From assembly GCF_014873145.1 (NCBI RefSeq), contig NZ_JADBEK010000001.1, positions 744,001 to 808,000 on the forward strand: DNA of 64,000 nt, in the 5' to 3' direction. The notes below the pieces were generated by a model. It saw only the letters and a list, made by a program, of their open reading frames with translations, ran no database searches and was not told the origin of the DNA. The position numbers and the translations under genes are program-made. Positions 1-64,000 of the stretch are shown here, piece by piece; position 1 is the first letter of the stretch; every line of letters begins with the position of its first letter. This DNA is from Nonomuraea angiospora. Lineage in GTDB: Bacteria > Actinomycetota > Actinomycetes > Streptosporangiales > Streptosporangiaceae.

Positions 1-303
1 GAGGACTTCGCCGAACTCAAGACCTCGGGCGCCACCCTCGCGATCGCCGGCACCCGCACCGTCCCGCTGTTCGCCCCGGGCTCTGCCCGCCCGGCGGACA
101 ACCACAGCGTGATCATCGAGTTCCTCGTCGACGACGTGGACCGCGTTCACCAGAACCTGACCGGCTTCGTCACCGGCTTCGTCACCGAGCCCACCACGAT
201 GCCCTGGGGTAACCGGTCGCTGCTGTTCCGCGACCCCGACGGCAACCTCGTCAACTTCTTCACCCCCGTCACCCCGGCAGCCATCGAAAAGTTCGCACGT
301 TGA
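1..303 (+). CDS. VOC (glyoxalase/bleomycin-resistance) family protein, 5' truncated by window edge
   Basis: The reading frame is open from the first base and ends at TGA 301-303. The visible 100 residues end with the VOC-type signature RDPDGNLVNFF, the last beta strand of the beta-alpha-beta-beta-beta fold. VOC proteins bind a divalent metal or small ligands and act as glyoxalases, dioxygenases or antibiotic-binding proteins. The substrate cannot be told from this fragment. Its start is outside the window. Confidence 0.8.
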   Translation, partial: EDFAELKTSGATLAIAGTRTVPLFAPGSARPADNHSVIIEFLVDDVDRVHQNLTGFVTGFVTEPTTMPWGNRSLLFRDPDGNLVNFFTPVTPAAIEKFAR

Positions 304-352
304 CGCCACGCACAGCCGCTCACGCGGGAGCGCTGAGATCCTCGGGCTCCCG

Positions 353-463
353 ATGAACGCGTCCGCCAAGTCCAGGAGCGTCAACAGCAAGGGGCACCGG
401 AACGCACCGCTGACCCCGGAGGGACGTCTGCGGTTGTGCCTGCGGATCGACGCCGGCCGGCCG
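353..463 (+). pseudogene. IS481-type transposase N-terminal relic
   Basis: An ATG at 353 opens a short frame containing HRNAPLTPEGRLRLCLRID, which resembles the conserved N-terminus of IS481-family transposases (the region before the helix-turn-helix). After the AGRP at about residue 37 the similarity stops and the rest (catalytic DDE core) is absent, so this is only a remnant. I recognise it from memory of the family; it is short, so the call is moderate. Confidence 0.5.
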
Positions 464-520
464 GGGAGCCGGTGCCTGGAGCAGGCCGGTACGGAGCCCG
501 TACGGCGGTCTATCTGCGGC

Positions 521-541
521 TTTTAAACGATCTGTTTAAAA
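521..541. promoter_or_regulatory. Perfect inverted repeat, probable operator
   Basis: TTTTAAAC (521-528), five-base spacer GATCT, then GTTTAAAA (534-541): a perfect 8-bp dyad, very AT-rich in a GC-rich setting. A TTGACA hexamer starts 8 bases further on (549-554). The position, 44 bases before the ATG of the small HTH gene at 585, suggests the binding site of a dimeric regulator, possibly that gene's own product. Confidence 0.55.
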
Positions 542-584
542 CAGTAAGTTGACAATAGATCGAGTGCTGCGGCATCGTGAGCCC

Positions 585-1022
585 ATGCCTACAGATGCCG
601 ATCAGCACCTCGATCCCTTCACTCCTCCGCATCCCGAGCAGGCACGCGCGCAACGCGTGCACGCGTCCCTGTTCCGGATCGCCGAGCGGCACGCGGTCAC
701 TGATGAGCAGCGCGGCCGGCAGACGCATGCGTCGGCCATCGGTCCGCACGAAGCCGTCAGGCTCGTGGCGTTCCTGCTCAGCGGAGCCGCACGGCTCGAT
801 GACGGGGAGCCGGAGGTCGATCACGCCGACATCACCGCGGCGTTGAGTCTCCTCCCGCTGGTGCGCGGGGAGCTGGACGCGCTGGAGGCGGGCCTGCTGG
901 AGATGGCGCGGGGGCGCGGCATGACCTGGCAGGAGATCGCGTTCGGGCTCGGGCTCGGCACCGCGCAGGCCGCCAGGCAACGCCACGAACGCCTCGCGGA
1001 CCGTGTCGAAGGACTGGAGTAG
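585..1022 (+). CDS. Small helix-turn-helix DNA-binding protein
   Basis: This is a 145-residue acidic protein. The C-terminal third, with LEMARGRGMTWQEIAFGLGL followed by AARQRHERL, looks like a sigma-region-4/HTH-type DNA-binding helix pair, similar in layout to small actinobacterial regulators found beside Hsp20-type genes. The ATG at 585 is preferred over the in-frame TTG at 549, because that TTG lies inside the TTGACA promoter-like hexamer. No neighbour shares its strand closely, so its target is unknown. Autoregulation through the palindrome at 521-541 is an inference. Confidence 0.55.
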   Translation: MPTDADQHLDPFTPPHPEQARAQRVHASLFRIAERHAVTDEQRGRQTHASAIGPHEAVRLVAFLLSGAARLDDGEPEVDHADITAALSLLPLVRGELDALEAGLLEMARGRGMTWQEIAFGLGLGTAQAARQRHERLADRVEGLE

Positions 1023-1467
1023 CGCGGGCCTCCAGCCTCGTCATTCCTACTCGCCGGGGCCGAGGGCGGCCGGATTCGGGCCCGCGGAATGGGGCGAGCA
1101 GGTCCATCCGGTCGAGTGCGGGGCCACTGAGGAGGGTCTCGGCCTCATCGGCAAGACGGTCGCGCGGCACGAGGCGGTGCGCCGGGCGGTCCTGCCGCGG
1201 ATGGCCGGGTCGCTCATGCGCGGCCAGGTCGCCGCCGCTCTGGTCGATGCGGCGCAGCGGGCACGGCGGTGCCGGTAGGGAGCCTTGTCGCGGCGCGTAG
1301 CGTCGACGCGCGGGTCAAGCCGGGCCGGTGGCCGCGCTGGGTTCGGGAAGGTCGCCGGCGTCGGTGGCTGTATCGCCGGCGGGTCCGCGGACAGGACGGC
1401 ACGCGGCGCGGTCGTCTCGAGGGTCATCGTCGTTGCGAGGGCGAGGGCGAGGGTCCTGGATGGGCCC
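1023..1467. other. Non-coding or decayed stretch between convergent genes
   Basis: The 445 bases between the HTH gene and the end of the methyltransferase gene contain no frame with recognisable protein features or a convincing ribosome-binding site. Open frames here are short, Arg/Pro-rich and typical of GC-rich noise. The stretch probably contains decayed coding DNA and the 3' region of the RiPP operon. Confidence 0.5.
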
Positions 1468-2259
1468 TCATACGGCCGGATCCGACCGGCGGGCGACGTA
1501 CAGGATCCGGTCGTGGTCGTCCTCGTCAGCCGGGTCCCGTGCCGGCGACGTCCCCACCAGCCCATGGGCGGCCACGACGCGCAGCCCGGCCTGCTCGGCC
1601 ACCTCCCGCACCGTCCGCTCCGAGTGGTGCCGTTGCACGTGGCGCATCGACAGCCGCTCCCACCCCACGCCGTTCCGCTCGAACAGGTCGAACTGCGTGA
1701 TCACGACCGCGTTGGCCTCGATCCGCGGGGACTCCGCGAACCAGGCCACGTACCGGTCGCCCCGGTCGGCGACCGTGGGGACGCCGAACATGCGGCGGTA
1801 GTAGCCGATGGTGTTCAGGTCGAAGACCAGCACCCCGTCCTCGGTGAGCTGGTGGCGCGCGGCCGTCAGCGCCTGTCGCAGCTGGTCGGTGTCGGTCAGG
1901 TACGTCATCGGCACGTCCACGCACGCGACCACGTCGAAGCCGGTCAATCCGGGCGGGGGCTCCTGCAGCCGTCCCACCAGGAACCGGATCTCCTCGGCCC
2001 CGGGCCGGCGGCGGGCCGTCGCGACCATCGCGGGGGACAGGTCGTAGCCGGTCACCTCGAACCCGTGCTTGCGCAAGGCCACGCTGCTGCGGCCGGTTCC
2101 GCAGCCGGCGTCCAGGAGCCGCCGCCCGCCCGATCCGTACCGATCGACCGCCTCCACGAAGCGGGCCACCAGGCTGGAGGTGTCCATCCGCGCGTTCAGC
2201 TCGTCGTAGCGGACCGCGATGCCCTCGTAGGCGGCCAGGGTCTCGTCCACGTGCGCCAT
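1468..2259 (-). CDS. Class I SAM-dependent methyltransferase of the RiPP cluster
   Basis: A 263-residue Rossmann methyltransferase. Motif I LLDAGCGTGRSS lies at residues about 48-59, followed by TGYDLSPAM (motif II) and FDVVACVDV (motif IV region). The start ATG at 2259 has a good Shine-Dalgarno (CCAGGAGG). It is the third gene of a minus-strand unit: P450, 21-residue precursor peptide, methyltransferase, with 88 bases between the peptide stop and this start. In this setting it most likely methylates the peptide product (N-, O- or C-methylation cannot be predicted). A stand-alone methyltransferase unrelated to the peptide is possible. Confidence 0.8.
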   Translation of the reverse strand: MAHVDETLAAYEGIAVRYDELNARMDTSSLVARFVEAVDRYGSGGRRLLDAGCGTGRSSVALRKHGFEVTGYDLSPAMVATARRRPGAEEIRFLVGRLQEPPPGLTGFDVVACVDVPMTYLTDTDQLRQALTAARHQLTEDGVLVFDLNTIGYYRRMFGVPTVADRGDRYVAWFAESPRIEANAVVITQFDLFERNGVGWERLSMRHVQRHHSERTVREVAEQAGLRVVAAHGLVGTSPARDPADEDDHDRILYVARRSDPAV

Positions 2260-2301
2260 GCGTGCCTCCTGGGTGCGGGTGCCCCGCCGCGTCGGGAGCC
2301 G

Positions 2302-2334
2302 GGCCGTGCCGGGTCCAACCGGCCCGGCACGGCC
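2302..2334 (-). terminator. Strong hairpin between precursor gene and methyltransferase
   Basis: Perfect 12-bp GC-rich stem (2302-2313 with 2323-2334) and a 9-base loop, placed 13 bases after the precursor stop codon. No U-tract follows, so rather than a full terminator it may be an attenuator or 3' stabiliser that raises precursor mRNA over methyltransferase mRNA, a common need in RiPP operons. Confidence 0.6.
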
Positions 2335-2346
2335 GACGGAGATGGA

Positions 2347-2412
2347 CTACCAGACGAACCATGCCTGCCGGTTGACCCGGCGGCCGGTGACCCGGCGCAG
2401 CAACTTCCTCAT
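2347..2412 (-). CDS. RiPP precursor peptide, atropopeptide/bitryptide type (WxxW core)
   Basis: A 21-residue peptide: a basic leader MRKLLRRVTGRRVNRQ followed directly by the C-terminal AWFVW and a TAG stop. The ATG at 2412 is preceded by a near-perfect Shine-Dalgarno (AAGGAGGTGA at 2419-2428 on the minus strand), unusually strong for so small an ORF. It sits 64 bases after a cytochrome P450 stop codon. Known single-P450 RiPPs have the same C-terminal pattern: tryptorubin A core AWYIWY, cihunamide core WNIW (the 'bitryptides', defined by WxxW with Trp-Trp crosslinking). Here the core would be AWFVW or WFVW. The crosslink itself is inferred, not seen. Confidence 0.85.
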   Translation of the reverse strand: MRKLLRRVTGRRVNRQAWFVW

Positions 2413-2430
2413 GGAGCTCACCTCCTTTCC

Positions 2431-2467
2431 TGACGACTCCTGACGAGTCCTGACGACTCCTGACGAC
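2431..2467 (-). repeat. 10-bp tandem repeats upstream of the precursor ribosome-binding site
   Basis: Three tandem copies of TGACGA(C/G)TCC plus a 7-base partial copy (plus-strand reading) fill the gap between the P450 stop at 2477 and the precursor Shine-Dalgarno. On the transcript this reads as repeated GTCGTCAGGA. It may set spacing, act as a repeated translational element, or simply reflect slippage. Confidence 0.8.
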
Positions 2468-2476
2468 CGAGGGCGG

Positions 2477-3682
2477 TCAGGTCCGATGCGGGGTCCGGCG
2501 CAGCTGGAACGGGGGAGGGGTGATGATGCCCGCGACGTGGGGCCGCCCGCGACCGCCGCGTACCTCCAGACGGGCCCCGTCCGTCACGGCGGAGAGCAGG
2601 TCGCAGGCCAGGTTGCGGGCGACGACGGCGCCGGCGCAGGTGAACGGGCCGCCGCCGAAGGGCAGCCAGGGCCCGCGGGGACCGGGGCCGTCCCATCTCC
2701 CGGGCCGGAAGCGGGTGGGCTGCGGCCAGTGGCGCTCGTCGCGGTGCAGGAGATAGGCGCAGACCGACACGCTTTCTCCCGGTTCCAGCCGCACCCCGCC
2801 GACCTGGTGCGCGCGGAGTACGGGGCGGCCCATCAGCCACGCCACCGGCCACAGCCGCAGCGACTCCCGTACGGCAGACTCCGCGGGCACGGCCGCCAGG
2901 TCGACGCCGTCGGTCGCGGCCGCCAGCAGCGCCCAGGCGACCACGTGGCCCACGGGCGCCACGGAGGTCCGGAACAGCAGCAGGTACACCTGGGCGAGCT
3001 GGGCGGCGGGCGTGCCGGGCGGGGCGGCCTCGAGTATGGCGTCCAGCAGGTCGCCGGGCCGGTCGGGCCGCGGACCGGCCCGCCGGGCGAGCACCTCGCC
3101 GGCGAGCGCCCGCACCACGCGCGCCCACAGCGCCCGCCGCAGCACGCTCGCCAGCCGGCCGCCGGGCCGGATCAGGACGTCGTTCCGCACCACCTGCGCC
3201 ATCAGCTCCCGCAGGGGCGGCGGGCTGTCCGGCCGCAGCAGCGCCCCGGCCAGGAACCGGTACGCGGCGGCGCGCCCGGCCGAGGGCCACTCGCTGACCT
3301 CCCCGAGTTCCGCCACCACGGCGGGCAGCCGCTCGCGATGCGCGGCCAGATGGGCGCGTAAGGTCGCGCGGGCCGCCCGCCCGATCGCTACCTGCGTCTC
3401 CCGCGGCTCCAGCCGGCCGCCGCGGACGTGGAAGAAGTCGGACACGTCGTCGTAGTGGCCCTCCTCGTCGTGCAGCACCCGCAGGGCCTGCGCCGGGTCG
3501 GCCACGCACAGCGACCCGTCGTCGGGCAGCCGGAACACCGGGCCCCGCTCCCGGGCCGCGTGCTCGACGAACCCCAGCGGGTCCCGGCGGTACCACCGCG
3601 CCGCCCCGCCCGGCCACGGCCGCGTCCCGCCCGGAGCGGCCCGATCCGGTCCTCCGACCGCCGTCATTCCCACCTGCCCCAT
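2477..3682 (-). CDS. Cytochrome P450 of the RiPP cluster (probable peptide crosslinking enzyme)
   Basis: A 401-residue P450. ExxR is seen as ESLRLWP and the heme loop as FGGGPFTCAG, with the Cys thiolate ligand intact but Phe in the position usually held by His or Arg. The I-helix reads FRTSVAPVGH and lacks the usual AGxxT acid-alcohol pair, as happens in P450s doing radical coupling rather than hydroxylation. ATG 3682 is used here; ATG 3667, five codons in, has a better-placed GGGGCAGG and may be the true start. It is first in the operon ahead of the WxxW precursor peptide. By analogy with tryptorubin/cihunamide P450s it would form Trp-based C-C or C-N crosslinks. Confidence 0.85.
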   Translation of the reverse strand: MGQVGMTAVGGPDRAAPGGTRPWPGGAARWYRRDPLGFVEHAARERGPVFRLPDDGSLCVADPAQALRVLHDEEGHYDDVSDFFHVRGGRLEPRETQVAIGRAARATLRAHLAAHRERLPAVVAELGEVSEWPSAGRAAAYRFLAGALLRPDSPPPLRELMAQVVRNDVLIRPGGRLASVLRRALWARVVRALAGEVLARRAGPRPDRPGDLLDAILEAAPPGTPAAQLAQVYLLLFRTSVAPVGHVVAWALLAAATDGVDLAAVPAESAVRESLRLWPVAWLMGRPVLRAHQVGGVRLEPGESVSVCAYLLHRDERHWPQPTRFRPGRWDGPGPRGPWLPFGGGPFTCAGAVVARNLACDLLSAVTDGARLEVRGGRGRPHVAGIITPPPFQLRRTPHRT

Positions 3683-3783
3683 GCATCCGAGAGATCGGGT
3701 GTACGCGCACGCCCGCGGCAAGGACGACACCAAATCAGGAATAGTGCCGGTTGATAAGTGAACGGTGAGGAGTATCGCCACCG

Positions 3784-3812
3784 AATTTACAGAATTGGTG
3801 GAATCTCGGCAA
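3784..3812 (-). promoter_or_regulatory. Candidate promoter of the RiPP operon
   Basis: On the minus strand, TTGCCG (3807-3812), 17 bases, then TAAATT (3784-3789), in an AT-rich island about 100 bases before the P450 start. The -10 region overlaps an imperfect dyad (CCGAATT-TACAG-AATTGG, 3781-3798), which could be an operator. This is a pattern match only. Confidence 0.4.
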
Positions 3813-3950
3813 TGAACGCGTTGCGTGGTAATGGCATCGCCGACCGTGTGCGCCGCGCCTGACCGGGGCTTATTCGCGGCCAAAAGGAAGACGGCGCTAT
3901 ATCTCCGAGAAAGTGCGAAGGCGAAATGGCATTTACCGCCGCGCACGGAG

Positions 3951-3985
3951 ACCGCGACGCCGCGCCGGGATCGCGGCGTCGCGGT
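3951..3985 (-). terminator. Terminator hairpin after the subtilase gene
   Basis: Perfect 14-bp GC-rich stem (3951-3964 with 3972-3985), 7-base loop, 19 bases after the stop codon of the S8 peptidase. It lacks a U-tract, as many actinomycete terminators do. It separates the peptidase transcript from the RiPP operon. Confidence 0.75.
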
Positions 3986-4004
3986 CAGCCCTCCGGGTGG
4001 CCCG

Positions 4005-7000
4005 CTACGAGCCGACCGCCCAGGCGCGGGTGATCGTCTGGACGACGCCCGCCCCCGACCGGTCGCCGGCCGTAGCGCGGAGCGAGATGTGGCCCGCGCG
4101 CGGGTTGGTCACCAGCGCGGTCCATCCGCCGCCGGTACGCACGACGGGCACCGCCCGCCACGTCACGCCGTCGTCGGTGGAGGCCTCCAGCGCGAGGTCG
4201 CGCACGGCCGGCTCCGGCGCGTCCGGAGCGCGCTCGACCCGGATCGGCACCCTGGTGACCGAGCCCGGACGCGCCCGGTTGGCCGCGTCGAGCCCGGCGG
4301 GCGCGAAGCGGACCGCCATCAGCGGCAGCCCCTGCGTCTTGTCCGTGTGCTGCGAGCGGAACGACCACACCGACTCCACCGCGGTGGACAGCGCTCCGGG
4401 CCGCTTGGCGGTGGCCGTCAGCGTGTAGGCCGCGGGCTCGGGCGGCAGCATCGCGACGAGCGTGCAGCCCTCTTCGAACGTGCACTCCGCGACCGGCGCC
4501 CGGGTCACGACCGCGCCCTCACGGGCCAGCACCAGCTCGCCGGTGGCGGCCCTGTCCATGCCGGTGCGCCCCGCCCCGGCGTCGGCGAACAGCCGCGCCG
4601 CGCTGAAGAAGAGCTCGTCCCCGGTACGGCCGCCGGCCGACGTGGCGAACGACGGGCCGGCCACCGCGGCGTTCCACACCTCCCGGGCAGCCTGCGGCGC
4701 GACCTCGGAGGCGATCTCCCAGGTGCCGCTCCTGACGAGGGACGTCCACCGCAGGCCGGGAGTGCGGTGATGGGTGAGGGTGCCGGGCAGCGGCACGCTG
4801 ACGGGCACGATCGCCAGCGCCCAGGCGCCCGCGGCGGCCTGCACGCCCACGAGGACCTCCGCGTCCTGCGCCGTCCCCGTCGCCCGGTACGTGGCGGTGG
4901 TCCGGATCAGGTCCTTGACCCGACCGGCGAGGCCGGGGTCCTCGGGCAGGCCGCCTTCGCGGCGGTCGACGAGGTCGTAGCGGTGGCCCGGCCGGGACCA
5001 GACGCTCCTGCTCATGTACGACAGGCCCGCCTGCCGGAAGGGAAGGACCTGGTAGCGCGTGCCGGGCGACTCGAAGGGCACGAGGGCGATGGACCAGGCG
5101 CCGTTGGACAGCCGCTGCTCCAGGGTGTCCGCCCGCACGGCCGCGGGATCGTCGAGCGTGAAGCGGATCTCCTTGCCTTCGCGGGCGTCCAGGGTGAGCT
5201 GGACGTCATGGCCGGCCACGCTCACCGGGCGGTGCGCGAGGGTGTCCAGACCGGGCTCGCCCAAGTTCACGAAGAGGTTCCACTCGCCCTTGGTCAGGCG
5301 CATCGTCACGTCGCCCTTGACGTCGATCCAGCGCTCCTCGCCGGTCGCCAGGTTGTAGATCACGCCGAAGCCGCTCGTGGGTGCCCCGTCGGAGCCCACG
5401 GCCTTGACGGACACGTCGTAGGACTCGGGCTCGACCCAGGCGTTCGCGAGCGTGCGCACGCTCTGTCCGCCGGCCGTGGCCGTGACGACGCCGGGGTAGT
5501 CGCCCGGCGCCTTGCCCGTGGCGTCGAGGGTCAGCGTGAGCTGGGCCTGCCCCCGCGCGGGCACCTCGAGCCTGTCCACCGGCAGCTTCAGCACCTCACC
5601 CTCGGCCTTGAGGTCCAGCGTGATCGGGGTGTCGGCGGTGTTGTGGTACGTGACCGTTCTGGTGGTGGCCCGGTCGCCGGGGGAGCCCCACAGGTGGGCG
5701 GCGGAGACGCTGACGGGCTCGGCCACGAGCGTGCGCTCGGTGGCGGCGACCAGGTCGACGCGCCCGCCGCCCTGGTCGAAGATGCCGGCGCCGGCTTTGG
5801 CCGATTCGACCAGCGCCGCCTTGATCCGCTCGCCGTTCCAGTCGGGATGTCGCTGGGCGATGATGGCGGCGGCCCCCGCGACGTGCGGCGCCGCCATCGA
5901 GGTCCCCTTGTGCGCGATGTGGCCCCCGCCGAGCTGGGCGGCCACGATGTCGGTTCCGGGCGCGGAGATGTCCGGTTTGACCGCGTGGTCGAACGAGCGC
6001 GGGCCCCGGCTGGAGAACTCGGCCGTCCGGTCGTCGCGGTCCACCGCCCCCACGGTGAGCGCCGCGTCCGCGCTGCCCGGCGAGTTCACGGTGCCGGGCT
6101 CGCCGTCGTTGCCCGCGGCGACCACGAAGAGCGTGCCCTTGGTGGCCGACAGCGTGTTCACGGCCAGTTCGAGCGGGTCGAGACCGGGAGTGTCCTGGCC
6201 GCCGAGGCTCATGTTGACGACCTTGGCCCCGGCCTCGCCGGCGGCCCACTCCATCCCGGCGAGGATCGCCGAGTATGGGGCTCCGAACTGGTTGCCGACC
6301 TTGCCGACGGCAAGAGTGGCCCCGGGGGCCACGCCGCGGTACTTCTGCCCGGCCCCGGCGACGATCGAGGCCACATGGGTGCCGTGGCCGTAGTCGTCGC
6401 CGTCGGGGTCGTCGGTGAAGTTCTTGGACTTGGTCACCACGTCCTTGAGATCGGGGTGGGTGGCGTCGTAGCCGGTGTCCAGCACGGCCACCGTGACGCC
6501 TTTGCCGGTCAGCCCCTTCTCCCACACCTGGGGAGCGCCGATCTGCTTGACGCTCCGGTCGAGGGCGAAGGGGACCAGGGCGTCGAGCCAGATCTTGCCC
6601 GGCCGGGCGCGGGCCGAGGTGAGCTGCCGCCACGTCTGGACGGCGGTGTCCTTGCGGATGCCGCCCGCGGTCAGGCCGAGGTCGGCGAAGCCGCGGGCCT
6701 GCCTGGCCCCCGCGGGCAGGCCCGACTGGGTGATGATCGGGATGTCGGGGCGGTCGGCGTCGCCGTACCGGGAGGAGAGCAGCCCGGTCACGTCGAAGAG
6801 CCGCTCGTCGAGGACACCGCGCGCGATGAGCGGGGCGGCGTCGGAGGGGATGACGATGAGGTGGCCGTCACGTTCGCGGATCGTGAAGCGCACACGCCTG
6901 CCCTGCGCGGGCTCGACGCGATGGCCTGAGGCGCTCACCACGACCCTGTCCCCGGTCAGCAGCGTCACCGTTCCCGCGGCCCGGGGCGGAGCTGCGCCGG

Positions 7001-7070
7001 GAGCCGGGGGAGGCGCTCCGGGGAGCGGGGGAGCGCCTAAGAGCGCCAGTGAGAGCAGAACCTTGATCAT
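4005..7070 (-). CDS. Secreted S8 family serine peptidase (subtilase)
   Basis: A 1021-residue exported subtilisin-like protease. ATG 7070 is chosen because GAAAGG lies 7 bases upstream; a GTG two codons earlier is less well placed. The sequence has an N-terminal signal peptide, a propeptide region (about 30-180), then the catalytic triad: Asp in VAVLDTGYD (about 197), His in GHGTHVAS (about 231), Ser in GTSMAAPHVAG (about 389). The roughly 550-residue C-terminal part is beta-rich, probably Fn3-like sandwiches and a P-type domain. It is likely a general extracellular protease. Its closeness to the RiPP cluster invites the idea of leader removal, but a terminator separates them. Confidence 0.93.
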   Translation of the reverse strand: MIKVLLSLALLGAPPLPGAPPPAPGAAPPRAAGTVTLLTGDRVVVSASGHRVEPAQGRRVRFTIRERDGHLIVIPSDAAPLIARGVLDERLFDVTGLLSSRYGDADRPDIPIITQSGLPAGARQARGFADLGLTAGGIRKDTAVQTWRQLTSARARPGKIWLDALVPFALDRSVKQIGAPQVWEKGLTGKGVTVAVLDTGYDATHPDLKDVVTKSKNFTDDPDGDDYGHGTHVASIVAGAGQKYRGVAPGATLAVGKVGNQFGAPYSAILAGMEWAAGEAGAKVVNMSLGGQDTPGLDPLELAVNTLSATKGTLFVVAAGNDGEPGTVNSPGSADAALTVGAVDRDDRTAEFSSRGPRSFDHAVKPDISAPGTDIVAAQLGGGHIAHKGTSMAAPHVAGAAAIIAQRHPDWNGERIKAALVESAKAGAGIFDQGGGRVDLVAATERTLVAEPVSVSAAHLWGSPGDRATTRTVTYHNTADTPITLDLKAEGEVLKLPVDRLEVPARGQAQLTLTLDATGKAPGDYPGVVTATAGGQSVRTLANAWVEPESYDVSVKAVGSDGAPTSGFGVIYNLATGEERWIDVKGDVTMRLTKGEWNLFVNLGEPGLDTLAHRPVSVAGHDVQLTLDAREGKEIRFTLDDPAAVRADTLEQRLSNGAWSIALVPFESPGTRYQVLPFRQAGLSYMSRSVWSRPGHRYDLVDRREGGLPEDPGLAGRVKDLIRTTATYRATGTAQDAEVLVGVQAAAGAWALAIVPVSVPLPGTLTHHRTPGLRWTSLVRSGTWEIASEVAPQAAREVWNAAVAGPSFATSAGGRTGDELFFSAARLFADAGAGRTGMDRAATGELVLAREGAVVTRAPVAECTFEEGCTLVAMLPPEPAAYTLTATAKRPGALSTAVESVWSFRSQHTDKTQGLPLMAVRFAPAGLDAANRARPGSVTRVPIRVERAPDAPEPAVRDLALEASTDDGVTWRAVPVVRTGGGWTALVTNPRAGHISLRATAGDRSGAGVVQTITRAWAVGS

Positions 7071-7093
7071 AAGCACGCCTTTCTGCTGGGTGA

Positions 7094-7129
7094 GGCGGGC
7101 CGCCCGGGGTGCTGTGCGAGCGGCCCGCC
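7094..7129 (-). terminator. Terminator hairpin after the secreted unknown gene
   Basis: GGCGGGCCGC (7094-7103) pairs perfectly with GCGGCCCGCC (7120-7129) around a 16-base loop, just downstream of the stop at 7142 on the minus strand and before the subtilase start. Confidence 0.65.
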
Positions 7130-7141
7130 CTTACCGTCCGG

Positions 7142-8020
7142 TCAGACGACCTTCCGGTAGATCCGGGACGTGATCGCCTGGGCCGCGCCCTCCCTGCCGA
7201 ACTCCTGGTAGACCCGCGACGTGATCTCCACGGCCTTGGGCGAGTAGGCGGGGTAGAAGGCCTTGCCGCACTCCAGGTCCTTCAGCGCCGCCTTGATCTC
7301 CTTGTCCAGGTACGGCTTGGCCTGCGCCGGCTTCAGGTTCGGCCGGAAGATGACGGTCTTGCCCTTCGGGGCCTTGGGCAGTTCGCCCTTCCAGGCCTTC
7401 CTGGCGACCTCCGAGGCCTGCCGCACGATCTTCGTGTGGCTCAGACCGTCCAGCGCGGTCGGCCGGGTCTCGCCGACCCCCAGGCACGCTCCGAACTGCT
7501 TGCCCAGCCGCACGAGCTCCTTGTCCTGGTCGAGGACGCTCAGCGACTTGTCCACCGCCGCCTCGAGCCGGTCGTAGTAGTCCTCCTGGGAGGTGACGGT
7601 CTTGCCCAGCACCTCCTTGACCGCCTGGGAGAAGCAGGCGTCGTCGGCCGCGCGCCACTTCTTCAGCTCTGCGGCCGAGAGCGACATCAGCGTCTTGTTG
7701 TTCGGGTTGTCCGGCGACGTGGGGTTGACCACCTCGTCCTTGGGATAGACGTTCGGGGACCAGACGCCGAAGCCGTACTTGGCCCGGTACGTCCGCAGCG
7801 CCTCAAGATCGCCCGAGAGCCGTTCCCGCTCCCCGGGCTGCCACTGGCGCTGGGGCGCCGGCGCGGCCACGTAGGTGAGGCCCTGCTCCGTCATGCAGGC
7901 GACGCGCTTGTCCTCCAGCTGCCGCTGCTTGTCGTACGCGGCGTCGTCCGCCGGCGATGCGGCCAGAGCGCCGAACGAGCCGGCGAGCAGGGTGGCCGCG
8001 ACGGCCTTGGCGATGAACAT
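7142..8020 (-). CDS. Secreted protein of unknown function
   Basis: A 292-residue protein with a signal peptide (MFIAKAVAATLLAGSFGALA). The ATG at 8020 is supported by GAAGGAGC 7-8 bases upstream; an in-frame ATG ten codons earlier is less plausible. The mature part is charged and alpha-helical, with four visible Cys residues (CMTEQG, DACFSQ, GACLGV, LECGKA) that could form two disulfides. No family recognised. It follows the ECF sigma factor/partner pair on the same strand but is separated by a small hairpin, so it may be a member of that stress regulon. Confidence 0.75.
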   Translation of the reverse strand: MFIAKAVAATLLAGSFGALAASPADDAAYDKQRQLEDKRVACMTEQGLTYVAAPAPQRQWQPGERERLSGDLEALRTYRAKYGFGVWSPNVYPKDEVVNPTSPDNPNNKTLMSLSAAELKKWRAADDACFSQAVKEVLGKTVTSQEDYYDRLEAAVDKSLSVLDQDKELVRLGKQFGACLGVGETRPTALDGLSHTKIVRQASEVARKAWKGELPKAPKGKTVIFRPNLKPAQAKPYLDKEIKAALKDLECGKAFYPAYSPKAVEITSRVYQEFGREGAAQAITSRIYRKVV

Positions 8021-8064
8021 GGGTGTGCTCCTTCGTTGAAATGTGGGCATGCGAAACTGAACTC

Positions 8065-8081
8065 CCGGCCGGAAAGGCCGG
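8065..8081 (-). terminator. Short hairpin after the sigma-factor partner gene
   Basis: CCGGCC, GGAAA loop, GGCCGG: a 6-bp stem 16 bases after the stop at 8097 (minus strand). Weak terminator or processing site. Confidence 0.4.
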
Positions 8082-8096
8082 ATCAGGGGGAAGGTC

Positions 8097-9152
8097 TCAG
8101 CAGGGGATCTTCATGCGGGACGCCTTCGGCGACACCTCGGGCAGGCTGGGGACGAGATCGACGGCGAGCACGGCGACGCCGTTCACCGCGCCCGTCTTCT
8201 CGGTGTACTCGCCCTCGGGCAGCTTCACCGTCTTGGCCTTGGTGACCACCGTGCGCTCGCCCAGATACTGATAGGTCCGCCGGTCGAAGATCAGCTCGGA
8301 CCGGGTGCCGTCGCCCTCGTCCATGGCGACGGCCAGCCCGGGGCGGCCGGAGACGTCCACGGTGTCGCCGATGAGCGCGATGCCGTCCAGCCCGGCGGCC
8401 ACCCGGTAGAGGGCGGCGCCCAGGCTGGGCCGCACCACGGACTCGCGGATCAGGCTCTTGAGGGAGGACCAGATGCGCAGCGGCGCCTCGCCCGTGTCGG
8501 CCACGATCTTCGCGCGCACCTGGGCGGGATCCGTCGGCCAGGCGCCCAGCCGGGCGTAGGCCGGCCGGCCGGGGCAGCCCGACGACTCGTAGAGGATGTC
8601 CTCGGTGCCGCGGTCCCAGAAATTCCGGGGCGCCGGTCCCGTGGCCGACAGGGCCTGCCTGCGGCTCAGCCAGGGCTTGCCCACGTCGGCCGCCTCCCAG
8701 CGCTCCTCGTTGACCAGCACCTTGGTGTACTGCATCGCGCCCGACTTGTCCTTGGTGTACAGGCTCTGCTGGGCGAGTGTCTTGGTGTGGACGTACTGGC
8801 CGCGGGACGGCACCGTGTCACTCTGGTCGGCGGCGGCCCGCGCGGCCAGGGTGAGCAGCGCCCTGGCGTCGGCCGGGGGCGCGGCGAGCAGGTTCGCGGG
8901 GGTGTGCGGGGCGGAGCCGCCCAGACCCACCTCGGTGACGAGGATGCCGGCGGTGAGCGTCACCGCCATCGCGCCGACCAGGACCACGCGCCGGGCGGGC
9001 AGCGCTCTGGCCCACCTGCGGCGCGGACGGCCGGCCTGGGACGCCTGTGCCTGCTGGGCCTGCCGGAGGAAGCGGTCCCGCCCCGCCGCGGCGGCCTGCG
9101 GCGTGGGGTCCGGCTCCGCGAACACGGCCTCGATCAGCTTGAGCTCGTCCAT
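8097..9152 (-). CDS. CU044_5270-type membrane protein, putative anti-sigma/partner of the ECF sigma factor
   Basis: A 351-residue protein with a cytosolic N-terminus ([18 protein letters not shown]), one transmembrane segment at about residues 55-75 ([20 protein letters not shown]) and a large extracytoplasmic domain. This matches the layout of the actinobacterial CU044_5270 family, which is nearly always encoded directly after an ECF sigma factor. Its ATG overlaps the sigma-factor stop (TGATG), implying translational coupling. An anti-sigma or signal-sensing role is inferred from context; there is no ZAS zinc motif. Confidence 0.85.
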
Positions 9153-9736
9153 CACCACTCCCTCATGGGGTTGACGTCGCCCAGGGCGGTACGCAGTTTC
9201 TTTCTCGCCCTGTTGATGCGGGACCCGACGGTCCCGATCGGTATGTCCAGCGCGGTGGCGATCTCCTCGTAGCCGAGCCCGCCGAACACGAGCAGGAACA
9301 CCGCGTCGCGATCGCCCTTCGCGAGCCCTTTCAGCCCGCGTACCAGCTCCGGCCTGCTGGCCTGCGCCGCGAGCTGCGAGGTCACCCGGTCCTCGGGCCC
9401 GTCGGCGGAGTCCTCGGCGGGCACCTTGCTGAGGGCGTTCAGCCGGCGGCCCTCTCTGCGGCGGTGCCGGGCCACGACATTCGTCGCGATGCCGTACAAC
9501 CACGACCGCACGGTGCCCCGTTGCGGGTCGAAGCCGCCTCTGCCGTTGAACGCGATCAGGAAGGCGTCCGCGACCAGGTCTTCGACGTGCTCGCTGCCGA
9601 GCCGGGCGGCCAGATATCGGTAGAGCTCGGTGAAGTATCGGTCGTACAGGAGGGCGAAAAGGTCAGGGTTGTCCATCGACCGCTCGACCACGGTGACGTC
9701 TTCCATCACGTCACTGGCGTCAGGTGGTGCAGCCAT
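9152..9736 (-). CDS. ECF (sigma-70 family) RNA polymerase sigma factor
   Basis: A 194-residue sigma factor. Region 2 runs from [19 protein letters not shown] through [20 protein letters not shown]. Region 4 is [20 protein letters not shown] with [17 protein letters not shown] as the recognition helix. ATG 9736 has GAAAGGA 8 bases upstream. It is coupled by a TGATG overlap to the CU044_5270-type membrane partner. It directs transcription of an unknown, probably envelope-stress or secretion-related, regulon. Confidence 0.95.
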
Positions 9737-9803
9737 GGCGTCCTTTCGGAGGGAACTGTCACCCCGGAATTCGCCGCTCAGCCGTTTTTCTTCACGCCCG
9801 CCG

Positions 9804-12509
9804 TCAGCCCAGGTCGAGGCGGGCGAGTTCGGTGCGGGTGGTGACGCCGAGCTTGGGGAAGGCGCGGTACAGGTGGTGGCTGACGGTCTTGGGGCTCAGG
9901 AACAGCTGGGCGGCGATCTCCCGGTTGGTGACACCCGTGGCGGCCAGGCGTACCACCTGCAGTTCCTGGGGAGAGAGCGAGGCGGCCAGGTCGGGGGCGC
10001 CCTGGGCGACGGTCTCGCCCGCCGCGCGCAGCTCGGCGCGCGCCCGCTCGGCCCACGGCGCGGCGCCGACGCGGTCGAAGGTCTCCAGCGCCGAGCGCAG
10101 GCGGGTCCTGGACTCGTTCTTGCGGCGGGCGCGGCGCAGCCACTCGCCGTAGAGCAGGTCGGTACGGGCCCGTTCGTACGGCCGGTCCGCGTCGGCGTGC
10201 GAACGCACGGCCTGCTCCCAATGCCGCTCCGCCTCCGCGTCCCCGGTGGCGAGCAGGGCCCGGCAGCGGTGCAGGACGGCCTGCGCCCACGGCCGGCGGG
10301 CGGCGCCGGCCCAGGACTCGAAGCGGGCGAGCGGTCCGGCGGCGCGGTCGGGCAGGCCCAGCCGTACGGCGGCCTCGATCTGGTCGGGGGCGAAGTAGAC
10401 GGGCATGATCTGGTGCCGCAGCGGCCCGCGGGCGGCGGCGTCGAAGCGCTCCAGCGCGGCCTCGAACCGGCCCTGACCGAGGTCCAGCAGGCCGAGCGCC
10501 CACTCGGCCCAGCCCACGATCGTCGCCACCGGATGGGCGCTGACGTGCGCGATCGTGCGTTCGGCGAGCTCACGGCAGTCCTGCTCCCGCCCCTGGACGG
10601 CGGCCGCCATGGCCATGACGCTCTCGAAGTGCGCGATGCGGTGCGTCTGGCCGATGTCGGTGGCGAGCCGGCGTCCCTCGGTCGCGGTCGTGACGGCGTC
10701 GCGGAAGCGCCCGAGGTACATCTGGTGGATCGCCAGCACCGCCTGGGCGAGCGGCAGCAGCCCGATCATGCCGTCGGCCCGGCATTCCTCGATCGCCGAG
10801 TGGGCGATGGCGAGCCCGTTGCCGAAGTCGCCCGAGATCCCGGCCAGCGAGCAGATGCTGATCCGCAGGGCCGTCATGCCGGAGGGGATCGCCGCGGCCA
10901 GGGCGATGAGCTCGCGGAAGGGCGGCAGCGCCCGCTCCAGGTCGCCGGCCAGGAAGTCGGCCATCGCGCGGGCCGCCCGCACGAACCCGTCCAGCCCGTC
11001 CTCCGCCGTCAGCGGCAGGCCGGCCAGCCGCGCCGAGGACTCGGCGACGGCCGCCGGATCGCTGAGGTACCAGGCGTTGCGCACCGCGTCGAGCAGCAGG
11101 AGCGCCGCGCCCCTGCGGTCCAGGCCGGCGATGGCGGCGGCGCCGTCGAGGAGGATCCGGTGGGCCTCCCGCACCGCGCCCCGGTCGAACGCGATCCGGC
11201 CGCGCAGCCCCGCCAGCCTCGCCAGGGTCAGCGGGTCGTCGCCCAGCCGCCGGACCTGATCGGCCAGGACCTGCGCGTGCTCCAGGGCGCCGGCGTCCGC
11301 GGCGGCCTCGGCCGACAGAGCCAGCCGCCGGGCACGTTCGGCCAGCCCGGGAGTGAGCCGGGCGGCCCGCTCCAGGGCCGCGGCGGCCGCGGCGTGGCCG
11401 GCGCGCTCACGGGCGCGGCCGGCCGCCTGTTCGAGCGCGGCGGCGATCGGCTCGTCGCGGCCGGTCACGGTGGCGGCCAGGTGCCAGGCGCGGCGGTCGG
11501 CGTCCTGCTCGTCGTCGAGCACGCCGGCCAGGGCGCGGTGCACGGCCAGGCGCTCGTCGTAGGCCGCTCGCCGCGCCGCCGCCGTCCGCATCAGCGGGTG
11601 GCCGAAGGACAGCAGCCCGCCGGCGGCGGACAGGAATCCGGCGCGCTCGGCCGCGCCCAGGGCGGCGGCATCGACCCCCAGCCGCCCGGCCGCGCGCACG
11701 ACGACATCGAGATCCCCCGCGTCGTCAAGGGCGGCGACCAGCAGCATCGTCTGGCTGTCCGGCGGCAGGACGGCGATCCGCGCCTCGTACGCCTCCTGGA
11801 TCCGGCGCGGCAGCGGCAGCGGCTCCTGCGCATGGTGCGGCGAATCGGGCATCCGGGGCAGCTCGATCAGGGCGAGCGGGTTTCCGCCGCTCTCGGCGAG
11901 GATCCGCTCCCGTACGGCGGGGCCCAGACCGGGCGTGCGCTCGCGCAGCAGATCGCCGGCGGCCCGCCGGTCGAGGCCGTCGAGCCGCAACTCGGGCACC
12001 CCGGGCGCGTGGAAGGCGTCCCTGGCCGCGAACAGCAGGGCGATCCCCTCCGAGTGCAGCCGCCGGGCCGCGAACAGCAGCGCCTCGGCCGACGACCGGT
12101 CCATCCACTGGGCGTCGTCGACCAGGCAGAGCAGCGGGCCGTCCTCGGCCAGTTCGGTGAGCAGCGACAGGGCGGCCAGGCCGATGAGGAAGCGGTCCTC
12201 CGGCGCGGTGGCGAGCCCGAACGCGCCCTCCAGCGCCCTGGCCTGCGGCGCCGGAAGTTTGCCGATCCGGTCGAGGGCCGGGCGCAGCAGCAGGTGGAGC
12301 GCCGCGAAGGGCAGCTCGGCCTCGGTCTCGATGCCGGTGCCGCGCAGCGGACGCATGTCCTCGCAGGACCGGGCGGCGTGGTCGAGGAGCGCGGACTTGC
12401 CGATCCCGGGCTCGCCCCGCAGGATCAGGCTCCCGCTCCGGCCGTCCCTGGCCTGCGCGAGCAGCGCGTCGATCCGCGCCTGCTCCCTCTCCCGTCCCCA
12501 CAGCACCAT
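9804..12509 (-). CDS. Large LuxR-family (LAL) ATP-binding transcriptional regulator
   Basis: A 901-residue regulator beginning MVLWGREREQ. Walker A is GEPGIGKSALL (about residues 32-42), Walker B CLVDDAQWMD (about 112-121), then a long TPR-like helical sensor region, and a C-terminal LuxR HTH (LSPQELQVVRLAATGVTNRE and LFLSPKTVSHHL). LAL regulators are ATP-dependent activators of secondary metabolism or sugar utilisation genes (MalT relatives). The gene is divergent from the membrane-protein operon at 12602, with a small dyad between them, so those genes are natural targets. No strong Shine-Dalgarno is seen; a start ten codons upstream is possible. Confidence 0.93.
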   Translation of the reverse strand: MVLWGREREQARIDALLAQARDGRSGSLILRGEPGIGKSALLDHAARSCEDMRPLRGTGIETEAELPFAALHLLLRPALDRIGKLPAPQARALEGAFGLATAPEDRFLIGLAALSLLTELAEDGPLLCLVDDAQWMDRSSAEALLFAARRLHSEGIALLFAARDAFHAPGVPELRLDGLDRRAAGDLLRERTPGLGPAVRERILAESGGNPLALIELPRMPDSPHHAQEPLPLPRRIQEAYEARIAVLPPDSQTMLLVAALDDAGDLDVVVRAAGRLGVDAAALGAAERAGFLSAAGGLLSFGHPLMRTAAARRAAYDERLAVHRALAGVLDDEQDADRRAWHLAATVTGRDEPIAAALEQAAGRARERAGHAAAAAALERAARLTPGLAERARRLALSAEAAADAGALEHAQVLADQVRRLGDDPLTLARLAGLRGRIAFDRGAVREAHRILLDGAAAIAGLDRRGAALLLLDAVRNAWYLSDPAAVAESSARLAGLPLTAEDGLDGFVRAARAMADFLAGDLERALPPFRELIALAAAIPSGMTALRISICSLAGISGDFGNGLAIAHSAIEECRADGMIGLLPLAQAVLAIHQMYLGRFRDAVTTATEGRRLATDIGQTHRIAHFESVMAMAAAVQGREQDCRELAERTIAHVSAHPVATIVGWAEWALGLLDLGQGRFEAALERFDAAARGPLRHQIMPVYFAPDQIEAAVRLGLPDRAAGPLARFESWAGAARRPWAQAVLHRCRALLATGDAEAERHWEQAVRSHADADRPYERARTDLLYGEWLRRARRKNESRTRLRSALETFDRVGAAPWAERARAELRAAGETVAQGAPDLAASLSPQELQVVRLAATGVTNREIAAQLFLSPKTVSHHLYRAFPKLGVTTRTELARLDLG

Positions 12510-12540
12510 CAGAATGTAGCGTCCCGCGCCACCAGACAAT

Positions 12541-12560
12541 CGTCCGATACCGGGCGGACG
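12541..12560. promoter_or_regulatory. Inverted repeat in the LAL/membrane-protein divergent promoter region
   Basis: CGTCCG, 8-base spacer, CGGACG. It lies in the 92-base gap between the LAL start (12509) and the divergent small ORF (12602). Candidate operator for the LAL regulator; pattern only. Confidence 0.35.
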
Positions 12561-12601
12561 CTCTGCCTCCCTAACGTCGGTACCGCCACGTGAGGAGAGA
12601 C

Positions 12602-12697
12602 ATGGATTTCTTACTTTTCTTGCTGCTGTTCGTCGTGTTGTGCGGGTGGCTCGACCGCTGGGCCACCCGAACCCCGGTCTCCAAGGAGGGACGCTGA
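12602..12697 (+). CDS. 31-residue membrane peptide with a TTA codon
   Basis: ATG 12602 follows GAGGAGAGAC. The peptide begins MDFLLFLLLFVVLCGWLDRW (one hydrophobic helix) and ends with a basic tail. The fourth codon is TTA, the rare bldA-dependent leucine codon of sporulating actinomycetes. The stop TGA is followed directly by the ATG of the next gene (12698), whose Shine-Dalgarno AAGGAGGGA lies inside this ORF. Translation of the peptide could therefore gate the downstream membrane gene. No homologue recognised. Confidence 0.6.
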   Translation: MDFLLFLLLFVVLCGWLDRWATRTPVSKEGR

Positions 12698-13261
12698 ATG
12701 TTCGTCGGACACTTCGGTCTGGCCGCCGCCGTCAAGGCCAGACAGCCCCGCGTCCCGCTGTGGTCGCTCATGCTCGCCACGCAGTTCCTGGACGTCATCT
12801 TCGTGATCCTGTACCTGGCGGGCGGCATCGAGTCCTTCCAGGCCGTCGCCCCGGGCACCTACGGCGAGGCGCTGATCGACGCGCAGTACACCCACTCACT
12901 GCTCGGCGCGCTGCTGCTGTCGGCGCTCTTCGGCGGCTTCGGGGCCTGGCGGTGGGGCCGCACGGCCGGGTGGGTGCTGGGCGCGGTGACGTTCAGCCAC
13001 TGGCTGCTCGACCTGCTCGTCCACCGCGCCGACCTGCCGCTGCTGCCCGGAAACGCCGGTGACCTGCCGCTGCTCGGGCTCGGACTGTGGCAGATCCCCT
13101 GGCTCACGGCCGTCGTCGAAGGGGTTCTCGTGGTGGTCGGCGCGGTCCTGTACTTCCGCTCGGTACGGGAGCGCGCCACGGTGACCTGGCGCGCGATGGT
13201 CTCCGGCGGCGCCATGGCCCTGCTGCTCGCGTTGGGGCTGGTCGTGGACGTCCTCAGTTAG
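12698..13261 (+). CDS. Integral membrane protein, HxxxG/D-type (YdjM-like)
   Basis: A 187-residue protein with four to five hydrophobic segments. The N-terminus FVGHFGLAAAVKARQPRVPL with the later QFLDVIF, QYTHSLLGAL and FSHWLLDLLVH resembles membrane-bound metal-dependent hydrolase-like proteins in which His and Asp residues line the membrane face. It is coupled to the 31-residue peptide upstream and followed after 12 bases by an alpha/beta hydrolase. The function is unknown. Confidence 0.75.
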   Translation: MFVGHFGLAAAVKARQPRVPLWSLMLATQFLDVIFVILYLAGGIESFQAVAPGTYGEALIDAQYTHSLLGALLLSALFGGFGAWRWGRTAGWVLGAVTFSHWLLDLLVHRADLPLLPGNAGDLPLLGLGLWQIPWLTAVVEGVLVVVGAVLYFRSVRERATVTWRAMVSGGAMALLLALGLVVDVLS

Positions 13262-13273
13262 GGAGGTGGCGAC

Positions 13274-14056
13274 ATGTTCGTTGACGTTCCGGGCGGCCGC
13301 CTGGCCTACGACTGCGCCGGCGAGGGGCCGCTCGTCGTGTGCGTACCCGGTCTGGGGGACACCCGCGGCGCCTACCGGTTCCTGCGCCCGCCGCTGGTGG
13401 AAGCGGGGTACCGGGTGGTGACGACGGACCTGCGCGGCCACGGGGAGTCCTCGGCGGACTGGGCGGACTACTCCCAGTCCGCGGTGGGCGGCGACCTCGT
13501 GGCCCTGCTGGAGGAGCTGGACGCGCCCGGCGCCGTCCTGCTCGGCAACTCCTACGCGGCGGGCGGCGTCATCCGCGCCGCCGCGGAGGCGCCCGAGCGG
13601 GTGGCCGGCATCGTCGCGATCGACGGCTTCATCAGGGCCGTCCCCCTCAACGCCGCCGTCCGCGCGCTGGTCCGGCTGATCGCCGCCTCCCCGCGGCTGT
13701 GGAGCCTCTACTACGCCCTGGCGCACCGTACGGCCCGGCCCGCCGACCTGGCCGGACACCGCGCCGCACTGGTGGCCATGCTGCGCGACCCGAAACGGCG
13801 CGCCGCGATGCGCGCCATGCTCCTCGACCGCGAACCCGACGCCGAGCGGGCCATCGCCCAGGTCCGCTGCCCGGCCCTGGTCCTCATGGGCGCGAAAGAC
13901 CCCGACTTCCCCGACCCGGCGGCCGAGGCGCGGACCCAGGCGTCGCTGCTGCGCGGGCAGGCCGTCCTGATCGACGGCGCGGGGCACTACCCGATGTCGG
14001 AGTGTCCCGAGCGTACGGCCGAGGCCCTGCTGCCCTTCCTGAAGAACGCGTTCTGA
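13274..14056 (+). CDS. Alpha/beta hydrolase
   Basis: A 260-residue serine hydrolase. The nucleophile elbow is GNSYAAG (Ser about residue 94), the acid is probably in MGAKDPDFPDP and the base is His in GAGHYPMSE. The oxyanion region follows VCVPGLGDTR. Strong Shine-Dalgarno GGGAGGTGG before ATG 13274. It belongs to the same unit as the membrane gene upstream. An esterase or lactonase-type activity on a small molecule is likely; the substrate is unknown. Confidence 0.9.
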   Translation: MFVDVPGGRLAYDCAGEGPLVVCVPGLGDTRGAYRFLRPPLVEAGYRVVTTDLRGHGESSADWADYSQSAVGGDLVALLEELDAPGAVLLGNSYAAGGVIRAAAEAPERVAGIVAIDGFIRAVPLNAAVRALVRLIAASPRLWSLYYALAHRTARPADLAGHRAALVAMLRDPKRRAAMRAMLLDREPDAERAIAQVRCPALVLMGAKDPDFPDPAAEARTQASLLRGQAVLIDGAGHYPMSECPERTAEALLPFLKNAF

Positions 14057-14062
14057 CCGCGC

Positions 14063-14410
14063 TCATCCCGCTCTGCGCAGCCAGAGCGTGTGCGCGGCCC
14101 AGGCCGCCGCCGCGCCCACCGCGTACCAGAAGAGGTCGGGCGGGTTGAACGTGCTGCCCAGCAGCGGCCGCAGCACGGCCGGGATCTCCCCGAGCTGGGC
14201 GAACTCGATCACCCAGCTCGCCCCGGCCGCCAGCGCCGCCGCCACCCAGGGGCGTACCCGGGGGAGGATCAGCACCACGAGCGTGTAGATCAGCACGGTG
14301 TAGAGGGCGTCGCCCGCGTACTTCGGCACCGGGCCGTCGAAGAACACGCGCACCCCCAACCCGGCCGCGACGGTCAGGACGGCTGCGCAGAGAACGGGTA
14401 GGCGGGGCAC
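14063..14410 (-). CDS. DUF2809 (VanZ-like) small membrane protein
   Basis: A 115-residue protein with three to four transmembrane helices, including VKY-type motif VPKYAGDALYTVLIYTLV and WVIEFAQL, which match the DUF2809 family. It is convergent with the alpha/beta hydrolase, with 6 bases between stops. Function unknown. Confidence 0.75.
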   Translation of the reverse strand: MPRLPVLCAAVLTVAAGLGVRVFFDGPVPKYAGDALYTVLIYTLVVLILPRVRPWVAAALAAGASWVIEFAQLGEIPAVLRPLLGSTFNPPDLFWYAVGAAAAWAAHTLWLRRAG

Positions 14411-14798
14411 CGGGTCACGTTATCGACGTATTGGGGCTCACTGCGACAACAGCGCGAGGACGCCCCGCCCAAAGGGCGGCCCAGGGGACGTCCGCCTCGT
14501 GCCGGACGGCCCGGCGCACGGTGGCCGGGCGGAGTCCGTACACCACCGGGCTGGTCAACGGCACGGAGGCGGCCACGCTGAGGTCATCGCGCACGCTTCG
14601 GGGCCGGCCCGGACAGGTGGCGGACCTCCACGCCCGGGATGCCGGCGACGGCGGGACGTCATCCCGGACCCATAAGTCAGAGGTTATGCTCCGTTGCCAG
14701 AATTGATCTTGTTCCGGGTGGAGGGCGTCTTCGATGCTGAGCGAGCCGGGCCGACCCGTCCGGGGAAACACGAGATCTCTTGAAGTGGGTGCACAACG
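14411..14798. other. 388-base intergenic region, promoter of the FAD monooxygenase
   Basis: No convincing gene. The last 120 bases are less GC-rich (around 14670-14720 and 14765-14795) and should hold the promoter for the monooxygenase gene at 14799. I see no clear operator or hairpin. Confidence 0.5.
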
Positions 14799-16379
14799 AT
14801 GACGACGAACGACGCGGCCTCGACAGATGTGCTGATCGTCGGCGCCGGGCCGACCGGGCTGACCCTGGCGTGCGACCTGGCTCGCCGCGGTGTCGGCTTC
14901 CGGATCGTCGACCGGGCCGAAGGGCCCGGCACGGCCTCGCGGGCCAAGACGATCCAGCCGCGCGCGCTCGAGGTCGCCGACGATCTCGGGGTCGTCGACC
15001 ACGTGCTGCGGGCGGGCGCGGTGCACGTGCCGACCCGGCACTACGACCGCGACCGGGTGGTCTCCGAGGCGGTGGAGGCGGCCGTCGGGATGGCGGACCC
15101 GGGGGTTCCGTACGCGCCGGTGTGGCTGTCGCAGCCGCGGTTCGAGCAGATCCTGCGAGATCGCCTGGCCCAGCTGGGCGGCACGGTCGAGTGGGGGACG
15201 GCGGTGACCGGGGTGGCGCAGGACGGCGACGCCGTCGAGGTGACCGTGCGGACGGCCGCCGGCGAACAGCGCGTACGTGCTCGCTACGCCGTCGGCTGCG
15301 ACGGCGGCCGCAGTCTCGTACGGGAGCTGATCGGCGCGCGGCTGGAGGGCGTCTCCTACGGAGATCACCGCTGGTGGCTCGGTGACGTGCGGATCGACGG
15401 CCTGGACCGGCACTGCCAGCACCTGTGGATGAGCCCGGAGCACGGGATCCTGTCGCTGTTCCCGCTGCCCGGCACCGACCTCTGGCAGTTCCAGGCGTCC
15501 ATCCCCGCCGGCGACGCGGATCCCGTCCAGCCGTCGCTCGATCTGTTCCGGGACCTCTTCGCCGCCCGGGCCGGGCTGCCGGAGGTCACCATCGCCGACG
15601 CGAGCTGGCTGTCGCTCTACAAGATCAACGTCTGCCTCGCCGACCGCTACCGGGTGGGCCGCGTCCTGCTCGCCGGGGACGCCGCGCACATCCACTCACC
15701 GGCCGGCGGCCAGGGCATGAACACCGGCATCCAGGACGCCTACAACCTCGGCTGGAAACTCGCCGCCGTCCTCGACGGCGCCGGCCCCGGGCTGCTGGAC
15801 ACCTACGAACAGGAGCGGCGCCCCGTCGCGCGGGCCGTCCTCGACGACAGCACCTCCCGGCTGCGGGCCGTCACGCGGGCCGCCGCCGACGGTGACGGGG
15901 CGTCCGCGCAGCGCGGCCTCACCGGGGACTTCACCACCGGGCTCACCATCGCCTACCCCGACAGCCCGCTCACCCATGAGCTGCCGCGGTCCGTACCGGC
16001 CCGTGTCCGTCCCGGCGACCGCGCGCCCGACGCCGTCTGCCACGACCCCGCCTCCGGCGACCGGATCCGCCTCTTCGACCTGCTGCGCGGCCCGCACTGG
16101 ACCCTGCTGACCTTCGACCGCGGCCATCCCGTACCGCACGATGCTCCGGCCGCTCCGGTGCGTACGGTCCGCGTCACCACCGACCCCGCGGCGGCCGGTC
16201 CTGACACGGTCATCGACACCGACGGCGACGCGCACGGCGTCTACGACATCCACGAGGACACCGCCGTGCTCATCCGCCCCGACGGCTACATCGCCTCCCG
16301 CACCCCGGCCCGCCACCCGTCGGAGCCGATGTACTCCTCCCCCCTGATCCATCTGGAGGCGGCTCGGCACCAAGCCTGA
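14799..16379 (+). CDS. FAD-dependent aromatic monooxygenase (PheA/TfdB, RdmE-like)
   Basis: A 526-residue class A flavoprotein hydroxylase. The ADP-binding fold is VLIVGAGPTGLTLACDLARR near the N-terminus, the second FAD/NADPH motif is GCDGGRSLVRE (about residue 168) and the flavin-ribityl motif LLAGDAAHIHSPAGGQGMN lies at about 289-307. A thioredoxin-like C-terminal domain follows (residues about 400-526). Related enzymes hydroxylate phenols, polyketides or rifamycin. It stands alone on its strand, so its substrate is not indicated; xenobiotic or antibiotic modification is plausible. Confidence 0.92.
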   Translation: MTTNDAASTDVLIVGAGPTGLTLACDLARRGVGFRIVDRAEGPGTASRAKTIQPRALEVADDLGVVDHVLRAGAVHVPTRHYDRDRVVSEAVEAAVGMADPGVPYAPVWLSQPRFEQILRDRLAQLGGTVEWGTAVTGVAQDGDAVEVTVRTAAGEQRVRARYAVGCDGGRSLVRELIGARLEGVSYGDHRWWLGDVRIDGLDRHCQHLWMSPEHGILSLFPLPGTDLWQFQASIPAGDADPVQPSLDLFRDLFAARAGLPEVTIADASWLSLYKINVCLADRYRVGRVLLAGDAAHIHSPAGGQGMNTGIQDAYNLGWKLAAVLDGAGPGLLDTYEQERRPVARAVLDDSTSRLRAVTRAAADGDGASAQRGLTGDFTTGLTIAYPDSPLTHELPRSVPARVRPGDRAPDAVCHDPASGDRIRLFDLLRGPHWTLLTFDRGHPVPHDAPAAPVRTVRVTTDPAAAGPDTVIDTDGDAHGVYDIHEDTAVLIRPDGYIASRTPARHPSEPMYSSPLIHLEAARHQA

Positions 16380-16410
16380 AATGTGATCATTTCTTGGGAC
16401 GATCAGCGTC

Positions 16411-17187
16411 ATGAAGAAATCCATGACGGTGTTCACGGCCACCGTTTGCGGCACTCTGCTGATGACCGCCACCCCCACCCAGGCGGCGCCGAAAGACCCG
16501 GTCCGCGCGCTGAAGGCCCAGCTGGTGGCCGGTCACGGCGTTCGTTTCGCCGACACCACCACCACGGTGGACGACGACGGCAAAGAACTGCTCATGCGGC
16601 GCCAGGGAGCCTTCCAGTTCAGCAAGAAGGGCATGGCCGCCGCCGACATCACGGCCAAGATGTCCGGACCTTTGGGCGCGGTCTCCGGCATGAACATCCC
16701 CGAGCGCGCGATCGCGATCGGAAAGGTCACCTACCTCTCCGGCGGCATGTGGAAGAAGAAGATGCCGGCGGGCAAGAGCTGGTACAAGTCGGACGACTTC
16801 TACGGCGGCGCCGCGGGATACTTCGGGCAGCCGATCAATCCCGTCGAGCCCGCGACGCTGGCCAGGCTGATCAATAAGGCCAAGAAGGTCAAGAACGCCT
16901 ACACCGGCAAGATCACCTTCAAGGAGCTCGACAAGGTGTCGCCGTGGTTCCACGCGTCGATCCCCCTCCGGTCCCACAACGACACCGAGGTCTCCTACAC
17001 CCTCACGGTCGGCGCCGCGGGGCTCGTCACCAAGGTGACCAGCTCCTATGCGGCGACCGGCGTCTTCGACAGCGGCACCTGGGAGGGCAAGACGTTCGCC
17101 GTCGAGACTCGCTTCACGGGCTGGGGAGGCAAGGTCTCCATCAAGGCGCCGGATGCCAAAAAGGTGACCACCAAGCTCGAAGAATGA
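16411..17187 (+). CDS. Secreted protein, LppX/outer-lipid-carrier-like fold, function unknown
   Basis: A 258-residue exported protein with a signal peptide ending TQAAP and no lipobox Cys. The mature part is rich in Lys and beta strands (LLMRRQGAFQFSKKG, YTLTVGAAGLVTKV), a pattern shared with actinobacterial LolA/LppX-type proteins. That similarity is structural intuition and not a firm family match. A GAAATG-TGAT-CATTTC dyad (16378-16393) lies 17 bases upstream of the start and overlaps the preceding stop codon. Confidence 0.7.
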   Translation: MKKSMTVFTATVCGTLLMTATPTQAAPKDPVRALKAQLVAGHGVRFADTTTTVDDDGKELLMRRQGAFQFSKKGMAAADITAKMSGPLGAVSGMNIPERAIAIGKVTYLSGGMWKKKMPAGKSWYKSDDFYGGAAGYFGQPINPVEPATLARLINKAKKVKNAYTGKITFKELDKVSPWFHASIPLRSHNDTEVSYTLTVGAAGLVTKVTSSYAATGVFDSGTWEGKTFAVETRFTGWGGKVSIKAPDAKKVTTKLEE

Positions 17188-17468
17188 GCGGTGCGTTCGT
17201 CTCCGTCACGAAGCCGCAGGTGCCGGCGGCGTCGAGGAGTTCGCCCATGACGCGTAACCGCCCCGGTGTCCGACAGGGGATGTCCATCCTCAGTGATCCT
17301 GGCCTCAGGTGTCGCGTTGATCGGTCAGCGGGGCGGCGGTCACCAGGCGGCGGCGCCGTTCTGGCCGGGCGCGAACAGGGCACCGCAGTACTGCTCGCGG
17401 ACGAAGCCCTTTCGCTCGGCGGAGCGCAGCCATCCCGCGCGGTGGGCAGCCCGGCCCGCGGCAGTACC
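17188..17468. other. Intergenic region with a possible minus-strand gene end
   Basis: No complete gene. On the minus strand, about 17340-17448, a frame reads WLRSAERKGFVREQYCGALF and stops at TGA; it has the look of a genuine protein C-terminus cut off at its 5' side, but I cannot place the family. The rest holds nothing I can support. Confidence 0.3.
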
Positions 17469-18833
17469 TCAGCGCGATCGAGCCCCGATCAGATCGTGGA
17501 GCCGCAGGGTCGCGGGATCGTGCGGGTGAGCGGCGTGAAATATGCGCAGCCAGCCGTGGGCGTCGATTCGGAGGAGATCGTCCCGGATGGATGGGTCGGC
17601 ACCGCGCTCCAGGAGCAGGCGGATCACGTGGAGACGACCGCCCGGGATCGCCCAGTGCAGGCCGGTCCGCCCGAGGTAGGGCGCGACGTCGGGATGGACG
17701 CCGCGGTCGAGGAACCAGCGCACGACCTCGATCCGGCCGTGCTGGCAGGCGTGGACGAACGCCTCGCCCACGATCTCCTCCGGATCATCGGTCGCCGGCA
17801 GCCGGGACGGAAAGCCTGCGCCGGTGTCGGCGAGGTCGGGGCGTGCCGACGCGGCGTCCGGCCGGAGGCCGCCGTCCGCGTCGAAACAGGCCCGCACCAG
17901 ATCCAGCCGGCCGCAGGCGGCATACGTCCAGAGCGCCTGGGGGACGATCCCGTGCTCGGCGAGCAGGTCGACGACCTCCGTGTGGTCGTGGTAAATGGCG
18001 TTCTCCAGCGGGGTGCTGCCCCATTTCCGGATGCCGGGGTCGGCGCCGGCGTCGAGCAGCAGGCGCACGTATTCGACCCGGTCGCAGCGGGCAGCCCAGG
18101 TCAGCGGGAGATCCAGGTCGGTGGCCTTGCCGAGCAGGACCTCGACCGCTGCGCGTGGCACGCCGAGCTCCTTCTGGAGCCGGACACCGGGGATCAGCTC
18201 GGGGCCCGCGAGCATGTGCAGCAGGGTGTCGGCTTGCGAGGCGTTCAGACCGGCCAGCTGATCGGTGTCGCCGGCCAGCAGCGCTTCGGCCTCGCGGTGC
18301 AGGCGCCGCCGCCGCTCCCGGCGTTCGTCGAGATCTCGCCGGGATTTGTCGGCGAACGACACGAGCTCCCGCCAGGTCGGGAAGCCGAGCTCCCGCGCGA
18401 TGATCAGCTGCGCGTCGCGAAACTCGGCGGTCACGGCAGAGGTCGCGGTGGCGTGCCGGGGCACGTAGGCCCGCAACCGTCGCAGCGCGCCGGGATCGTC
18501 GCGGCGCAACTCGACGAGGAGGGCGTCGGCCATCGAGTCGTAGATGCCCGGCCTGATGCCCAGAAGGCGGGAGACCGGCCGTTCTTCGGTGGTAGCGCGG
18601 CTTTCGACGTGGGCGCGAAAATCGGCCCAGGTCCGGAATCCGTGTTCCTGAGCGAGCACGAACTGGGCGTCGCTGAGCAGGAACCGGTCGGCGGCCCGCT
18701 CGCCCAGCACGTCGGCGACTCGGGCTTCGGCTGCCGCATCGCCCGCCGCGTACGCGTGATGCAGGTGCTTGGCCTGCTTGCGGTAGTACTCCAGGTTCGG
18801 ATGGGCCGGCAGCTCGAAATGACGATCGGACAT
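17469..18833 (-). CDS. Ankyrin-repeat protein
   Basis: A 454-residue protein. ATG 18833 follows AAGGAGGTTGTC. The N-terminal half is helical and carries two repeats of a motif seen as AQFVLAQEHGFRTWADF and AQLIIARELGFPTWREL. The C-terminal half has ankyrin repeats, for example YVRLLLDAGADPGIRKWGST, VVDLLAEHG and VIRLLLERGADPSIRDD. Such proteins mediate protein-protein contacts. No partner gene is adjacent. Confidence 0.88.
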   Translation of the reverse strand: MSDRHFELPAHPNLEYYRKQAKHLHHAYAAGDAAAEARVADVLGERAADRFLLSDAQFVLAQEHGFRTWADFRAHVESRATTEERPVSRLLGIRPGIYDSMADALLVELRRDDPGALRRLRAYVPRHATATSAVTAEFRDAQLIIARELGFPTWRELVSFADKSRRDLDERRERRRRLHREAEALLAGDTDQLAGLNASQADTLLHMLAGPELIPGVRLQKELGVPRAAVEVLLGKATDLDLPLTWAARCDRVEYVRLLLDAGADPGIRKWGSTPLENAIYHDHTEVVDLLAEHGIVPQALWTYAACGRLDLVRACFDADGGLRPDAASARPDLADTGAGFPSRLPATDDPEEIVGEAFVHACQHGRIEVVRWFLDRGVHPDVAPYLGRTGLHWAIPGGRLHVIRLLLERGADPSIRDDLLRIDAHGWLRIFHAAHPHDPATLRLHDLIGARSR

Positions 18834-19101
18834 GACAACCTCCTTCGTCGCCGAGGTCCGCTTGCCCGGCCGGAAAGAGGTTGGTCTTGTCCAGTGCGTT
18901 GACGTGCTGCTCGAGGTGGGAAGATCCCTGCCCGCGGACTGGCAGCGCCCTCGCACGCTTCATTCAGAATAGTGATCGGCTCCGCGCGGAGGCAACCGTC
19001 AGGAAGCGATCCATGCCTGCAGGGCGCAGGCGCGGTCTCGCGGCGCCCCGCCGGGCGTGTGGCGATCAATGACACCCGGACGGCGTGGCTCGCGCTCGCG
19101 G

Positions 19102-19176
19102 CTGCCGCCGTATCAGGCCTTCGCGCTCGACCTGGGCATCGCCCGCGACACCGTCGCCCAGGCGTACGCCGGGCTT
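19102..19176 (+). pseudogene. MocR/PdxR-type GntR regulator fragment (HTH only)
   Basis: The frame reads FALDLGIARDTVAQAYAGL, the typical second half of a GntR/MocR winged helix (compare ALDLGVSRGTVVEAY in the family). There is no start, and the frame runs straight into DNA that codes on the other strand for a different protein, so only about 25 codons survive. Confidence 0.6.
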
Positions 19177-19287
19177 GCCGATGATCTTCGGCAGCGCGGT
19201 CGTGACCACGGTGCTGCTGAGCGTCGCGACGAAGAGCGCGAGGAGCAGGCCGCTGAGCGCCACGCGGACCTGCTCGGCCGGGTCGCC
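19177..19287 (-). pseudogene. MFS (DHA2-type) transporter N-terminal fragment
   Basis: Minus-strand frame LSGLLLALFVATLSSTVVTT followed by ALPKIIG is the conserved first transmembrane helix of 14-TM drug exporters. Right after ALPKIIG the frame enters the MocR fragment in antisense. The rest of the transporter is missing. Confidence 0.65.
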
Positions 19288-19294
19288 GGCGGCG

Positions 19295-19368
19295 GGGTCG
19301 AGGCATGGCGGGATCGAGGGGTGGCGGGGTCGAGGGGTGGCGGGATCGAGGGGTGGCGGGGCCGAGGG
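19295..19368. repeat. 16-bp tandem repeat, 4.6 copies
   Basis: Units of GG(A/G)TCGAGGGGTGGCG run from 19295 with little divergence (first unit has CAT for GGG). It lies between the transporter and aldehyde dehydrogenase fragments and probably arose by slippage at a deletion junction. Confidence 0.8.
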
Positions 19369-19441
19369 CGCGGGCGGCGGCCACGGCGCGGTCCATGTCC
19401 TCCGCGGTCGCGACCGGCACCTCGCCGAAGGCCCCGGCCGC
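19364..19441 (-). pseudogene. Aldehyde dehydrogenase N-terminal fragment
   Basis: Minus-strand frame GEVPVATAEDMDRAVAAARA is the typical early region of NAD-dependent aldehyde dehydrogenases (…VPVATAEDVDRAVAAAR…). It starts immediately after the ferredoxin stop and ends at the 16-bp repeats. It probably was the third gene of the P450/ferredoxin operon before deletion. Confidence 0.6.
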
Positions 19442-19447
19442 CGGCGG

Positions 19448-19642
19448 TCAGGCCTCGACGGTGATGGCCAGGGCGGGGCAGACCAGGGAGGCCTGCCGCA
19501 CGTCCGCCAGCCGCCCGGGCGACGGGTCGTCGTTCAGCAGGACCACGACCCCGTCCTCGTCCCGCTGGTCGAACACGTCGTCGGCGGCCATGACGCACTG
19601 CCCGGACGCGACGCACTTGTCCTGGTCGATGATGATCTTCAC
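19448..19642 (-). CDS. 3Fe-4S ferredoxin, P450 partner
   Basis: A 64-residue ferredoxin starting at GTG 19642 (GAGGAGG upstream). Cluster ligands are Cys10 and Cys16 (KCVASGQC) and the C-terminal VCP, a C-x5-C...CP pattern with the second Cys of the 4Fe motif replaced, as in actinomycete P450 redox partners. It follows the P450 gene by 14 bases and passes electrons to it. It is a clear paralogue of the ferredoxin at 58105-58314 (shared DQDKC and VFDQRD-DG motifs). Confidence 0.93.
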   Translation of the reverse strand: MKIIIDQDKCVASGQCVMAADDVFDQRDEDGVVVLLNDDPSPGRLADVRQASLVCPALAITVEA

Positions 19643-19656
19643 GGTGTCCTCCTCGG

Positions 19657-20877
19657 TCACCAGGTGACGGGCAGCTCGTAGGCCCCGTAGACGAACCCGT
19701 CGTGCTTGAACGGGATCTGCTCCAGCTCGGTGGCGAGCGCCAGGGTGGGGATCCGCCGCAGGAGGGCGGGGTAGGCGACCTGCAGCTCCATCCGCGCCAG
19801 CGGCTGGCCCAGGCACTGGTGCACCCCGTACCCGAAGGTCACGTGCAGCCGGGGGTTGCGCCGGAGGTCCAGCCGGTCGGGGTCGGGGAAGACGGACGGG
19901 TCGCGGTTGGCGGTCTCGTTGACCGTGATGATGCCCTCGCCGGCCCGGATGACCTGGCCGGCGATCTCGATGTCCGCCAGCGCCACCCGCCGCAGCCCGC
20001 CGTGGGTGATCGTCAGGTAGCGCAGCAGCTCCTCGACCGCCGAGGCGATCAGCTTCGGGTCGTCGCTCTCGCGCAGGAGGGCCAGTTGCGCGGGGTCCCG
20101 CAGCAGGGCGAGCGTGCCCAGCGTGATCATGTTCGCGGTGGTCTCGTGGCCGGCGAACAGCATCAGCACGCCCATCCGGGCGGCCTCCTGCCGGGAGAGC
20201 TCACCGGCCTTGACCCGTTCGACCAGCCCGGACAGCAGGTCGTCGCCGGGCTTGGCGAGCTTCTCGCCGATCAGCCCGTCCAGGTACTCGGCCAGCCGCC
20301 GCTGGGCCTGCCCGCGCTCCGCCGGAGCCGAGTTGCGGTTGATGATGGTCCTGCTGTTGGCCTGGAAGAACTCGTGGTCGTCGTACGGGACGCCGAGCAG
20401 GTTGGAGATCACCAGCGAGGGCAGCGGCAGCGCGAACGCCTCGACGAGATCGGCGGGCTTCGGACCGGCGAGCAGCCGGTCGATCAGCTCGTCCGCGATC
20501 TCCTGGGTGGCGGGGCGCATCGCCTCCACCCGCTTGACCGTGAACGCGGAGGTCACCATCCGCCGCAGCCGGGCGTGCTCGGGGTCGTCCATCATGATGA
20601 AGCCGAGGCCGCTCGAGCCCTCCTTGGCCATGCTGTCCATGCCCGCGGCCTCCGCGGGGGAGAGCCGGGGGAGGCCGCGCGCGGGCTCGACGCTGACCTC
20701 GGGATGGCCGAGCACGGCGCGGTGCTCGGCGTGGCCGGTCACCAGCCACGCGGTGCCGCCGTCCCACAGCCGGACCCGGGTCAGCGGGCCCTCCTCCTGC
20801 CGGGCCCGCATCGCGGGCGCCGGATCCAGCGGGCACCTCGCCGATCTGGCGATGTCGTACTCCGGGATTGTCGTCAC
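19657..20877 (-). CDS. Cytochrome P450 (CYP105-like)
   Basis: A 406-residue soluble P450 with all standard motifs: I-helix LFAGHETTANM, ExxR in EELLRYL, heme loop FGYGVHQCLGQPLARMEL. CYP105-type enzymes oxidise diverse xenobiotics and secondary metabolites. It is first in an operon with its own ferredoxin, divergent from a TetR gene, with a 22-bp near-palindrome between them. It is probably substrate-induced by release of the TetR repressor. Confidence 0.95.
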   Translation of the reverse strand: MTTIPEYDIARSARCPLDPAPAMRARQEEGPLTRVRLWDGGTAWLVTGHAEHRAVLGHPEVSVEPARGLPRLSPAEAAGMDSMAKEGSSGLGFIMMDDPEHARLRRMVTSAFTVKRVEAMRPATQEIADELIDRLLAGPKPADLVEAFALPLPSLVISNLLGVPYDDHEFFQANSRTIINRNSAPAERGQAQRRLAEYLDGLIGEKLAKPGDDLLSGLVERVKAGELSRQEAARMGVLMLFAGHETTANMITLGTLALLRDPAQLALLRESDDPKLIASAVEELLRYLTITHGGLRRVALADIEIAGQVIRAGEGIITVNETANRDPSVFPDPDRLDLRRNPRLHVTFGYGVHQCLGQPLARMELQVAYPALLRRIPTLALATELEQIPFKHDGFVYGAYELPVTW

Positions 20878-20924
20878 TGTTTCCTCCTGGAAGGCGTTTC
20901 AGCGAGCCGCACACGCGACGGCGG

Positions 20925-20946
20925 TTAAATCAACCGATTGATTTAA
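20925..20946. promoter_or_regulatory. TetR operator (22-bp near-palindrome)
   Basis: TTAAATCAA-CCGA-TTGATTTAA lies between the divergent P450 (start 20877) and TetR (start 21111) genes. A nearly identical palindrome occurs at 58339-58360 beside the paralogous TetR gene. The conserved half-site is TTAAATCA. Confidence 0.8.
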
Positions 20947-21110
20947 ACCCTAGCGTGGGACGGTTACCTGTCAAGCCGGAGCGGCCCGCGGTCCGTCGCT
21001 TGAATAAGCTGTCCTTCCGTCACGCCTCGCCGGCACGGCCGAGGACCCTCGGCGGTCTGTGGGACCGGGCCGTCGAGGGCTGCGCGAAAGTCCCGGTGCG
21101 GTGAACGACG

Positions 21111-21761
21111 ATGACGAGCAAGATGACACGGGACGAGCAGGTCAGCGCGACCCGGGAGGCGCTCCTGGCCGCGGCCGAGCGGCTGTTCGCCGAACGCGGC
21201 GTGCACGCCGTCGGCAACCGCCAGATCAGCGAGGCCGCCGGGCAGGGCAACAACGCCGCGGTCAGCTACCATTTCGGCGCCAAGGCCGACCTGATCCGCG
21301 CGATCGCCCGCAAGCACGCCGAGCAGATGGAGCGCATCCGCGAACGCATGATGGCTGGCATCGACGGCTCCACCGACCTGCGCGACTGGGTCGCCTGCCT
21401 GGTCCGCCCGCTCACCGAACACCTGGAGACCCTGGGCAGCCCCACCTGGTACGCCCGCTTCGCCGCCCAGGTCATGGCCGACCCCGCGTTCAACGCGATC
21501 ATGGTGGACGAGGCCCTGACCGCCGCCCCGGTGCTGCGGCACTTCAGCGACGGCCTGGCCCGGTGCCTGCCCGGCCTGCCTCCAGGTCTCCAGCGCGAAC
21601 GCACCACCATGGCCCGCCACCTCATCGTGCAGATGTGCGTCGAGCGGGAGCGGGCCCTGGCCGAACACACGCCCACCTTCCGGCCCACCTGGGACGACAC
21701 GGCCGACGGCCTGATCGACGCGATCGTCGCGATGTGGCGGGCCCCCGTCCGGGACAGCTGA
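21111..21761 (+). CDS. TetR family repressor of the P450/ferredoxin operon
   Basis: A 216-residue regulator. The HTH runs from TREALLAAAERLFAERG through NRQISEAAGQGNNAAVSYHF, and the C-terminal ligand domain includes GSPTWYARFAAQVMADPAF. It is divergent from the P450 operon and has the same length and about 60% visible identity to the TetR at 58419-59069. It should bind the palindromes at 20925 and perhaps at 58339, repressing P450 expression until a ligand binds. Confidence 0.93.
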   Translation: MTSKMTRDEQVSATREALLAAAERLFAERGVHAVGNRQISEAAGQGNNAAVSYHFGAKADLIRAIARKHAEQMERIRERMMAGIDGSTDLRDWVACLVRPLTEHLETLGSPTWYARFAAQVMADPAFNAIMVDEALTAAPVLRHFSDGLARCLPGLPPGLQRERTTMARHLIVQMCVERERALAEHTPTFRPTWDDTADGLIDAIVAMWRAPVRDS

Positions 21762-22105
21762 GCCGAGCCGCCGTCCTCGGCGCGAGGCCATCAGCGAATC
21801 AGGAGCCGAGGAGCTGTTCGAAGAGCAGGTAGCCGTTGTGATCGCGGTCATCAGGGCGGTCATCCGCCGCGAGCCGGCGAAGGATCCCATGACGGCGCGG
21901 TCCCGGGTGATGAGCAGCAGCGGCATCAGCGCTCACCGCGCCGGCCCGCCGGGTGCCCGCATGGAGCTCACCGCGCCCCCGATCCGGCACCACAACGGCA
22001 CGCTCCGCGCCTGGGAGTCGCCGCCCCTTCACCTGCACACCCGCTGAGGTTCCCTTACGTCGGAGGTAATCGACGCCGCGTGCCTTTTGACGCGAGGGTG
22101 GGGGT
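21762..22105. other. 344-base region without a recognisable gene
   Basis: Both strands have open frames but none with family features or a Shine-Dalgarno. A minus-strand frame ending DHNGYLLFEQLLGS looks superficially like an EF-hand loop but is one residue short. The last 60 bases are less GC-rich and probably hold the promoter of the gene at 22106. Confidence 0.5.
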
Positions 22106-22531
22106 ATGAGCACTGACACCCGTGACGTCGTGGAGGAGCTGCTGCGCAGGATGGCCAAGGGCGACCATCCCCGCACCGCGGAGATGTTCGCCGAGCCGGT
22201 CGACTGGCAGCTCGACTGGCCCGCCGAGGGGCATCCCGCGGTGCCGTGGATCCGGCCCAGGTCCAGCCGCACGGAGGTGGCGGACCATTTCCGGTCGCTG
22301 GAGGCCCACCACGTGCCCGAGCTGAACGGCACGTCGGTGACGCGCATCCTGGTCGACGGGGCGCACGCCGTCGTGCTCGGGGAGATCGCGCAGACGGTAC
22401 GTGAGAGCGGCACCGCCTATACCTCGCCGTTCGCGCTGCACCTCACCGTCGAGGACGGGCTCATCACCCGCTACCACATCTACGAGGACAGCCTCACGGT
22501 CGCCCGAGCCCTCGGCGGCCTCGAGTCCTGA
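22106..22531 (+). CDS. SnoaL-like/NTF2-fold protein
   Basis: A 141-residue alpha+beta barrel protein. It begins with the helical segment VVEELLRRMAKGDHPRTAEMF, then VDWQLDW, HFRSL and the paired strands SPFALHLTVEDGLITRYHIYEDS characteristic of nuclear transport factor 2/SnoaL folds. It may be a small-molecule isomerase, cyclase or simple binding protein. Isolated, and convergent with the LacI gene (4 bases between stops). Confidence 0.85.
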   Translation: MSTDTRDVVEELLRRMAKGDHPRTAEMFAEPVDWQLDWPAEGHPAVPWIRPRSSRTEVADHFRSLEAHHVPELNGTSVTRILVDGAHAVVLGEIAQTVRESGTAYTSPFALHLTVEDGLITRYHIYEDSLTVARALGGLES

Positions 22532-22535
22532 GCTC

Positions 22536-23537
22536 TCAGCCGTGCCGGGGGCGGGAGCTCTCGCGGGGGTGCAGCTCCGTCTGCAGCACCATCCGGGCCG
22601 CCGGCCGGGCCGGGTTGTCGATCCGGCCGGCCAGCAGCTGCGCCGCCGCCCGCCCCAGCTCGTACGTCGGCTGCCGGACCGTGCTCAGCCCGGGCCGGAA
22701 CAGCCGGGCCCACGGGATGTCGTCGAACCCGATCACCCCCACCTGCCCGGGGATCGGCACCCCCCGCTCGGTCAGGCACTCCACCGCCCCCACCGTCATG
22801 AGGTTGTTGGCCGCGAACACGGCGTCCATCTCCACCCCCTCGTCCAGCAGCGCCGCCATGGCCGAGTAGCCGCCCTCCTCCCGGAAGTCCGCGTGCCGCA
22901 CCAGGGCGCGATCCACCGGCACGCCGGCCGCGCGCAGCGCCCGATGGTAGCCGCGCAGCCGCCGCATGGCGGTGGACATCCGCCGCGGGCCCGTGATGCA
23001 CGCGATCCGCCGGTAGCCGGACGCCAGCAGGTGGGCGGTCGCCATCTCCGCGCCCTTCTCGTTGTCCACCATCACCGCGTCGACCTCGGTCTCGGCCAGC
23101 TCGCGGTCGATGGTGACGACGGCGGTGCCGGCGGCGACCAGGGCGGAGATGTCCGTCGAGTCGTCCGCCGGGGAGATGATCACGCCGGCCATGTTGTCGG
23201 CCAGCGCCACCGCGATGTACTCGGCCTCCCGAGCCCGGTTCTCGTCGGTGTTGCACAGGACCACCGAGTACCCGAACTGCCGGCCCCCGTCCTCCACCCC
23301 CCGTACGAGAGAGGTGAAGAACGGGTTGCCGACGTCGGAGACCAGCACCGCCCACAACGTCGTCTGCCTGCGCCTGAGATTGCGCGCCACCCCGTTGGGC
23401 CGGTAGCCGAGCTCCCGCACGGCCGCGAGCACCCGTCCCGCCAGTTCCGGGTTGACCGTGGAACGGCCGTTGAGCACGCGGGAGACCGTCGCGGCGGAGA
23501 CCCCGGCGTGCCGCGCGACATCTTGGATCTTGATCAA
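22536..23537 (-). CDS. LacI family regulator of the GH172/MalEFG operon
   Basis: A 333-residue LacI repressor read from TTG 23537 (IKIQDVARHAGVSAATVSRV; no ATG or GTG is available in register). The hinge helix is GYRPNGVARNLRRRQ, then a periplasmic-binding-protein-like sensor domain. It is the last gene of the importer/GH172 operon and is preceded by an AATCGATT site at 23570. Its HTH is very like that of the second LacI (37538-38515), so both may see the same operators. The inducer is probably a pentose or arabinan oligosaccharide (inference). Confidence 0.92.
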   Translation of the reverse strand: MIKIQDVARHAGVSAATVSRVLNGRSTVNPELAGRVLAAVRELGYRPNGVARNLRRRQTTLWAVLVSDVGNPFFTSLVRGVEDGGRQFGYSVVLCNTDENRAREAEYIAVALADNMAGVIISPADDSTDISALVAAGTAVVTIDRELAETEVDAVMVDNEKGAEMATAHLLASGYRRIACITGPRRMSTAMRRLRGYHRALRAAGVPVDRALVRHADFREEGGYSAMAALLDEGVEMDAVFAANNLMTVGAVECLTERGVPIPGQVGVIGFDDIPWARLFRPGLSTVRQPTYELGRAAAQLLAGRIDNPARPAARMVLQTELHPRESSRPRHG

Positions 23538-23569
23538 CCTCGTCCGATCTCGGAGACAGGGGCAGGAGA

Positions 23570-23577
23570 AATCGATT
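23570..23577. promoter_or_regulatory. LacI-type operator AATCGATT upstream of the first LacI gene
   Basis: GAGAAATCGATTACG covers the stop codon of the GH172 gene, 33 bases before the LacI start. The same AATCGATT core recurs at 27887, 28726, 28741 and 38730, always beside genes of this locus. Suggests autoregulation. Confidence 0.6.
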
Positions 23578-24667
23578 ACGCCCGTGGGGACGGCGGCGGG
23601 AACGGCAACCGCTCCGCCACCGGCGCGAGCCCGAACGGCTTGTGCGGCAGCGTCTGGTACCAGAAGGCGACCGAGGAGAAGTCGTCCGAGCGCTTGTTGG
23701 CGTGGCCGTGCTCGATCGTCACCCTGATGGACTCGGTGAACGTGATCGGGTCCTCGACGTGGAAGCGGTAGAGGGAGATCTCGCCGCTCCAGTTGTCCCC
23801 GCCGGGCATGGTGATGCCGTGGTAGGGCGCGTGGTAGGTCTGCGTCGGGCACCACGCGGTGTTGAAGTAGTCCTCGGTGCCGGTGCCGTGCAGCGAGGGC
23901 GGGAACGGCTCCCCGTCGATGAAGATCATGTCATCGCCCTCGCCGTACCAGTTCCAGTCGCTGGTCTCGCGCAGGTTGCGGATGTTGAGCACGCAGCCCA
24001 CGTAGTGGCCGCGCCCCTCGGCGTCGAGGATGACGTAGTTGCCGTCGCCCGTGTCGTTGATGCCCTCGACCTGGTACTCGCGGTTGCTCTGGGTGCCCTG
24101 CGGGACCCCGTCGGTGGGCCGCTCGCGGCGCCACTGCGCGTGGAAGTAGCCGAGGTCCTCGGCCGCCGAGTCGAACAGCTCGTAGTCGACGTAGTAGTAG
24201 AAGAAGACCGGCTCGGCCGACAGCTCGCTGATCAGCTCCACCTTCGCGCGGCTCGCGAACGGCATGTGGAACCACGAGTTGAAGCTCTTGCCGTCCTGCG
24301 GGCTCATCTGCAGCGGCGCGGAGACGAAGTTCGCGGTCTTGGCGTGGCCCATGCCGAAGAAGTCGCCGAGCGGCACCAGCACGCTGGGGTGCTCCTGGTC
24401 GTCCCAGGTGATCTTCAGCACGAGCCTGCGCAGGTAGTCGACGTCCACCGCGTCCGGCACGTCCTTCAGCGGGAGCGCCACCGTGCACCAGATGTGGTTG
24501 ATCGAGCCGGGGCCCTCGATGTCGGCCAGGGTCACGGTGGTGCCGGCCTCGACGGTCAGCCGGTCCTCGTTGCCGCCCGTGCGGTCGTAGCTGGAGACCC
24601 GCTTGCGCCTGGAGGCCCGCAGCCGGGGCAGGTCACGCAGGCTGCTGCCGTGGTTGCCGTAGCTCAT
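23576..24667 (-). CDS. GH172 (DUF2961) glycoside hydrolase, intracellular
   Basis: A 363-residue protein without a signal peptide, close to the minimal size of the family. The conserved block HGTGTEDYF lies at residues 260-268 and is preceded by YGEGDDMIFIDGEPF, the region holding the catalytic acids in GH172. GH172 enzymes cleave alpha-D-arabinofuranosides and alpha-D-fructofuranosides. It is encoded right after two importer permeases, so it probably trims imported oligosaccharides in the cytoplasm. D-arabinan fragments are the likely substrate given the isomerase and kinase nearby. Confidence 0.9.
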   Translation of the reverse strand: MSYGNHGSSLRDLPRLRASRRKRVSSYDRTGGNEDRLTVEAGTTVTLADIEGPGSINHIWCTVALPLKDVPDAVDVDYLRRLVLKITWDDQEHPSVLVPLGDFFGMGHAKTANFVSAPLQMSPQDGKSFNSWFHMPFASRAKVELISELSAEPVFFYYYVDYELFDSAAEDLGYFHAQWRRERPTDGVPQGTQSNREYQVEGINDTGDGNYVILDAEGRGHYVGCVLNIRNLRETSDWNWYGEGDDMIFIDGEPFPPSLHGTGTEDYFNTAWCPTQTYHAPYHGITMPGGDNWSGEISLYRFHVEDPITFTESIRVTIEHGHANKRSDDFSSVAFWYQTLPHKPFGLAPVAERLPFPPPSPRA

Positions 24668-24679
24668 ATGTTCCTCGAT

Positions 24680-25477
24680 TCACTTCAATCCGGAGGTCTT
24701 GATCGCCTCGACCAGGCGGCGCTGGCCGAGCACGAACGCGATCAAGGTGGGCACGGCCGCGATCACCGTCGCGGCCAGGACGTAGTTCCAGGCCGAGCCG
24801 TACTGGCCCTGGAGGGTGGCGATGCCGACCTGCACCATGCGCAGCTCGGGGTCGCGGGTGGCGGTCAAGGGCCAGAGGAACGCGTTCCAGTTGGCCAGGA
24901 AGAACAGCACGGCGAGCGAGGCGAGCACGGGACGGCTGAGTGGCACGACCACCTGCCACCAGCGCCGGAAATATCCGCATCCGTCGAGATCTGCCGCCTC
25001 TTCGAGCTCGCGCGGGATCGTCAGGTAGTACTGCCGGAGCAGGAAGATCCCGAACGCGTGGAAGATCGCCGGCAGGATCAGCCCCGCGTACGTGTCGAGC
25101 AGCCCGAGCTGCCTGGCCACCAGGAACAGCGGCACGAGGATCACCGGCAGCGACACCAGCAGCGTGGAGACGATCATCGAGAAGATCACCTGCCGCCCGG
25201 GGAAGCGCAGCCGGGCCAGCGCGTAGGCGGCCATCGAGTGCAGCACGAGCGCGACCACCGTGACGGCCACGGAGACGACGAGGCTGTTGAGCATGTACCT
25301 GCCGATGGGCACCTCGGTCAGCACGTAGAGCAGGTTGTCCAAGGTGAAGCGGCTGGGCAGCGCCACCTCGAACAGCTCGTCCGCCGGCTTGAGCACCGTC
25401 ACCAGCAGCCAGACCAGCGGCGCCACCGTGACGGCCGCCAGCACGTACCCGACGAGGGCGCGCAGCCTAACCGACAT
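24680..25477 (-). CDS. Carbohydrate ABC transporter permease (MalG type)
   Basis: A 265-residue inner-membrane permease with six predicted helices and the EAA loop EEAADLDGCGYFRRWWQVVVP. It overlaps the preceding permease gene by 11 bases. It works with the MalF-type permease and the solute-binding protein upstream. No ATPase is encoded in this operon, so it probably uses a shared MsiK-type ATPase elsewhere in the genome, as is usual in actinomycetes. Confidence 0.95.
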   Translation of the reverse strand: MSVRLRALVGYVLAAVTVAPLVWLLVTVLKPADELFEVALPSRFTLDNLLYVLTEVPIGRYMLNSLVVSVAVTVVALVLHSMAAYALARLRFPGRQVIFSMIVSTLLVSLPVILVPLFLVARQLGLLDTYAGLILPAIFHAFGIFLLRQYYLTIPRELEEAADLDGCGYFRRWWQVVVPLSRPVLASLAVLFFLANWNAFLWPLTATRDPELRMVQVGIATLQGQYGSAWNYVLAATVIAAVPTLIAFVLGQRRLVEAIKTSGLK

Positions 25478-26417
25478 CGAACCTGCCTCCCTTCGTGAGC
25501 CCGAACATCAGCCCCGTGGCCACGACCAGGAACCCGACCACGACCGTGGTCAGCGCCGCCGCGTAGCCGTAGTTGTTGAAGGTGAAGGCCTGCTGGTAGA
25601 TGTAGAAGACCACGCTGGACGTGCTGTTGGCCGGACCGCCCTTGGTCAGCACGTAGACGAGGTCGAAGGCCTGCAGGCCGGTCACCGCGCCGACGGTGGA
25701 GTTGACCAGCACGAAGAAGCTGGTCGGGCGGAGCAGCGGCCAGATGACGTGGCGGAAGCGCTGCCACGAGGTGGCCCCGTCGACGCGCGCCGCCTCTTCA
25801 TACTCCTTGGGGATGTCCTTGAGCCCGCCCAGCAGGATCAGCATCTGATACCCCATGAGGAACCAGATGCTGATCACCACCAGTGACCCGAGCGCCAGCG
25901 CGGGGTTGCCCAGGAACGACACGTCGCCCAGCCCCACCGGCCGCAGCAGCGCGGGCACCGCGCCCTGCTTGTCGGCCAGCAGGAACTGCCACACCACGCC
26001 GACCACGACGAGGCTGATGACGTGCGGCAGGAAGAACATCGTGCGCACCAGGCCGACGCCGGGGAAGTGGTCGCGGACCAGCAGCGCGAGCCCGAGGCTG
26101 ACGACGAACCCGATGGGGACGAAGGTCACCATGTACGTCAGCGTCACCTTGACGCTCTGCCAGAGCTGCGCGTCCTCGGCCATCTGGCGGAAGTTGTCCA
26201 GGCCGACGTAGGTGTAGCCGCCGAACCCGTCCACGCTGAACAGCGACACGCCGACGGCCAGCACCATGGGGAGGCCGACGAAGACGAGCAGGCCGAGCAG
26301 GTCGGGCGCGACGAACACGTACCCGGCCAGCGCCTCTTTCCTGCGCCGGGTCCACCACACGCGGGGCGCGGCCTCGCCGGCGACCGCCGTACCCGGATCG
26401 ACCAATGTGGCCACCAC
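25467..26417 (-). CDS. Carbohydrate ABC transporter permease (MalF type)
   Basis: A 316-residue permease starting at GTG, with six to seven transmembrane helices and the EAA loop EEAARVDGATSWQRFRHVIWP. It forms a heterodimeric channel with the MalG-type protein (11-base gene overlap). It lies 78 bases after the binding-protein gene of the same operon. Confidence 0.95.
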   Translation of the reverse strand: MVATLVDPGTAVAGEAAPRVWWTRRRKEALAGYVFVAPDLLGLLVFVGLPMVLAVGVSLFSVDGFGGYTYVGLDNFRQMAEDAQLWQSVKVTLTYMVTFVPIGFVVSLGLALLVRDHFPGVGLVRTMFFLPHVISLVVVGVVWQFLLADKQGAVPALLRPVGLGDVSFLGNPALALGSLVVISIWFLMGYQMLILLGGLKDIPKEYEEAARVDGATSWQRFRHVIWPLLRPTSFFVLVNSTVGAVTGLQAFDLVYVLTKGGPANSTSSVVFYIYQQAFTFNNYGYAAALTTVVVGFLVVATGLMFGLTKGGRFDVG

Positions 26418-26495
26418 TACCGCCTCTCGCTCAGGGGGCCGCCCGCCGGGTGCCTCCGGCGCGGCTGTGCCCGTGGGATCGCGCCCGCGAGGGCG

Positions 26496-27845
26496 TCACA
26501 GCATGGCCGCACCCTTGTAGCCCTTCAGGAAGGTGTCGATCTTGGCGGCGGCGTCCGCCGCCGCCTTGGCCGGGTCCGCCCCGCCGAGCTGGGTGGCCTG
26601 GATGGCGTCCGAGACGGCCTTGTACACCTCGGGCGTGTAGCGGGGCTCGCCCCGGCCGCCCGGCACCACCTGCTCCAGGAACACCTTGAGCGCCGGCTTG
26701 TCGAACGCCCCCGCCGCCTTGGCCGCCTCCTGGACGGACTTGCGGGCCGGCAGGTTCGTCTTGACGACCGTGTTCCACTGACGGCCGCGCTCGACGCCGG
26801 CCGCGTCGGTGGCGCCCAGCGCCCAGGCGATGAACTTGGCCGCCGCCTCCGGGTTCGCCCCCTTGGCGTTGGCGACGAACGCCCACCCGCCGATGTCGGT
26901 GGTGTAAGTCCCGCCTTCGGGAACGGGGAGCCGGAACACCCCGTATGTGAAGTCCTTCTTCTCCTGCTCCAGCTGCGACACCGACCAGATGCCGCTCTGC
27001 TGCATGGCGACGTACCCGCTGGCGAGGTTCGCCGGGGCGTTGCCCGCGCCGTCGCCCTGTGGCTTGCGCGGCGCGACCTTGTTGTTGACCGCGTCCTGCC
27101 ACAGCTTCAGCGCCTGATGTACGCCGGGCGCGTCGAACCCGGCCCCGCCGCTCCCCGGCACGGCCGAGCCGCCGGCCATCCACATGAACGGGTACCAGGT
27201 GAAGTTCTGGTAGTAGCCGGGGATGGTCTCGAAGAGGATGCCGAACTGGTCCTTGGTGGTCAGCTTGGCGGCCACGTCCAGCAGTTGGTCCCAGGTCTGG
27301 GGGAGGTCGCCCTCGGCCAGCTTCGCCTTCTCGAAGGCGTCGACGCTATAGTACATGGCCAGCGGCTCTTGTTCCATCGGCAGGCCATAGACCTTGCCGT
27401 CCACCTTGCGCGTGTCGAGCACGCCGCCGTCGAAGTCGGCGATCTGGTCGGGCTTGAGGTGCGGCGTGAGGTCGGCCAGCACGCCGCCGTTGTGGTAGCG
27501 GAGGAAGTCGCCGGGGCTGAGCAGGAAGATGTCCGGCCCCTGACCGGCGGAGAACGCGGTCTGCAGTGCTGTGCCGGCGAGGTACTCGGAGACGGGCAGG
27601 TAGTGGAGCTTGACCTTGACCTCGTTGTTGGCGTTCCACGCCGCCGCCAGGTCGGTGAACCACTTGCTCTGCGCGTCGGCCTGCGGGTTGGGGCCGTAGA
27701 AGTTCCAGAACGTCAGCTCTTTGGCGTTGCCGCTCTTCCCGCCGCCCCCGCACGCGGACAGCAGCGGTGCCGCCATCGCCGACCCTAAGACGACGGCGCC
27801 GCCACGCAGCAGAGATCGGCGGGTCACCCTCTCGAAAGCCGACAT
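26496..27845 (-). CDS. Sugar-binding lipoprotein of ABC importer (MalE-like)
   Basis: A 449-residue extracellular solute-binding protein. The N-terminus MSAFERVTRRSLLRGGAVVL has a twin-arginine signal followed by a lipobox LLSAC, so it is anchored as a lipoprotein. The mature domain starts ELTFWNFYGPNPQ, typical of oligosaccharide-binding proteins. ATG 27845 follows AGGAGGATGCGAC. First gene of the operon, with a TTGACG-type promoter and AATCGATT operator directly upstream. Predicted ligand: short furanoside oligosaccharides (inferred from GH172). Confidence 0.95.
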   Translation of the reverse strand: MSAFERVTRRSLLRGGAVVLGSAMAAPLLSACGGGGKSGNAKELTFWNFYGPNPQADAQSKWFTDLAAAWNANNEVKVKLHYLPVSEYLAGTALQTAFSAGQGPDIFLLSPGDFLRYHNGGVLADLTPHLKPDQIADFDGGVLDTRKVDGKVYGLPMEQEPLAMYYSVDAFEKAKLAEGDLPQTWDQLLDVAAKLTTKDQFGILFETIPGYYQNFTWYPFMWMAGGSAVPGSGGAGFDAPGVHQALKLWQDAVNNKVAPRKPQGDGAGNAPANLASGYVAMQQSGIWSVSQLEQEKKDFTYGVFRLPVPEGGTYTTDIGGWAFVANAKGANPEAAAKFIAWALGATDAAGVERGRQWNTVVKTNLPARKSVQEAAKAAGAFDKPALKVFLEQVVPGGRGEPRYTPEVYKAVSDAIQATQLGGADPAKAAADAAAKIDTFLKGYKGAAML

Positions 27846-27886
27846 GTCGCATCCTCCTGATCTTGCAGAAAGCTCGGGGGGTGAGC

Positions 27887-27930
27887 AATCGATTTCCCAG
27901 AAAGGTAGGCGTCGGCGGGGTTGGCGTCAA
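27887..27930 (-). promoter_or_regulatory. Promoter and LacI operator of the MalEFG/GH172 operon
   Basis: On the minus strand: TTGACG (27925-27930), 17-base spacer, TACCTT (27902-27907), then the operator core AATCGATT at 27887-27894, about where transcription would start. A degenerate second site (GAATCGATATC) sits upstream of the -35 near 27961-27970. The arrangement is that of classic LacI repression. Confidence 0.65.
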
Positions 27931-28045
27931 GAAGTTCCTGCTACGGCTTGCTGAATCAGGGAATCGATATCTCCTCGAGACCTGCAACCGCGCTCCGACG
28001 GGCAATTGGCGTCACGATGGCGCGTCCCTCGGTCTCCCGCTCCCG

Positions 28046-28158
28046 TGGATCCGACGCTCCCGTGCATCCGACGCCGTCTGGATCCGACGCCGTCTGGATC
28101 CGACGTTGCCTGGATCCGCCGTTGCCCGGACCCGAGGTTGCCTGGATCCGACGAGCAG
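28046..28158. repeat. 16-bp tandem repeat, seven copies
   Basis: Units close to TGGATCCGACGCCGTC and TGGATCCGACGTTGCC follow one another from 28046 to 28158, each containing a GGATCC core. They lie in the 900-base divergent region between the two importer operons and have no spacers, so this is not CRISPR. Possible DNA-topology element or simple slippage product. Confidence 0.8.
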
Positions 28159-28690
28159 CCGACTGCCCGCGACCGGGCTCCGCCGTCTCGCCGCTCCGGC
28201 TCCCAGTGAACCGGCCGGGCCGGCGACGGTCATCGGCGGGTTGCCGTGGAGGGCGGCGGTCGCGGTGCTGAGCCATCGCGGGCGGACGCACGCGCGTGTC
28301 CGGCGAGGCGAGGGGGCCGGGGGTTCTCGGCGGGGTGCCGGGCGGCGCGGGCGCGGTGAGGTGCGGCAAGCGGGGGAGGCGGTGCCCGACGTGCGTGAGG
28401 CGCATGCCGTGGTTGGGGGGCCGAGTGCCCGGAGGTGCCTGTGGTGGCGGACGTGCGGAGGGGTGCGGACCGTGGTTGGGGGTGGCGGACGTGCGTGAGG
28501 TGCGGGCCGCTCCCGGCGCGTGGGCTGCTGCCGGGTGATCGGCGTGCCAGGGGCCGGGCGCGGTGGTGGGCGGGTCTCCGGAGCGAGGCGTGGGGGCCGC
28601 CGGTCAAGTGCGACGGAGTACCGGTGCGGGGCCGCTACATCGAGTGTGAGAAATCGGTTCACCGTTGTGATTCCGTGATGTGAGGCGGGA
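28159..28690. other. Remainder of the divergent intergenic region, with degenerate repeats
   Basis: About 530 G-rich bases with no supportable gene. Between 28380 and 28515 a segment containing (C/G)GACGTGCG(T)GAGG and GTGGTTGGGGG occurs about three times in diverged form. The plus strand is strikingly G-rich here, which could favour G-quadruplexes. A degenerate AATCGGTT lies near 28651. Confidence 0.45.
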
Positions 28691-28748
28691 TTGACGGCCT
28701 AGAAGGTCGGATCTAGGTTGAGGGAAATCGATTTCTGAGCAATCGATT
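28691..28748 (+). promoter_or_regulatory. Promoter with two LacI operators for the isomerase/RbsABC-type operon
   Basis: TTGACG (28691-28696), 17 bases, TAGGTT (28714-28719), then two AATCGATT cores at 28726-28733 and 28741-28748, 15 bases from start to start. The -35 block TTGACGGC is the same as at 38692. Tandem operators just downstream of the -10 imply tight repression. Confidence 0.65.
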
Positions 28749-28772
28749 TCTCGTATGCATGGAGGACAACCC

Positions 28773-30188
28773 GTGGCACGTATCGGAGTGCTGAGCATCT
28801 CGGACGGGCGGGACTTCGTCGCCCGCGATCTCGTTGAGCACATCACCCACGCCACCACCGCCCTCGCGGAGGCGTTGCGCAAGGAGGGCCACGAGGTCAT
28901 CGTGGCCCCGGAGATCGTGTGGACCAACGAGCTGGCCACGTCGCAGGCGCGGTGGCTGGCCGATCGCCGGCCCGATCTGACCATCTTCAACTACGCGGTC
29001 TGGGCCTTCCCGCACTTCACCATGCTGGCCGCCGAGTCCACCCCAGGGCCGCTGCTGCTCATGGCGAACATCGACCCCGCGCAGCCCGGCATGGTCGGCA
29101 TGCTCGCCGGCGGCGGTGGCCTGGACCAGATCGGCCGGGTGCACGCCCGCGCCTGGGGAGACATCGACGACCCAGCCGTCAGGGAGCGCGTGCTGACCGA
29201 GGTACGGGCCGCCCAGGCGGTCAGGGGCCTGCGCGGCTCGACGTTCGGCCGGATCGGCGGCCGGCCGATGGGCATGTACACCGCCGTCGCCAACACCGAC
29301 CAGTGGATGCGTACGTTCGGCGTCGACGTCGAGGAGATCGACCAGTGGGAGATCGTCCGGCGGAGTGAGAACGCCTCCCAGGCGCGGGTCACCCAGGCCC
29401 GCCAGTGGCTCGAGGCCAAGGGGAACGTGCACTACGACGGCAAGCAGCTCACGCCGGACCTGCTCGAACGCCAGATCCGCACGTACTACGCGATGCGCGA
29501 GCTCATCGACGAGTGGAACCTGGACTTCTCCGGCATCAAGGGCCAGCCCGAGCTGACCACCCACTTCTGCACGATGGACCTCGCCGAGGCCTTCCTCAAC
29601 GACCCGTACGACTGGGAAGGCCCGAAGGACACCCACGTCTGCGCCACCGAGGCCGACATGGACGGCGCGCTGACGATGCAGATCCTGAAGCTGCTGAGCG
29701 GCGACCCGGTGCTCTTCGCCGACGTCCGCCACTACCACGCGGACAAGGACGTCTGGGACCTGTGCAACTCCGGCCAGCACGCCACCTGGTACGCGGCCAG
29801 GTCCGACGACCCCGAGGAGAACCTCGCCAGGACGCACTTCTACCCCGAGGTGTTCTTCTTCCCGGCGGGCGGCGCGAGCGTGCACCACCTGGCGGCGCCC
29901 GGCGCCGCCACGTTCGCCCGCCTCACCCGCAGGGACGGCCGGTACCGCATGCACGTGATGCGCGGCGACTTCGAGCTGTACGACGACGCCACCAACGAGG
30001 CGATGGCCCGGCAGTCCACGTTCGAGTGGCCGCACGCGTTCACCAGGCTGCACGTGCCGGCCACCGAGTTCCTCGGGCGGTTCGGCTCCAACCACATCCA
30101 CGCGGTCCCCGGCGACTACATCGCCGAGCTGGAGGCGGTCTGCAAGCAGCTGGGCGTCGAGTTCGAGGGGTTCGGCGATGCGGCTTAG
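28773..30188 (+). CDS. L-fucose/L-arabinose isomerase family protein, probable D-arabinose isomerase
   Basis: A 471-residue cytosolic aldose-ketose isomerase. GTG 28773 is chosen because GGAGG lies 7 bases upstream, and that motif falls inside the alternative ATG 28755 frame. C-terminal fucose-isomerase-type segments include HVCATEADMDGALTMQILKL, FADVRHYHADKDVWDLCNSG and WPHAFTRLHVP, with the acidic and His residues expected to bind Mn. Fucose-type isomerases convert D-arabinose to D-ribulose. Adjacent GH172 enzymes and an FGGY kinase favour that role here. L-fucose to L-fuculose is the main alternative. Confidence 0.88.
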   Translation: MARIGVLSISDGRDFVARDLVEHITHATTALAEALRKEGHEVIVAPEIVWTNELATSQARWLADRRPDLTIFNYAVWAFPHFTMLAAESTPGPLLLMANIDPAQPGMVGMLAGGGGLDQIGRVHARAWGDIDDPAVRERVLTEVRAAQAVRGLRGSTFGRIGGRPMGMYTAVANTDQWMRTFGVDVEEIDQWEIVRRSENASQARVTQARQWLEAKGNVHYDGKQLTPDLLERQIRTYYAMRELIDEWNLDFSGIKGQPELTTHFCTMDLAEAFLNDPYDWEGPKDTHVCATEADMDGALTMQILKLLSGDPVLFADVRHYHADKDVWDLCNSGQHATWYAARSDDPEENLARTHFYPEVFFFPAGGASVHHLAAPGAATFARLTRRDGRYRMHVMRGDFELYDDATNEAMARQSTFEWPHAFTRLHVPATEFLGRFGSNHIHAVPGDYIAELEAVCKQLGVEFEGFGDAA

Positions 30189-32580
30189 TCCTCTCCTCCT
30201 CGCGGCCGCGCTCGTCCTGGGCGGGTTGAGCGCACCGGCGCAGGCGCAGGCGAGCGCCAAGGGACCCGTCGGGTGGGACGTCTACCGCAGGCTCGACCGG
30301 CTGCCCGAGCTGCCCGTCGGCGTGCAGACCAAGCAGTTCTCCAGCTTCGACCGCACCGGCGACAACAACGACGGGTTCGAGGGCACGTACTCGTGCCTGA
30401 GCACCACCCCCCAGGGCTGTGTGATCGCCGAGCACACCGGCGCCGGCGAGGTGCAGGCCATCTGGTTCACCAGGGACGGCGGCGACGTCAGCAGGACCGG
30501 CAGGATCACCGTCGAGCTCGACGGCAGGAAGGTGGTGGAGGCGAGCCTCCAGGACCTGGTGGACGGCAAGCTCGGCGCCCCCTTCGCCTACCCCCTCGTG
30601 GGCAACGCCGACCAGAGCTCCGGCGGCGTCTACGTCGAGGTGCCGATGCCGTTCACCCGCTCGATGCGCATCACCACCGAGCACAACCCGCTCTTCCACC
30701 ACGTCAGCTACCGCACGTTCGCCGATGCCGAGGGCGTGAGCACGTTCGACCCGGCCGACAAGGCACAGGACGTCATCGACCGGCTCAAGGCGGGCGGTGA
30801 CCCCAAGCCCGCCGTCCCGGGCGCGCGCTCCCAGGACGCCGCGATCCGCCTCGCCCCCGGCCAGTCGGTACGGGTCGCACGCACCCAGGGCGCCGGCCTG
30901 CTGTCGGCGATCAAGCTGAAGCTGCCCCAGGCCGAGCAGGTGCTGCCGAGGACCGAGGCCGACGAGGGCCGGGCGTTCGGCCGGAACGGCTCCAGCGAGT
31001 TCACGGTGAAGATCGATCCCGCCAACGACGGCGTGCGGCTGACCAGGCGCATCGACCCGGCCATCGGCAGGCAGGCCGCCAAGGTCCTGGTGGACGGCCA
31101 GGAGGTGGCGCAGTGGCCGCCGAGCAGGCTGGGCGCCGCCGGGATGTGGGCCGAGGAGGTCGTGGACCTGCCGGCCAGTGCCACCAAGGGCAAGTCGCAG
31201 ATCACGGTCAAGAACGTGTTCACCTCGTCGGACCTCGACTACAACGAGTTCACGTACTGGGTGGACAGCGCCGGCAAGCGTACCGACACCGTGGACGTGG
31301 GCGACGCGGCCGACGAGGCCGCGCACGGCTACACGATCGTCGGGCAGACGTGGCAGGGCGAGCGGACCTTCGCCTTCCCGATGGACCAGCCCCAGCTGGC
31401 GAGGATCAGGACGGCGCAGGAGATCCTGCAGGGGCTGCGGCTGCGGATCACTTTCGACGGCCGGCGCACGGTCGACTCGCCGGCCGGCGAGTTCTTCGGC
31501 AGCGGGCACGCGATGCTGCCCGTCAAGTCGCTCATGTACGCGGTCGACGCCGCGACCAGCACGCTCAGCGCGTGGTGGCCGATGCCGTACCGGACGGGCG
31601 CGACGGTCGAGCTGTTCAACGACTCCGGCCGCACGATCGAGGGCCAGGCGACGGTCACGTCAGCCAACCGCCCCGTATCAGGAAATGTCGGCTACTTCAG
31701 GACACAGTCCCGTGCCGGCGGCACCACGCCTGGCACGAGCTGGCCCTTCCTGCGGGTCTCCGGCGCGCAGGGAAAGTTCGTCGGGATCAGCCACACCATG
31801 CGCGGCCCGACCAACCGTAACTACCTGGAAGGCGACGAGCGCGTCTATGTGGACGGCTCGCGCACCCCGCAGATCCACGGCACCGGCACCGAGGACTTCT
31901 ACCAGGCGGGCTGGTACTTCAACCGCGAGACCTTCAGCACCCCGTTCCACGGCAACACCGCCCACCTGGCCCCGGCGACCGGCTGTCCGGCGGACGACGA
32001 CTGCACCGGCGCGTACCGGCTGATGATCGGCGACGCCGTGCCGTTCGCGGGCTCGCTGACGTTCGACATCGAGCACGGCTGGACGAACGACGTCGAAGGC
32101 GTCTACTCCTCCACCGCCTACTGGTACGGCTCCGACCGCGCCGCGACGGCACGGACGGACTCGCTGACGGTCGGCGACCCGGCGAGCGAGCGGCAGCACG
32201 GCTACACCGGCCAGGGCGAGGTCACCACGCTGGACTCCGCGTTCGAGGGCGACTTCAGGAACCCCGTCACGCTCAAGGCCACCCAGCGGGTCACGCAGGC
32301 CCCGGTCACGTTCAGGCTCGCGATCGACCGGAACAACCAGGGCGTCGAGCTGCGCCGTACGGGTGACCAGAGCGTCGCAGGGCAGCACGCCGAGGTCACC
32401 GTCAACGGGCGGCGGCTGGCCGACTGGGTGCAGCCGCTGGGCAACCGGACCCGCAGGTGGCTGGAGGACGTCTACCAGATCCCGGCGGGCGTCACCCGCG
32501 GGCAGCGGGAGATCACCGTCCAGCTGACCCCGAAGACCCCCTGGTCGGCGGCCTCCTACACGGCGTGGAGCCTCCGGTGA
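30178..32580 (+). CDS. Secreted GH172 (DUF2961) glycoside hydrolase with inserted beta domain
   Basis: An 800-residue exported enzyme with signal peptide (…LSAPAQAQA). ATG 30178 overlaps the isomerase gene by 11 bases. The DUF2961 domain is split: first part about 30-220 (FSSFDRTGDNNDGFEGTYSC), second part about 420-640 including HGTGTEDFY at about 565. Between them is a beta-sandwich (FTVKIDPANDGVRLTRR…), and a homologous copy forms the C-terminus (FRLAIDRNNQGVELRRT). GH172 members release D-arabinofuranose from D-arabinan; this one would act outside the cell and feed the importer encoded next to it. Confidence 0.9.
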   Translation: MRLSPLLLAAALVLGGLSAPAQAQASAKGPVGWDVYRRLDRLPELPVGVQTKQFSSFDRTGDNNDGFEGTYSCLSTTPQGCVIAEHTGAGEVQAIWFTRDGGDVSRTGRITVELDGRKVVEASLQDLVDGKLGAPFAYPLVGNADQSSGGVYVEVPMPFTRSMRITTEHNPLFHHVSYRTFADAEGVSTFDPADKAQDVIDRLKAGGDPKPAVPGARSQDAAIRLAPGQSVRVARTQGAGLLSAIKLKLPQAEQVLPRTEADEGRAFGRNGSSEFTVKIDPANDGVRLTRRIDPAIGRQAAKVLVDGQEVAQWPPSRLGAAGMWAEEVVDLPASATKGKSQITVKNVFTSSDLDYNEFTYWVDSAGKRTDTVDVGDAADEAAHGYTIVGQTWQGERTFAFPMDQPQLARIRTAQEILQGLRLRITFDGRRTVDSPAGEFFGSGHAMLPVKSLMYAVDAATSTLSAWWPMPYRTGATVELFNDSGRTIEGQATVTSANRPVSGNVGYFRTQSRAGGTTPGTSWPFLRVSGAQGKFVGISHTMRGPTNRNYLEGDERVYVDGSRTPQIHGTGTEDFYQAGWYFNRETFSTPFHGNTAHLAPATGCPADDDCTGAYRLMIGDAVPFAGSLTFDIEHGWTNDVEGVYSSTAYWYGSDRAATARTDSLTVGDPASERQHGYTGQGEVTTLDSAFEGDFRNPVTLKATQRVTQAPVTFRLAIDRNNQGVELRRTGDQSVAGQHAEVTVNGRRLADWVQPLGNRTRRWLEDVYQIPAGVTRGQREITVQLTPKTPWSAASYTAWSLR

Positions 32581-34082
32581 CCACCGTCCTGGCGATGCGG
32601 GCCATCGGCAAGTCCTTCCCCGGCGTGCGGGCCCTCGACGGGGTGTCGCTCACCGTGGCGGAGGGCGAGGTGGTGGCCCTGCTCGGGGAGAACGGCGCCG
32701 GCAAGTCCACGCTGATGAACATCCTGGCCGGGGTGTTCAAGGACTACGAGGGCGAGATCGAGATCGGCGGCGAGGTGGCGCACATCCACTCGCCCAAGGA
32801 CGCGCGGCGGCACGGGATCGCCATGATCCACCAGGAGCTCAACCTGGTGCCCGAGCTGTCCGTCGCGGACAACATCTTCCTCGGCCGGGAACGCGCGCTC
32901 CTCGACCGCAAGGTCACCGAGGGGCGCACCGCCGAGCTGCTGCGCGGCCTCGGGCTCGACCTGTCGCCGCGCACGCTCGTCAAACAGTGCAAGATCGCCG
33001 AACGCCAGCTCATCGAGGTGGCCAAGGCACTGTCGCAGAACGTCCGCGTCCTGGTCATGGACGAACCCACCTCGGCCCTGGCCGACGCGGAGGTGCGGCG
33101 GCTGTACGAGGTCATCCGCGACCTGACCGGGCGCGGCGTGGCCGTCATCTACATCTCGCACCGGCTGGAGGAGCTGGAGGAGATCGCCGACCGGGTCGTC
33201 GTGCTGCGCGACGGCCAGTACATCGGCGAGCGGACCGGCATCAACCGGGACGAGCTCATCCAGATGATGGTCGGCCGTCCCCTGGGCGAGATGTTCCCGC
33301 GCGCCGGCGGCGCCACAGAAGGTGACGAGTTGCTGCGGGTCGAAGGGCTCTGCGTGCCGGGGGATCGGGACACCGGGCGCACGGCGCTGCGGGAGGTCTC
33401 GCTGACGGTGCGCACCGGGGAGATCGTCGGCGTGGCCGGGCTCATGGGCGCCGGGCGCAGCGAACTGCTCGAATCGATCTTCGGCGTGCACCGGCCGTCG
33501 GAGGGAGCGATCAGCCTGCGCGGCGCGCCGTACCGTCCCAGGAGTCCCAAGCAGGCGATCGAGCGGGGCGTCGCGCTGGTCGCCGAGGACCGCAAGGCGC
33601 AGAGCCTCGTGCTGGGCAACAGCGTGGCCTTCAACGCGAGCCTGTCATCGCTCGGCCGGTACCTGCGGTTCCGGACCGTGGACCGGCGGCGCGAGGGCGC
33701 GGCCGTCGAGCAGCAGGTGCGCGCGCTGCGGGTCAAGACGCCCGGACTGCGCTTCACCGTCGGCAACCTCTCGGGCGGCAACCAGCAGAAGGTCGTGCTG
33801 GCCAAGTGGCTGCTCACGGCGCCCTCGCTGATCCTCATGGACGAGCCCACGCGCGGCATCGACGTGGGCGCCAAGGCGGAGATCCACGCGCTCATGTCGT
33901 CGCTGGCCGCCGAGGGCAAGGGCGTGCTCGTGGCCTCCTCCGAGCTGCCCGAGCTGCTCGCCATGTGCGACCGGATCCTCGTGCTGTGCGAGGGCCGCAT
34001 CACCGCCGAGTTCCCGAGAGGCCAGGCGACGCAGGAGGCGATCCTCGAGGCCGCCATGGCAAGACAGCAGGTGACCACATGA
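32577..34082 (+). CDS. Sugar ABC transporter ATP-binding protein (RbsA/XylG type)
   Basis: A 501-residue double-ATPase. GTG 32577 overlaps the GH172 stop (GTGA). N-terminal Walker A GENGAGKSTLMN and Walker B VLVMDEPTSAL are intact. The C-terminal half has the expected variant GLMGAGRSELLE, a signature LSGGNQQKV and LILMDEPTRGIDVGAK. It energises import of a monosaccharide with the permease and binding protein that follow in overlapping genes. Confidence 0.97.
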   Translation: MTTVLAMRAIGKSFPGVRALDGVSLTVAEGEVVALLGENGAGKSTLMNILAGVFKDYEGEIEIGGEVAHIHSPKDARRHGIAMIHQELNLVPELSVADNIFLGRERALLDRKVTEGRTAELLRGLGLDLSPRTLVKQCKIAERQLIEVAKALSQNVRVLVMDEPTSALADAEVRRLYEVIRDLTGRGVAVIYISHRLEELEEIADRVVVLRDGQYIGERTGINRDELIQMMVGRPLGEMFPRAGGATEGDELLRVEGLCVPGDRDTGRTALREVSLTVRTGEIVGVAGLMGAGRSELLESIFGVHRPSEGAISLRGAPYRPRSPKQAIERGVALVAEDRKAQSLVLGNSVAFNASLSSLGRYLRFRTVDRRREGAAVEQQVRALRVKTPGLRFTVGNLSGGNQQKVVLAKWLLTAPSLILMDEPTRGIDVGAKAEIHALMSSLAAEGKGVLVASSELPELLAMCDRILVLCEGRITAEFPRGQATQEAILEAAMARQQVTT

Positions 34083-35134
34083 CCACCGTGAAGACCGCGC
34101 CGCCCGTGCAGGCGCCGGGGGAGAGCCGGGTGCGGCGCGCGCTCTCCGCCCTCGGGGCCGCGCAGGCGTACATCGGCCTGGTGCTGGTCCTCGCCGTGGG
34201 GATCGCCACCAAGGGCGAGATGTTCCTGAACGAGACCAACCTCACCAACGCCATCGGCGCCTTCGCCTCCCGCGGCATCCTGGCGGTCGGCGTCACGCTG
34301 GTGATCCTGACCGGCGGCATCGACCTTTCCGTGGGCTCGCTGCTGGGCATCGCGTCGATGACGGCCGCGATGATGCTCGCCAAGTTCTCGCTGGAGCCGT
34401 GGCAGATCGTCCCGATCTGCATGGTGGTGGGAGCCCTCTTCGGGTTCCTGAACGGCGCCGGCACGGCCTGGCTGCGCATCCAGTCGTTCGTCATGACCCT
34501 GGCCATGCTCTCGGTCGTACGCGGGCTCGACCGGCAGGTCAGCGACAACGTCAGCGTCGGCACCCAGATCGCCGGGCCCGACGGGAAGCTGACGCCGCAG
34601 GCGGAGGCGTTCCAGCTGTTCGGCACGCCCGGGCACAACCTGTTCGATCGCATCTACTACCCGGTGCTGGCCTTCATCGTGGTCTGCGTGATCTTCCACC
34701 TGATCCTGACGAAGACCCGGTTCGGGCGGCACGTGTACGCGGTCGGCGGCAACCCCACCGCGGCCCGGCTGTCCGGCGTCAACGTCACGGCGGTCACGAT
34801 CGCGGTCTTCACGCTGTCCGGCATGCTGGCCGGCTTCGCCGGGCCGATCGACGCCGCCTACAGCGCCTCGGCCGACCCCCAGGCCGGGCAGTCGTTCGAG
34901 CTGGACGCCATCGCCGCCGCCGTCATCGGCGGGGCGTCGCTGGCGGGCGGCAAGGGCACCATCGCCGGCACGTTCGTCGGGGCGCTCATCCTGACGCTCC
35001 TGGACAACGTGCTCGGCCTCAACGCGGTCAGCGACAACTGGCAGCTCGTCATCAAGGGACTGATCGTCGTCGTGGCGGTCGTCCTGCAGCGTCCCGATCT
35101 CTTCAAGATCTTCCGAGGAGGGTCTCGATCATGA
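34079..35134 (+). CDS. Sugar ABC transporter permease (RbsC type)
   Basis: A 351-residue permease with about ten hydrophobic helices. Hallmarks of the RbsC/XylH family are visible: VGVTLVILTGGIDLSVGSLL and GGASLAGGKGTIAGTFVGAL. Its ATG overlaps the ATPase stop by four bases (ATGA) and its own stop overlaps the next gene the same way, so the three importer genes are translationally coupled. Confidence 0.97.
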   Translation: MTTVKTAPPVQAPGESRVRRALSALGAAQAYIGLVLVLAVGIATKGEMFLNETNLTNAIGAFASRGILAVGVTLVILTGGIDLSVGSLLGIASMTAAMMLAKFSLEPWQIVPICMVVGALFGFLNGAGTAWLRIQSFVMTLAMLSVVRGLDRQVSDNVSVGTQIAGPDGKLTPQAEAFQLFGTPGHNLFDRIYYPVLAFIVVCVIFHLILTKTRFGRHVYAVGGNPTAARLSGVNVTAVTIAVFTLSGMLAGFAGPIDAAYSASADPQAGQSFELDAIAAAVIGGASLAGGKGTIAGTFVGALILTLLDNVLGLNAVSDNWQLVIKGLIVVVAVVLQRPDLFKIFRGGSRS

Positions 35135-36102
35135 AGAAGACCATCACCATCGCGCTGTGCGCGCTCCTGGCCGCCGCGTGCGCGTCCAAGGCGCCCGCGC
35201 CGTCGGCGTCGTCAGGCGAGAAGAAGAAGTTCGTCGTCGGCTACTCGCAGTCGAACAACGCCGAGCCGTACCGGGCCCAGCTCAACCTGCAGCTGCAGCA
35301 CTTTTTGAAGAAATATCCGGACATCGAGTTGCTGCCGATCGCCGACGCCAAGCAGTCGAGCGCCACGCAGGTCTCCCAGGTCCAGAACTTCATCACCCAG
35401 AAGGTCGACGCGCTCATCGTCTCGCCCACCGAGCCCGCGCCGCTGACGGCGGCCGTGCAGCAGGCGTGCGACGCGAAGATCCCCGTGATCGTCCTCGACC
35501 GCACCGTGAACACCGACTGCTACACCGCCTTCATCGGGGGCGACAACGTGCTCATCGGCAGGAAGGCGGGGGAGGAGGCGGTCCGGCTGCTGCCGGACGG
35601 CGGCAACATCGTCGAGCTGCGCGGCATCATGTCCAACCAGCCGCAGATCGACCGCGACAAGGGCTTCCGCGAGGCCGTCGCGGCCAACCCCAAGATCAGG
35701 ATCATCGCCGACCGCGAGGGCAAGTGGCTGAAGGAGCAGGCCACCCCGATCATGCAGCAGTGGCTCGCCCAGCACCAGCAGATCGACCTCGTGTACGGGC
35801 ACAACGACCCGATGGCGCTGGGCGCGTACCTGGCGGCCCAGGCGGCGGGCAAGGCCGACAAGATCAAGTTCATCGGCATCGACGGCCTGGCCATCCCCGA
35901 CGGCGGCATCCGCGCGGTCCAGCTCGGCCAGCTCTCGGCCACGTTCATCTACCCGACGGGCGCGCAGGAGGCGGCCGACACCGTCAACAAGATCCTGCAC
36001 GGCCAGCCGGTCGAGAAGAAGCAGGTGCTCGGCACGACGCAGGTCACCAAGGACAACGCGGCCGAGCTCTACAAGCAGTTCGACCTGTCGGGGCAGAACT
36101 GA
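35131..36102 (+). CDS. Sugar-binding lipoprotein (RbsB type)
   Basis: A 323-residue periplasmic-binding-protein-like lipoprotein, lipobox LLAAACAS at the end of a short signal. The mature fold shows FVVGYSQSNNAEPYRAQLN, DALIVSPTEPAPLT and HNDPMALGAYLAAQAAG, typical of type I pentose-binding proteins. Strong Shine-Dalgarno CGAGGAGGG before ATG 35131. Predicted ligand is a pentofuranose such as D-arabinose or D-galactofuranose (inference from the operon). Confidence 0.96.
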   Translation: MKKTITIALCALLAAACASKAPAPSASSGEKKKFVVGYSQSNNAEPYRAQLNLQLQHFLKKYPDIELLPIADAKQSSATQVSQVQNFITQKVDALIVSPTEPAPLTAAVQQACDAKIPVIVLDRTVNTDCYTAFIGGDNVLIGRKAGEEAVRLLPDGGNIVELRGIMSNQPQIDRDKGFREAVAANPKIRIIADREGKWLKEQATPIMQQWLAQHQQIDLVYGHNDPMALGAYLAAQAAGKADKIKFIGIDGLAIPDGGIRAVQLGQLSATFIYPTGAQEAADTVNKILHGQPVEKKQVLGTTQVTKDNAAELYKQFDLSGQN

Positions 36103-37541
36103 TGTTCCTCGGAGTCGACATCGGCACCTCCAGCTCCAAGGGGGTGCTCGTGGCGCCGGACGGCACGGTCGTGGCGACGGCGGTCCGCGAGCACCGCACC
36201 GCCTCGCCACGGCCGGGCTGGTTCGAGCACTCGGCGCAGGACGTCTGGTGGGCCGACTTCACCTCGATCGTGGCGGAGCTGGCCCGCCCGGACGTCGCCG
36301 CCGTCGGGCTGAGCGGGATCGGGCCGTGCGTGCTGCCCTGCGCGCAGGACGGCACGCCGCTGCGGCCCGCGATCCTGTACGGGGTGGACACCCGGGCCAC
36401 CGCCGAGATCGCGGCGCAGACCTCCCGGTACGGCGCCTCCGCGATCCTGGAGCGGTGCGGGTCGCCGCTGACCTCCCAGGCGGTGGGGCCGAAGCTGGAG
36501 TGGCTGCGCACCCACGAGCCCGAGGTGTGGGCGCGGACGCGGCGGATCTTCATGGCGCACTCGTGGCTGGCGTACCGGCTGACCGGCGCGTACGTGCTCG
36601 ACCATCACGCGGCCAGCCAGTGCACGCCCCTGTACGACACCCGTACCCACGAGTGGATCGACGACTGGGACCTCTTCCCCGAGCTGGAGCTGCCCGCACT
36701 GGCGTGGAGCGGCGACGTCGTCGGCGCCGTGACGGAGGCGGCAGCCGCCACCACCGGGCTCCCGAAGGGGATCCCGGTGGTGGCCGGGACCATAGACGCG
36801 TGGGCGGAGGCACTGAGCGTCGGGGCGACCTCGCCGGGCGACGTCATGCTCATGTACGGGACGACGATGTTCCTGGTCGAGGTGCTGGCCTCGCGGGCCG
36901 TCTCGCCGCAATTGTGGGGGACCGTGGGGGTGTCGCCGGGGACGTACAACCTGGCGGCGGGGATGGCCACGTCGGGCGCGGTCACCGGATGGCTGCGCGA
37001 CCTGACCGGCGCCTCGTTCGAGTCGCTCACGGCCGAGGCCGCGGCGGTGGGGCGCGGGGCGGAGGGGCTGCTCATGCTGCCCTACTTCGCGGGAGAACGC
37101 ACGCCTCTCTTCGACCCGGACGCGCGCGGGACCCTCATCGGGCTGACGCTGCGGCACGGGCGCGGGCACCTGTACCGGGCCGCGCTGGAGGCGACCGCCT
37201 TCGGCGTGCTGCACAACCTGGAGGCCATGCGGGCCGCGGGCGGGTCGGCCAAGCGGCTGGTCGCGGTGGGCGGCGGCACGAAGGGCGGGCTGTGGACGCG
37301 GATCGTGTCCGACGTGCTCCAGCAGGAGCAGGTCCTGTCCACCCATACGGTGGGCGCCGCCTTCGGCGACGCCATGCTGGCGGCGCGGGCCTGCGGCGTC
37401 TCGGCCGCGGGCTGGAACCCGGTGGCCTCCGTCGTGGAGCCCGACCCGGCCGCCGCCGAGGACTACACCCGGCTGTACGGGCTCTACCGGGACCTGTACG
37501 ACTCCACCGCCCACATCGCCCACGAGCTCGCGACCCGTTAA
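36102..37541 (+). CDS. FGGY family carbohydrate kinase, probable D-ribulokinase
   Basis: A 479-residue sugar kinase. The phosphate-1 motif is GVDIGTSSSKGVLVAP at the N-terminus, the catalytic Asp is probably in AGTIDAWAEAL, and the adenosine-binding region is VAVGGGTKGGLWTRIVSDVL. It overlaps the binding-protein stop (TGATG), ending the operon isomerase - GH172 - importer - kinase. With a D-arabinose isomerase, phosphorylation of D-ribulose would give D-ribulose 5-phosphate for the pentose phosphate pathway. Xylulokinase- or fuculokinase-like activity cannot be excluded. Confidence 0.92.
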   Translation: MFLGVDIGTSSSKGVLVAPDGTVVATAVREHRTASPRPGWFEHSAQDVWWADFTSIVAELARPDVAAVGLSGIGPCVLPCAQDGTPLRPAILYGVDTRATAEIAAQTSRYGASAILERCGSPLTSQAVGPKLEWLRTHEPEVWARTRRIFMAHSWLAYRLTGAYVLDHHAASQCTPLYDTRTHEWIDDWDLFPELELPALAWSGDVVGAVTEAAAATTGLPKGIPVVAGTIDAWAEALSVGATSPGDVMLMYGTTMFLVEVLASRAVSPQLWGTVGVSPGTYNLAAGMATSGAVTGWLRDLTGASFESLTAEAAAVGRGAEGLLMLPYFAGERTPLFDPDARGTLIGLTLRHGRGHLYRAALEATAFGVLHNLEAMRAAGGSAKRLVAVGGGTKGGLWTRIVSDVLQQEQVLSTHTVGAAFGDAMLAARACGVSAAGWNPVASVVEPDPAAAEDYTRLYGLYRDLYDSTAHIAHELATR

Positions 37542-38515
37542 CGGGGGATGGAGCTCTCGCGGGGATGGAGCTCGGCGGGCAGGACGATCGTGGCGGGCTT
37601 GGCGGCCGGGGTGGCGATGCGGTCGACCAGCAGGCGGGCGGCCATGCGGCCCAGTTCGTACGTCGGCTGCGTCACCGTCGACGGCGACGGGTGCACCAGG
37701 TCCGCCCACGGGATCTCGTCGAAGCCGACCAGGCCGACCTGCCCGGGCACGTCCACCCCGCGCTCGGTCAGGCAGCGAAGCGCGCCCACCGTCATGAGGT
37801 TGTTGGCCACGAAGACCGCGTCGGGAGGCTCGGGAGAGGACAGCAGTGCGGCCATGGCGTCGTAACCCCCCTGTTCGCGGAAGTCCGCGCGGACGATCAC
37901 GGGATCACCGGGCAGCGCCGCCGTGTAGCCGCGCAGGCGCAGGTCGGCGGTGCTCACGCCCTCGGGCCCCGCGATGCACGCGATCCGCCGGTATCCGGCC
38001 GCGAGCAGGTGCTCGGTGGCCGTGCGCGCGCCTCCCTCGTTGTCGACCACCACCGTGTCCACGGCGCCCCGGGGCAGCTCCCGGTCGACGGCGACGACGG
38101 GCACGGGCGAGTCGATGAGCGTCTTGGCCGCCTTGACGCTGCCCGAGGAGGAGATGATGACGCCGGCCATCTGCTCGCTCAGCGCCGCCGCGACGTAGGT
38201 CTCCTCCTTGGCCGGGTCTTCGTCGCTGTTGCACAGCACGACCGAGTAGCCCTCCTGCTGCGCGACGTCCTCGACGCCGCGCACCATGGCGGTGAAGAAC
38301 GGGTTGCCGATGTCGGAGATGATCACGGCCCAGAGCGTCGTGCGGCTGCGCCGCAGGTTGCGCGCGACCGCGTTGGGGCGGTAGCCGAGCTCGCGGACCG
38401 CCGTGAGCACCCGGGCGACCATGGCGGGGTCGACGGTCTGGGCGCCGTTGAGCACGCGGGAGACGGTGGCGGCGGACACGCCGGCCTCCCGTGCGACATC
38501 GTAGATAGTGGGCAT
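37538..38515 (-). CDS. LacI family regulator of the second importer operon
   Basis: A 325-residue LacI repressor, ATG 38515. HTH is IYDVAREAGVSAATVSRVLN and the hinge GYRPNAVARNLRRS, both nearly the same as in the LacI at 22536-23537, with a similar sensor domain (SVVLCNSDEDPAKEE, HPRESSIPR end). It is convergent with the kinase gene, sharing a 4-base TTAA that supplies both stop codons. It probably represses from the AATCGATT sites at 28726/28741 and 38730. Confidence 0.94.
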   Translation of the reverse strand: MPTIYDVAREAGVSAATVSRVLNGAQTVDPAMVARVLTAVRELGYRPNAVARNLRRSRTTLWAVIISDIGNPFFTAMVRGVEDVAQQEGYSVVLCNSDEDPAKEETYVAAALSEQMAGVIISSSGSVKAAKTLIDSPVPVVAVDRELPRGAVDTVVVDNEGGARTATEHLLAAGYRRIACIAGPEGVSTADLRLRGYTAALPGDPVIVRADFREQGGYDAMAALLSSPEPPDAVFVANNLMTVGALRCLTERGVDVPGQVGLVGFDEIPWADLVHPSPSTVTQPTYELGRMAARLLVDRIATPAAKPATIVLPAELHPRESSIPR

Positions 38516-38691
38516 CGCACCAAGTTTCTACCATCGCGGAGCCCCGCGCCCCTCCTCGCCGCGGGTTGGGGCTGAGGTCCTGGTCCAGGAATCGCTTTCC
38601 GATCATGATCATACCTCCTCATTTCCTGAAAAATTGAAATGTGCTGATTTACCTGGGCAAATGCTCGACAGAAATCCTGACAAATCAGGGC

Positions 38692-38737
38692 TTGACGGCT
38701 GTCAGGTCGCGATTATACGTTCATCCAGAAATCGATT
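38692..38737 (+). promoter_or_regulatory. Promoter and LacI operator of the secreted arabinanase-like gene
   Basis: TTGACG (38692-38697), 16 bases, TATACG (38714-38719), then operator core AATCGATT at 38730-38737 in CAGAAATCGATTACT. It drives the gene at 38822 and possibly the four hydrolase genes after it. The second LacI starts in the opposite direction at 38515. Confidence 0.65.
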
Positions 38738-38821
38738 ACTCAGCTCTCTTCTCCCTTCACCCCCACTTCACGGCCTCCTGCCTGCCACGCGCGCAGGAGG
38801 CCCGCACCGCCAGGAGAAGTC

Positions 38822-41422
38822 ATGTTCTCGATCGTTCGACGATGCTTGGGTGCGAGCCTGGCCACGCTGCTCATGATGACCATCGCGGCCGTCCCGGCGG
38901 CCACGGCCGCCGCCTCGCCGCCGCCCAGCCCGTTCTTCTCGACCGTGCGGATCGACTCCGCCGCGACGGTCGGCGCGCCCGCCGCGGGCGACAACCGCAA
39001 CCACGGCGACCTCTGGCCGAACTGCTGGTCCGACGACGACAACGTCTACACCGCCTACGGTGACGGCATCGGGTTCGCGGGCGCGTACAGCGACATCGGC
39101 GTGGCCCGCATCTCGGGCATGCCCGGCAATCTGACCGGCGCGCAGCTGCCGATCGGCGACAACGTCGGCCAGGTGTGGACGGCGAACCACACGCGCAAGC
39201 CCACCGGTATGGCCTGCGTGGGCGGCACGCTCTACCTGGCCGTGCAGGACCTGGCGTTCGACTTCGACGACGCCCCGGCGGCGACGATCGCGAAGTCGAC
39301 CGACCACGGCAGGACGTGGACGTGGGACCGGTCGGGGCCGATGTTCGGCAACGGGGTGTTCACCACGATCATGTTCCTGGACTACGGCAAGGCGTACGGC
39401 AACGCCCCCGACGGCTACGTCTACGCCTACGGCCTCGACCACAACTGGCGCGACTCCTTCGCGAACCGGGTGCCCGACCCGGTGGACCTGTGGCTGGCCC
39501 GGGTGCCCAAGGACCAGGTGCAGAACCGGTCGGCCTGGGAGTTCGTCAGCGGCTTCACCGCCTCCGGCACGCCCACCTGGTCCGCGGACATCGGCCGGCG
39601 GGTCGCGGTCATGCACGATGACCGGCGCATCTACCAGGACGTCTACACCGCCAACCGGGCGAAGAACCTGACCGTGCTCAGCCAGGGCGGCGTGGTGTAC
39701 AACAAGCCGCTCAACCGCTACCTCTACACGTCCTGGACGGAGTACACCTTCGAGTTCTACGAGTCGCCCACGCCGTGGGGCCCGTGGAAGCACTTCTCCG
39801 GCAAGGACTTCGGCGGCTACCCGTGGACCACGACCAAGCACGGCGGCTACGCCACCACGATCCCGTCCAAGTACATCAGCGCCGACGGCAAGTCGATGTG
39901 GCTGCAGTCGAACGTCTGCCCGTGCGGCGGCGGCTTCCCGGAAGGGCAGCACTGGGCGTACACGTTCTCGCTGCGCAAGATGCGCCTGGAACCGCACGTG
40001 GACACCACCCCGGCCAACACGCCCGACGGCGCCAGGAACCTGGCCCGCGAGCCGGGCACGACCGGCGTCGAGCGGGTGGCGCATTTCGGCAACGTCGGCT
40101 TCTACAACGACGGCGACAAGGCGCGGAGCGAGGACGACTGGAACGACGAGCGCAAGGGCGCGAGCTGGTGGGGTTACACCTGGCCGCGCGAATACCTGAT
40201 GAACAAGGTCGCCTTCACCAGCGGGCAGATCTTCGGCGACGGCGGCTGGTTCGCGGGCGACCTGCGGGTGCAGGTCCGCAGGAACCACGAATGGGTGAAC
40301 GTCACCGGACTGCGCATCACGCCTGACTACCCGTACGACAACACGGCGGGCCCGAACCGCACCTACGAGCTGGGCTTCAACCCGGTGGGCGGCGACGGCG
40401 TGCGCGTCATCGGCGCCCCGGGCGGCACCCGCACCTTCACCTCCATCGCCGAACTGGAGGTGTACTACACGGGCACCAGCGGGACCATGTTCGGCGGCTC
40501 GCCGGCGGACTTCACCGGTGACGGCAAGGACGACATCGTGGCCTTCACCCACGGGACGAGCGCGGACGTGTGGGCCGCCGCCTCGACCGGCACGGGCTTC
40601 GGGGCGTCCACCAAGTGGCACGACTTCTTCGCCCCGAACGGTGAGATCCCCTACACCGGCGATTTCACCGGCGACGGGAAAGCCGACATCGTCACCTTCA
40701 CCCAAGGGACCACCGGCGACGTGTACGTGGCGCCGTCCACCGGCAACGGCTTCGGGCCGGGCGTGAAATGGCAGGAATGGTTCGCCCCGAGTGGTGAGAT
40801 CCCGGCGGTGGGCGATTTCGACGGCGACGGCAAGGACGACATCGCCACCTTCACCCGCGGCGCCGACGCGGACGTCTACGTGGCGTTGTCCAGCGGCACA
40901 GGCTTCGGCGCAGGCCAGAAATGGCATGACTTCTTCGGCCTGAACGGAGAGTTCCCGGCCGTCGGCGACGTCAACGGCGACGGCAAGGACGACATCATCG
41001 TCTTCACCCAGGGCTCCACGGCGGACGTGTACGTGGCCATGTCCACCGGCCACGGCTTCGGCCCCGCGACCAAGGTGGCCGACAGTTTCGCACCCGGCGC
41101 GGACCAGCCCCGCGTGGGCGACTTCGACGGCGACGGCAAGGACGACATCGCCGCCTTCACCAACGACCCCGCCGCCGACGTCACCGTGGCCCTGTCGGAC
41201 GGCGCCGGATTCAAGGCCGCCACGAAATGGCACGACGACTTCGCGCCGGCAGGTGAGTTCCCGTACGCCGGCGACTACGACGGCGACGGCAAGGACGACA
41301 TCGTCTCCTTCACCCACACGCCGTCCGCCGACGTGCGCGTGAGCCTGTCGACCGGCACCTCCTTCGCCGGCGGCGGCAAGTGGCACGACTTCTTCGGCCT
41401 GCCCGGCGAGACGACTCTCTGA
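38822..41422 (+). CDS. Secreted DUF4185-like (GH183-type) beta-propeller enzyme with F5/8-C and FG-GAP domains
   Basis: An 866-residue exported protein. Signal peptide 1-30. Residues about 40-400 look like a five-bladed propeller of the DUF4185 type: DLWPNCWSDDDNVYTAYGDG, MACVGGTLYLAVQDL and SWTEYTFEFYESPTPWGPW. DUF4185 enzymes are endo-D-arabinanases (GH183). Residues about 403-555 resemble a discoidin/F5-8C carbohydrate-binding domain. The last 310 residues are six FG-GAP repeats with DxDGDGKDD calcium loops. It follows a LacI-operated promoter next to GH172 genes. The DUF4185 assignment is from recalled motifs and needs a profile search. Confidence 0.7.
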   Translation: MFSIVRRCLGASLATLLMMTIAAVPAATAAASPPPSPFFSTVRIDSAATVGAPAAGDNRNHGDLWPNCWSDDDNVYTAYGDGIGFAGAYSDIGVARISGMPGNLTGAQLPIGDNVGQVWTANHTRKPTGMACVGGTLYLAVQDLAFDFDDAPAATIAKSTDHGRTWTWDRSGPMFGNGVFTTIMFLDYGKAYGNAPDGYVYAYGLDHNWRDSFANRVPDPVDLWLARVPKDQVQNRSAWEFVSGFTASGTPTWSADIGRRVAVMHDDRRIYQDVYTANRAKNLTVLSQGGVVYNKPLNRYLYTSWTEYTFEFYESPTPWGPWKHFSGKDFGGYPWTTTKHGGYATTIPSKYISADGKSMWLQSNVCPCGGGFPEGQHWAYTFSLRKMRLEPHVDTTPANTPDGARNLAREPGTTGVERVAHFGNVGFYNDGDKARSEDDWNDERKGASWWGYTWPREYLMNKVAFTSGQIFGDGGWFAGDLRVQVRRNHEWVNVTGLRITPDYPYDNTAGPNRTYELGFNPVGGDGVRVIGAPGGTRTFTSIAELEVYYTGTSGTMFGGSPADFTGDGKDDIVAFTHGTSADVWAAASTGTGFGASTKWHDFFAPNGEIPYTGDFTGDGKADIVTFTQGTTGDVYVAPSTGNGFGPGVKWQEWFAPSGEIPAVGDFDGDGKDDIATFTRGADADVYVALSSGTGFGAGQKWHDFFGLNGEFPAVGDVNGDGKDDIIVFTQGSTADVYVAMSTGHGFGPATKVADSFAPGADQPRVGDFDGDGKDDIAAFTNDPAADVTVALSDGAGFKAATKWHDDFAPAGEFPYAGDYDGDGKDDIVSFTHTPSADVRVSLSTGTSFAGGGKWHDFFGLPGETTL

Positions 41423-41499
41423 CCCGGTAATCCTCCGCGCGGCACGGCAACCCCTCGCGCCGCGCTGCCGCGTCACGCCTCCAGACAGGAGAGAACCAC

Positions 41500-42972
41500 G
41501 TGAGAAGCAGGATCCTGTTATCGGTGACGGCCCTGTCGGCCGGCGTCCTCCTCATCCCGCCCGCCCCGGCCGCCGCGGCCGGGCCCCGCCCCGACTTCCG
41601 CGCCCCGTGGCCGTGCGGCCAGGTGCGGGACTACTACCACCACTCCGGCGAGGTCGCCAACGCCATCGACTTCAACATCGCCGGCTCCGGCGACCTCGGC
41701 ACCCCCGCCCTGGCCTCGGCGCCCGGCACGGTGATCGAGACGGTCACCGGCCACCCCGGCTACGGCAACTACGTCCGCGTCGACCACGGCGGCAGCTGGA
41801 CGAGCCTCGTCGCGCACCTGGACCGGATCACGGCCGCCAGGGGCCGGTGGGTGGACTACGGCGCCGAACTCGGCAAGGTCGGCAGCACCGGCAACTCCAC
41901 CGGCCCGCACCTGCACTACGAGCAGGAGGCCGACGGCGGCAACCAGCCGATCGTCATCGACGGCGTGGCTCTCCGCTACAGCGAAGCCGCGGCCAAGCAC
42001 ACCAGCGGCAACTGCGGTGGCGGCGGCCCGCTCCTGGGCGGCTCTCCGGCGGACTTCGACGGTGACGGCAAGGACGACATCGTGACCTTCACGCACGGCG
42101 CGAACGCCGACGTCTACGTGGCGAAGTCGACCGGCACCGCCTTCGACGGGACGTCGGTGAAATGGCACGACTACTTCGCGCTGAGCGGCGAGGTCCCGCT
42201 GACCGGGGATTTCACCGGCGACGGCAAGGACGACATCGTCACGTTCACCCAGGGATCCAGCGCCGATGTGTACGTGGCGCCGTCCACCGGCACGGGCTTC
42301 GGCGCCGCCGCGAAATGGCACGACTTCTTCGCGCCGAGCGGGGAGATTCCCGCGGTCGGCGACTTCGACGGTGACGGCAAGGACGATATCGCCACGTTCA
42401 CCCGTGGCACGGCCAACGACGTGTACGTGGCGCTGTCGACCGGGACCGGTTTCGGCGCGGGCGTGAAATGGCACGACTGGTTCGCGCTCAACGGCGAGTT
42501 CCCGGCCGTCGGCGATGTCGACGGCGACGGCAAGGACGACCTGATCGTCTTCACCCAGGGTTCGACGAATGACGTGTACGTGGCGCTGTCCACCGGGACC
42601 GGCTTCGGCCCCGCCGCCAAGGTGCACGACAATTTCGCGCTCGCGGGTGAGCAGCCGCGGGTCGCGGACGTCAACGGCGATGGCAAGGACGACATCGTCA
42701 CGTTCACCAACAACGGCCTCGGTGATGTGTGGGTCGCCGTTTCCGACGGCCGGGGCTTCGGCCCGGGCGTGAAGTGGAACGACTGGTTCGCTCCGAACGG
42801 CGAGTTCCCCTACACCGGTGATTTCGACGGCGATGGCAGGGACGACATCGTCACGTTCACCAAGGGCGCCACGAACGACGTCTTCGTCGGCCTGTCGAAC
42901 GGAACATCGGCCTTCGGCGCCGGCGTCAAGTGGCACGACTTCTTCGGCCTCGACGGCGAAACCACCCTCTGA
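41500..42972 (+). CDS. Secreted M23 peptidase with FG-GAP repeats; TTA codon in signal peptide
   Basis: A 490-residue exported peptidoglycan endopeptidase (GTG 41500). After the signal peptide, the M23 domain spans about 35-150: zinc ligands in [14 protein letters not shown] and GPHLHYE. M23 enzymes cut peptide crosslinks of peptidoglycan. Residues about 180-490 are six FG-GAP repeats nearly identical to those of the next two proteins. Codon 7 is TTA (41518-41520), so translation should depend on the bldA leucyl-tRNA and therefore on developmental stage. Confidence 0.9.
42016..42190 (+). repeat. Near-identical DNA block shared with 45550-45724
   Basis: The linker and first FG-GAP repeat of the M23 gene (from GGTGGCGGCGGCCCGCTCCT) match the amidase gene at 45550-45724 almost base for base, including the Gly-rich linker. 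This implies recent duplication or gene conversion. Confidence 0.85.
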
Positions 42973-42985
42973 TCCAGGAGACATC

Positions 42986-44458
42986 ATGCGCAAGTCCCGA
43001 ATCGGCCGCGCGTTATCCGTCACCGCGGGCGCGCTGGCGATCGCCGCGGCCTCGGCCATGCCCGCCCAGGCGGCCCCCGACCCCGGCAAGCACCGCTCCA
43101 ACGCCGAACTCCTCCTCGCCTGCCCGTCCGTCCCCGCCGGCCACGACCAGTGGGTGACGACCGCCGTGTACCGGGTCGGCCGCAGCCTCAACGCCAACGA
43201 CAAGGTGATGCTCGCGGCGTTCGAGACCGGCTGGGTCGAGTCCCACATGAACAACCTCAACTGCGGCGACAAGGACTCCCTCGGCGTCTTCCAGCAGCGC
43301 CCGAGCCAGGGCTGGGGCACCCCTGAACAGATCCTCGACGTCAGCTTCGCCGCCAACTCGTTCTTCACCCGGGCCATCAGGAACGACGCGGCCAACCCCG
43401 GCTACACCCCGGGCCAGCTCGCCCAGAGCGTCCAGCGCTCCGCCTTCCCCGACCGCTACGACCAGTCCGAGGCCAAGGCCCGCTCGCTCCTGAACGAGGC
43501 CGCCTGGATGCACGGCATGCAGGCGGCCTCGCCGGCGGACTTCGACGGCGACGGCAAGGACGACATCGTCACGTTCACCAAGAACGCCTCGGCCGACGTG
43601 TACGTCTCCACCTCGAGCGGCACCGCTTTCAGCGGGACGTCGGTGAAGTGGCACGACTTCTTCGGGCTGGGCGGCGAGACCACCTACACCGGCGATTTCA
43701 CCGGTGACGGCAAGGACGACGTCGTCACGTTCGCGCACGGCTCCAGCGCCGACGTGTACGTGGCGCCGTCCACCGGCACGGGCTTCGGCCCTGCCGCGAA
43801 ATGGCATGACTTCTTCGCGCCCGGCGGCGAGATCGCGGCGGTCGGCGACTTCGACGGCGATGGGAAGGACGACATCGCGACCTTCGCCCGCGGGACGACA
43901 CAGGACGTCTTCGTGGCCCTGTCCAGCGGGAACGGGTTCGGCGCCGGCCAGAAATGGCATGACTTCTTCGGCCTGAACGGCGAGTTCCCGGCGGTGGGTG
44001 ATGTCAACGGCGATGGCAAGGACGACATCATCGTCTTCACGCAGGGTTCGACGAATGACGTGTACGTGGCGACGTCCACCGGGACGGGTTTCAACGCCGC
44101 GGTGAAGGTGCACGACAATTTCGCGCTCGCGGGTGAGCAGCCGCGGGTCGCGGACGTCAACGGTGACGGTAAGGACGACATCGTCACGTTCACCAACAAC
44201 AATCTCGGTGATGTGTGGGTCGCGATTTCGGATGGTCAGGGCTTCGGTCCGGGCGTGAAGTGGAACGACTGGTTCGCTCCGAACGGCGAGTTCCCCTACA
44301 CCGGTGATTTCGACGGCGATGGCAAGGGCGACATCGTCACCTTCACCAAGGGCGCCACGAACGACGTCTTCGTCGGCCTGTCGAACGGCACCACGGCCTT
44401 CGGCGCCGGGGTCAAATGGCACGACTTCTTCGGCCTCAACGGCGAAACCACCCTCTAG
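42986..44458 (+). CDS. Secreted lysozyme/transglycosylase-like protein with FG-GAP repeats; TTA codon
   Basis: A 490-residue exported protein 13 bases after the M23 gene (CCAGGAG upstream of ATG 42986). The N-terminal domain (about 30-180) has KVMLAAFETGWVESHMNNL, with a Glu placed like the catalytic Glu of lysozyme-fold transglycosylases, then DSLGVFQQRPSQGWGTPEQI and AANSFFTRAI. It probably cleaves the glycan strand of peptidoglycan. Six FG-GAP repeats follow. Codon 10 is TTA (43013-43015). Confidence 0.85.
   Translation: MRKSRIGRALSVTAGALAIAAASAMPAQAAPDPGKHRSNAELLLACPSVPAGHDQWVTTAVYRVGRSLNANDKVMLAAFETGWVESHMNNLNCGDKDSLGVFQQRPSQGWGTPEQILDVSFAANSFFTRAIRNDAANPGYTPGQLAQSVQRSAFPDRYDQSEAKARSLLNEAAWMHGMQAASPADFDGDGKDDIVTFTKNASADVYVSTSSGTAFSGTSVKWHDFFGLGGETTYTGDFTGDGKDDVVTFAHGSSADVYVAPSTGTGFGPAAKWHDFFAPGGEIAAVGDFDGDGKDDIATFARGTTQDVFVALSSGNGFGAGQKWHDFFGLNGEFPAVGDVNGDGKDDIIVFTQGSTNDVYVATSTGTGFNAAVKVHDNFALAGEQPRVADVNGDGKDDIVTFTNNNLGDVWVAISDGQGFGPGVKWNDWFAPNGEFPYTGDFDGDGKGDIVTFTKGATNDVFVGLSNGTTAFGAGVKWHDFFGLNGETTL
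43984..44458 (+). repeat. Near-identical FG-GAP-coding DNA, copy 1 (copy 2 at 46032-46506)
   Basis: The last three FG-GAP repeats of the lysozyme-like gene match those of the amidase gene with only a handful of differences over about 475 bases, third codon positions included. The M23 gene carries a more diverged copy at about 42498-42972. Confidence 0.85.
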
Positions 44459-44472
44459 AAGGAGCCGGAACA

Positions 44473-46506
44473 ATGCAGTGGAAGCATGTGCGTAAGACCG
44501 CGTTATGCGCGGCCGTCGGCGGGCTGCTGCTCACCGCCAGGCCCGCCGTCGCCGCCGAGCCGGACGGGCTGGACAAGGCGTTCGCCGACGCGACAGCGGA
44601 ATATCAGGTCCCCAAGGACCTGCTCGTGGCGGTCGGCTACGGTGAGACGCACCTCGACGGCCACGACGGCGCACCCAGCAGCGACAACGGCTACGGCGTC
44701 ATGCACCTGGCGAGCAATCCGCAGCACAAGACCCTCGAACAGGCCGCCGAGCTCACCGGCGAGTCCGAGACCGACCTGAAGAGCGACACCGCGGCCAACA
44801 TCCGCGGCGGCGCGGCGGTCCTGCGTGCCCTCGCCGACCGCGCGGGGCTCGACGCCTCCAAGCGCAAGGACGTCAACGCCTGGTACCCGGCCGTCGCACG
44901 CTACAGCGGCGCCGCCGATGACCGGGTGGCCCGCCTGTACGCCGACACCGTCTACGGCCTGCTCGCCCAGGGCATCAAGGCCGAGGTCGTCGTCCGGCCG
45001 CGCGAGGTGCGGCCGGAGCGCGGCACGTACGAGAAGGTCAAGCCCTTGGCGGCCACCACCGGCGAGCCCCAGGCCGGCGTCCTGAGCACCGACTACCCGC
45101 CCGCGCACTGGGTGCCCGCCAACGGCAACAACTACTCGCCCGGCCGCTCCAGCCCCATCCGCAAGGTCGTCATCCACGTCACCCAGGGCTCGTACGCCGG
45201 CACGATCAGCTGGTTCCAGAACCCGTCCGCGCAGGTCAGCGCCCACTACGTGATCCGCTCGTCCGACGGCGACGTCACGCAGATGGTCCGCGACACCGAC
45301 ACCGCCTACCACGCACGGTCCGCGAACGCCGAGGCCCTGGGCATCGAACACGAGGGCTTCGTGGACAACCCCTCGTGGTTCACCGACGCGATGTACCGAT
45401 CCTCGGCCGCCCTGACCCGCTACCTGGCCGACAAGTGGGGCATCCCGCGCACCCGCGCGAACATCGTCGGCCACAACGAACTGCCCGGCAACGACCACAC
45501 CGACCCGGGCCCGCACTGGAACTGGGACTACTACATGTCCCTCGTCAACGGTGGCGGCGGCCCGCTCCTGGGCGGCTCTCCGGCGGACTTCGACGGTGAC
45601 GGCAAGGACGATATCGTGACCTTCACGCACGGCGCGAACGCCGACGTCTACGTGGCGAAGTCGACCGGCACCGCCTTCGACGGCACGTCGGTCAAGTGGC
45701 ACGACTACTTCGCGCTGAACGGCGAGGTGCCGCTGACCGGCGACTTCACCGGCGACGGCAAGGACGACATCATCACCTTCACCCAAGGGGCGAACGCCGA
45801 CGTCTACGTGTCGCCGTCCACCGGGAACAGCTTCGGGGCGGCGGCCAAGTGGCACGACTTCTTCGCGCCGAGTGGTGAGGTGCCGGCGGTCGGCGATTTC
45901 GACGGCGACGGCAAGGACGACATCGTCACGTTCACCCGTGGCACGGCCAACGACGTGTACGTGGCGCTGTCCAACGACCATGGATTCGGCGCCGGAGTGA
46001 AATGGCATGACTGGTTCGCCTTGAACGGTGAGTTCCCGGCGGTGGGTGATGTCAACGGCGATGGCAAGGACGACCTGATCGTCTTCACTCAGGGTTCGAC
46101 GAATGACGTGTACGTGGCGACGTCCACCGGGACGGGTTTCAACGCCGAGGTGAAGGTGCACGACAATTTCGCGCTCGCGGGTGAGCAGCCGCGGGTCGCG
46201 GACGTCAACGGTGACGGCAAGGACGACATCGTCACGTTCACCAACAACAATCTCGGTGATGTGTGGGTCGCGATTTCGGATGGTCAGGGCTTCGGTCCGG
46301 GCGTGAAGTGGAACGACTGGTTCGCTCCGAACGGCGAGTTCCCCTACACCGGTGATTTCGACGGCGACGGCAGGGACGACATCGTCACCTTCACCAAGGG
46401 CGCCACGAACGACGTCTTCGTCGGCCTGTCGAACGGAACATCGGCCTTCGGCGCCGGGGTCAAATGGCACGACTTCTTCGGCCTCAACGGCGAAACCACC
46501 CTGTGA
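44473..46506 (+). CDS. Secreted transglycosylase-like plus N-acetylmuramoyl-L-alanine amidase with FG-GAP repeats; TTA codon
   Basis: A 677-residue exported two-domain hydrolase. Residues about 30-180 are transglycosylase-like ([27 protein letters not shown]). Residues about 215-355 form an Amidase_2/PGRP domain: [55 protein letters not shown], with zinc ligands in IHVT and PGPHW. Six FG-GAP repeats end the protein. It could cut both the glycan and the stem-peptide link of peptidoglycan. Codon 11 is TTA (44503-44505). Start 15 bases after the previous gene's stop. Confidence 0.9.
46032..46506 (+). repeat. Near-identical FG-GAP-coding DNA, copy 2 (copy 1 at 43984-44458)
   Basis: Counterpart of the block at 43984-44458. 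Silent-site identity shows recent exchange between adjacent genes. Confidence 0.85.
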
Positions 46507-46517
46507 AAGGCACGCGG

Positions 46518-49500
46518 ATGATGCGAAAGCTGCTCGCCGCGCTGGCGACGAGCCTGCTTCTCGTGGCCGCCCCCGTCGCTGTGACGGCGCAGCCCGCTGT
46601 CGCGGCGGCGGGGGCCGACAAGGGGCCGATCGGCTGGGACGTCTTCCGGCGCCTCGACCGGCTCCCGTACCTGAGCCCCGGCACCCAGACCCGGCAGTTC
46701 TCCAGCTTCGACCGGGCCGGCGCCAACTTCCAGGACGGGTTCGGCGGCGTGTACTCCTGCCTGCGCACCTCGGGAAGCCAGTGCGTGATCGCCGAGGACA
46801 CCGGCGCCGGCGAGATCTCCTCGATCTGGTTCACCAGGGACGGCGGTGACGTGTCGGCCACTGGCACGATCACCATCGAGCTCGACGGCGCCGTCGTCGT
46901 CAGCGCGCCGCTGCAGAGCCTGGTCAACGGGCAGGTCGGCGGGCCGTTCGTCTTCCCGCTGGTGGCCAACGCCGACCAGAGCTCGGGCGGCGTCCACATC
47001 AAGGTGCCGATGCCGTACCGCCAGTCCATGCGGGTGTACACGCAGCACAACCCGCTCTTCTACCACGTCACCTACCGGCACTTCCCCGACGCGGAAGGGG
47101 TGCGGCGCTTCGACCCCGCCGAGAACGCCTCCGACGTCGTCGGCCTGCTGAAGGCGTCCGGCACCCGCGACCCCAAGCCGGCCCGGCCCGGCGCGCAGAC
47201 CGTCACCCAGAAGGCGAGCCTGACGGCGGGGCAGCAGCGCGAGTTCGCCCGGGTGACCGGCTCCGGCGCGATCTCCGCGCTGCGGGTGCGGGTCCCGGAC
47301 GCGTCGGCCACCGACGACACCCTGGCCGGGCTGCGGCTGCGGCTCGACTTCGACGGCCGTACCACCGTCGACTCTCCGGTCGGCGAGTTCTTCGGCGCCG
47401 GGCTGGGCGAGTACCCGGTCAAGTCGCTGCTGTTCGCCGTGGACACCGCGGGCGGCGGCTGGTACACCACGTGGTGGCCGATGCCGTACCGGTCCGAGGC
47501 CAGGGTCAGCCTGGTCAACGGCACCGGGCGCACGCTGGACGACCTGGAGGTGCAGGTCACCTCCGCGGCCGACGCCTCCTGGGCGGACGCGCTCGCGCCC
47601 GGCGGCCAGGCCGGCTACTTCACCACCGAGTCGCGGCGCGGCCCGGCCGTACGCGACTCCGACTGGCTGTTCTCCGACCGCACGGGACGGGGCAAGTTCG
47701 TCGGCGTCTCGCACACCATGAACGGGCTCATCTCCGAAGGTCTCACGCGGGAGTACCTGGAGGGCGACGAGCGCGCATACGTGGACGGCGCCCTGACGCC
47801 GCAGCTCCACGGCACCGGGACCGAGGACTTCTACGAGTCCGGCTGGTACTTCAACCGCGGGGAGTTCAACGATCCGCTGGCCGGCAACCCCGCGCACGAG
47901 AAGGCCGGCGGCGGCTGCCCGTACGAGTGCGACGCCGCGTACCGGCTCATGCTCTCCGACGGCGTGGAGTTCTCCTCCGCGCTCAGGTTCGGCATCGAGC
48001 ACGGCCCGCAGAACGACAAGCCCGCCACGTACGGCTCCACCGCGTTCCTCTACACGCAGCCCACCTTCGGCACGCATCGCACCGCCGTCCTCGACGTCGG
48101 CGACGCGGCCGGCAGGGCCGCGCACGACTACCGGGAGAGCGGGGCCGCCACCCAGGCCACGCTCGCCTCGGTGTACGAGGGGGACGAGGACCACCAGACC
48201 GTGCGAGGGGTGACGCGGTCCACGTCGAGCCCCGTGTCGTTCCAGCTCGGCGTGGACGCCGCCAACGCGGGCGTGCTGCTGCGGCGCACCTCCGACCAGG
48301 CTGCCGCCGGCCAGGCGGCCCGGGTCCTGGTGGACGGGGTGGACGTGGGCGAGTGGCGGCAGCCGCTCGGCAACGGCACCCAGCGCTGGCTGGCGGACAC
48401 GTTCGCGCTGCCGGCCGGCGCGACCGCGGGCAAGTCCGCCATCAGGGTCGAGCTGCGCCCCACCGCCGGCGCGCCCCCATGGACCGCCGCCCGGTACGCC
48501 GCCGACAGCCTCGTCCCGGCGCAGCACGCCGACGACCGGGCGCCCACGGCGGCCGAAGGGCCGTCCCTGGCCGGCGGCGACAGGCACGCCCTGCACCTCA
48601 CGTGGCGCGAGCCGGACGACGACCTCGGCATCCGCGAATACCGCGTGTACGGCTCCACCTCGCCGTCCGCGCAGAACACGCTGCTCGGCACCACCCGCGC
48701 GCCCGGCTTCACCCACGGCCCGCTGGCCGCCGGCGCGACCTGGTACTACCGGGTGGAGGCGGTGGACCTGTCAGGCCGCACGGCCGCCGCCGGGCCGGTC
48801 GTCTCCGGCCGCACCGGCACGCCCACCCGCACCGATCTCGACAAGGACGGGCGGGACGACGTGCTGACCTTCACCCGGGGGAGCACCGGCGACGTGTACG
48901 CCTCGCTCTCCGACGGGACGAGGTTCGTGCAGGACGGGTGGAAGTGGCATGACTCGTTCGCCGTCGGCCAGCAGATCGCCCTGACGGGTGACTTCGACGG
49001 CGACGGCCGCGACGACGCGGTGACGTTCACCCGGGGGAGCGCCGCCGACGTCTTCGTGTCGCTGTCCGACGGGACGAAACTCGTGCAGAACGGCTGGAAG
49101 TGGCACGACTACTTCGCCGCCGGCACGGAGATCCCCGCCGTGGGCGACTTCGACGGCGACGGGCGCGACGACATCGCGACCTTCACCCGGGGCGACTCGG
49201 GCGATGTCTGGGTGGCCCTGTCGACCGGGTCCGGGTTCGGGCCGTCGCGCAAGTGGCACGACCGCTTCGTGATCGGCGACGAGCTCCCGGCCGTGGGCGA
49301 CTTCGACGGCGACGGCCGGGACGACGTCGCGGCCTTCACCCGGGGCACCTCCGCCGACGTGTTCGTGGCGCTGTCCAGCGGCAGCGTCTTCCGGCACGAC
49401 GGGTGGCGCTGGCACGGCAACTTCGCGGTCGGCTCCGAGACCCCCGCCGTCGGCGACTTCAACGGCGACGGGCGCGACGACATCGCGACCTTCACCGGCG

Positions 49501-49778
49501 GTCCGGCGGCCGACGTCTTCGTGTCGCTGTCGGACGGCGGGAGGTTCGTGGAGAACGCCTGGAAGTGGCACGACAACTTCGCGGGCGGCGACCAGGTGCC
49601 GGGCGTCGGCGACGTCAACGCCGACGGCAGGGCCGACGTGATCGCCTTCACGCGGGGCGACGCCGCGGACGTGTTCGTGGCCACCTCGGAGACCGGCCGC
49701 TTCCAGCCTGCGCCGGTGAAGTGGCACGACCACTTCGCCGCCGGCACGGAGTGGCCGCAACCGAGCCAGATCCGCTGA
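46518..49778 (+). CDS. Secreted GH172 (DUF2961) glycosidase with Fn3 and FG-GAP domains
   Basis: A 1086-residue exported enzyme, ATG 46518, 11 bases after the amidase gene. After the signal peptide the DUF2961 domain runs about 35-500 ([29 protein letters not shown] at about 430). A beta-sandwich at about 570-670 is homologous to the duplicated one of the 800-residue GH172 protein; the inserted copy is absent here. Then comes an Fn3 domain ([20 protein letters not shown]) and six FG-GAP repeats of a different subtype (DGDGRDD) from the three preceding genes. Likely a D-arabinofuranosidase acting on polymer at the cell surface. Confidence 0.9.
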
Positions 49779-49784
49779 CCGGCC

Positions 49785-50642
49785 TCACGGCACCCGGGCC
49801 CGCTCCCGTCCCTCCGGGAGCGGGCCCATCGAACGACTGTCGCTGAGTGCCCGCAGGCGCTGGAGCGCGCGGTGTGAGGGCGTGCCCGGGGCGGCGGTGT
49901 AGAGGACGATGCGATGATCCCCGCCGGGCAGGGGCAGGACGTCGCAATCGAGCTCCATCACGCCCACCAGCGGGTGCATGGCTCGCTTCGTCACGGTCCG
50001 CTGCACTTCGATGTCCTGCGCCGCCCACAGCTCGGCGAACAGCGGGCTGGCCGCCGTCAGCTCGTCCACGATCTGCCGTACGTCGGGATCGTCCGGGTAG
50101 CGGCCGCTGGCCCGCAGGTCGGCGACGGCCTGGCGGGCATGGTCGGCGTGATCACTCAGCAGGGCGGGAGCGCCGCCGAACAGCCAGCGCAGCGTGTTGC
50201 GCCGGCGGGGCGGCCTGGCCGCCGGGTCGCCGATGAGCGCGACCAGCATCCGGTTCCACGCGAGCAGGTCCCAGCAGACGTTGACGATCACGGCGGGAAA
50301 CTCCTCGAGGCGATCCAGCAGGCGCCGCGCGTGCTCGGGAACCTCCGCCGCGGAGCCGGTCCGGACCGGGGCCTGGCCACCTATCCGCAGCAGATAGTCG
50401 TGCTCGTCGCCGGTCAGCCGCAGCGTGCGGCTCAGCGCGGCGAGCACCTGCGCGGACGGCTGCGGCCCGCGGCCCTGCTCCAGCCGGATGTAGTAGTCGA
50501 CCGAGATCCCGGCCAGCAGCGCGACCTCCTCGCGGCGCAGCCCCGGCGTCTGGCGCCGGCGGCCGGGCGCCAGCCCCGCCTCTTCCGGCCTGACCCGCTC
50601 GCGCCTGCTCCGCAGAAAACTGCCCAGCTCGTCCTTGTTCAT
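49785..50642 (-). CDS. XRE-family regulator with MmyB-type ligand domain
   Basis: A 285-residue regulator. The N-terminal HTH contains RRRQTPGLRREEVALLAGIS and VDYYIRLEQGRGPQPS, the signature of MmyB-like actinobacterial regulators, followed by a C-terminal MmyB PAS-like domain (NVCWDLLAWNRMLVALIGDP). It is divergent from the NmrA-type reductase gene at 50727, which it likely represses; MmyB-type regulators usually sit opposite a short-chain reductase. Confidence 0.93.
   Translation of the reverse strand: MNKDELGSFLRSRRERVRPEEAGLAPGRRRQTPGLRREEVALLAGISVDYYIRLEQGRGPQPSAQVLAALSRTLRLTGDEHDYLLRIGGQAPVRTGSAAEVPEHARRLLDRLEEFPAVIVNVCWDLLAWNRMLVALIGDPAARPPRRRNTLRWLFGGAPALLSDHADHARQAVADLRASGRYPDDPDVRQIVDELTAASPLFAELWAAQDIEVQRTVTKRAMHPLVGVMELDCDVLPLPGGDHRIVLYTAAPGTPSHRALQRLRALSDSRSMGPLPEGRERARVP
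49796..49827. terminator. Bidirectional terminator hairpin at the end of the hydrolase locus
   Basis: Perfect 13-bp stem (49796-49808 with 49815-49827), 6-base loop. It lies 18 bases after the GH172 stop and inside the last codons of the convergent regulator gene (49785-50642). Confidence 0.75.
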
Positions 50643-50726
50643 CGTCTTCCATCATGGCCTGGTATCACGAGTCCCAGGCCCACGGGGGCCTACCCGCTGC
50701 CTCGGCCGCGCGGCCAGCCTGGTGGC

Positions 50727-51581
50727 ATGACGATTCTGGTGACCGGGGCGCGCGGGCACGTCGCGCGCAGCCTCGTACAGCGACTTCTCGCCGCGGGCCG
50801 AGCCCGGGTTCCGGCCGTCCGCGCGGCCGGCCGGAACCCGGGCGCGGCCCGCCTGCCCGCCGGGGTGGAAACGGTGCTCTGCGACCTCGCCGAGCCGGAC
50901 ACGTTCGACGCCGCGCTCGCCGGCGTCACCCGGGTCTTCCTGTACGCCGAGCGACGCGGCCTGGACGACTTCGTCACCCGCGCCGCGAGCGCCGGGGTGG
51001 AGCACATCGTCCTGCTGTCCGCGCTGCTCGCCGACCCCGCCTCCACCGACGCGATCGGCCGCATGCACGGCGACGCCGAGCAGGCCGTGGCCCGCTCGGG
51101 AATCGCCTGGACGTTCCTGCGCCCGGGCGCCTTCGCCACCAACACGCTCCAGTGGGCGCCGTCGGTCCGGGCCGAGGGGGTGGTCCGCGACCCGTTCCCG
51201 GACTCGCGCTCGGCCCCCGTGCACGAGGCGGACATCGCGGCGGTCGCCGCCCTCGCCCTGACCGAGCCGGGACACGAAGGCGCGACCTACCCGCTGACCG
51301 GGCCGGAGCTGGTCAGCCGCCGACGCCAGGCCGAGCTGATCGGGGAGGCCGTCGGCCGTCCGGTCCGCTTCGCCGTCCAGGATCTGGACGAGTACCGTGC
51401 GGAGCTGAGCGCCTGGACGACGCCCCAGGTCGCCGACGTGGTGATCAAGGAGTCCGCCGCCGCTGTCGACCGGCCCATGCCCCCCACGGACACGGTCGAG
51501 AAGGTCACCGGCCGGCCCGCCCGCACGTACGGCGAGTGGGCGCGCGACCACGCCTCGGTCTTCCGCGACGAGTCCTCGTGA
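50727..51581 (+). CDS. NmrA/SDR-type NAD(P)-binding protein
   Basis: A 284-residue atypical short-chain dehydrogenase. Nucleotide-binding motif is ILVTGARGHVARSLVQRLL at the N-terminus; WTFLRPGAFATNTLQW and the C-terminal GRPARTYGEWARDHASVF are typical of NmrA-like quinone/NADPH sensors. No catalytic YxxxK is evident. Divergent from the MmyB-type regulator, 84 bases apart. Confidence 0.92.
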   Translation: MTILVTGARGHVARSLVQRLLAAGRARVPAVRAAGRNPGAARLPAGVETVLCDLAEPDTFDAALAGVTRVFLYAERRGLDDFVTRAASAGVEHIVLLSALLADPASTDAIGRMHGDAEQAVARSGIAWTFLRPGAFATNTLQWAPSVRAEGVVRDPFPDSRSAPVHEADIAAVAALALTEPGHEGATYPLTGPELVSRRRQAELIGEAVGRPVRFAVQDLDEYRAELSAWTTPQVADVVIKESAAAVDRPMPPTDTVEKVTGRPARTYGEWARDHASVFRDESS

Positions 51582-51596
51582 TCGTGGCCGGGGCCG

Positions 51597-52937
51597 TCAG
51601 GAGCCCTTGACCAGCGTGAACGCGCCACGGGTCAGCCCCAGCTGCTCCGACTGCGTCCGCGCCTGGTCGAACGGGGTCTTCGGATCGATCGCCAGGGTCG
51701 TCACCACGAACGACCTCCCGTCCGCCGCCCTGGCGAGGTAACCCAGGTCGCTCACCCCGGGCTCCGACCCGCCCTTGAACCAGACCGACGGCCACTGGGA
51801 CCTGTCCAGCGCGAGGCCCGCGTCGCTGATCGACAGGGCCTCGCCGACGTGATTGTCGGTCAGCTTCGACAGCCGGGCGAAGGCCTGGCACACCTGGGCG
51901 GGGGAGGCGTACCACTCGAGCGTGTCCAGCTCGCGCGGCGCGGTCCACCCGGCGACGCGGGACAGCGGGACCTTGGCGACCACCCTGTCCAGATAGGCCC
52001 GCTTCCCGGCCGTTCCCAGCGACAGGTACTTCCTGGCGTGCCGCGGATAGCCGGCGCCCTTGAGCACGAACATCTCCCGCGTGGTGAGCCAGGGCCTGTC
52101 GCGCCGGTCGCGGGCGCCCCAGGCCCGCGCGGTACGCTCGACGTTCTTGCGGCCGGCCCGGTGGATGAGCAGGTCGGCGGCGGTGTTGTCGCTGATGGAG
52201 ATCATCAGCGTGGCGGCCTCCAGCACCGACACCTTGCTGCCGTCCGGGCGGTTCTGCAGCTCGCCCGACCCCAGGCTCTTCAGCTCCGGCGTGATCGCGA
52301 GCTTGGTGTCCCATCCGAACGCCCCGCTCGCGATCCGCTCGGCCACGGCCCCCAGCACGTAGAGCTTGAACATGGAGCCGAGCGGGCGCGCCGTACCAGG
52401 GGCGACGGAGTGCACGGGGCGGCAGGCCCCGTCCCCGGTCACCTCGGCGGCGATGAAGCCGGCCCGCGGCGCGAGCCGGCTCAATCGCTGGTCCAGCTCC
52501 GCCCAGTCCTTGGGCGCGGGGGCGGCGTGGGGGCGGAACAGCAGTCCGCTGACGAGGCCGGCGCCGTCCGTCGTGAGCGACAGGTCGAACAGGACGCCGG
52601 CCGCCTCGACCGTGGCGACGAGCAGGGCGCTCTCCGACCTGGTGAGCTCCTGGAACCGCATGCCCTTGAAGGCGGTCAGGGTCTGGTTCAGCCGGTCGGC
52701 GGGGACGTTCTGGAGGAACTCGGCGGCGAAGTGCTGCCTCAGCTCGCTCTCCGGGATCGGCGGGCGCTGGGCGGCGTCAAGCAGCCAGCGCAACTGCCTG
52801 CCCGCGGGCGTGTCGGGGATCTCGGGCGCGGCGACGGCGGTGGCCTGCACGGGCGCGGTCTGACCCGCGCAGACCGCCGTCATCGTGGCCGCGACGGCTG
52901 CCGCCGTCAGAAAGCGGACGGGTTTGTTGTTTCTCAT
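51597..52937 (-). CDS. Secreted serine hydrolase, class A beta-lactamase-like
   Basis: A 446-residue exported protein with signal peptide (AVCAGQTAPVQA) and an N-terminal Cpe/LpqF-like domain (about 45-150). The penicillin-recognising fold follows: SxxK in GSMFKLYV (about 188), SDN in SISDNTAADLL (about 249) and KGG in WFKGGSEPG in place of KTG. No clear Glu166 omega-loop can be assigned with certainty. A role in cell-wall metabolism or weak beta-lactam hydrolysis is possible. Confidence 0.88.
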   Translation of the reverse strand: MRNNKPVRFLTAAAVAATMTAVCAGQTAPVQATAVAAPEIPDTPAGRQLRWLLDAAQRPPIPESELRQHFAAEFLQNVPADRLNQTLTAFKGMRFQELTRSESALLVATVEAAGVLFDLSLTTDGAGLVSGLLFRPHAAPAPKDWAELDQRLSRLAPRAGFIAAEVTGDGACRPVHSVAPGTARPLGSMFKLYVLGAVAERIASGAFGWDTKLAITPELKSLGSGELQNRPDGSKVSVLEAATLMISISDNTAADLLIHRAGRKNVERTARAWGARDRRDRPWLTTREMFVLKGAGYPRHARKYLSLGTAGKRAYLDRVVAKVPLSRVAGWTAPRELDTLEWYASPAQVCQAFARLSKLTDNHVGEALSISDAGLALDRSQWPSVWFKGGSEPGVSDLGYLARAADGRSFVVTTLAIDPKTPFDQARTQSEQLGLTRGAFTLVKGS

Positions 52938-53071
52938 GGTGCTCAGGCAATCGCGGCGGGGTCATGGCGGGCCACCATGGGAGCCCCCGTTCCGGCTGGT
53001 GGGGATGGCCGTACGAAATATGCGGATAACCTCATAGCCCTCTCGCCGATCACTCGCGACGATGGGGGCTT

Positions 53072-54823
53072 ATGGGTTCGAGGCTGGTGGCCGGGGTACT
53101 GGCGACGGGCGCGGCCGCCGGCATCGTGGCGAACGTGATCATCACGAGCCGCATCACGGCAAGCCGCGGCGTCCCCCTCCCCGTGACCGAATGGGTGTTC
53201 ATGGTGGTAGCGCTGCTCATGCCCGCGCTGGGCTGGTTGCTGGCCACCCGGCGTCCGGAGCTGCGGTACGGCTGGCTGCTCCTGCTCTGCGCGCTCTTCC
53301 TGGGCGTCGGTCTGACCGGCTCGGGGTTGTCGATCACGGGCGCGGTGCCGCTCTGGCTGTCCGCCCCGCTCTCCTCCGTCCTCGCTCTCTTCTACGGCCT
53401 GAACTGGATCTTCGTCCCCCTGCTCTTCCCCGAAGGACGGCTGCCCTCGCGGCGCTGGCGCGCGTTCGCGTGGATCTCCGGTATCGCGATCGCCCTGCAT
53501 GCCGTGGGGAACACGCTGAGCGGCGGCGTCGCGCGCGGGCCGACGCGGATCCTGGAGTCGACGCTCACCCTGGTCGGCCTCCTGTCGTCGGCCGCCGGCC
53601 AGCTCGTCACGTGGATCATGGCGACGCTCGGGTTCTGCGGGCTCGTGCTCCGCCTGGGGCGCAGCGCGCGGGTCGAGCGCCGGCAGTACGCCTGGATGGT
53701 CGGGGGCGTGGCCGTGAGCCTGCTGGGTGGCGTCGCCCAGATGGCGTTCCTCACGAGGGTGCCGATGCTCGCGCTGCTCGGGACGGTGGCCATGACGGGG
53801 GCGCTGCCCGTCGCGATCGGGGTCACCGTGGTCCGCCACCGGCTGCTCGACATCGGGATCGGCATCCGGGGCTCCCGCCTGCACCTGATCTTCGATGTGC
53901 GGCCGACGGTGGACGAGGTGCTGTCCGACCTCGGCACCGCGCTGGAGGGCGCGCCCGAGCCCGCGGAGCAGCTCGGCCGGGTGGCCGCGGCCGTACGCAC
54001 CGCGTTGGAGGCCACCTGGGCGGCCGTGACTCTGGCGGACGGCACCCGCGTGGTCGCCGGTCGGCAGGAGGGCCCCGCGACGCTGACGGTGCCGGTGCAC
54101 GGAGGGCTCGGCCGGATCGAGTGCGGCCCCCGAGGCGTGGGCGGGCTGACGCGCGTGGACCGGCGGCTCCTGGAGGCGCTGGCCGTGCCGGCCGGGCTGG
54201 CCATCCAGAGCGCCGGCCTGGCCGCCCGCCTGGTCAACGCCCAGGAGGCGGAACGCCGGCGCATCGAACGCAACATCCACGACGGCGTTCAGCAGCAGCT
54301 CGTCGCCCTCATCGCCGGTCTGGAGCTGGCCCGCTCCACCGGCGCGAGCCCCGACATGCTCGCCCACCTGCGCGAACAGGCCCGCCAGACGCTCGCCGAC
54401 CTGCGCGAGCTGGCGGCCGGCATCCACCCGTCGGCCCTCGGACAGGGCGGCCTGGTGGAGGCGGTGGAGGAACGCTGCTCCCGCCTGCCCGTTCACACGA
54501 CGGTGACCTCGGACCCCGGGCTGCGAACCAGGCGGTTCGCGGACGAGGTCGAGGGCGCGATGTACTTCACCGTCAACGAGGCCGTCGCCAACGCGCTCAA
54601 ACACGCGGGTGCCGCCACCATAGAGGTGGGCCTGTCGCACGCGGGCGGCCGCCTGCGCGCCACGGTCGCCGACGACGGCAAGGGTTTCGACCCTGGGGCC
54701 ACCGCCCGCAGGGGGCTGGCCACGCTGTCCGACCGGCTGGACGCGCTCGGCGGCGGGCTCGACCTCGACAGCTCGCCGGGAAAGGGGACACTGGTGAAGG
54801 CGTGGGTGCCGGTCGATGGGTGA
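53072..54823 (+). CDS. Sensor histidine kinase, NarL/DesK type
   Basis: A 583-residue membrane kinase. Residues 1-250 hold about seven transmembrane helices. A linker/GAF-like region follows, then HisKA_3 with AERRRIERNIHDGVQQQLVA (His about 403) and an HATPase domain with NEAVANALKHAG (N box) and VADDGKGFDPG (G box). It pairs with the response regulator whose start overlaps its 3' end by 8 bases. The signal is unknown. Confidence 0.95.
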   Translation: MGSRLVAGVLATGAAAGIVANVIITSRITASRGVPLPVTEWVFMVVALLMPALGWLLATRRPELRYGWLLLLCALFLGVGLTGSGLSITGAVPLWLSAPLSSVLALFYGLNWIFVPLLFPEGRLPSRRWRAFAWISGIAIALHAVGNTLSGGVARGPTRILESTLTLVGLLSSAAGQLVTWIMATLGFCGLVLRLGRSARVERRQYAWMVGGVAVSLLGGVAQMAFLTRVPMLALLGTVAMTGALPVAIGVTVVRHRLLDIGIGIRGSRLHLIFDVRPTVDEVLSDLGTALEGAPEPAEQLGRVAAAVRTALEATWAAVTLADGTRVVAGRQEGPATLTVPVHGGLGRIECGPRGVGGLTRVDRRLLEALAVPAGLAIQSAGLAARLVNAQEAERRRIERNIHDGVQQQLVALIAGLELARSTGASPDMLAHLREQARQTLADLRELAAGIHPSALGQGGLVEAVEERCSRLPVHTTVTSDPGLRTRRFADEVEGAMYFTVNEAVANALKHAGAATIEVGLSHAGGRLRATVADDGKGFDPGATARRGLATLSDRLDALGGGLDLDSSPGKGTLVKAWVPVDG

Positions 54824-55490
54824 GCGGATCCGTACGGTGGTCGCCGACGACCACTACCTCGTACGCGAGGGCACCCGGCAACTGCTCGACATGTCGGGCG
54901 AGATCACGGTCGTCGGCGCGGTCGGCAACGCCGACGAGCTCCTCGACGCCGTCCGCCGCCTCGGCCCCGACGTCGTGGTCACCGACATCCGGATGCCGGG
55001 CGGCGACTGGCGGCCCGGCTTCGAGGGCATCGACGCCGCCCACCGCATCAGGGCCGCGCATCCAGGGGTGGGGGTCGTGGTGCTGTCGCAGTTCGCGGAC
55101 GCGTTGTTCGCGTTCGAGCTGTTCAAGCACGGCACCGAAGGCTACGCCTACCTGCTCAAGGATCGGGTCGGAGACCTGGACGAGCTGCTGGGGGCCATCA
55201 GGGCGGTGGCCTGCGGCGGCTCCGTCATCGACCCGAAGGTCGTGGAGGGCCTGCTGGCCAGGCGCGACGTCCGCGGCCGGCCGGAGGCGCTGACCGGACG
55301 CGAACGCGACGTGCTCCGGGAGATGGCGCGCGGCCGCTCCAACTCGGCCATCGCCAGGGCGCTTCATCTGTCGATCTCGTCGGTGGAGAAGAACGTCAAC
55401 GCCATTTTCACGAAACTGGGGCTGGAGAACAGCGGGGACGTGCACCGGAGGGTGGCGGCGGTCCTCGCCTACCTCGGCCCCGATCGATAG
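54816..55490 (+). CDS. NarL-family response regulator
   Basis: A 224-residue regulator. The receiver domain has acidic Asp11/Asp12 (VVADDHYLV), phospho-acceptor Asp57 in VVTDIRMPGG and Lys in YLLKDR. The LuxR-type HTH is LTGRERDVLREMARGRSNSA and LHLSISSVEKNVNAIFTKLG. Translationally coupled to the kinase gene. Targets unknown. Confidence 0.96.
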   Translation: MGERIRTVVADDHYLVREGTRQLLDMSGEITVVGAVGNADELLDAVRRLGPDVVVTDIRMPGGDWRPGFEGIDAAHRIRAAHPGVGVVVLSQFADALFAFELFKHGTEGYAYLLKDRVGDLDELLGAIRAVACGGSVIDPKVVEGLLARRDVRGRPEALTGRERDVLREMARGRSNSAIARALHLSISSVEKNVNAIFTKLGLENSGDVHRRVAAVLAYLGPDR

Positions 55491-55513
55491 GCGCGGGCGA
55501 CTGTGCTGCCACG

Positions 55514-55971
55514 ATGATCCACTCCCTGCCGTTACCCGGCGCGCTGTCGGCGACCCTGCTCCTGGTCGCGGTCACCGCCGCGCCCGCCGCCGCCCCCGGC
55601 CGCTCGGCGACCACGACGTGAACGTGCCCGCCGCCGGCGTCGTGCTGCACGAACGAGACGGCCCGTGGCGGGTGACCGCCTCCAGCAAGGAGGTGTCGTC
55701 GTCGCATCGCGCCGCCTGATCACCACCGTCGGGTTCGTGATCGTGGACCCCGCCACCGGTGCCTCGAAGGCCGTCACCACCCGCGGTGTCGAAGGGAACG
55801 CGGTCTTCCAGTGGACCCCGGACGGCCGATACCTGGCTGCCGACTTCTGGGACCAGGAGTGAGCCTGTCGATGGAGGCGTCGACTTCTGGGCCATCACGC
55901 GGGTGCTGGCGACGTTCTCCGCGAAGGCCAACCGGGACTGGGTGGATCTGGTCTACACGCCCGACCTGTGA
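55514..55971 (+). pseudogene. Decayed secreted WD40/TolB-like protein
   Basis: Pieces of one protein appear in different frames: a signal peptide (MIHSLPLPGALSATLLLVAV, then stop at 55619), a segment with VIVDPATGASKAVTTRG and VFQWTPDGRYLAADFWDQE ending at a stop (55862), and VDFWAITRVLATFSAKANRD ending at 55971. The middle piece looks like TolB/WD40 strands. Several frameshifts and a probable internal deletion make it non-functional. Confidence 0.6.
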
Positions 55972-55986
55972 CTCGGAGCACGGCTC

Positions 55987-56001
55987 ACTACCATGGGTAG
56001 T
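55987..56001. promoter_or_regulatory. Inverted repeat directly upstream of a hydrolase start
   Basis: ACTACC-ATG-GGTAGT, a perfect 6-bp dyad ending one base before the ATG at 56003. It could be a repressor site (MarR/HxlR-like spacing) or a small hairpin that hides the start. There is no obvious Shine-Dalgarno outside it. Confidence 0.45.
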
Positions 56002-56002
56002 C

Positions 56003-56818
56003 ATGGAGTTGACGGAGCGATTCGAGTGGCGTGGGAGGCAGATCGCCTGGGGCCGCGCCGGCACTGGTCCGGCCGTGGTGTTCTGTCATGGCACGCCGTT
56101 CTCGTCGGCGTTGTGGCAGCCGTTCGCCGACGCCCTGAGCCGCGACTTCACCGTCTACCTGTGGGACATGCCCGGCTATGGCCTGTCGTCCAAGCATGCC
56201 GAGCATCCCGTGGACTTCGGCGCGCAGGCCGAGGCGTTCGCGGCGCTGCTCGCGCACTGGGGGCTGGAGCGGCCGCACGTGGTCGCCCACGACTTCGGCG
56301 GTGCCGTGTCCCTGCGCACCCACCTGATCCTGGGCGTGGACTACGCCTCGCTCATGCTCGTCGACGTCGTGGCCATCCCGCCCAGCGGCTCGCCCTTCTT
56401 CAAGTTCGTGCAGGACCATCCTGACGTCCTGGGGCAGTTGCCGGCCTACATCCACACCGCCATCGTGCGGGCCTACATTCAGGGCGCGAGCCATCGCGGC
56501 CTGCGCGACGACGATCTCGACGCCCTCGTGCGGCCGTGGACGGGGGAGGAGGGCCAGCCGGCCTTCTACCGGCAGATCGCCCACTACGACGAGGGCTTCC
56601 TCGAAGAGAACGAGGAGGCGCTGGGCCGCGTCGGCATTCCCGTGCGGATCCTGTGGGGCACCTGCGACGCGTGGATCCCCACCGAGATCGGCCGGCGGCT
56701 GCAGGGCCTGATCCCCGGCGCGGAGCTGTCGCTGATCGAGGCCGCCGGTCACCTGGTCCACCACGACGCTCCCGTCCCGCTCATGGACGAGATCCGCGCC
56801 TGGCTCACGGCCGGCTGA
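56003..56818 (+). CDS. Alpha/beta hydrolase with Asp nucleophile (haloalkane dehalogenase/epoxide hydrolase-like)
   Basis: A 271-residue hydrolase. The oxyanion motif is FCHGTPFSS, the nucleophile elbow VAHDFGGAVS has Asp (about residue 98) instead of Ser, the acid is probably in WGTCDAWIP and the base in AAGHLVHHD. An Asp nucleophile is the hallmark of epoxide hydrolases and haloalkane dehalogenases. Convergent with the ferredoxin reductase gene. Substrate unknown. Confidence 0.88.
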   Translation: MELTERFEWRGRQIAWGRAGTGPAVVFCHGTPFSSALWQPFADALSRDFTVYLWDMPGYGLSSKHAEHPVDFGAQAEAFAALLAHWGLERPHVVAHDFGGAVSLRTHLILGVDYASLMLVDVVAIPPSGSPFFKFVQDHPDVLGQLPAYIHTAIVRAYIQGASHRGLRDDDLDALVRPWTGEEGQPAFYRQIAHYDEGFLEENEEALGRVGIPVRILWGTCDAWIPTEIGRRLQGLIPGAELSLIEAAGHLVHHDAPVPLMDEIRAWLTAG

Positions 56819-56923
56819 GGCGCCGGCCGTGTGAATCTACAATGTAAAGGCGCCGGGACGGGAGGCCGCGGCCACGTCGATCTCTCCAAGTGACCGCAGG
56901 CGACGAAGAACGAACGGCGCCGG

Positions 56924-58108
56924 TCAGGCCGATCCCGCGAGCAGGGAAGTCGCGGCCAGCTCCTGCCGGTGCAGGCGGGCCTGTTTGGGCATGTTCCAGC
57001 CGAGTACGCCGGTGACCCGGCCGTCGTGGCGGTAGACGGCGACGAAGCGGCGCTCGGCCACGGAGCCCTCCGCGATGGAGACCTCGGCGTCCGGGGACGG
57101 CATCCCGTGTACGTGGATCTTGGCGTCGAACTGGTCGGTCCAGAAGTAGGGGATCGGGGTGTAGGGGCGGTCGTCGCCGAGGATGTTGCCGGCGACGGCG
57201 ATCGCCTGTTCGGTGGCGTTGGTCCGGTTCTCCAGCCGGAGCGACCTGCCCAGCGTCTCGTGGTGCCAGCGGGCCACGTCGCCGACCGCGTAGACGCCTT
57301 CCGCCGCGCGGCAGCGGGAGTCGCACACCACCCCGTTGTCCAGGTCGAGCCCGCTGGTGGCGAGCCAGTCCGTGACCGGGGCGGCGCCGAAGGCCACCAC
57401 GACGACGTCGGCCGGCAGCACGTCGCCGGTCTCCAGGCGTACCCCGGTGACGCGGCCGTGCCGTTCGGTCAGGCCGCCGGCCGCGGCGCCGAGCCGCAGC
57501 TCGACCCCGCGCTCGGTGTGCAGGTCGGCGAGCAGTCCCGCGGCCGGTTGGCCGAGCTGGCAGGCCAGCGGCGCCGGTTGAGGGCCGGCCAGGGTGACGT
57601 TTACGCCCATGCCGCACGCGGTGGCGGCGATCTCGGCGCCGAGCACGCCGTCCCCGACGACCACCAGGCGCGTGCAGGACAGCAGGTCTTCTCGCAGCGC
57701 GAGCGCGTCGTCGAGCGTGCGCAGCACGTGGACGCCGGCCAGTCCGGCCTGGCCCGGCAGCGTGCGGGGGCGCAGCCCGGTGGCGACCACCACCGCGTCC
57801 GCGCTCAGCACGCGTCCCGACGCCGTGCGCACGGTACGGGACGGGACGTCCAGCCCGGTCGCCGGGTCGCCGAGCAGGAACTCCGCGTTCAACGCGGACA
57901 GGGCGGCCGGGGGTCGCAGCCGGGCTCGCTCGGGCTCCCAGCCGCCGGACAGGATCTGCTTGGACAGCGGGGGCCGGTCGTAGGGCGGGTGGGGTTCGGC
58001 GCCCAGGACGGTCACCCGGCCCGCGTACCCCTTGCGGCGCAGGGCTTCCACGGTGGCCAGGCCGGCGGCGGAGGCGCCGGCCACGAGCACGTGGTCCGGG
58101 GTGGTCAT
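56924..58108 (-). CDS. NAD(P)H-dependent ferredoxin reductase (FAD)
   Basis: A 394-residue flavoprotein. FAD motif VLVAGASAAGLATVEALRRK at the N-terminus, PPYDRPPLSKQIL, NAD(P)H motif LVVVGDGVLGAEIAATACGM (about 145-165), and the second FAD motif GVYAVGDVARW. C-terminal reductase dimer domain. Its ATG overlaps the ferredoxin gene by four bases. Together they form an NAD(P)H to ferredoxin electron chain for P450s, possibly also for the orphan P450/ferredoxin at 19.4-20.9 kb. Confidence 0.95.
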   Translation of the reverse strand: MTTPDHVLVAGASAAGLATVEALRRKGYAGRVTVLGAEPHPPYDRPPLSKQILSGGWEPERARLRPPAALSALNAEFLLGDPATGLDVPSRTVRTASGRVLSADAVVVATGLRPRTLPGQAGLAGVHVLRTLDDALALREDLLSCTRLVVVGDGVLGAEIAATACGMGVNVTLAGPQPAPLACQLGQPAAGLLADLHTERGVELRLGAAAGGLTERHGRVTGVRLETGDVLPADVVVVAFGAAPVTDWLATSGLDLDNGVVCDSRCRAAEGVYAVGDVARWHHETLGRSLRLENRTNATEQAIAVAGNILGDDRPYTPIPYFWTDQFDAKIHVHGMPSPDAEVSIAEGSVAERRFVAVYRHDGRVTGVLGWNMPKQARLHRQELAATSLLAGSA

Positions 58109-58314
58109 GCGTCCTCGCCCACGGAGCCCACGGAGATCGCCGCTCCGGGGCAGACGTCGGCGGCCTCGCGGACGGCCGGGTGGAGCTCCGCGGGCGGCCG
58201 CTCGTTGAGCAGGATGACGATCCCGTCGTCGTCTCGCTGGTCGAACACGTCCGGCGCGACGAGCACGCACGTGCCGGCGCCGCAGCATTTGTCCTGATCA
58301 ATGGTGATCTTCAC
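58105..58314 (-). CDS. 3Fe-4S ferredoxin
   Basis: A 69-residue ferredoxin: KCCGAGTC near the N-terminus and VCPGAA near the C-terminus supply the cluster ligands. Paralogue of the ferredoxin at 19448-19642. First gene of the pair with the reductase, divergent from a TetR gene with a TTAAATCA palindrome between. No intact P450 accompanies it. Confidence 0.93.
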   Translation of the reverse strand: MKITIDQDKCCGAGTCVLVAPDVFDQRDDDGIVILLNERPPAELHPAVREAADVCPGAAISVGSVGEDA

Positions 58315-58338
58315 GGTTTCGTCTTCCTTCCCCGCGGG

Positions 58339-58360
58339 TTAAATCAGTCGCTTGATTTAA
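58339..58360. promoter_or_regulatory. TetR operator, second copy
   Basis: TTAAATCA-GTCGCT-TGATTTAA lies between the divergent ferredoxin (start 58314) and TetR (start 58419) genes. It is the counterpart of the site at 20925-20946; a further ATTAAATCACATGATT follows at 58361-58376. Confidence 0.8.
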
Positions 58361-58418
58361 ATTAAATCACATGATTGAGTTGAGTGAGTGTGAGGTTCCC
58401 TACGGGGAGGAGAGGGCG

Positions 58419-59069
58419 ATGGCGGGCAGGGCCGCGCGGCCCGAGCGGGGGAGCGCGACGCGGGAGTTGATCCTGGCCACCGCGGAGCGGCTGTTCGCCG
58501 AGTACGGGGTGCAGGCGGTGTCCAACCGCCAGATCAGCGAGGCCGCGGGGCAGGGCAACAGCGCCGCGGTGGGCTACCACTTCGGCGCGAAGGCCGACCT
58601 GGTCCGCGCGATCGCGCGCAGGCACGCCGACGAGATGGAGCAGCTGCGGGCGTGGATGGTCGCCGAGGCCGCGGGCTCGGTGGACGTACGCGACTGGGTG
58701 GCCTGCCTGGTGCGCCCGTTCACCCGGCACCTGGAGGCGCAGGGCAGCCCCACCTGGTACGCCCGGTTCCGCGCGCAGGTGATGGCCGATCCGGCGCTCT
58801 ACCAGATCACGGTCGAGGAATTCCTGCCGTCGCCCTCGCTGCGGCTGCTCGTGGACGGTCTGAACCGGTGCGTGAGCGACCTGCCGGCCACCGTGCGGGA
58901 GGAGCGCTGGGCCATGGCGCGTCACGTGATCGTGCACATGTGCGTCGAGCGGGAGCGCGCCCTCGCCGAGGGCGCCTCCACCCTCCATCCGAGCTGGGAC
59001 GACCTCGCCACCAGCCTGATCGACGCGATCGCCGGACTGTGGCAGGCCCCGGTGACGCCTCGCCCGTGA
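58419..59069 (+). CDS. TetR family repressor of the ferredoxin/reductase operon
   Basis: A 216-residue regulator, paralogue of 21111-21761 (NRQISEAAGQGNSAAVGYHF; GSPTWYARFRAQVMADPAL; MARHVIVHMCVERERALAEG). ATG 58419 is chosen for its GGGGAGGAG; an ATG at 58371 lies within the operator region. Shared HTH residues and shared palindromes suggest the two repressors cross-bind. Confidence 0.93.
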   Translation: MAGRAARPERGSATRELILATAERLFAEYGVQAVSNRQISEAAGQGNSAAVGYHFGAKADLVRAIARRHADEMEQLRAWMVAEAAGSVDVRDWVACLVRPFTRHLEAQGSPTWYARFRAQVMADPALYQITVEEFLPSPSLRLLVDGLNRCVSDLPATVREERWAMARHVIVHMCVERERALAEGASTLHPSWDDLATSLIDAIAGLWQAPVTPRP

Positions 59070-59140
59070 CCGCCTGCCGCGAAGGAAAGACCCAAGGAAA
59101 GGACCGACTCCTATGTCGCCGGCAGGTTGTTTACGGCACC

Positions 59141-59249
59141 CTCTACCGGCGCGTCCCCACCTTGAAACTGGCCACCGAGCTGGACCGGGGTCCCGTTCAA
59201 GCGCAACGGGCTGGTTTACGGCGTGTTCGAGGTCCCCGTCACCTGGTGA
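59141..59249 (+). pseudogene. C-terminal relic of a cytochrome P450, frameshifted
   Basis: LYRRVPTLKLATELDR is followed, one base out of frame (extra G in the GGGG run at 59187-59190), by VPFKRNGLVYGVFEVPVTW and a TGA at 59247-59249. This matches the tail of the intact P450 at 19657-20877 (RRIPTLALATELEQ, FVYGAYELPVTW). The heme-binding part is gone. It shows that this ferredoxin/TetR set once had its own P450. Confidence 0.8.
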
Positions 59250-59381
59250 CCCGGCAGGGGGGTATCCGGTGAACGAATCGGCGTGAGCGCTATGTGGATA
59301 GCGGGACCTCGTGCGACGCCCATAGGTTCACATGGCCGGAAGGCGTCGGCATCTCCGGCCCCCTGTGAAAGGAAACCCAAC

Positions 59382-59561
59382 ATGAATCGTGTCCTGGTTG
59401 GCCTGGCCGCAGCGCTTGCCTTGGCGGCGGGAGGCGTCCTGGTCGCCGTGTCGCCGGCCGTGGCCGCCGGCTCGGAATCGGGCAACGGCGCCGTCCCGAG
59501 GACGGTCACGGGTGACGAGAGCGACAGCGTCCGCATCACGGGCGAGACCCCGGCTCCCTGA
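59382..59561 (+). CDS. Small secreted peptide of unknown function
   Basis: A 59-residue precursor with signal peptide MNRVLVGLAAALALAAGGVL ending near AVAAGSES. The mature peptide (about 28 residues) is acidic, Ser/Gly/Thr-rich and has no Cys. ATG 59382 follows AAAGGAAA. A hairpin terminator lies 33 bases after the stop. No family recognised. Confidence 0.65.
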   Translation: MNRVLVGLAAALALAAGGVLVAVSPAVAAGSESGNGAVPRTVTGDESDSVRITGETPAP

Positions 59562-59593
59562 ACGCGTGCTTCCCGACGAAGTCAGCACGTCAG

Positions 59594-59611
59594 CCCGTCC
59601 TCCGGGACGGG
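59594..59611 (+). terminator. Terminator hairpin after the small secreted peptide
   Basis: CCCGTCC, TCCG loop, GGACGGG; 7-bp GC stem 33 bases after the stop. Confidence 0.5.
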
Positions 59612-59662
59612 CGGTGAACCGCGACAACCCATATCTATTTCATTGCCGGAAGGAACGTTTCG

Positions 59663-60808
59663 ATGATCAACCCGTTCCGCATTGACATCCCGCAGGACGA
59701 GCTGGACGACTTGAGAGACCGGCTTGCCCGTACCCGATGGAGCGGCGAGATCGGTGGCCAGGACTGGAGCCGTGGCGTCCCGACCGGCTACCTGCGGCAG
59801 CTCGCCGCCTACTGGGCCGACGACTACGACTGGCGCAAGCACGAGGCCAGGCTGAACGACGTGCCCCAGTTCACCACCGACATCGACGGGCAGACCATCC
59901 ACTTCGCCCACATTCGCTCTCCCGAGGCCGGGGCCACCCCGCTGATGCTCGTCCACGGCTGGCCCGGCTCTTTCGCCGAGTTCCTGGACGTCATCGGCCC
60001 CCTGACCGACCCGCGCTCCTACGGCGGCGACCCTGCCGACGCCTTCCACCTGGTGATTCCCTCTTTGCCCGGGTTCGGCTTCTCCGTTCCGCTGCGCGAC
60101 GCGGGCTGGACGCACGGCCGCATCGCCGCCGCCTTCACCGAGCTGATGCACCGGCTCGGCTACACCCGCTACGGCGTGCAGGGCGGCGACGTCGGCGCCT
60201 TCGTCGCCCCGGAGATGGGCCGCCAGGATTGCGAGGGCGTCCTCGGCGTGCACGTCAACGCCCTGGTCACCTTCCCGATCGGGGCCGAGGGCGAGATGGA
60301 CGGCCTGACCGCGTCCGAACAGGAGCGGCTGGGGCGGCTGGAGCACTGGCAGCAGGAGCAGAGCGGCTACGACAAGATCCAGGGCACCCGCCCGCAGACC
60401 CTGGGGCACGGCCTGAACGACTCCCCGGCCGGCCAGCTCGCCTGGATCGTCGAGAAGTTCAAGGAGTGGACCGACAGCGCCGCCGACCTGCCCGAAGACG
60501 CCGTCGACCGCGACGCCCTCCTCACCGATGTCAGCATCTACTGGTTCACGCAGACCGGCGCCTCTTCGGCCCACCTCTACTACGAGGCCCACCACGATCC
60601 CTCGGCCTGGGCGCCCCGCGAACCCAGGACCGTGCCCACCGGCGTGGCGGTCTCCCTCACCCAGGACGTCGCCATCCGCCGCTTCGCGGAACGCGATCAC
60701 GCCGTCGTGCACTGGACCGAGTTCGAGCGCGGCGGGCACTTCCTGGCCCTGGAGCAGCCCGGCCCGTTCGTCGCCGACGTGCGCGAGTTCTTCCGCTCGC
60801 TGCGCTGA
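59663..60808 (+). CDS. Epoxide hydrolase, microsomal/juvenile-hormone type
   Basis: A 381-residue enzyme with the N-terminal EHN domain ([34 protein letters not shown]) and an alpha/beta-hydrolase core: oxyanion HGWPGSF, Asp nucleophile in QGGDVGAFV (about 174), ring-opening Tyr region SIYWFTQTG, base His in [12 protein letters not shown] (near 361). It opens epoxides to vicinal diols. Convergent with the AraC gene, which may regulate it. Confidence 0.93.
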
Positions 60809-60862
60809 CCGTTCACACCGCCGGGCAGGTCGGCTCGATGCCCGGTGGTGGGGCTCCCGCGC

Positions 60863-61828
60863 TCACTGGCGTCCTTGCCGGGTGCTGGACGGAAGGCGGC
60901 CGTACGTCTGCCTGTACAGGGCGGCGAAACGGCCGAGATGGGTGAACCCCCATCGCAGGGCCACCTCCGTGACGGTCGTCCGGCTGCCCGTGTCCGCGAT
61001 ACGGAGCAGATCGGCGTGCGCGTGAGCCAGCCGTACCGAACGGAGGTAGGCCATCGGGGTGGTCTGCAGATGTTCGCGGAAGCCGAGCTGGAGGGTGCGG
61101 ATGCTGACTCTGGCCGCGGCGGCGATGTCGGCAAGGTGGATCGGCTCGCCGGCGTGGTCTTCGCAGTAGCGGCCGGCTCGCCGGAGGGCGGCAGGGGTCC
61201 AGGGGGCGGCGGACTCGCGTAGCGCGTCCGAGTGGTTGTGCGGCTGGGAGGAGAGCAAGGTGTGCAGGAGAAACTGCTCGAAGTGATGCTCGGCCAGTTT
61301 CGTGGCCGCGAAGGGCAACATACCGGTCGAGGCCAGCATGGTGAGCGCGTGGCCGAGCGCGCCGGCGGCGTCCACCCCGGGGTCGAACCGCAGCCCCTCC
61401 TTGGGAGGATCGCCAAGGTAGGCCTCGAGCGCCTCCTCCATGGCCCCCAGCGGAACCTGCATCATCAGAACCTCGTGATCGATGCTCCAGCGCATGTCGA
61501 TCTTCTGCTTGGGGCCGATGAGGGAGATCGGCGCGGTGACGTCCCGCCCGTTGAGCATCACCCCGCCGCTTCCCTGCAACGGCATCATGATCGCGTAGAA
61601 GTTGAACGACTCCGACGTTCCGACGCGAATCTCCGCACCGTATGACGCGGTGTGCAGAGCGATCTTTCCCTTGTGGAGGAGCTGGTATCGGGCACCGCGC
61701 GGGTCGGGCTTGACGATCTCGAGGTAGTAGGGCGGGAAATGCTGCACCAGTAGGTCTCGCAGCTGGTCGACATGTGCTGTGACAACCGGGTGATTCGCCG
61801 ACGGGTATTGGGACTTCGACTCTTTCAT
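60863..61828 (-). CDS. AraC family transcriptional regulator
   Basis: A 321-residue regulator from ATG 61828 (an ATG 17 codons upstream lacks a Shine-Dalgarno). An AraC-binding-like domain occupies about 10-190. The C-terminal double HTH has IHLADIAAAARVSIRTLQLG and VTEVALRWGFTHLGRFAALY. Likely an activator; the convergent epoxide hydrolase is a candidate target. Confidence 0.93.
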   Translation of the reverse strand: MKESKSQYPSANHPVVTAHVDQLRDLLVQHFPPYYLEIVKPDPRGARYQLLHKGKIALHTASYGAEIRVGTSESFNFYAIMMPLQGSGGVMLNGRDVTAPISLIGPKQKIDMRWSIDHEVLMMQVPLGAMEEALEAYLGDPPKEGLRFDPGVDAAGALGHALTMLASTGMLPFAATKLAEHHFEQFLLHTLLSSQPHNHSDALRESAAPWTPAALRRAGRYCEDHAGEPIHLADIAAAARVSIRTLQLGFREHLQTTPMAYLRSVRLAHAHADLLRIADTGSRTTVTEVALRWGFTHLGRFAALYRQTYGRLPSSTRQGRQ

Positions 61829-62108
61829 GGCGCTGATTCCCTTGCACGTTCTGCCGGTGGCCACTGGGCTCGGCGACATGGTGGCATGAATTCCGGCGTT
61901 CGCGTATCCATTTCATTCCCGCGTCTGCTGCCTGCGGGTTCAGCAGATTAACGATGGATCTCGACGCTGCAAGGACGCTTTGAGGTATTTCTAAATAAAA
62001 CGCTTTTTGGGTTGGTCGCGGTTAAAATCGCGCTGCGGCGAGTGGCCGGCGCCCGGTTACGTCGCACGGCCGATCCGGGTGCCTGATCCGTCGTGAGATG
62101 CTGCATTC
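61829..62108. other. AT-richer divergent promoter region
   Basis: No gene. The stretch 61970-62035 is markedly AT-rich (TTTCTAAATAAAACGCTTTT) and should carry the AraC and TetR promoters. A CTGCTG-N10-CAGCAG dyad lies at about 61927-61948. Confidence 0.5.
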
Positions 62109-62738
62109 GTGACGACTCAGCCTGCCGAACCGTCCCCGCGCCGCGGGCGTGGCCGTCCCGGTCATGACCAGGCCGCGGTCCTGCGCGCCGCGGTGGAGCT
62201 GTTCAACCGCAAGGGGTACGACGCCACGAGCATGGGCGACCTGGCCAAGGAGCTGGGCCTGACCAAGCCGGCCATCTACCACCACGTCACCAGCAAGGAG
62301 CAGCTGCTCGGCCAGGCGTTGGACGACGCGCTCGACGAGCTGACCGCCGTCGTGACCGAGGCCTCCAAAGACCGGGCCGGGGGGACGAGCGCGTACGGAC
62401 GGCTGCGCGAGGTGCTGCGCCGCAGCGTCGAGGTGCTGGTGGCGCACCAGCCCTCGGTCACGCTCCTGCTGCGGGTGCGCGGCAACAGCGAGGTCGAGCT
62501 GGCGGCGCTGGAGCGGCGGCGCTGGCTCGACGACCGCCTCGCCGCGCTCGTCACCGACGCCGTCGAGGAGGGCGCGCTCCGCGACGACGTGCCGGCGACG
62601 CTGGTCAGCCGGCTGCTGTTCGGCATGGTCAACTCGCTGGTCGAGTGGTACCGGCCCGACGGCGCCTACGACCGGGCGATGGTCGCCGACGCCATCACCG
62701 CCATCGCCTTCGACGGCCTGGCCCGTCACGAAGCCTGA
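62109..62738 (+). CDS. TetR family regulator (fatty-acid/phenylacetate type)
   Basis: A 209-residue repressor starting at GTG 62109. HTH: FNRKGYDATSMGDLAKELGL and TKPAIYHHVTSKEQLL. The C-terminal TetR_C domain ends LLFGMVNSLVEWYRP, as in regulators of acyl-CoA or phenylacetate degradation. It is convergent with 3-hydroxyacyl-CoA dehydrogenase and enoyl-CoA hydratase genes, its probable regulon. Confidence 0.93.
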   Translation: MTTQPAEPSPRRGRGRPGHDQAAVLRAAVELFNRKGYDATSMGDLAKELGLTKPAIYHHVTSKEQLLGQALDDALDELTAVVTEASKDRAGGTSAYGRLREVLRRSVEVLVAHQPSVTLLLRVRGNSEVELAALERRRWLDDRLAALVTDAVEEGALRDDVPATLVSRLLFGMVNSLVEWYRPDGAYDRAMVADAITAIAFDGLARHEA

Positions 62739-62820
62739 CCCTCCGAGGGCCGGACGCCGTCACGAAGCCTGGCCCTCCGACGGCCGGACGCCGGCACGAA
62801 ACCTGACCCCCAAGGGCTGG
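62725..62820. repeat. 34-bp tandem repeat at the TetR stop codon
   Basis: GTCACGAAGCCTG(A/G)CCCTCC…GACGCC occurs at 62725-62758 and 62759-62792, with a degenerate third copy to 62820. The first copy contains the TetR stop codon. Each unit could fold (CCCTCCGAGGG) and serve as a terminator between the convergent genes. Confidence 0.8.
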
Positions 62821-62826
62821 AAAGGC

Positions 62827-63648
62827 TCACCAGGTGTAGAAGCCCTGGCCCGTCTTGCGGCCGAGATGTCCGGCCGCGACCAGGTCGCGCAGGATCCGCG
62901 GCGGCTCGAACCGGGGCCCCAGCTCGCGCGCCAGATGCTCGGCGATCGCGAGCCGCACGTCCAGCCCCACCACGTCGGTGGTGCGCAAGGGTCCCATCGG
63001 GTGCCGGTAGCCGAGGGTCATCGCCGTGTCGATGTCGGTCGCGCTCGCGACGCCCTCCTCCAGCATCCGCATCGCCTCCAGCGCCAGGCAGACGCCCAGC
63101 CGGCTGCTGGCGAACCCCGGCGAGTCCGCGACCGTGATCGGCGTCTTGCCCAGCTCGGCCGCCCACTCCTGGGCCAGCGTCACGAGCGCCGGATCGGTAC
63201 GCGGCCCCGTGACGATCTCGATGAGCGCGCTCACCGGGACGGGGTTGAAGAAGTGCAGCCCGAGGAAGCGCTCCGGTGCGGCCAGGCCGGCGGCCAGCGC
63301 GCCGATCGACAGGCTGCTGGTGTTCGAGGCCAGCACCGCGCCCGGCGCCGCCTTCTCGACCAGGGCGAACACCTGGGCCTTGAGCGCCGCGTCCTCCGGG
63401 ACCGCCTCGATGACGAGCTCGCACGGGCGCAGCTCGCCGGGGTCGGAAGTCGTGCGCAGCCGCGCGAGGGCCTCCGGGTCCGCGTGGCCCTTGGCCAGGC
63501 CGTCGCCCACCCGGGCCCTGGCCCGCTCGGCCGCCTCCGGGCCCTCCTCCACGACGATCACGTGGCTGCCCGAGGTCAGGAACGCCTGCGCGATCCCGGA
63601 CCCCATCCGCCCGCCGCCGAAGACGCCGACCATCCGTGGCAGGCTCAT
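62827..63648 (-). CDS. 3-hydroxyacyl-CoA (3-hydroxybutyryl-CoA) dehydrogenase
   Basis: A 273-residue single-function dehydrogenase. NAD motif VGVFGGGRMGSGIAQAFL at the N-terminus, catalytic His in LGLHFFNPVPVS (about residue 138), Glu in the following EIVTG, and C-terminal YRHPMGPLRTTDVVGLD. It oxidises 3-hydroxyacyl-CoA in beta-oxidation or phenylacetate catabolism. It overlaps the enoyl-CoA hydratase gene by four bases. Confidence 0.95.
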   Translation of the reverse strand: MSLPRMVGVFGGGRMGSGIAQAFLTSGSHVIVVEEGPEAAERARARVGDGLAKGHADPEALARLRTTSDPGELRPCELVIEAVPEDAALKAQVFALVEKAAPGAVLASNTSSLSIGALAAGLAAPERFLGLHFFNPVPVSALIEIVTGPRTDPALVTLAQEWAAELGKTPITVADSPGFASSRLGVCLALEAMRMLEEGVASATDIDTAMTLGYRHPMGPLRTTDVVGLDVRLAIAEHLARELGPRFEPPRILRDLVAAGHLGRKTGQGFYTW

Positions 63649-64000
63649 GAGCGCCGCTCCAGGAATGCCGTCATGCGCATGTGCTTCTCCTCCGTCTCGA
63701 ACAGGACCGCCTGGGCCACATCGTCCACGAACGGGTGCGCGCCCCGCGGGGCGTGGAAGACCGCCTTGGTCAGCCGGGTCGCCAGCGGCGCCCGCGCGGT
63801 GATCCGGTCGGCCAGCCGGTGCCCGGCCGCCAGCAGCTCCTCGGGCTCCACGACCTCGTTGAGCAGCCGTACGGCGTGCGCCTCCTCGGCCGTGAGCACC
63901 CGGCCCGCGAGCAGGATCTCCTTGGCCAGCGGCTCCCCGACCAGCTCGGCCAGCCGCCAGGCCGCCCCGGCCGCCGCCAGGATGCCGAGGCCCGTCTCCG
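63645..64000 (-). CDS. Enoyl-CoA hydratase/isomerase, N-terminus outside window
   Basis: The last 117 residues of a crotonase-fold protein are visible: ETGLGILAAAGAAWRLAELV, the usual GRVLTAEEAHAVRLLNEVV and a C-terminal helical tail with ATRLTKAVFHA. The gene continues beyond 64000. It precedes and overlaps the 3-hydroxyacyl-CoA dehydrogenase gene, so the two catalyse successive steps. Confidence 0.9.
   Translation of the reverse strand, partial: ETGLGILAAAGAAWRLAELVGEPLAKEILLAGRVLTAEEAHAVRLLNEVVEPEELLAAGHRLADRITARAPLATRLTKAVFHAPRGAHPFVDDVAQAVLFETEEKHMRMTAFLERRS

Follow-up and report, generated by a model that had tools for sequence, protein, structure and literature searches.

The closest described precedents are loci for the degradation of D-arabinan. 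In the D-arabinan degradation PUL of Microbacterium arabinogalactanolyticum, four GH183 enzymes and one GH116 enzyme, the latter of the family of its beta-D-arabinofuranosidase, are reported in the accessible part of PMC10509167. Characterised members of the DUF4185/EndoMA1 family act on arabinogalactan and lipoarabinomannan, according to the accessible sections of PMC10115798 and PMC10509167, and DUF4185 is also found in actinobacteriophage lysis cassettes (accessible text of PMC10115798). In the same sections, known D-arabinan loci consume the sugar, and peptidoglycan hydrolases are not described with them (PMC10509167, PMC10115798).

We analysed a locus at 22536..49778 of a 64,000-nucleotide stretch of Nonomuraea angiospora DNA (the window, to which all coordinates refer). 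Every gene class listed in the original prediction was found in its place. The minus strand carries a LacI-family repressor gene (LacI 1, 22536..23540; Pfam LacI and Peripla_BP; start inferred, with a longer open reading frame to 23855), a GH172 gene (23576..24667), two CUT1-type sugar ABC permease genes (24680..25477 and 25467..26417; both BPD_transp_1) and the gene of a sugar-binding protein (SBP) of a CUT1-type importer (26496..27845; SBP_bac_1/SBP_bac_8). The plus strand carries genes for a member of the L-fucose/D-arabinose isomerase family (28755..30188; Fucose_iso_C/N1/N2), a secreted GH172 without an FG-GAP module (30178..32580), an RbsA-type ATPase (32580..34082; ABC_tran in two stretches), an RbsC-type permease (34100..35134; BPD_transp_2), an RbsB-type binding protein (35131..36102; Peripla_BP_4), the starts of these last three being approximate, and an FGGY kinase (36102..37541; FGGY_N/C). 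A second LacI-family repressor gene, LacI 2, lies on the minus strand (37538..38515; Pfam). The isomerase, the kinase, both importers with their binding proteins and permeases, and both repressors scored above the Pfam cut-offs. The kinase is xylulokinase-like, with a XylB match of 2.7e-87 under the XylB cut-off, and is presumably a D-ribulokinase.

Three GH172 proteins, one cytosolic and two secreted, had been predicted, and we confirmed them. DUF2961 matched the proteins encoded at 23576..24667 (minus strand), 30178..32580 and 46521..49778 (both plus strand) with 295, 218 and 206 bits, respectively, against a cut-off of 27 (E 5e-88, 1.4e-64 and 8.5e-61), and a whole-genome search with PF11175 returned these three and no others. 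No signal peptide was visible in the first, and the other two carry signal-peptide-like N-termini by eye. The closest solved relatives of the cytosolic protein are alphaFFase1, 4kq7 and DgGH172c. The catalytic Glu pair (E233/E254 in DgGH172c) aligned with E243/E265 of the cytosolic protein; it also aligned in the protein of 46521..49778 and was found by eye in that of 30178..32580. Among characterised enzymes, the cytosolic protein scored best against alphaFFase1 (1.4e-87), but the fructose-permissive Gly299 of alphaFFase1 is replaced by Cys273 in this protein, as in the D-arabinofuranosidase DgGH172c, and by Tyr in each secreted protein (by eye for 30178..32580). Placement in the alpha-D-fructofuranosidase subgroup of GH172 was rejected on this residue.

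We then considered the plus-strand gene at 38822..41422, which encodes a secreted protein with a GH183-like propeller, a second beta domain and an FG-GAP module. Scanned alone, the propeller domain matched DUF4185 with an E of 9e-10 and 38.7 bits, below the cut-off of 39.5; the whole protein had no listed DUF4185 match at E 0.01. A genome search with PF13810 gave the propeller 36.9 bits, and the host genome held only two DUF4185-like matches, both below cut-off. The structure model was built from 72 sequences (alignment A3, the window plus 71 loci from the best 80 of 83 confirmed loci, with L124, L134, L148 and L159 excluded for frame breaks or stops, and L147, L149, L151, L152 and L155 also omitted) and predicted the propeller fold of EndoMA1; an earlier, 11-sequence model scored poorly (pLDDT 59.9) and was set aside. 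D30 and D48 (domain numbering), equated with EndoMA1 D33 and D51 from motifs by hand and not by structural superposition, were invariant in 72/72 sequences and stand 18 apart, as the EndoMA1 pair does. At the place of EndoMA1 E243, our hand alignment, from which the hhalign register differs, has Gln255 and no Glu; the E243Q exchange nearly abolished EndoMA1 activity, according to the accessible part of PMC10509167. Against seven DUF4185 sequences, hhalign reached a probability of 96.5% over 174 columns, with both Asp motifs outside this stretch, and the profile of alignment A2 found nothing useful among PDB sequences (best 6mnj, 0.0077). The predicted DUF4185-like propeller enzyme keeps its GH183-like fold and catalytic Asp pair but misses the Pfam cut-off, and its third catalytic acid was not found. 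These sequence and model data support the view that the protein is a divergent GH183 relative.

Four further genes for secreted proteins follow on the plus strand, and the predicted M23 peptidase and amidase among them both exceeded the Pfam cut-offs. The M23 peptidase (41500..42972; Peptidase_M23 1.4e-20, FG-GAP) is followed by a muramidase-like, GH184-related protein with an FG-GAP module (42986..44458). The latter had been predicted as lysozyme-like; it lacks a Pfam match at E 10, but a profile of 21 sequences (A5) matched the muramidase structures 8b2h (1e-9) and 8b2e (4.5e-7), the 8b2h match spanning about 75 of 141 positions, a remote similarity. Next comes an N-acetylmuramoyl-L-alanine amidase (44473..46506; Amidase_2 1.1e-31) with an FG-GAP module, of whose predicted transglycosylase half a weak SLT-like N-terminal domain was detected below cut-off (E 0.011). 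The last protein is the second secreted GH172 (46521..49778), which carries a stretch resembling the chitinase A1 chain 1k85 (E 0.0013) and an FG-GAP module.

The 'matching C-terminal modules' of the original prediction proved to be FG-GAP repeats on five consecutive genes, from the propeller gene to the GH172 gene at 46521..49778. These genes account for 25 of the 38 FG-GAP_3 matches genome-wide. Among the modules, those of the M23 peptidase, muramidase-like protein and amidase share 86-93% identity with one another, and those of the propeller protein and the GH172 are 71-74% and 52-54% identical to them, respectively. By sequence, the module matched one chain of entry 8w20 (8.5e-7), which belongs to the umbrella-particle work; the UmbA4 propeller binds a wall glycan according to the accessible parts of PMC13274773 and PMC11062931.

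Operator-like sites link the gene groups. The core AATCGATT occurs upstream of LacI 1 (23570..23577, overlapping the GH172 gene end by 2 bases), upstream of the SBP operon (27887..27894), twice in tandem upstream of the isomerase operon (28726..28748), and about 85 bases upstream of the propeller gene, in the stretch that separates it from the divergent LacI 2 (38730..38737). A generic LacI pattern (TG/CA ends) had no site in the window; the core was then derived by comparing intergenic stretches, so the motif was found post hoc, although its expectation was afterwards computed over the whole window. Moreover, 25 Streptomyces loci without the array contain 9 copies of AATCGATT in 363,652 bases, showing that it is not exclusive to the regulon.

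Adjacent FG-GAP-tagged peptidoglycan hydrolases (tagged arrays) were found in 10 of 31 propeller genomes, drawn from 54 Nonomuraea, 354 genomes of the Catellatospora family and 392 Streptomyces taken from a larger group; in the other 21 they were absent or not demonstrable. Two Streptomyces with partial propeller matches only (G644, G674) were entered as without array with their context unread, and S. physcomitrii, S. oceani and any other propeller-bearing Streptomyces beyond this draw stand outside the count. N. cypriaca was counted on the contig with propeller-FG and M23-FG alone; its muramidase-FG, amidase-FG and GH172-FG genes are on another contig, and the genes of the two contigs are likely adjacent. 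C. bangladeshensis was counted by its tagged muramidase, as its amidase gene reaches the contig end with any tag out of view. The combination of propeller and tagged hydrolases recurs in three families, and the window shares its gene order with two Streptomyces. Members of the Catellatospora family have the muramidase and amidase genes oriented opposite to the propeller gene, so that there these genes do not form a single operon with it. Five Nonomuraea with an unchanged order of the utilisation genes (G287, G141, G100, G292 and G281) are among the 21 genomes without demonstrable adjacent tagged hydrolases; the tagged GH172 of G281 is truncated. G003 shows neither tag nor array downstream of the propeller gene, and its contig starts some tens of bases upstream of that gene. 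S. oceani has an untagged muramidase away from its propeller.

Taken together, the locus is probably a D-arabinan utilisation regulon to which an operon for secreted hydrolases of the wall has been added. The analysis establishes which genes are present, their homology and predicted fold, the operon-like spacing, the common module, the operator-like sites, the recurrence in other genera and the lack of an Emb match in the host; we infer the substrate, module function, regulation and use of living or dead prey. LacI-type repressors would sit on AATCGATT operators before the SBP operon, the isomerase operon, LacI 1 and the propeller operon until an inducer derived from D-arabinose frees them. 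The propeller operon would then yield five secreted proteins that all carry an FG-GAP module of one kind; this module may bind target-wall glycan and thereby bring the GH183-like arabinanase, GH172, M23 endopeptidase, muramidase and amidase onto one arabinogalactan-peptidoglycan sacculus. Released D-arabino-oligosaccharides and D-arabinose would be taken up by the CUT1-type and Rbs-type importers, the oligosaccharides trimmed by the cytosolic GH172, and D-arabinose converted by the isomerase to D-ribulose and by the kinase to D-ribulose 5-phosphate.

The predicted tie between peptidoglycan hydrolases and D-arabinanase-type enzymes is supported by operon-like spacing, the common module, the operator-like sites and the occurrence of the combination in three families. 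The predicted attack-and-feed system against arabinogalactan-peptidoglycan agrees with the D-arabinan-type enzymes and D-arabinose-type pathway, but PF04685, which we take to be the GH116 model, had no match in the host genome (positive in 3 of 14 controls), and the Pfam hits of the genes scanned included neither a galactofuranosidase nor a mycolate esterase. The set therefore looks incomplete for arabinogalactan degradation.

Other explanations were weighed against this regulon. The target could be a D-arabinofuranose or arabinan-like polymer from organisms other than mycolic-acid bacteria (other actinomycetes, LPS or pilin glycans), with the peptidoglycan hydrolases just helping to free it. 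Among the best 80 of 83 loci, propeller relatives do occur in Paenibacillus, Bacillus, Niabella, Acidobacteria and gut MAGs, and untagged propeller copies of N. cypriaca and N. longispora adjoin a sulfatase-like gene (by eye). However, EndoMA1-type DUF4185 domains, of the family acting on arabinogalactan and lipoarabinomannan, are present in 5 of the 10 tagged arrays, and we regard this alternative as unlikely. It is less likely still that a repeat-rich cassette of functionally unrelated peptidoglycan hydrolases was inserted beside the sugar genes by chance. Recombination and collapse seem to affect FG-GAP repeats, 8 of 11 Nonomuraea have no tagged hydrolases next to the propeller, and untagged amidase paralogues (58-62% identity) occur elsewhere in the searched Nonomuraea genomes. 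S. physcomitrii also carries a tagged M23-muramidase-amidase set away from its propeller, with none within the 19 kb examined, but an operator-like site precedes that set too; the recurrence, conserved order and operon-like spacing likewise speak against chance.

Three further readings were rejected, each as very improbable. A fructan or difructose-anhydride locus of the alphaFFase1 type would fit the best score of the cytosolic GH172 but not the residues replacing Gly299, and the isomerase, pentulose-type kinase and DUF4185 neighbours are ill-suited to fructose. A pathway for L-fucose or another 6-deoxy-sugar is about as implausible: the isomerase is FucI-like, but the XylB model outscores the FucK models for the kinase, and no aldolase was among the Pfam matches at the locus. 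The E. coli FucI also accepts D-arabinose. Remodelling of the host's own wall, which we consider equally remote, would parallel the mycobacterial GH183 enzymes thought to be active on their own walls (accessible part of PMC10115798); however, no Emb-type arabinosyltransferase matched in the host genome (positive control, C. glutamicum), and the operator-like sites are common to the catabolic isomerase, kinase and importers.

We also propose, tentatively, that the D-arabinan regulon is a conserved, lectin-guided, sugar-induced lysis system by which several soil actinomycetes may kill mycolic-acid bacteria and feed on them alive. A single kind of module might direct endo- and exo-arabinanases, muramidase, amidase and endopeptidase to one arabinogalactan-peptidoglycan layer, and the propeller might found a new D-arabinan-acting family next to GH183 that, with no GH116 found in this genome, may supply a linkage cut (e.g. 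at beta-D-Araf ends). A jointly regulated set reaching both covalently linked layers would provide enzymes with which mycobacterial-type envelopes could be analysed, and a testable example of bacteria that feed or prey on mycolic-acid bacteria in soil. Its FG-GAP module is a directly testable candidate binder of arabinogalactan or the arabinogalactan-peptidoglycan junction.

The original prediction held the arrangement to be undescribed, and the titles and abstract beginnings of the open-licence PMC papers retrieved agree, none placing D-arabinanases and FG-GAP-tagged peptidoglycan hydrolases in one locus. The FG-GAP module here may resemble the umbrella toxin UmbA lectins, given its match to the 8w20 chain, but it tags wall hydrolases, whereas UmbA belongs to a toxin particle. 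Phage lysis cassettes serve phage release from the phage's own host. Those of actinobacteriophages likewise pair a D-arabinanase with host-wall lysis functions (accessible text of PMC10115798) but lack sugar import and catabolism. The muramidase-like domain profile-matches 8b2e and 8b2h, both named for GH184 in the accessible part of PMC10394673, where the characterised enzymes are fungal and mostly carry an SH3-like wall-binding domain; here the similarity is remote and the module is FG-GAP. Dysgonomonas gadei PUL42 shares three GH172, DUF4185 endo enzymes and a fucose-isomerase-like protein with this locus but is a Bacteroidota PUL, and peptidoglycan hydrolases go unmentioned for it in the accessible text (PMC10115798). 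As in the Microbacterium-type PUL, importer, GH172, isomerase and kinase genes are clustered, although the endo enzyme here is a divergent GH183 relative and no GH116-type gene was found. Neither peptidoglycan hydrolases nor a common C-terminal module are described for the Microbacterium PUL in the accessible part of PMC10509167, whereas both are present here.

We found every gene class claimed for the locus (22536-49778), as judged from Pfam, NCBIfam and the reading frames, within a single-contig genome of 13.09 Mb. From low to high coordinates, a minus-strand block carries the first LacI gene, the cytosolic GH172, two permeases and the sugar-binding protein (SBP), and is followed on the plus strand by a FucI-type isomerase, a secreted GH172, an RbsA/C/B-type importer and the FGGY kinase. 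The second LacI gene lies on the minus strand between the kinase and the plus-strand propeller operon, which encodes five secreted proteins: the propeller (38822-41422), an M23 peptidase, a muramidase-like protein, an amidase and the second secreted GH172. Short repeats of the GGATCCGACGCCGTCT kind were seen by eye between the SBP and isomerase genes (~28040-28180), and a minus-strand ORF at 28012-28662, without Pfam match, is probably not a gene. Just outside the locus, a beta-lactamase-like protein whose N-terminal domain is of the ORF12 type (51597-52937) is also kept in N. jabiensis, the nearest of the named Nonomuraea genomes, with a propeller 97% identical to that of the window.

The transglycosylase-amidase of the original prediction was clear in its amidase part and weak in its transglycosylase-like part. 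Untagged amidase paralogues, 58-62% identical, are encoded elsewhere in the searched Nonomuraea genomes, suggesting that the amidase tagged with a C-terminal FG-GAP module may be a re-used household enzyme. The muramidase-like protein had no Pfam match, and a 21-sequence profile of its domain matched the muramidase structures of the GH184 paper; GH184 is described there as having bacterial members (PMC10394673).

The sugar specificity was considered from the GH172 proteins, of which the whole genome was found to encode three, all in this locus. The catalytic Glu pair described for DgGH172c (PMC10115798) is kept in all three, as aligned for two and by eye for the third. In the reference enzyme alphaFFase1, Gly299 gives space for fructose, and the D-arabinofuranosidase ExoMA1 has Asn253 there (PMC10509167). 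The cytosolic GH172 carries Cys at this position, as does the D-arabinofuranosidase DgGH172c, and both secreted GH172 proteins carry Tyr. The absence of the fructose-permissive Gly speaks against fructan, but does not thereby prove D-arabinose as the substrate. An Emb-type arabinosyltransferase (PF04602) was not matched in the window genome, with C. glutamicum positive as the control, indicating that D-arabinan is likely foreign to the host. No GH116-type match was obtained in the genome, and no galactofuranosidase or mycolate esterase was noticed in the Pfam results for the locus. The predicted targets of the set would be D-arabinan and peptidoglycan rather than galactan or mycolates, so that loosening of the sacculus plus arabinose feeding fits better than full arabinogalactan digestion. 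Any attack on living cells would require passage through the outer mycolate layer.

To describe the gene neighbours of the propeller, flanks of up to 10 kb were fetched for the best 80 of 83 confirmed propeller loci in named genomes. GH172 was near the propeller at 39 loci and an additional DUF4185-like gene at 17 (four of them weak, 70-74 bits), one or both being present at 42 of the 80. An FGGY kinase was found at 15/80 loci (E 1e-6), and FucI at 10/80 (E 1e-6) or 15/80 (E 1e-5). None of these four was found at 37/80 loci, where some contigs are short. The divergent GH183-like propeller possibly represents a new family. The window genome encodes a second DUF4185-like protein (G000:C1:7518939-7519337; L005:775-1998), distant from the locus, below the cut-off (32.6 bits) and with DUF5005 similarity. 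A second propeller lineage without FG-GAP adjoins a sulfatase-like gene in N. cypriaca (L103), where GH172 also accompanies it, and in N. longispora (L105); this lineage may have a different substrate.

Among 54 Nonomuraea genomes, 11 carry the propeller, and tagged peptidoglycan hydrolases adjoin it in three: the window, N. jabiensis (without M23) and N. cypriaca. In G281, a tagged propeller is accompanied by a tagged GH172 that is truncated, and six further genomes (G287, G141, G292, G298, G003, G188) have no array downstream of the propeller. In G287 (L015/L016), a transposase-like ORF was seen by eye at 20100-21344, in propeller orientation, after a propeller with a shortened FG-GAP module. 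In G100 (L019/L020) the propeller tail ends as the GH172 gene does, and at L085:10001-12193 it ends as the last array gene of a relative, which suggests that the intervening genes were lost through FG-GAP repeat recombination, apparently twice independently.

Of 392 sampled Streptomyces genomes, 13 carry the propeller and 25 a member of the muramidase clade (at E 1e-40 or better). They occur together in only 2/392, both times in one array with the order propeller-M23-muramidase-amidase-DUF4185, all tagged; a third Streptomyces (G457) has a tagged propeller-M23-DUF4185 array. S. physcomitrii carries tagged M23, muramidase and amidase genes without a propeller in the 19 kb fetched, its propeller lying elsewhere inside a D-arabinose-type locus. 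A GH20 hexosaminidase with DUF346 repeats (L222:13325-16024) is oriented divergently to this tagged set. FG-GAP was matched at none of 25 other Streptomyces muramidase loci; at four of them (L263, L268, L280, L281), the untagged muramidase gene of the same clade lies no more than 3 kb from a DUF4185 gene confirmed by Pfam, which independently hints at this pairing.

In the Catellatospora family (Micromonosporaceae), 7/354 genomes carry the propeller, and a tagged muramidase gene and an amidase gene adjoin it in four (C. bangladeshensis, Catellatospora sp. KI3, M. yasonensis and G798), together with an importer and a cytosolic GH172. The amidase tag is visible in three, the fourth gene being cut by the contig end. 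A further FG-GAP protein of Catellatospora KI3 (L090:20558-21517, minus strand), cut by the stretch end, has final residues resembling those of the M. yasonensis tagged GH172. As judged by sequence, the DUF4185 assignment of the array member is unquestionable: it scores 391.5 bits in S. calvus (3e-103 against EndoMA1), 397 bits in G624 and 388 bits in Catellatospora KI3. Other genera therefore place a true GH183-type domain at the array position that a tagged GH172 occupies in the window. Over the three groups, 10 of 31 propeller genomes have tagged peptidoglycan hydrolases beside the propeller.

We identified five copies of AATCGATT in the window against 0.06 expected, a number reached in 0/100 shuffles. 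They lie just upstream of the starts of LacI 1 (23570), the SBP (27887), the isomerase (two copies, 28726 and 28741) and the propeller (38730), with sites at the corresponding places in Nonomuraea relatives wherever these were covered. AATCGATT also stands ahead of the S. calvus, G624, G457, G798 and M. yasonensis arrays, of those in both named Catellatospora, and of the tagged S. physcomitrii set without a propeller. Nine copies in 363,652 bases of 25 array-less Streptomyces loci make it likely that the core is a LacI-type site in common use. In the window, the genes of the propeller operon are separated by 77, 13, 14 and 14 bases with no internal AATCGATT, so all five may be under a single operator. 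Among the Catellatospora-family arrays, the muramidase and amidase genes are placed across the LacI gene from the propeller or in the opposite reading direction, and joint control would therefore require a shared divergent region. Altogether, the predicted D-arabinan focus and joint deployment of wall hydrolases are supported.

The noted sharing of C-terminal modules between arabinanase-type and peptidoglycan-hydrolase genes was confirmed, as FG-GAP repeats end all five consecutive genes of the propeller operon, and 25 of the genome's 38 FG-GAP_3 matches fall within this 9 kb. Within the window the M23, muramidase and amidase modules are 86-93% identical to one another, and within S. calvus 84-91%, compared with 62-67% between the two species, indicating homogenisation of these three within each genome. 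In sequence, the module resembles chains that carry the name secreted esterase in the entries 9oee (1.3e-13) and 8w20 (8.5e-7). The umbrella-particle passage that names 8W20 does not name 9oee. As 8W20 is an entry of the umbrella particle (PMC11062931), whose UmbA4 propeller is described as a lectin binding a wall glycan (PMC13274773), it is a reasonable guess by analogy that the FG-GAP module is likewise a wall-glycan lectin.
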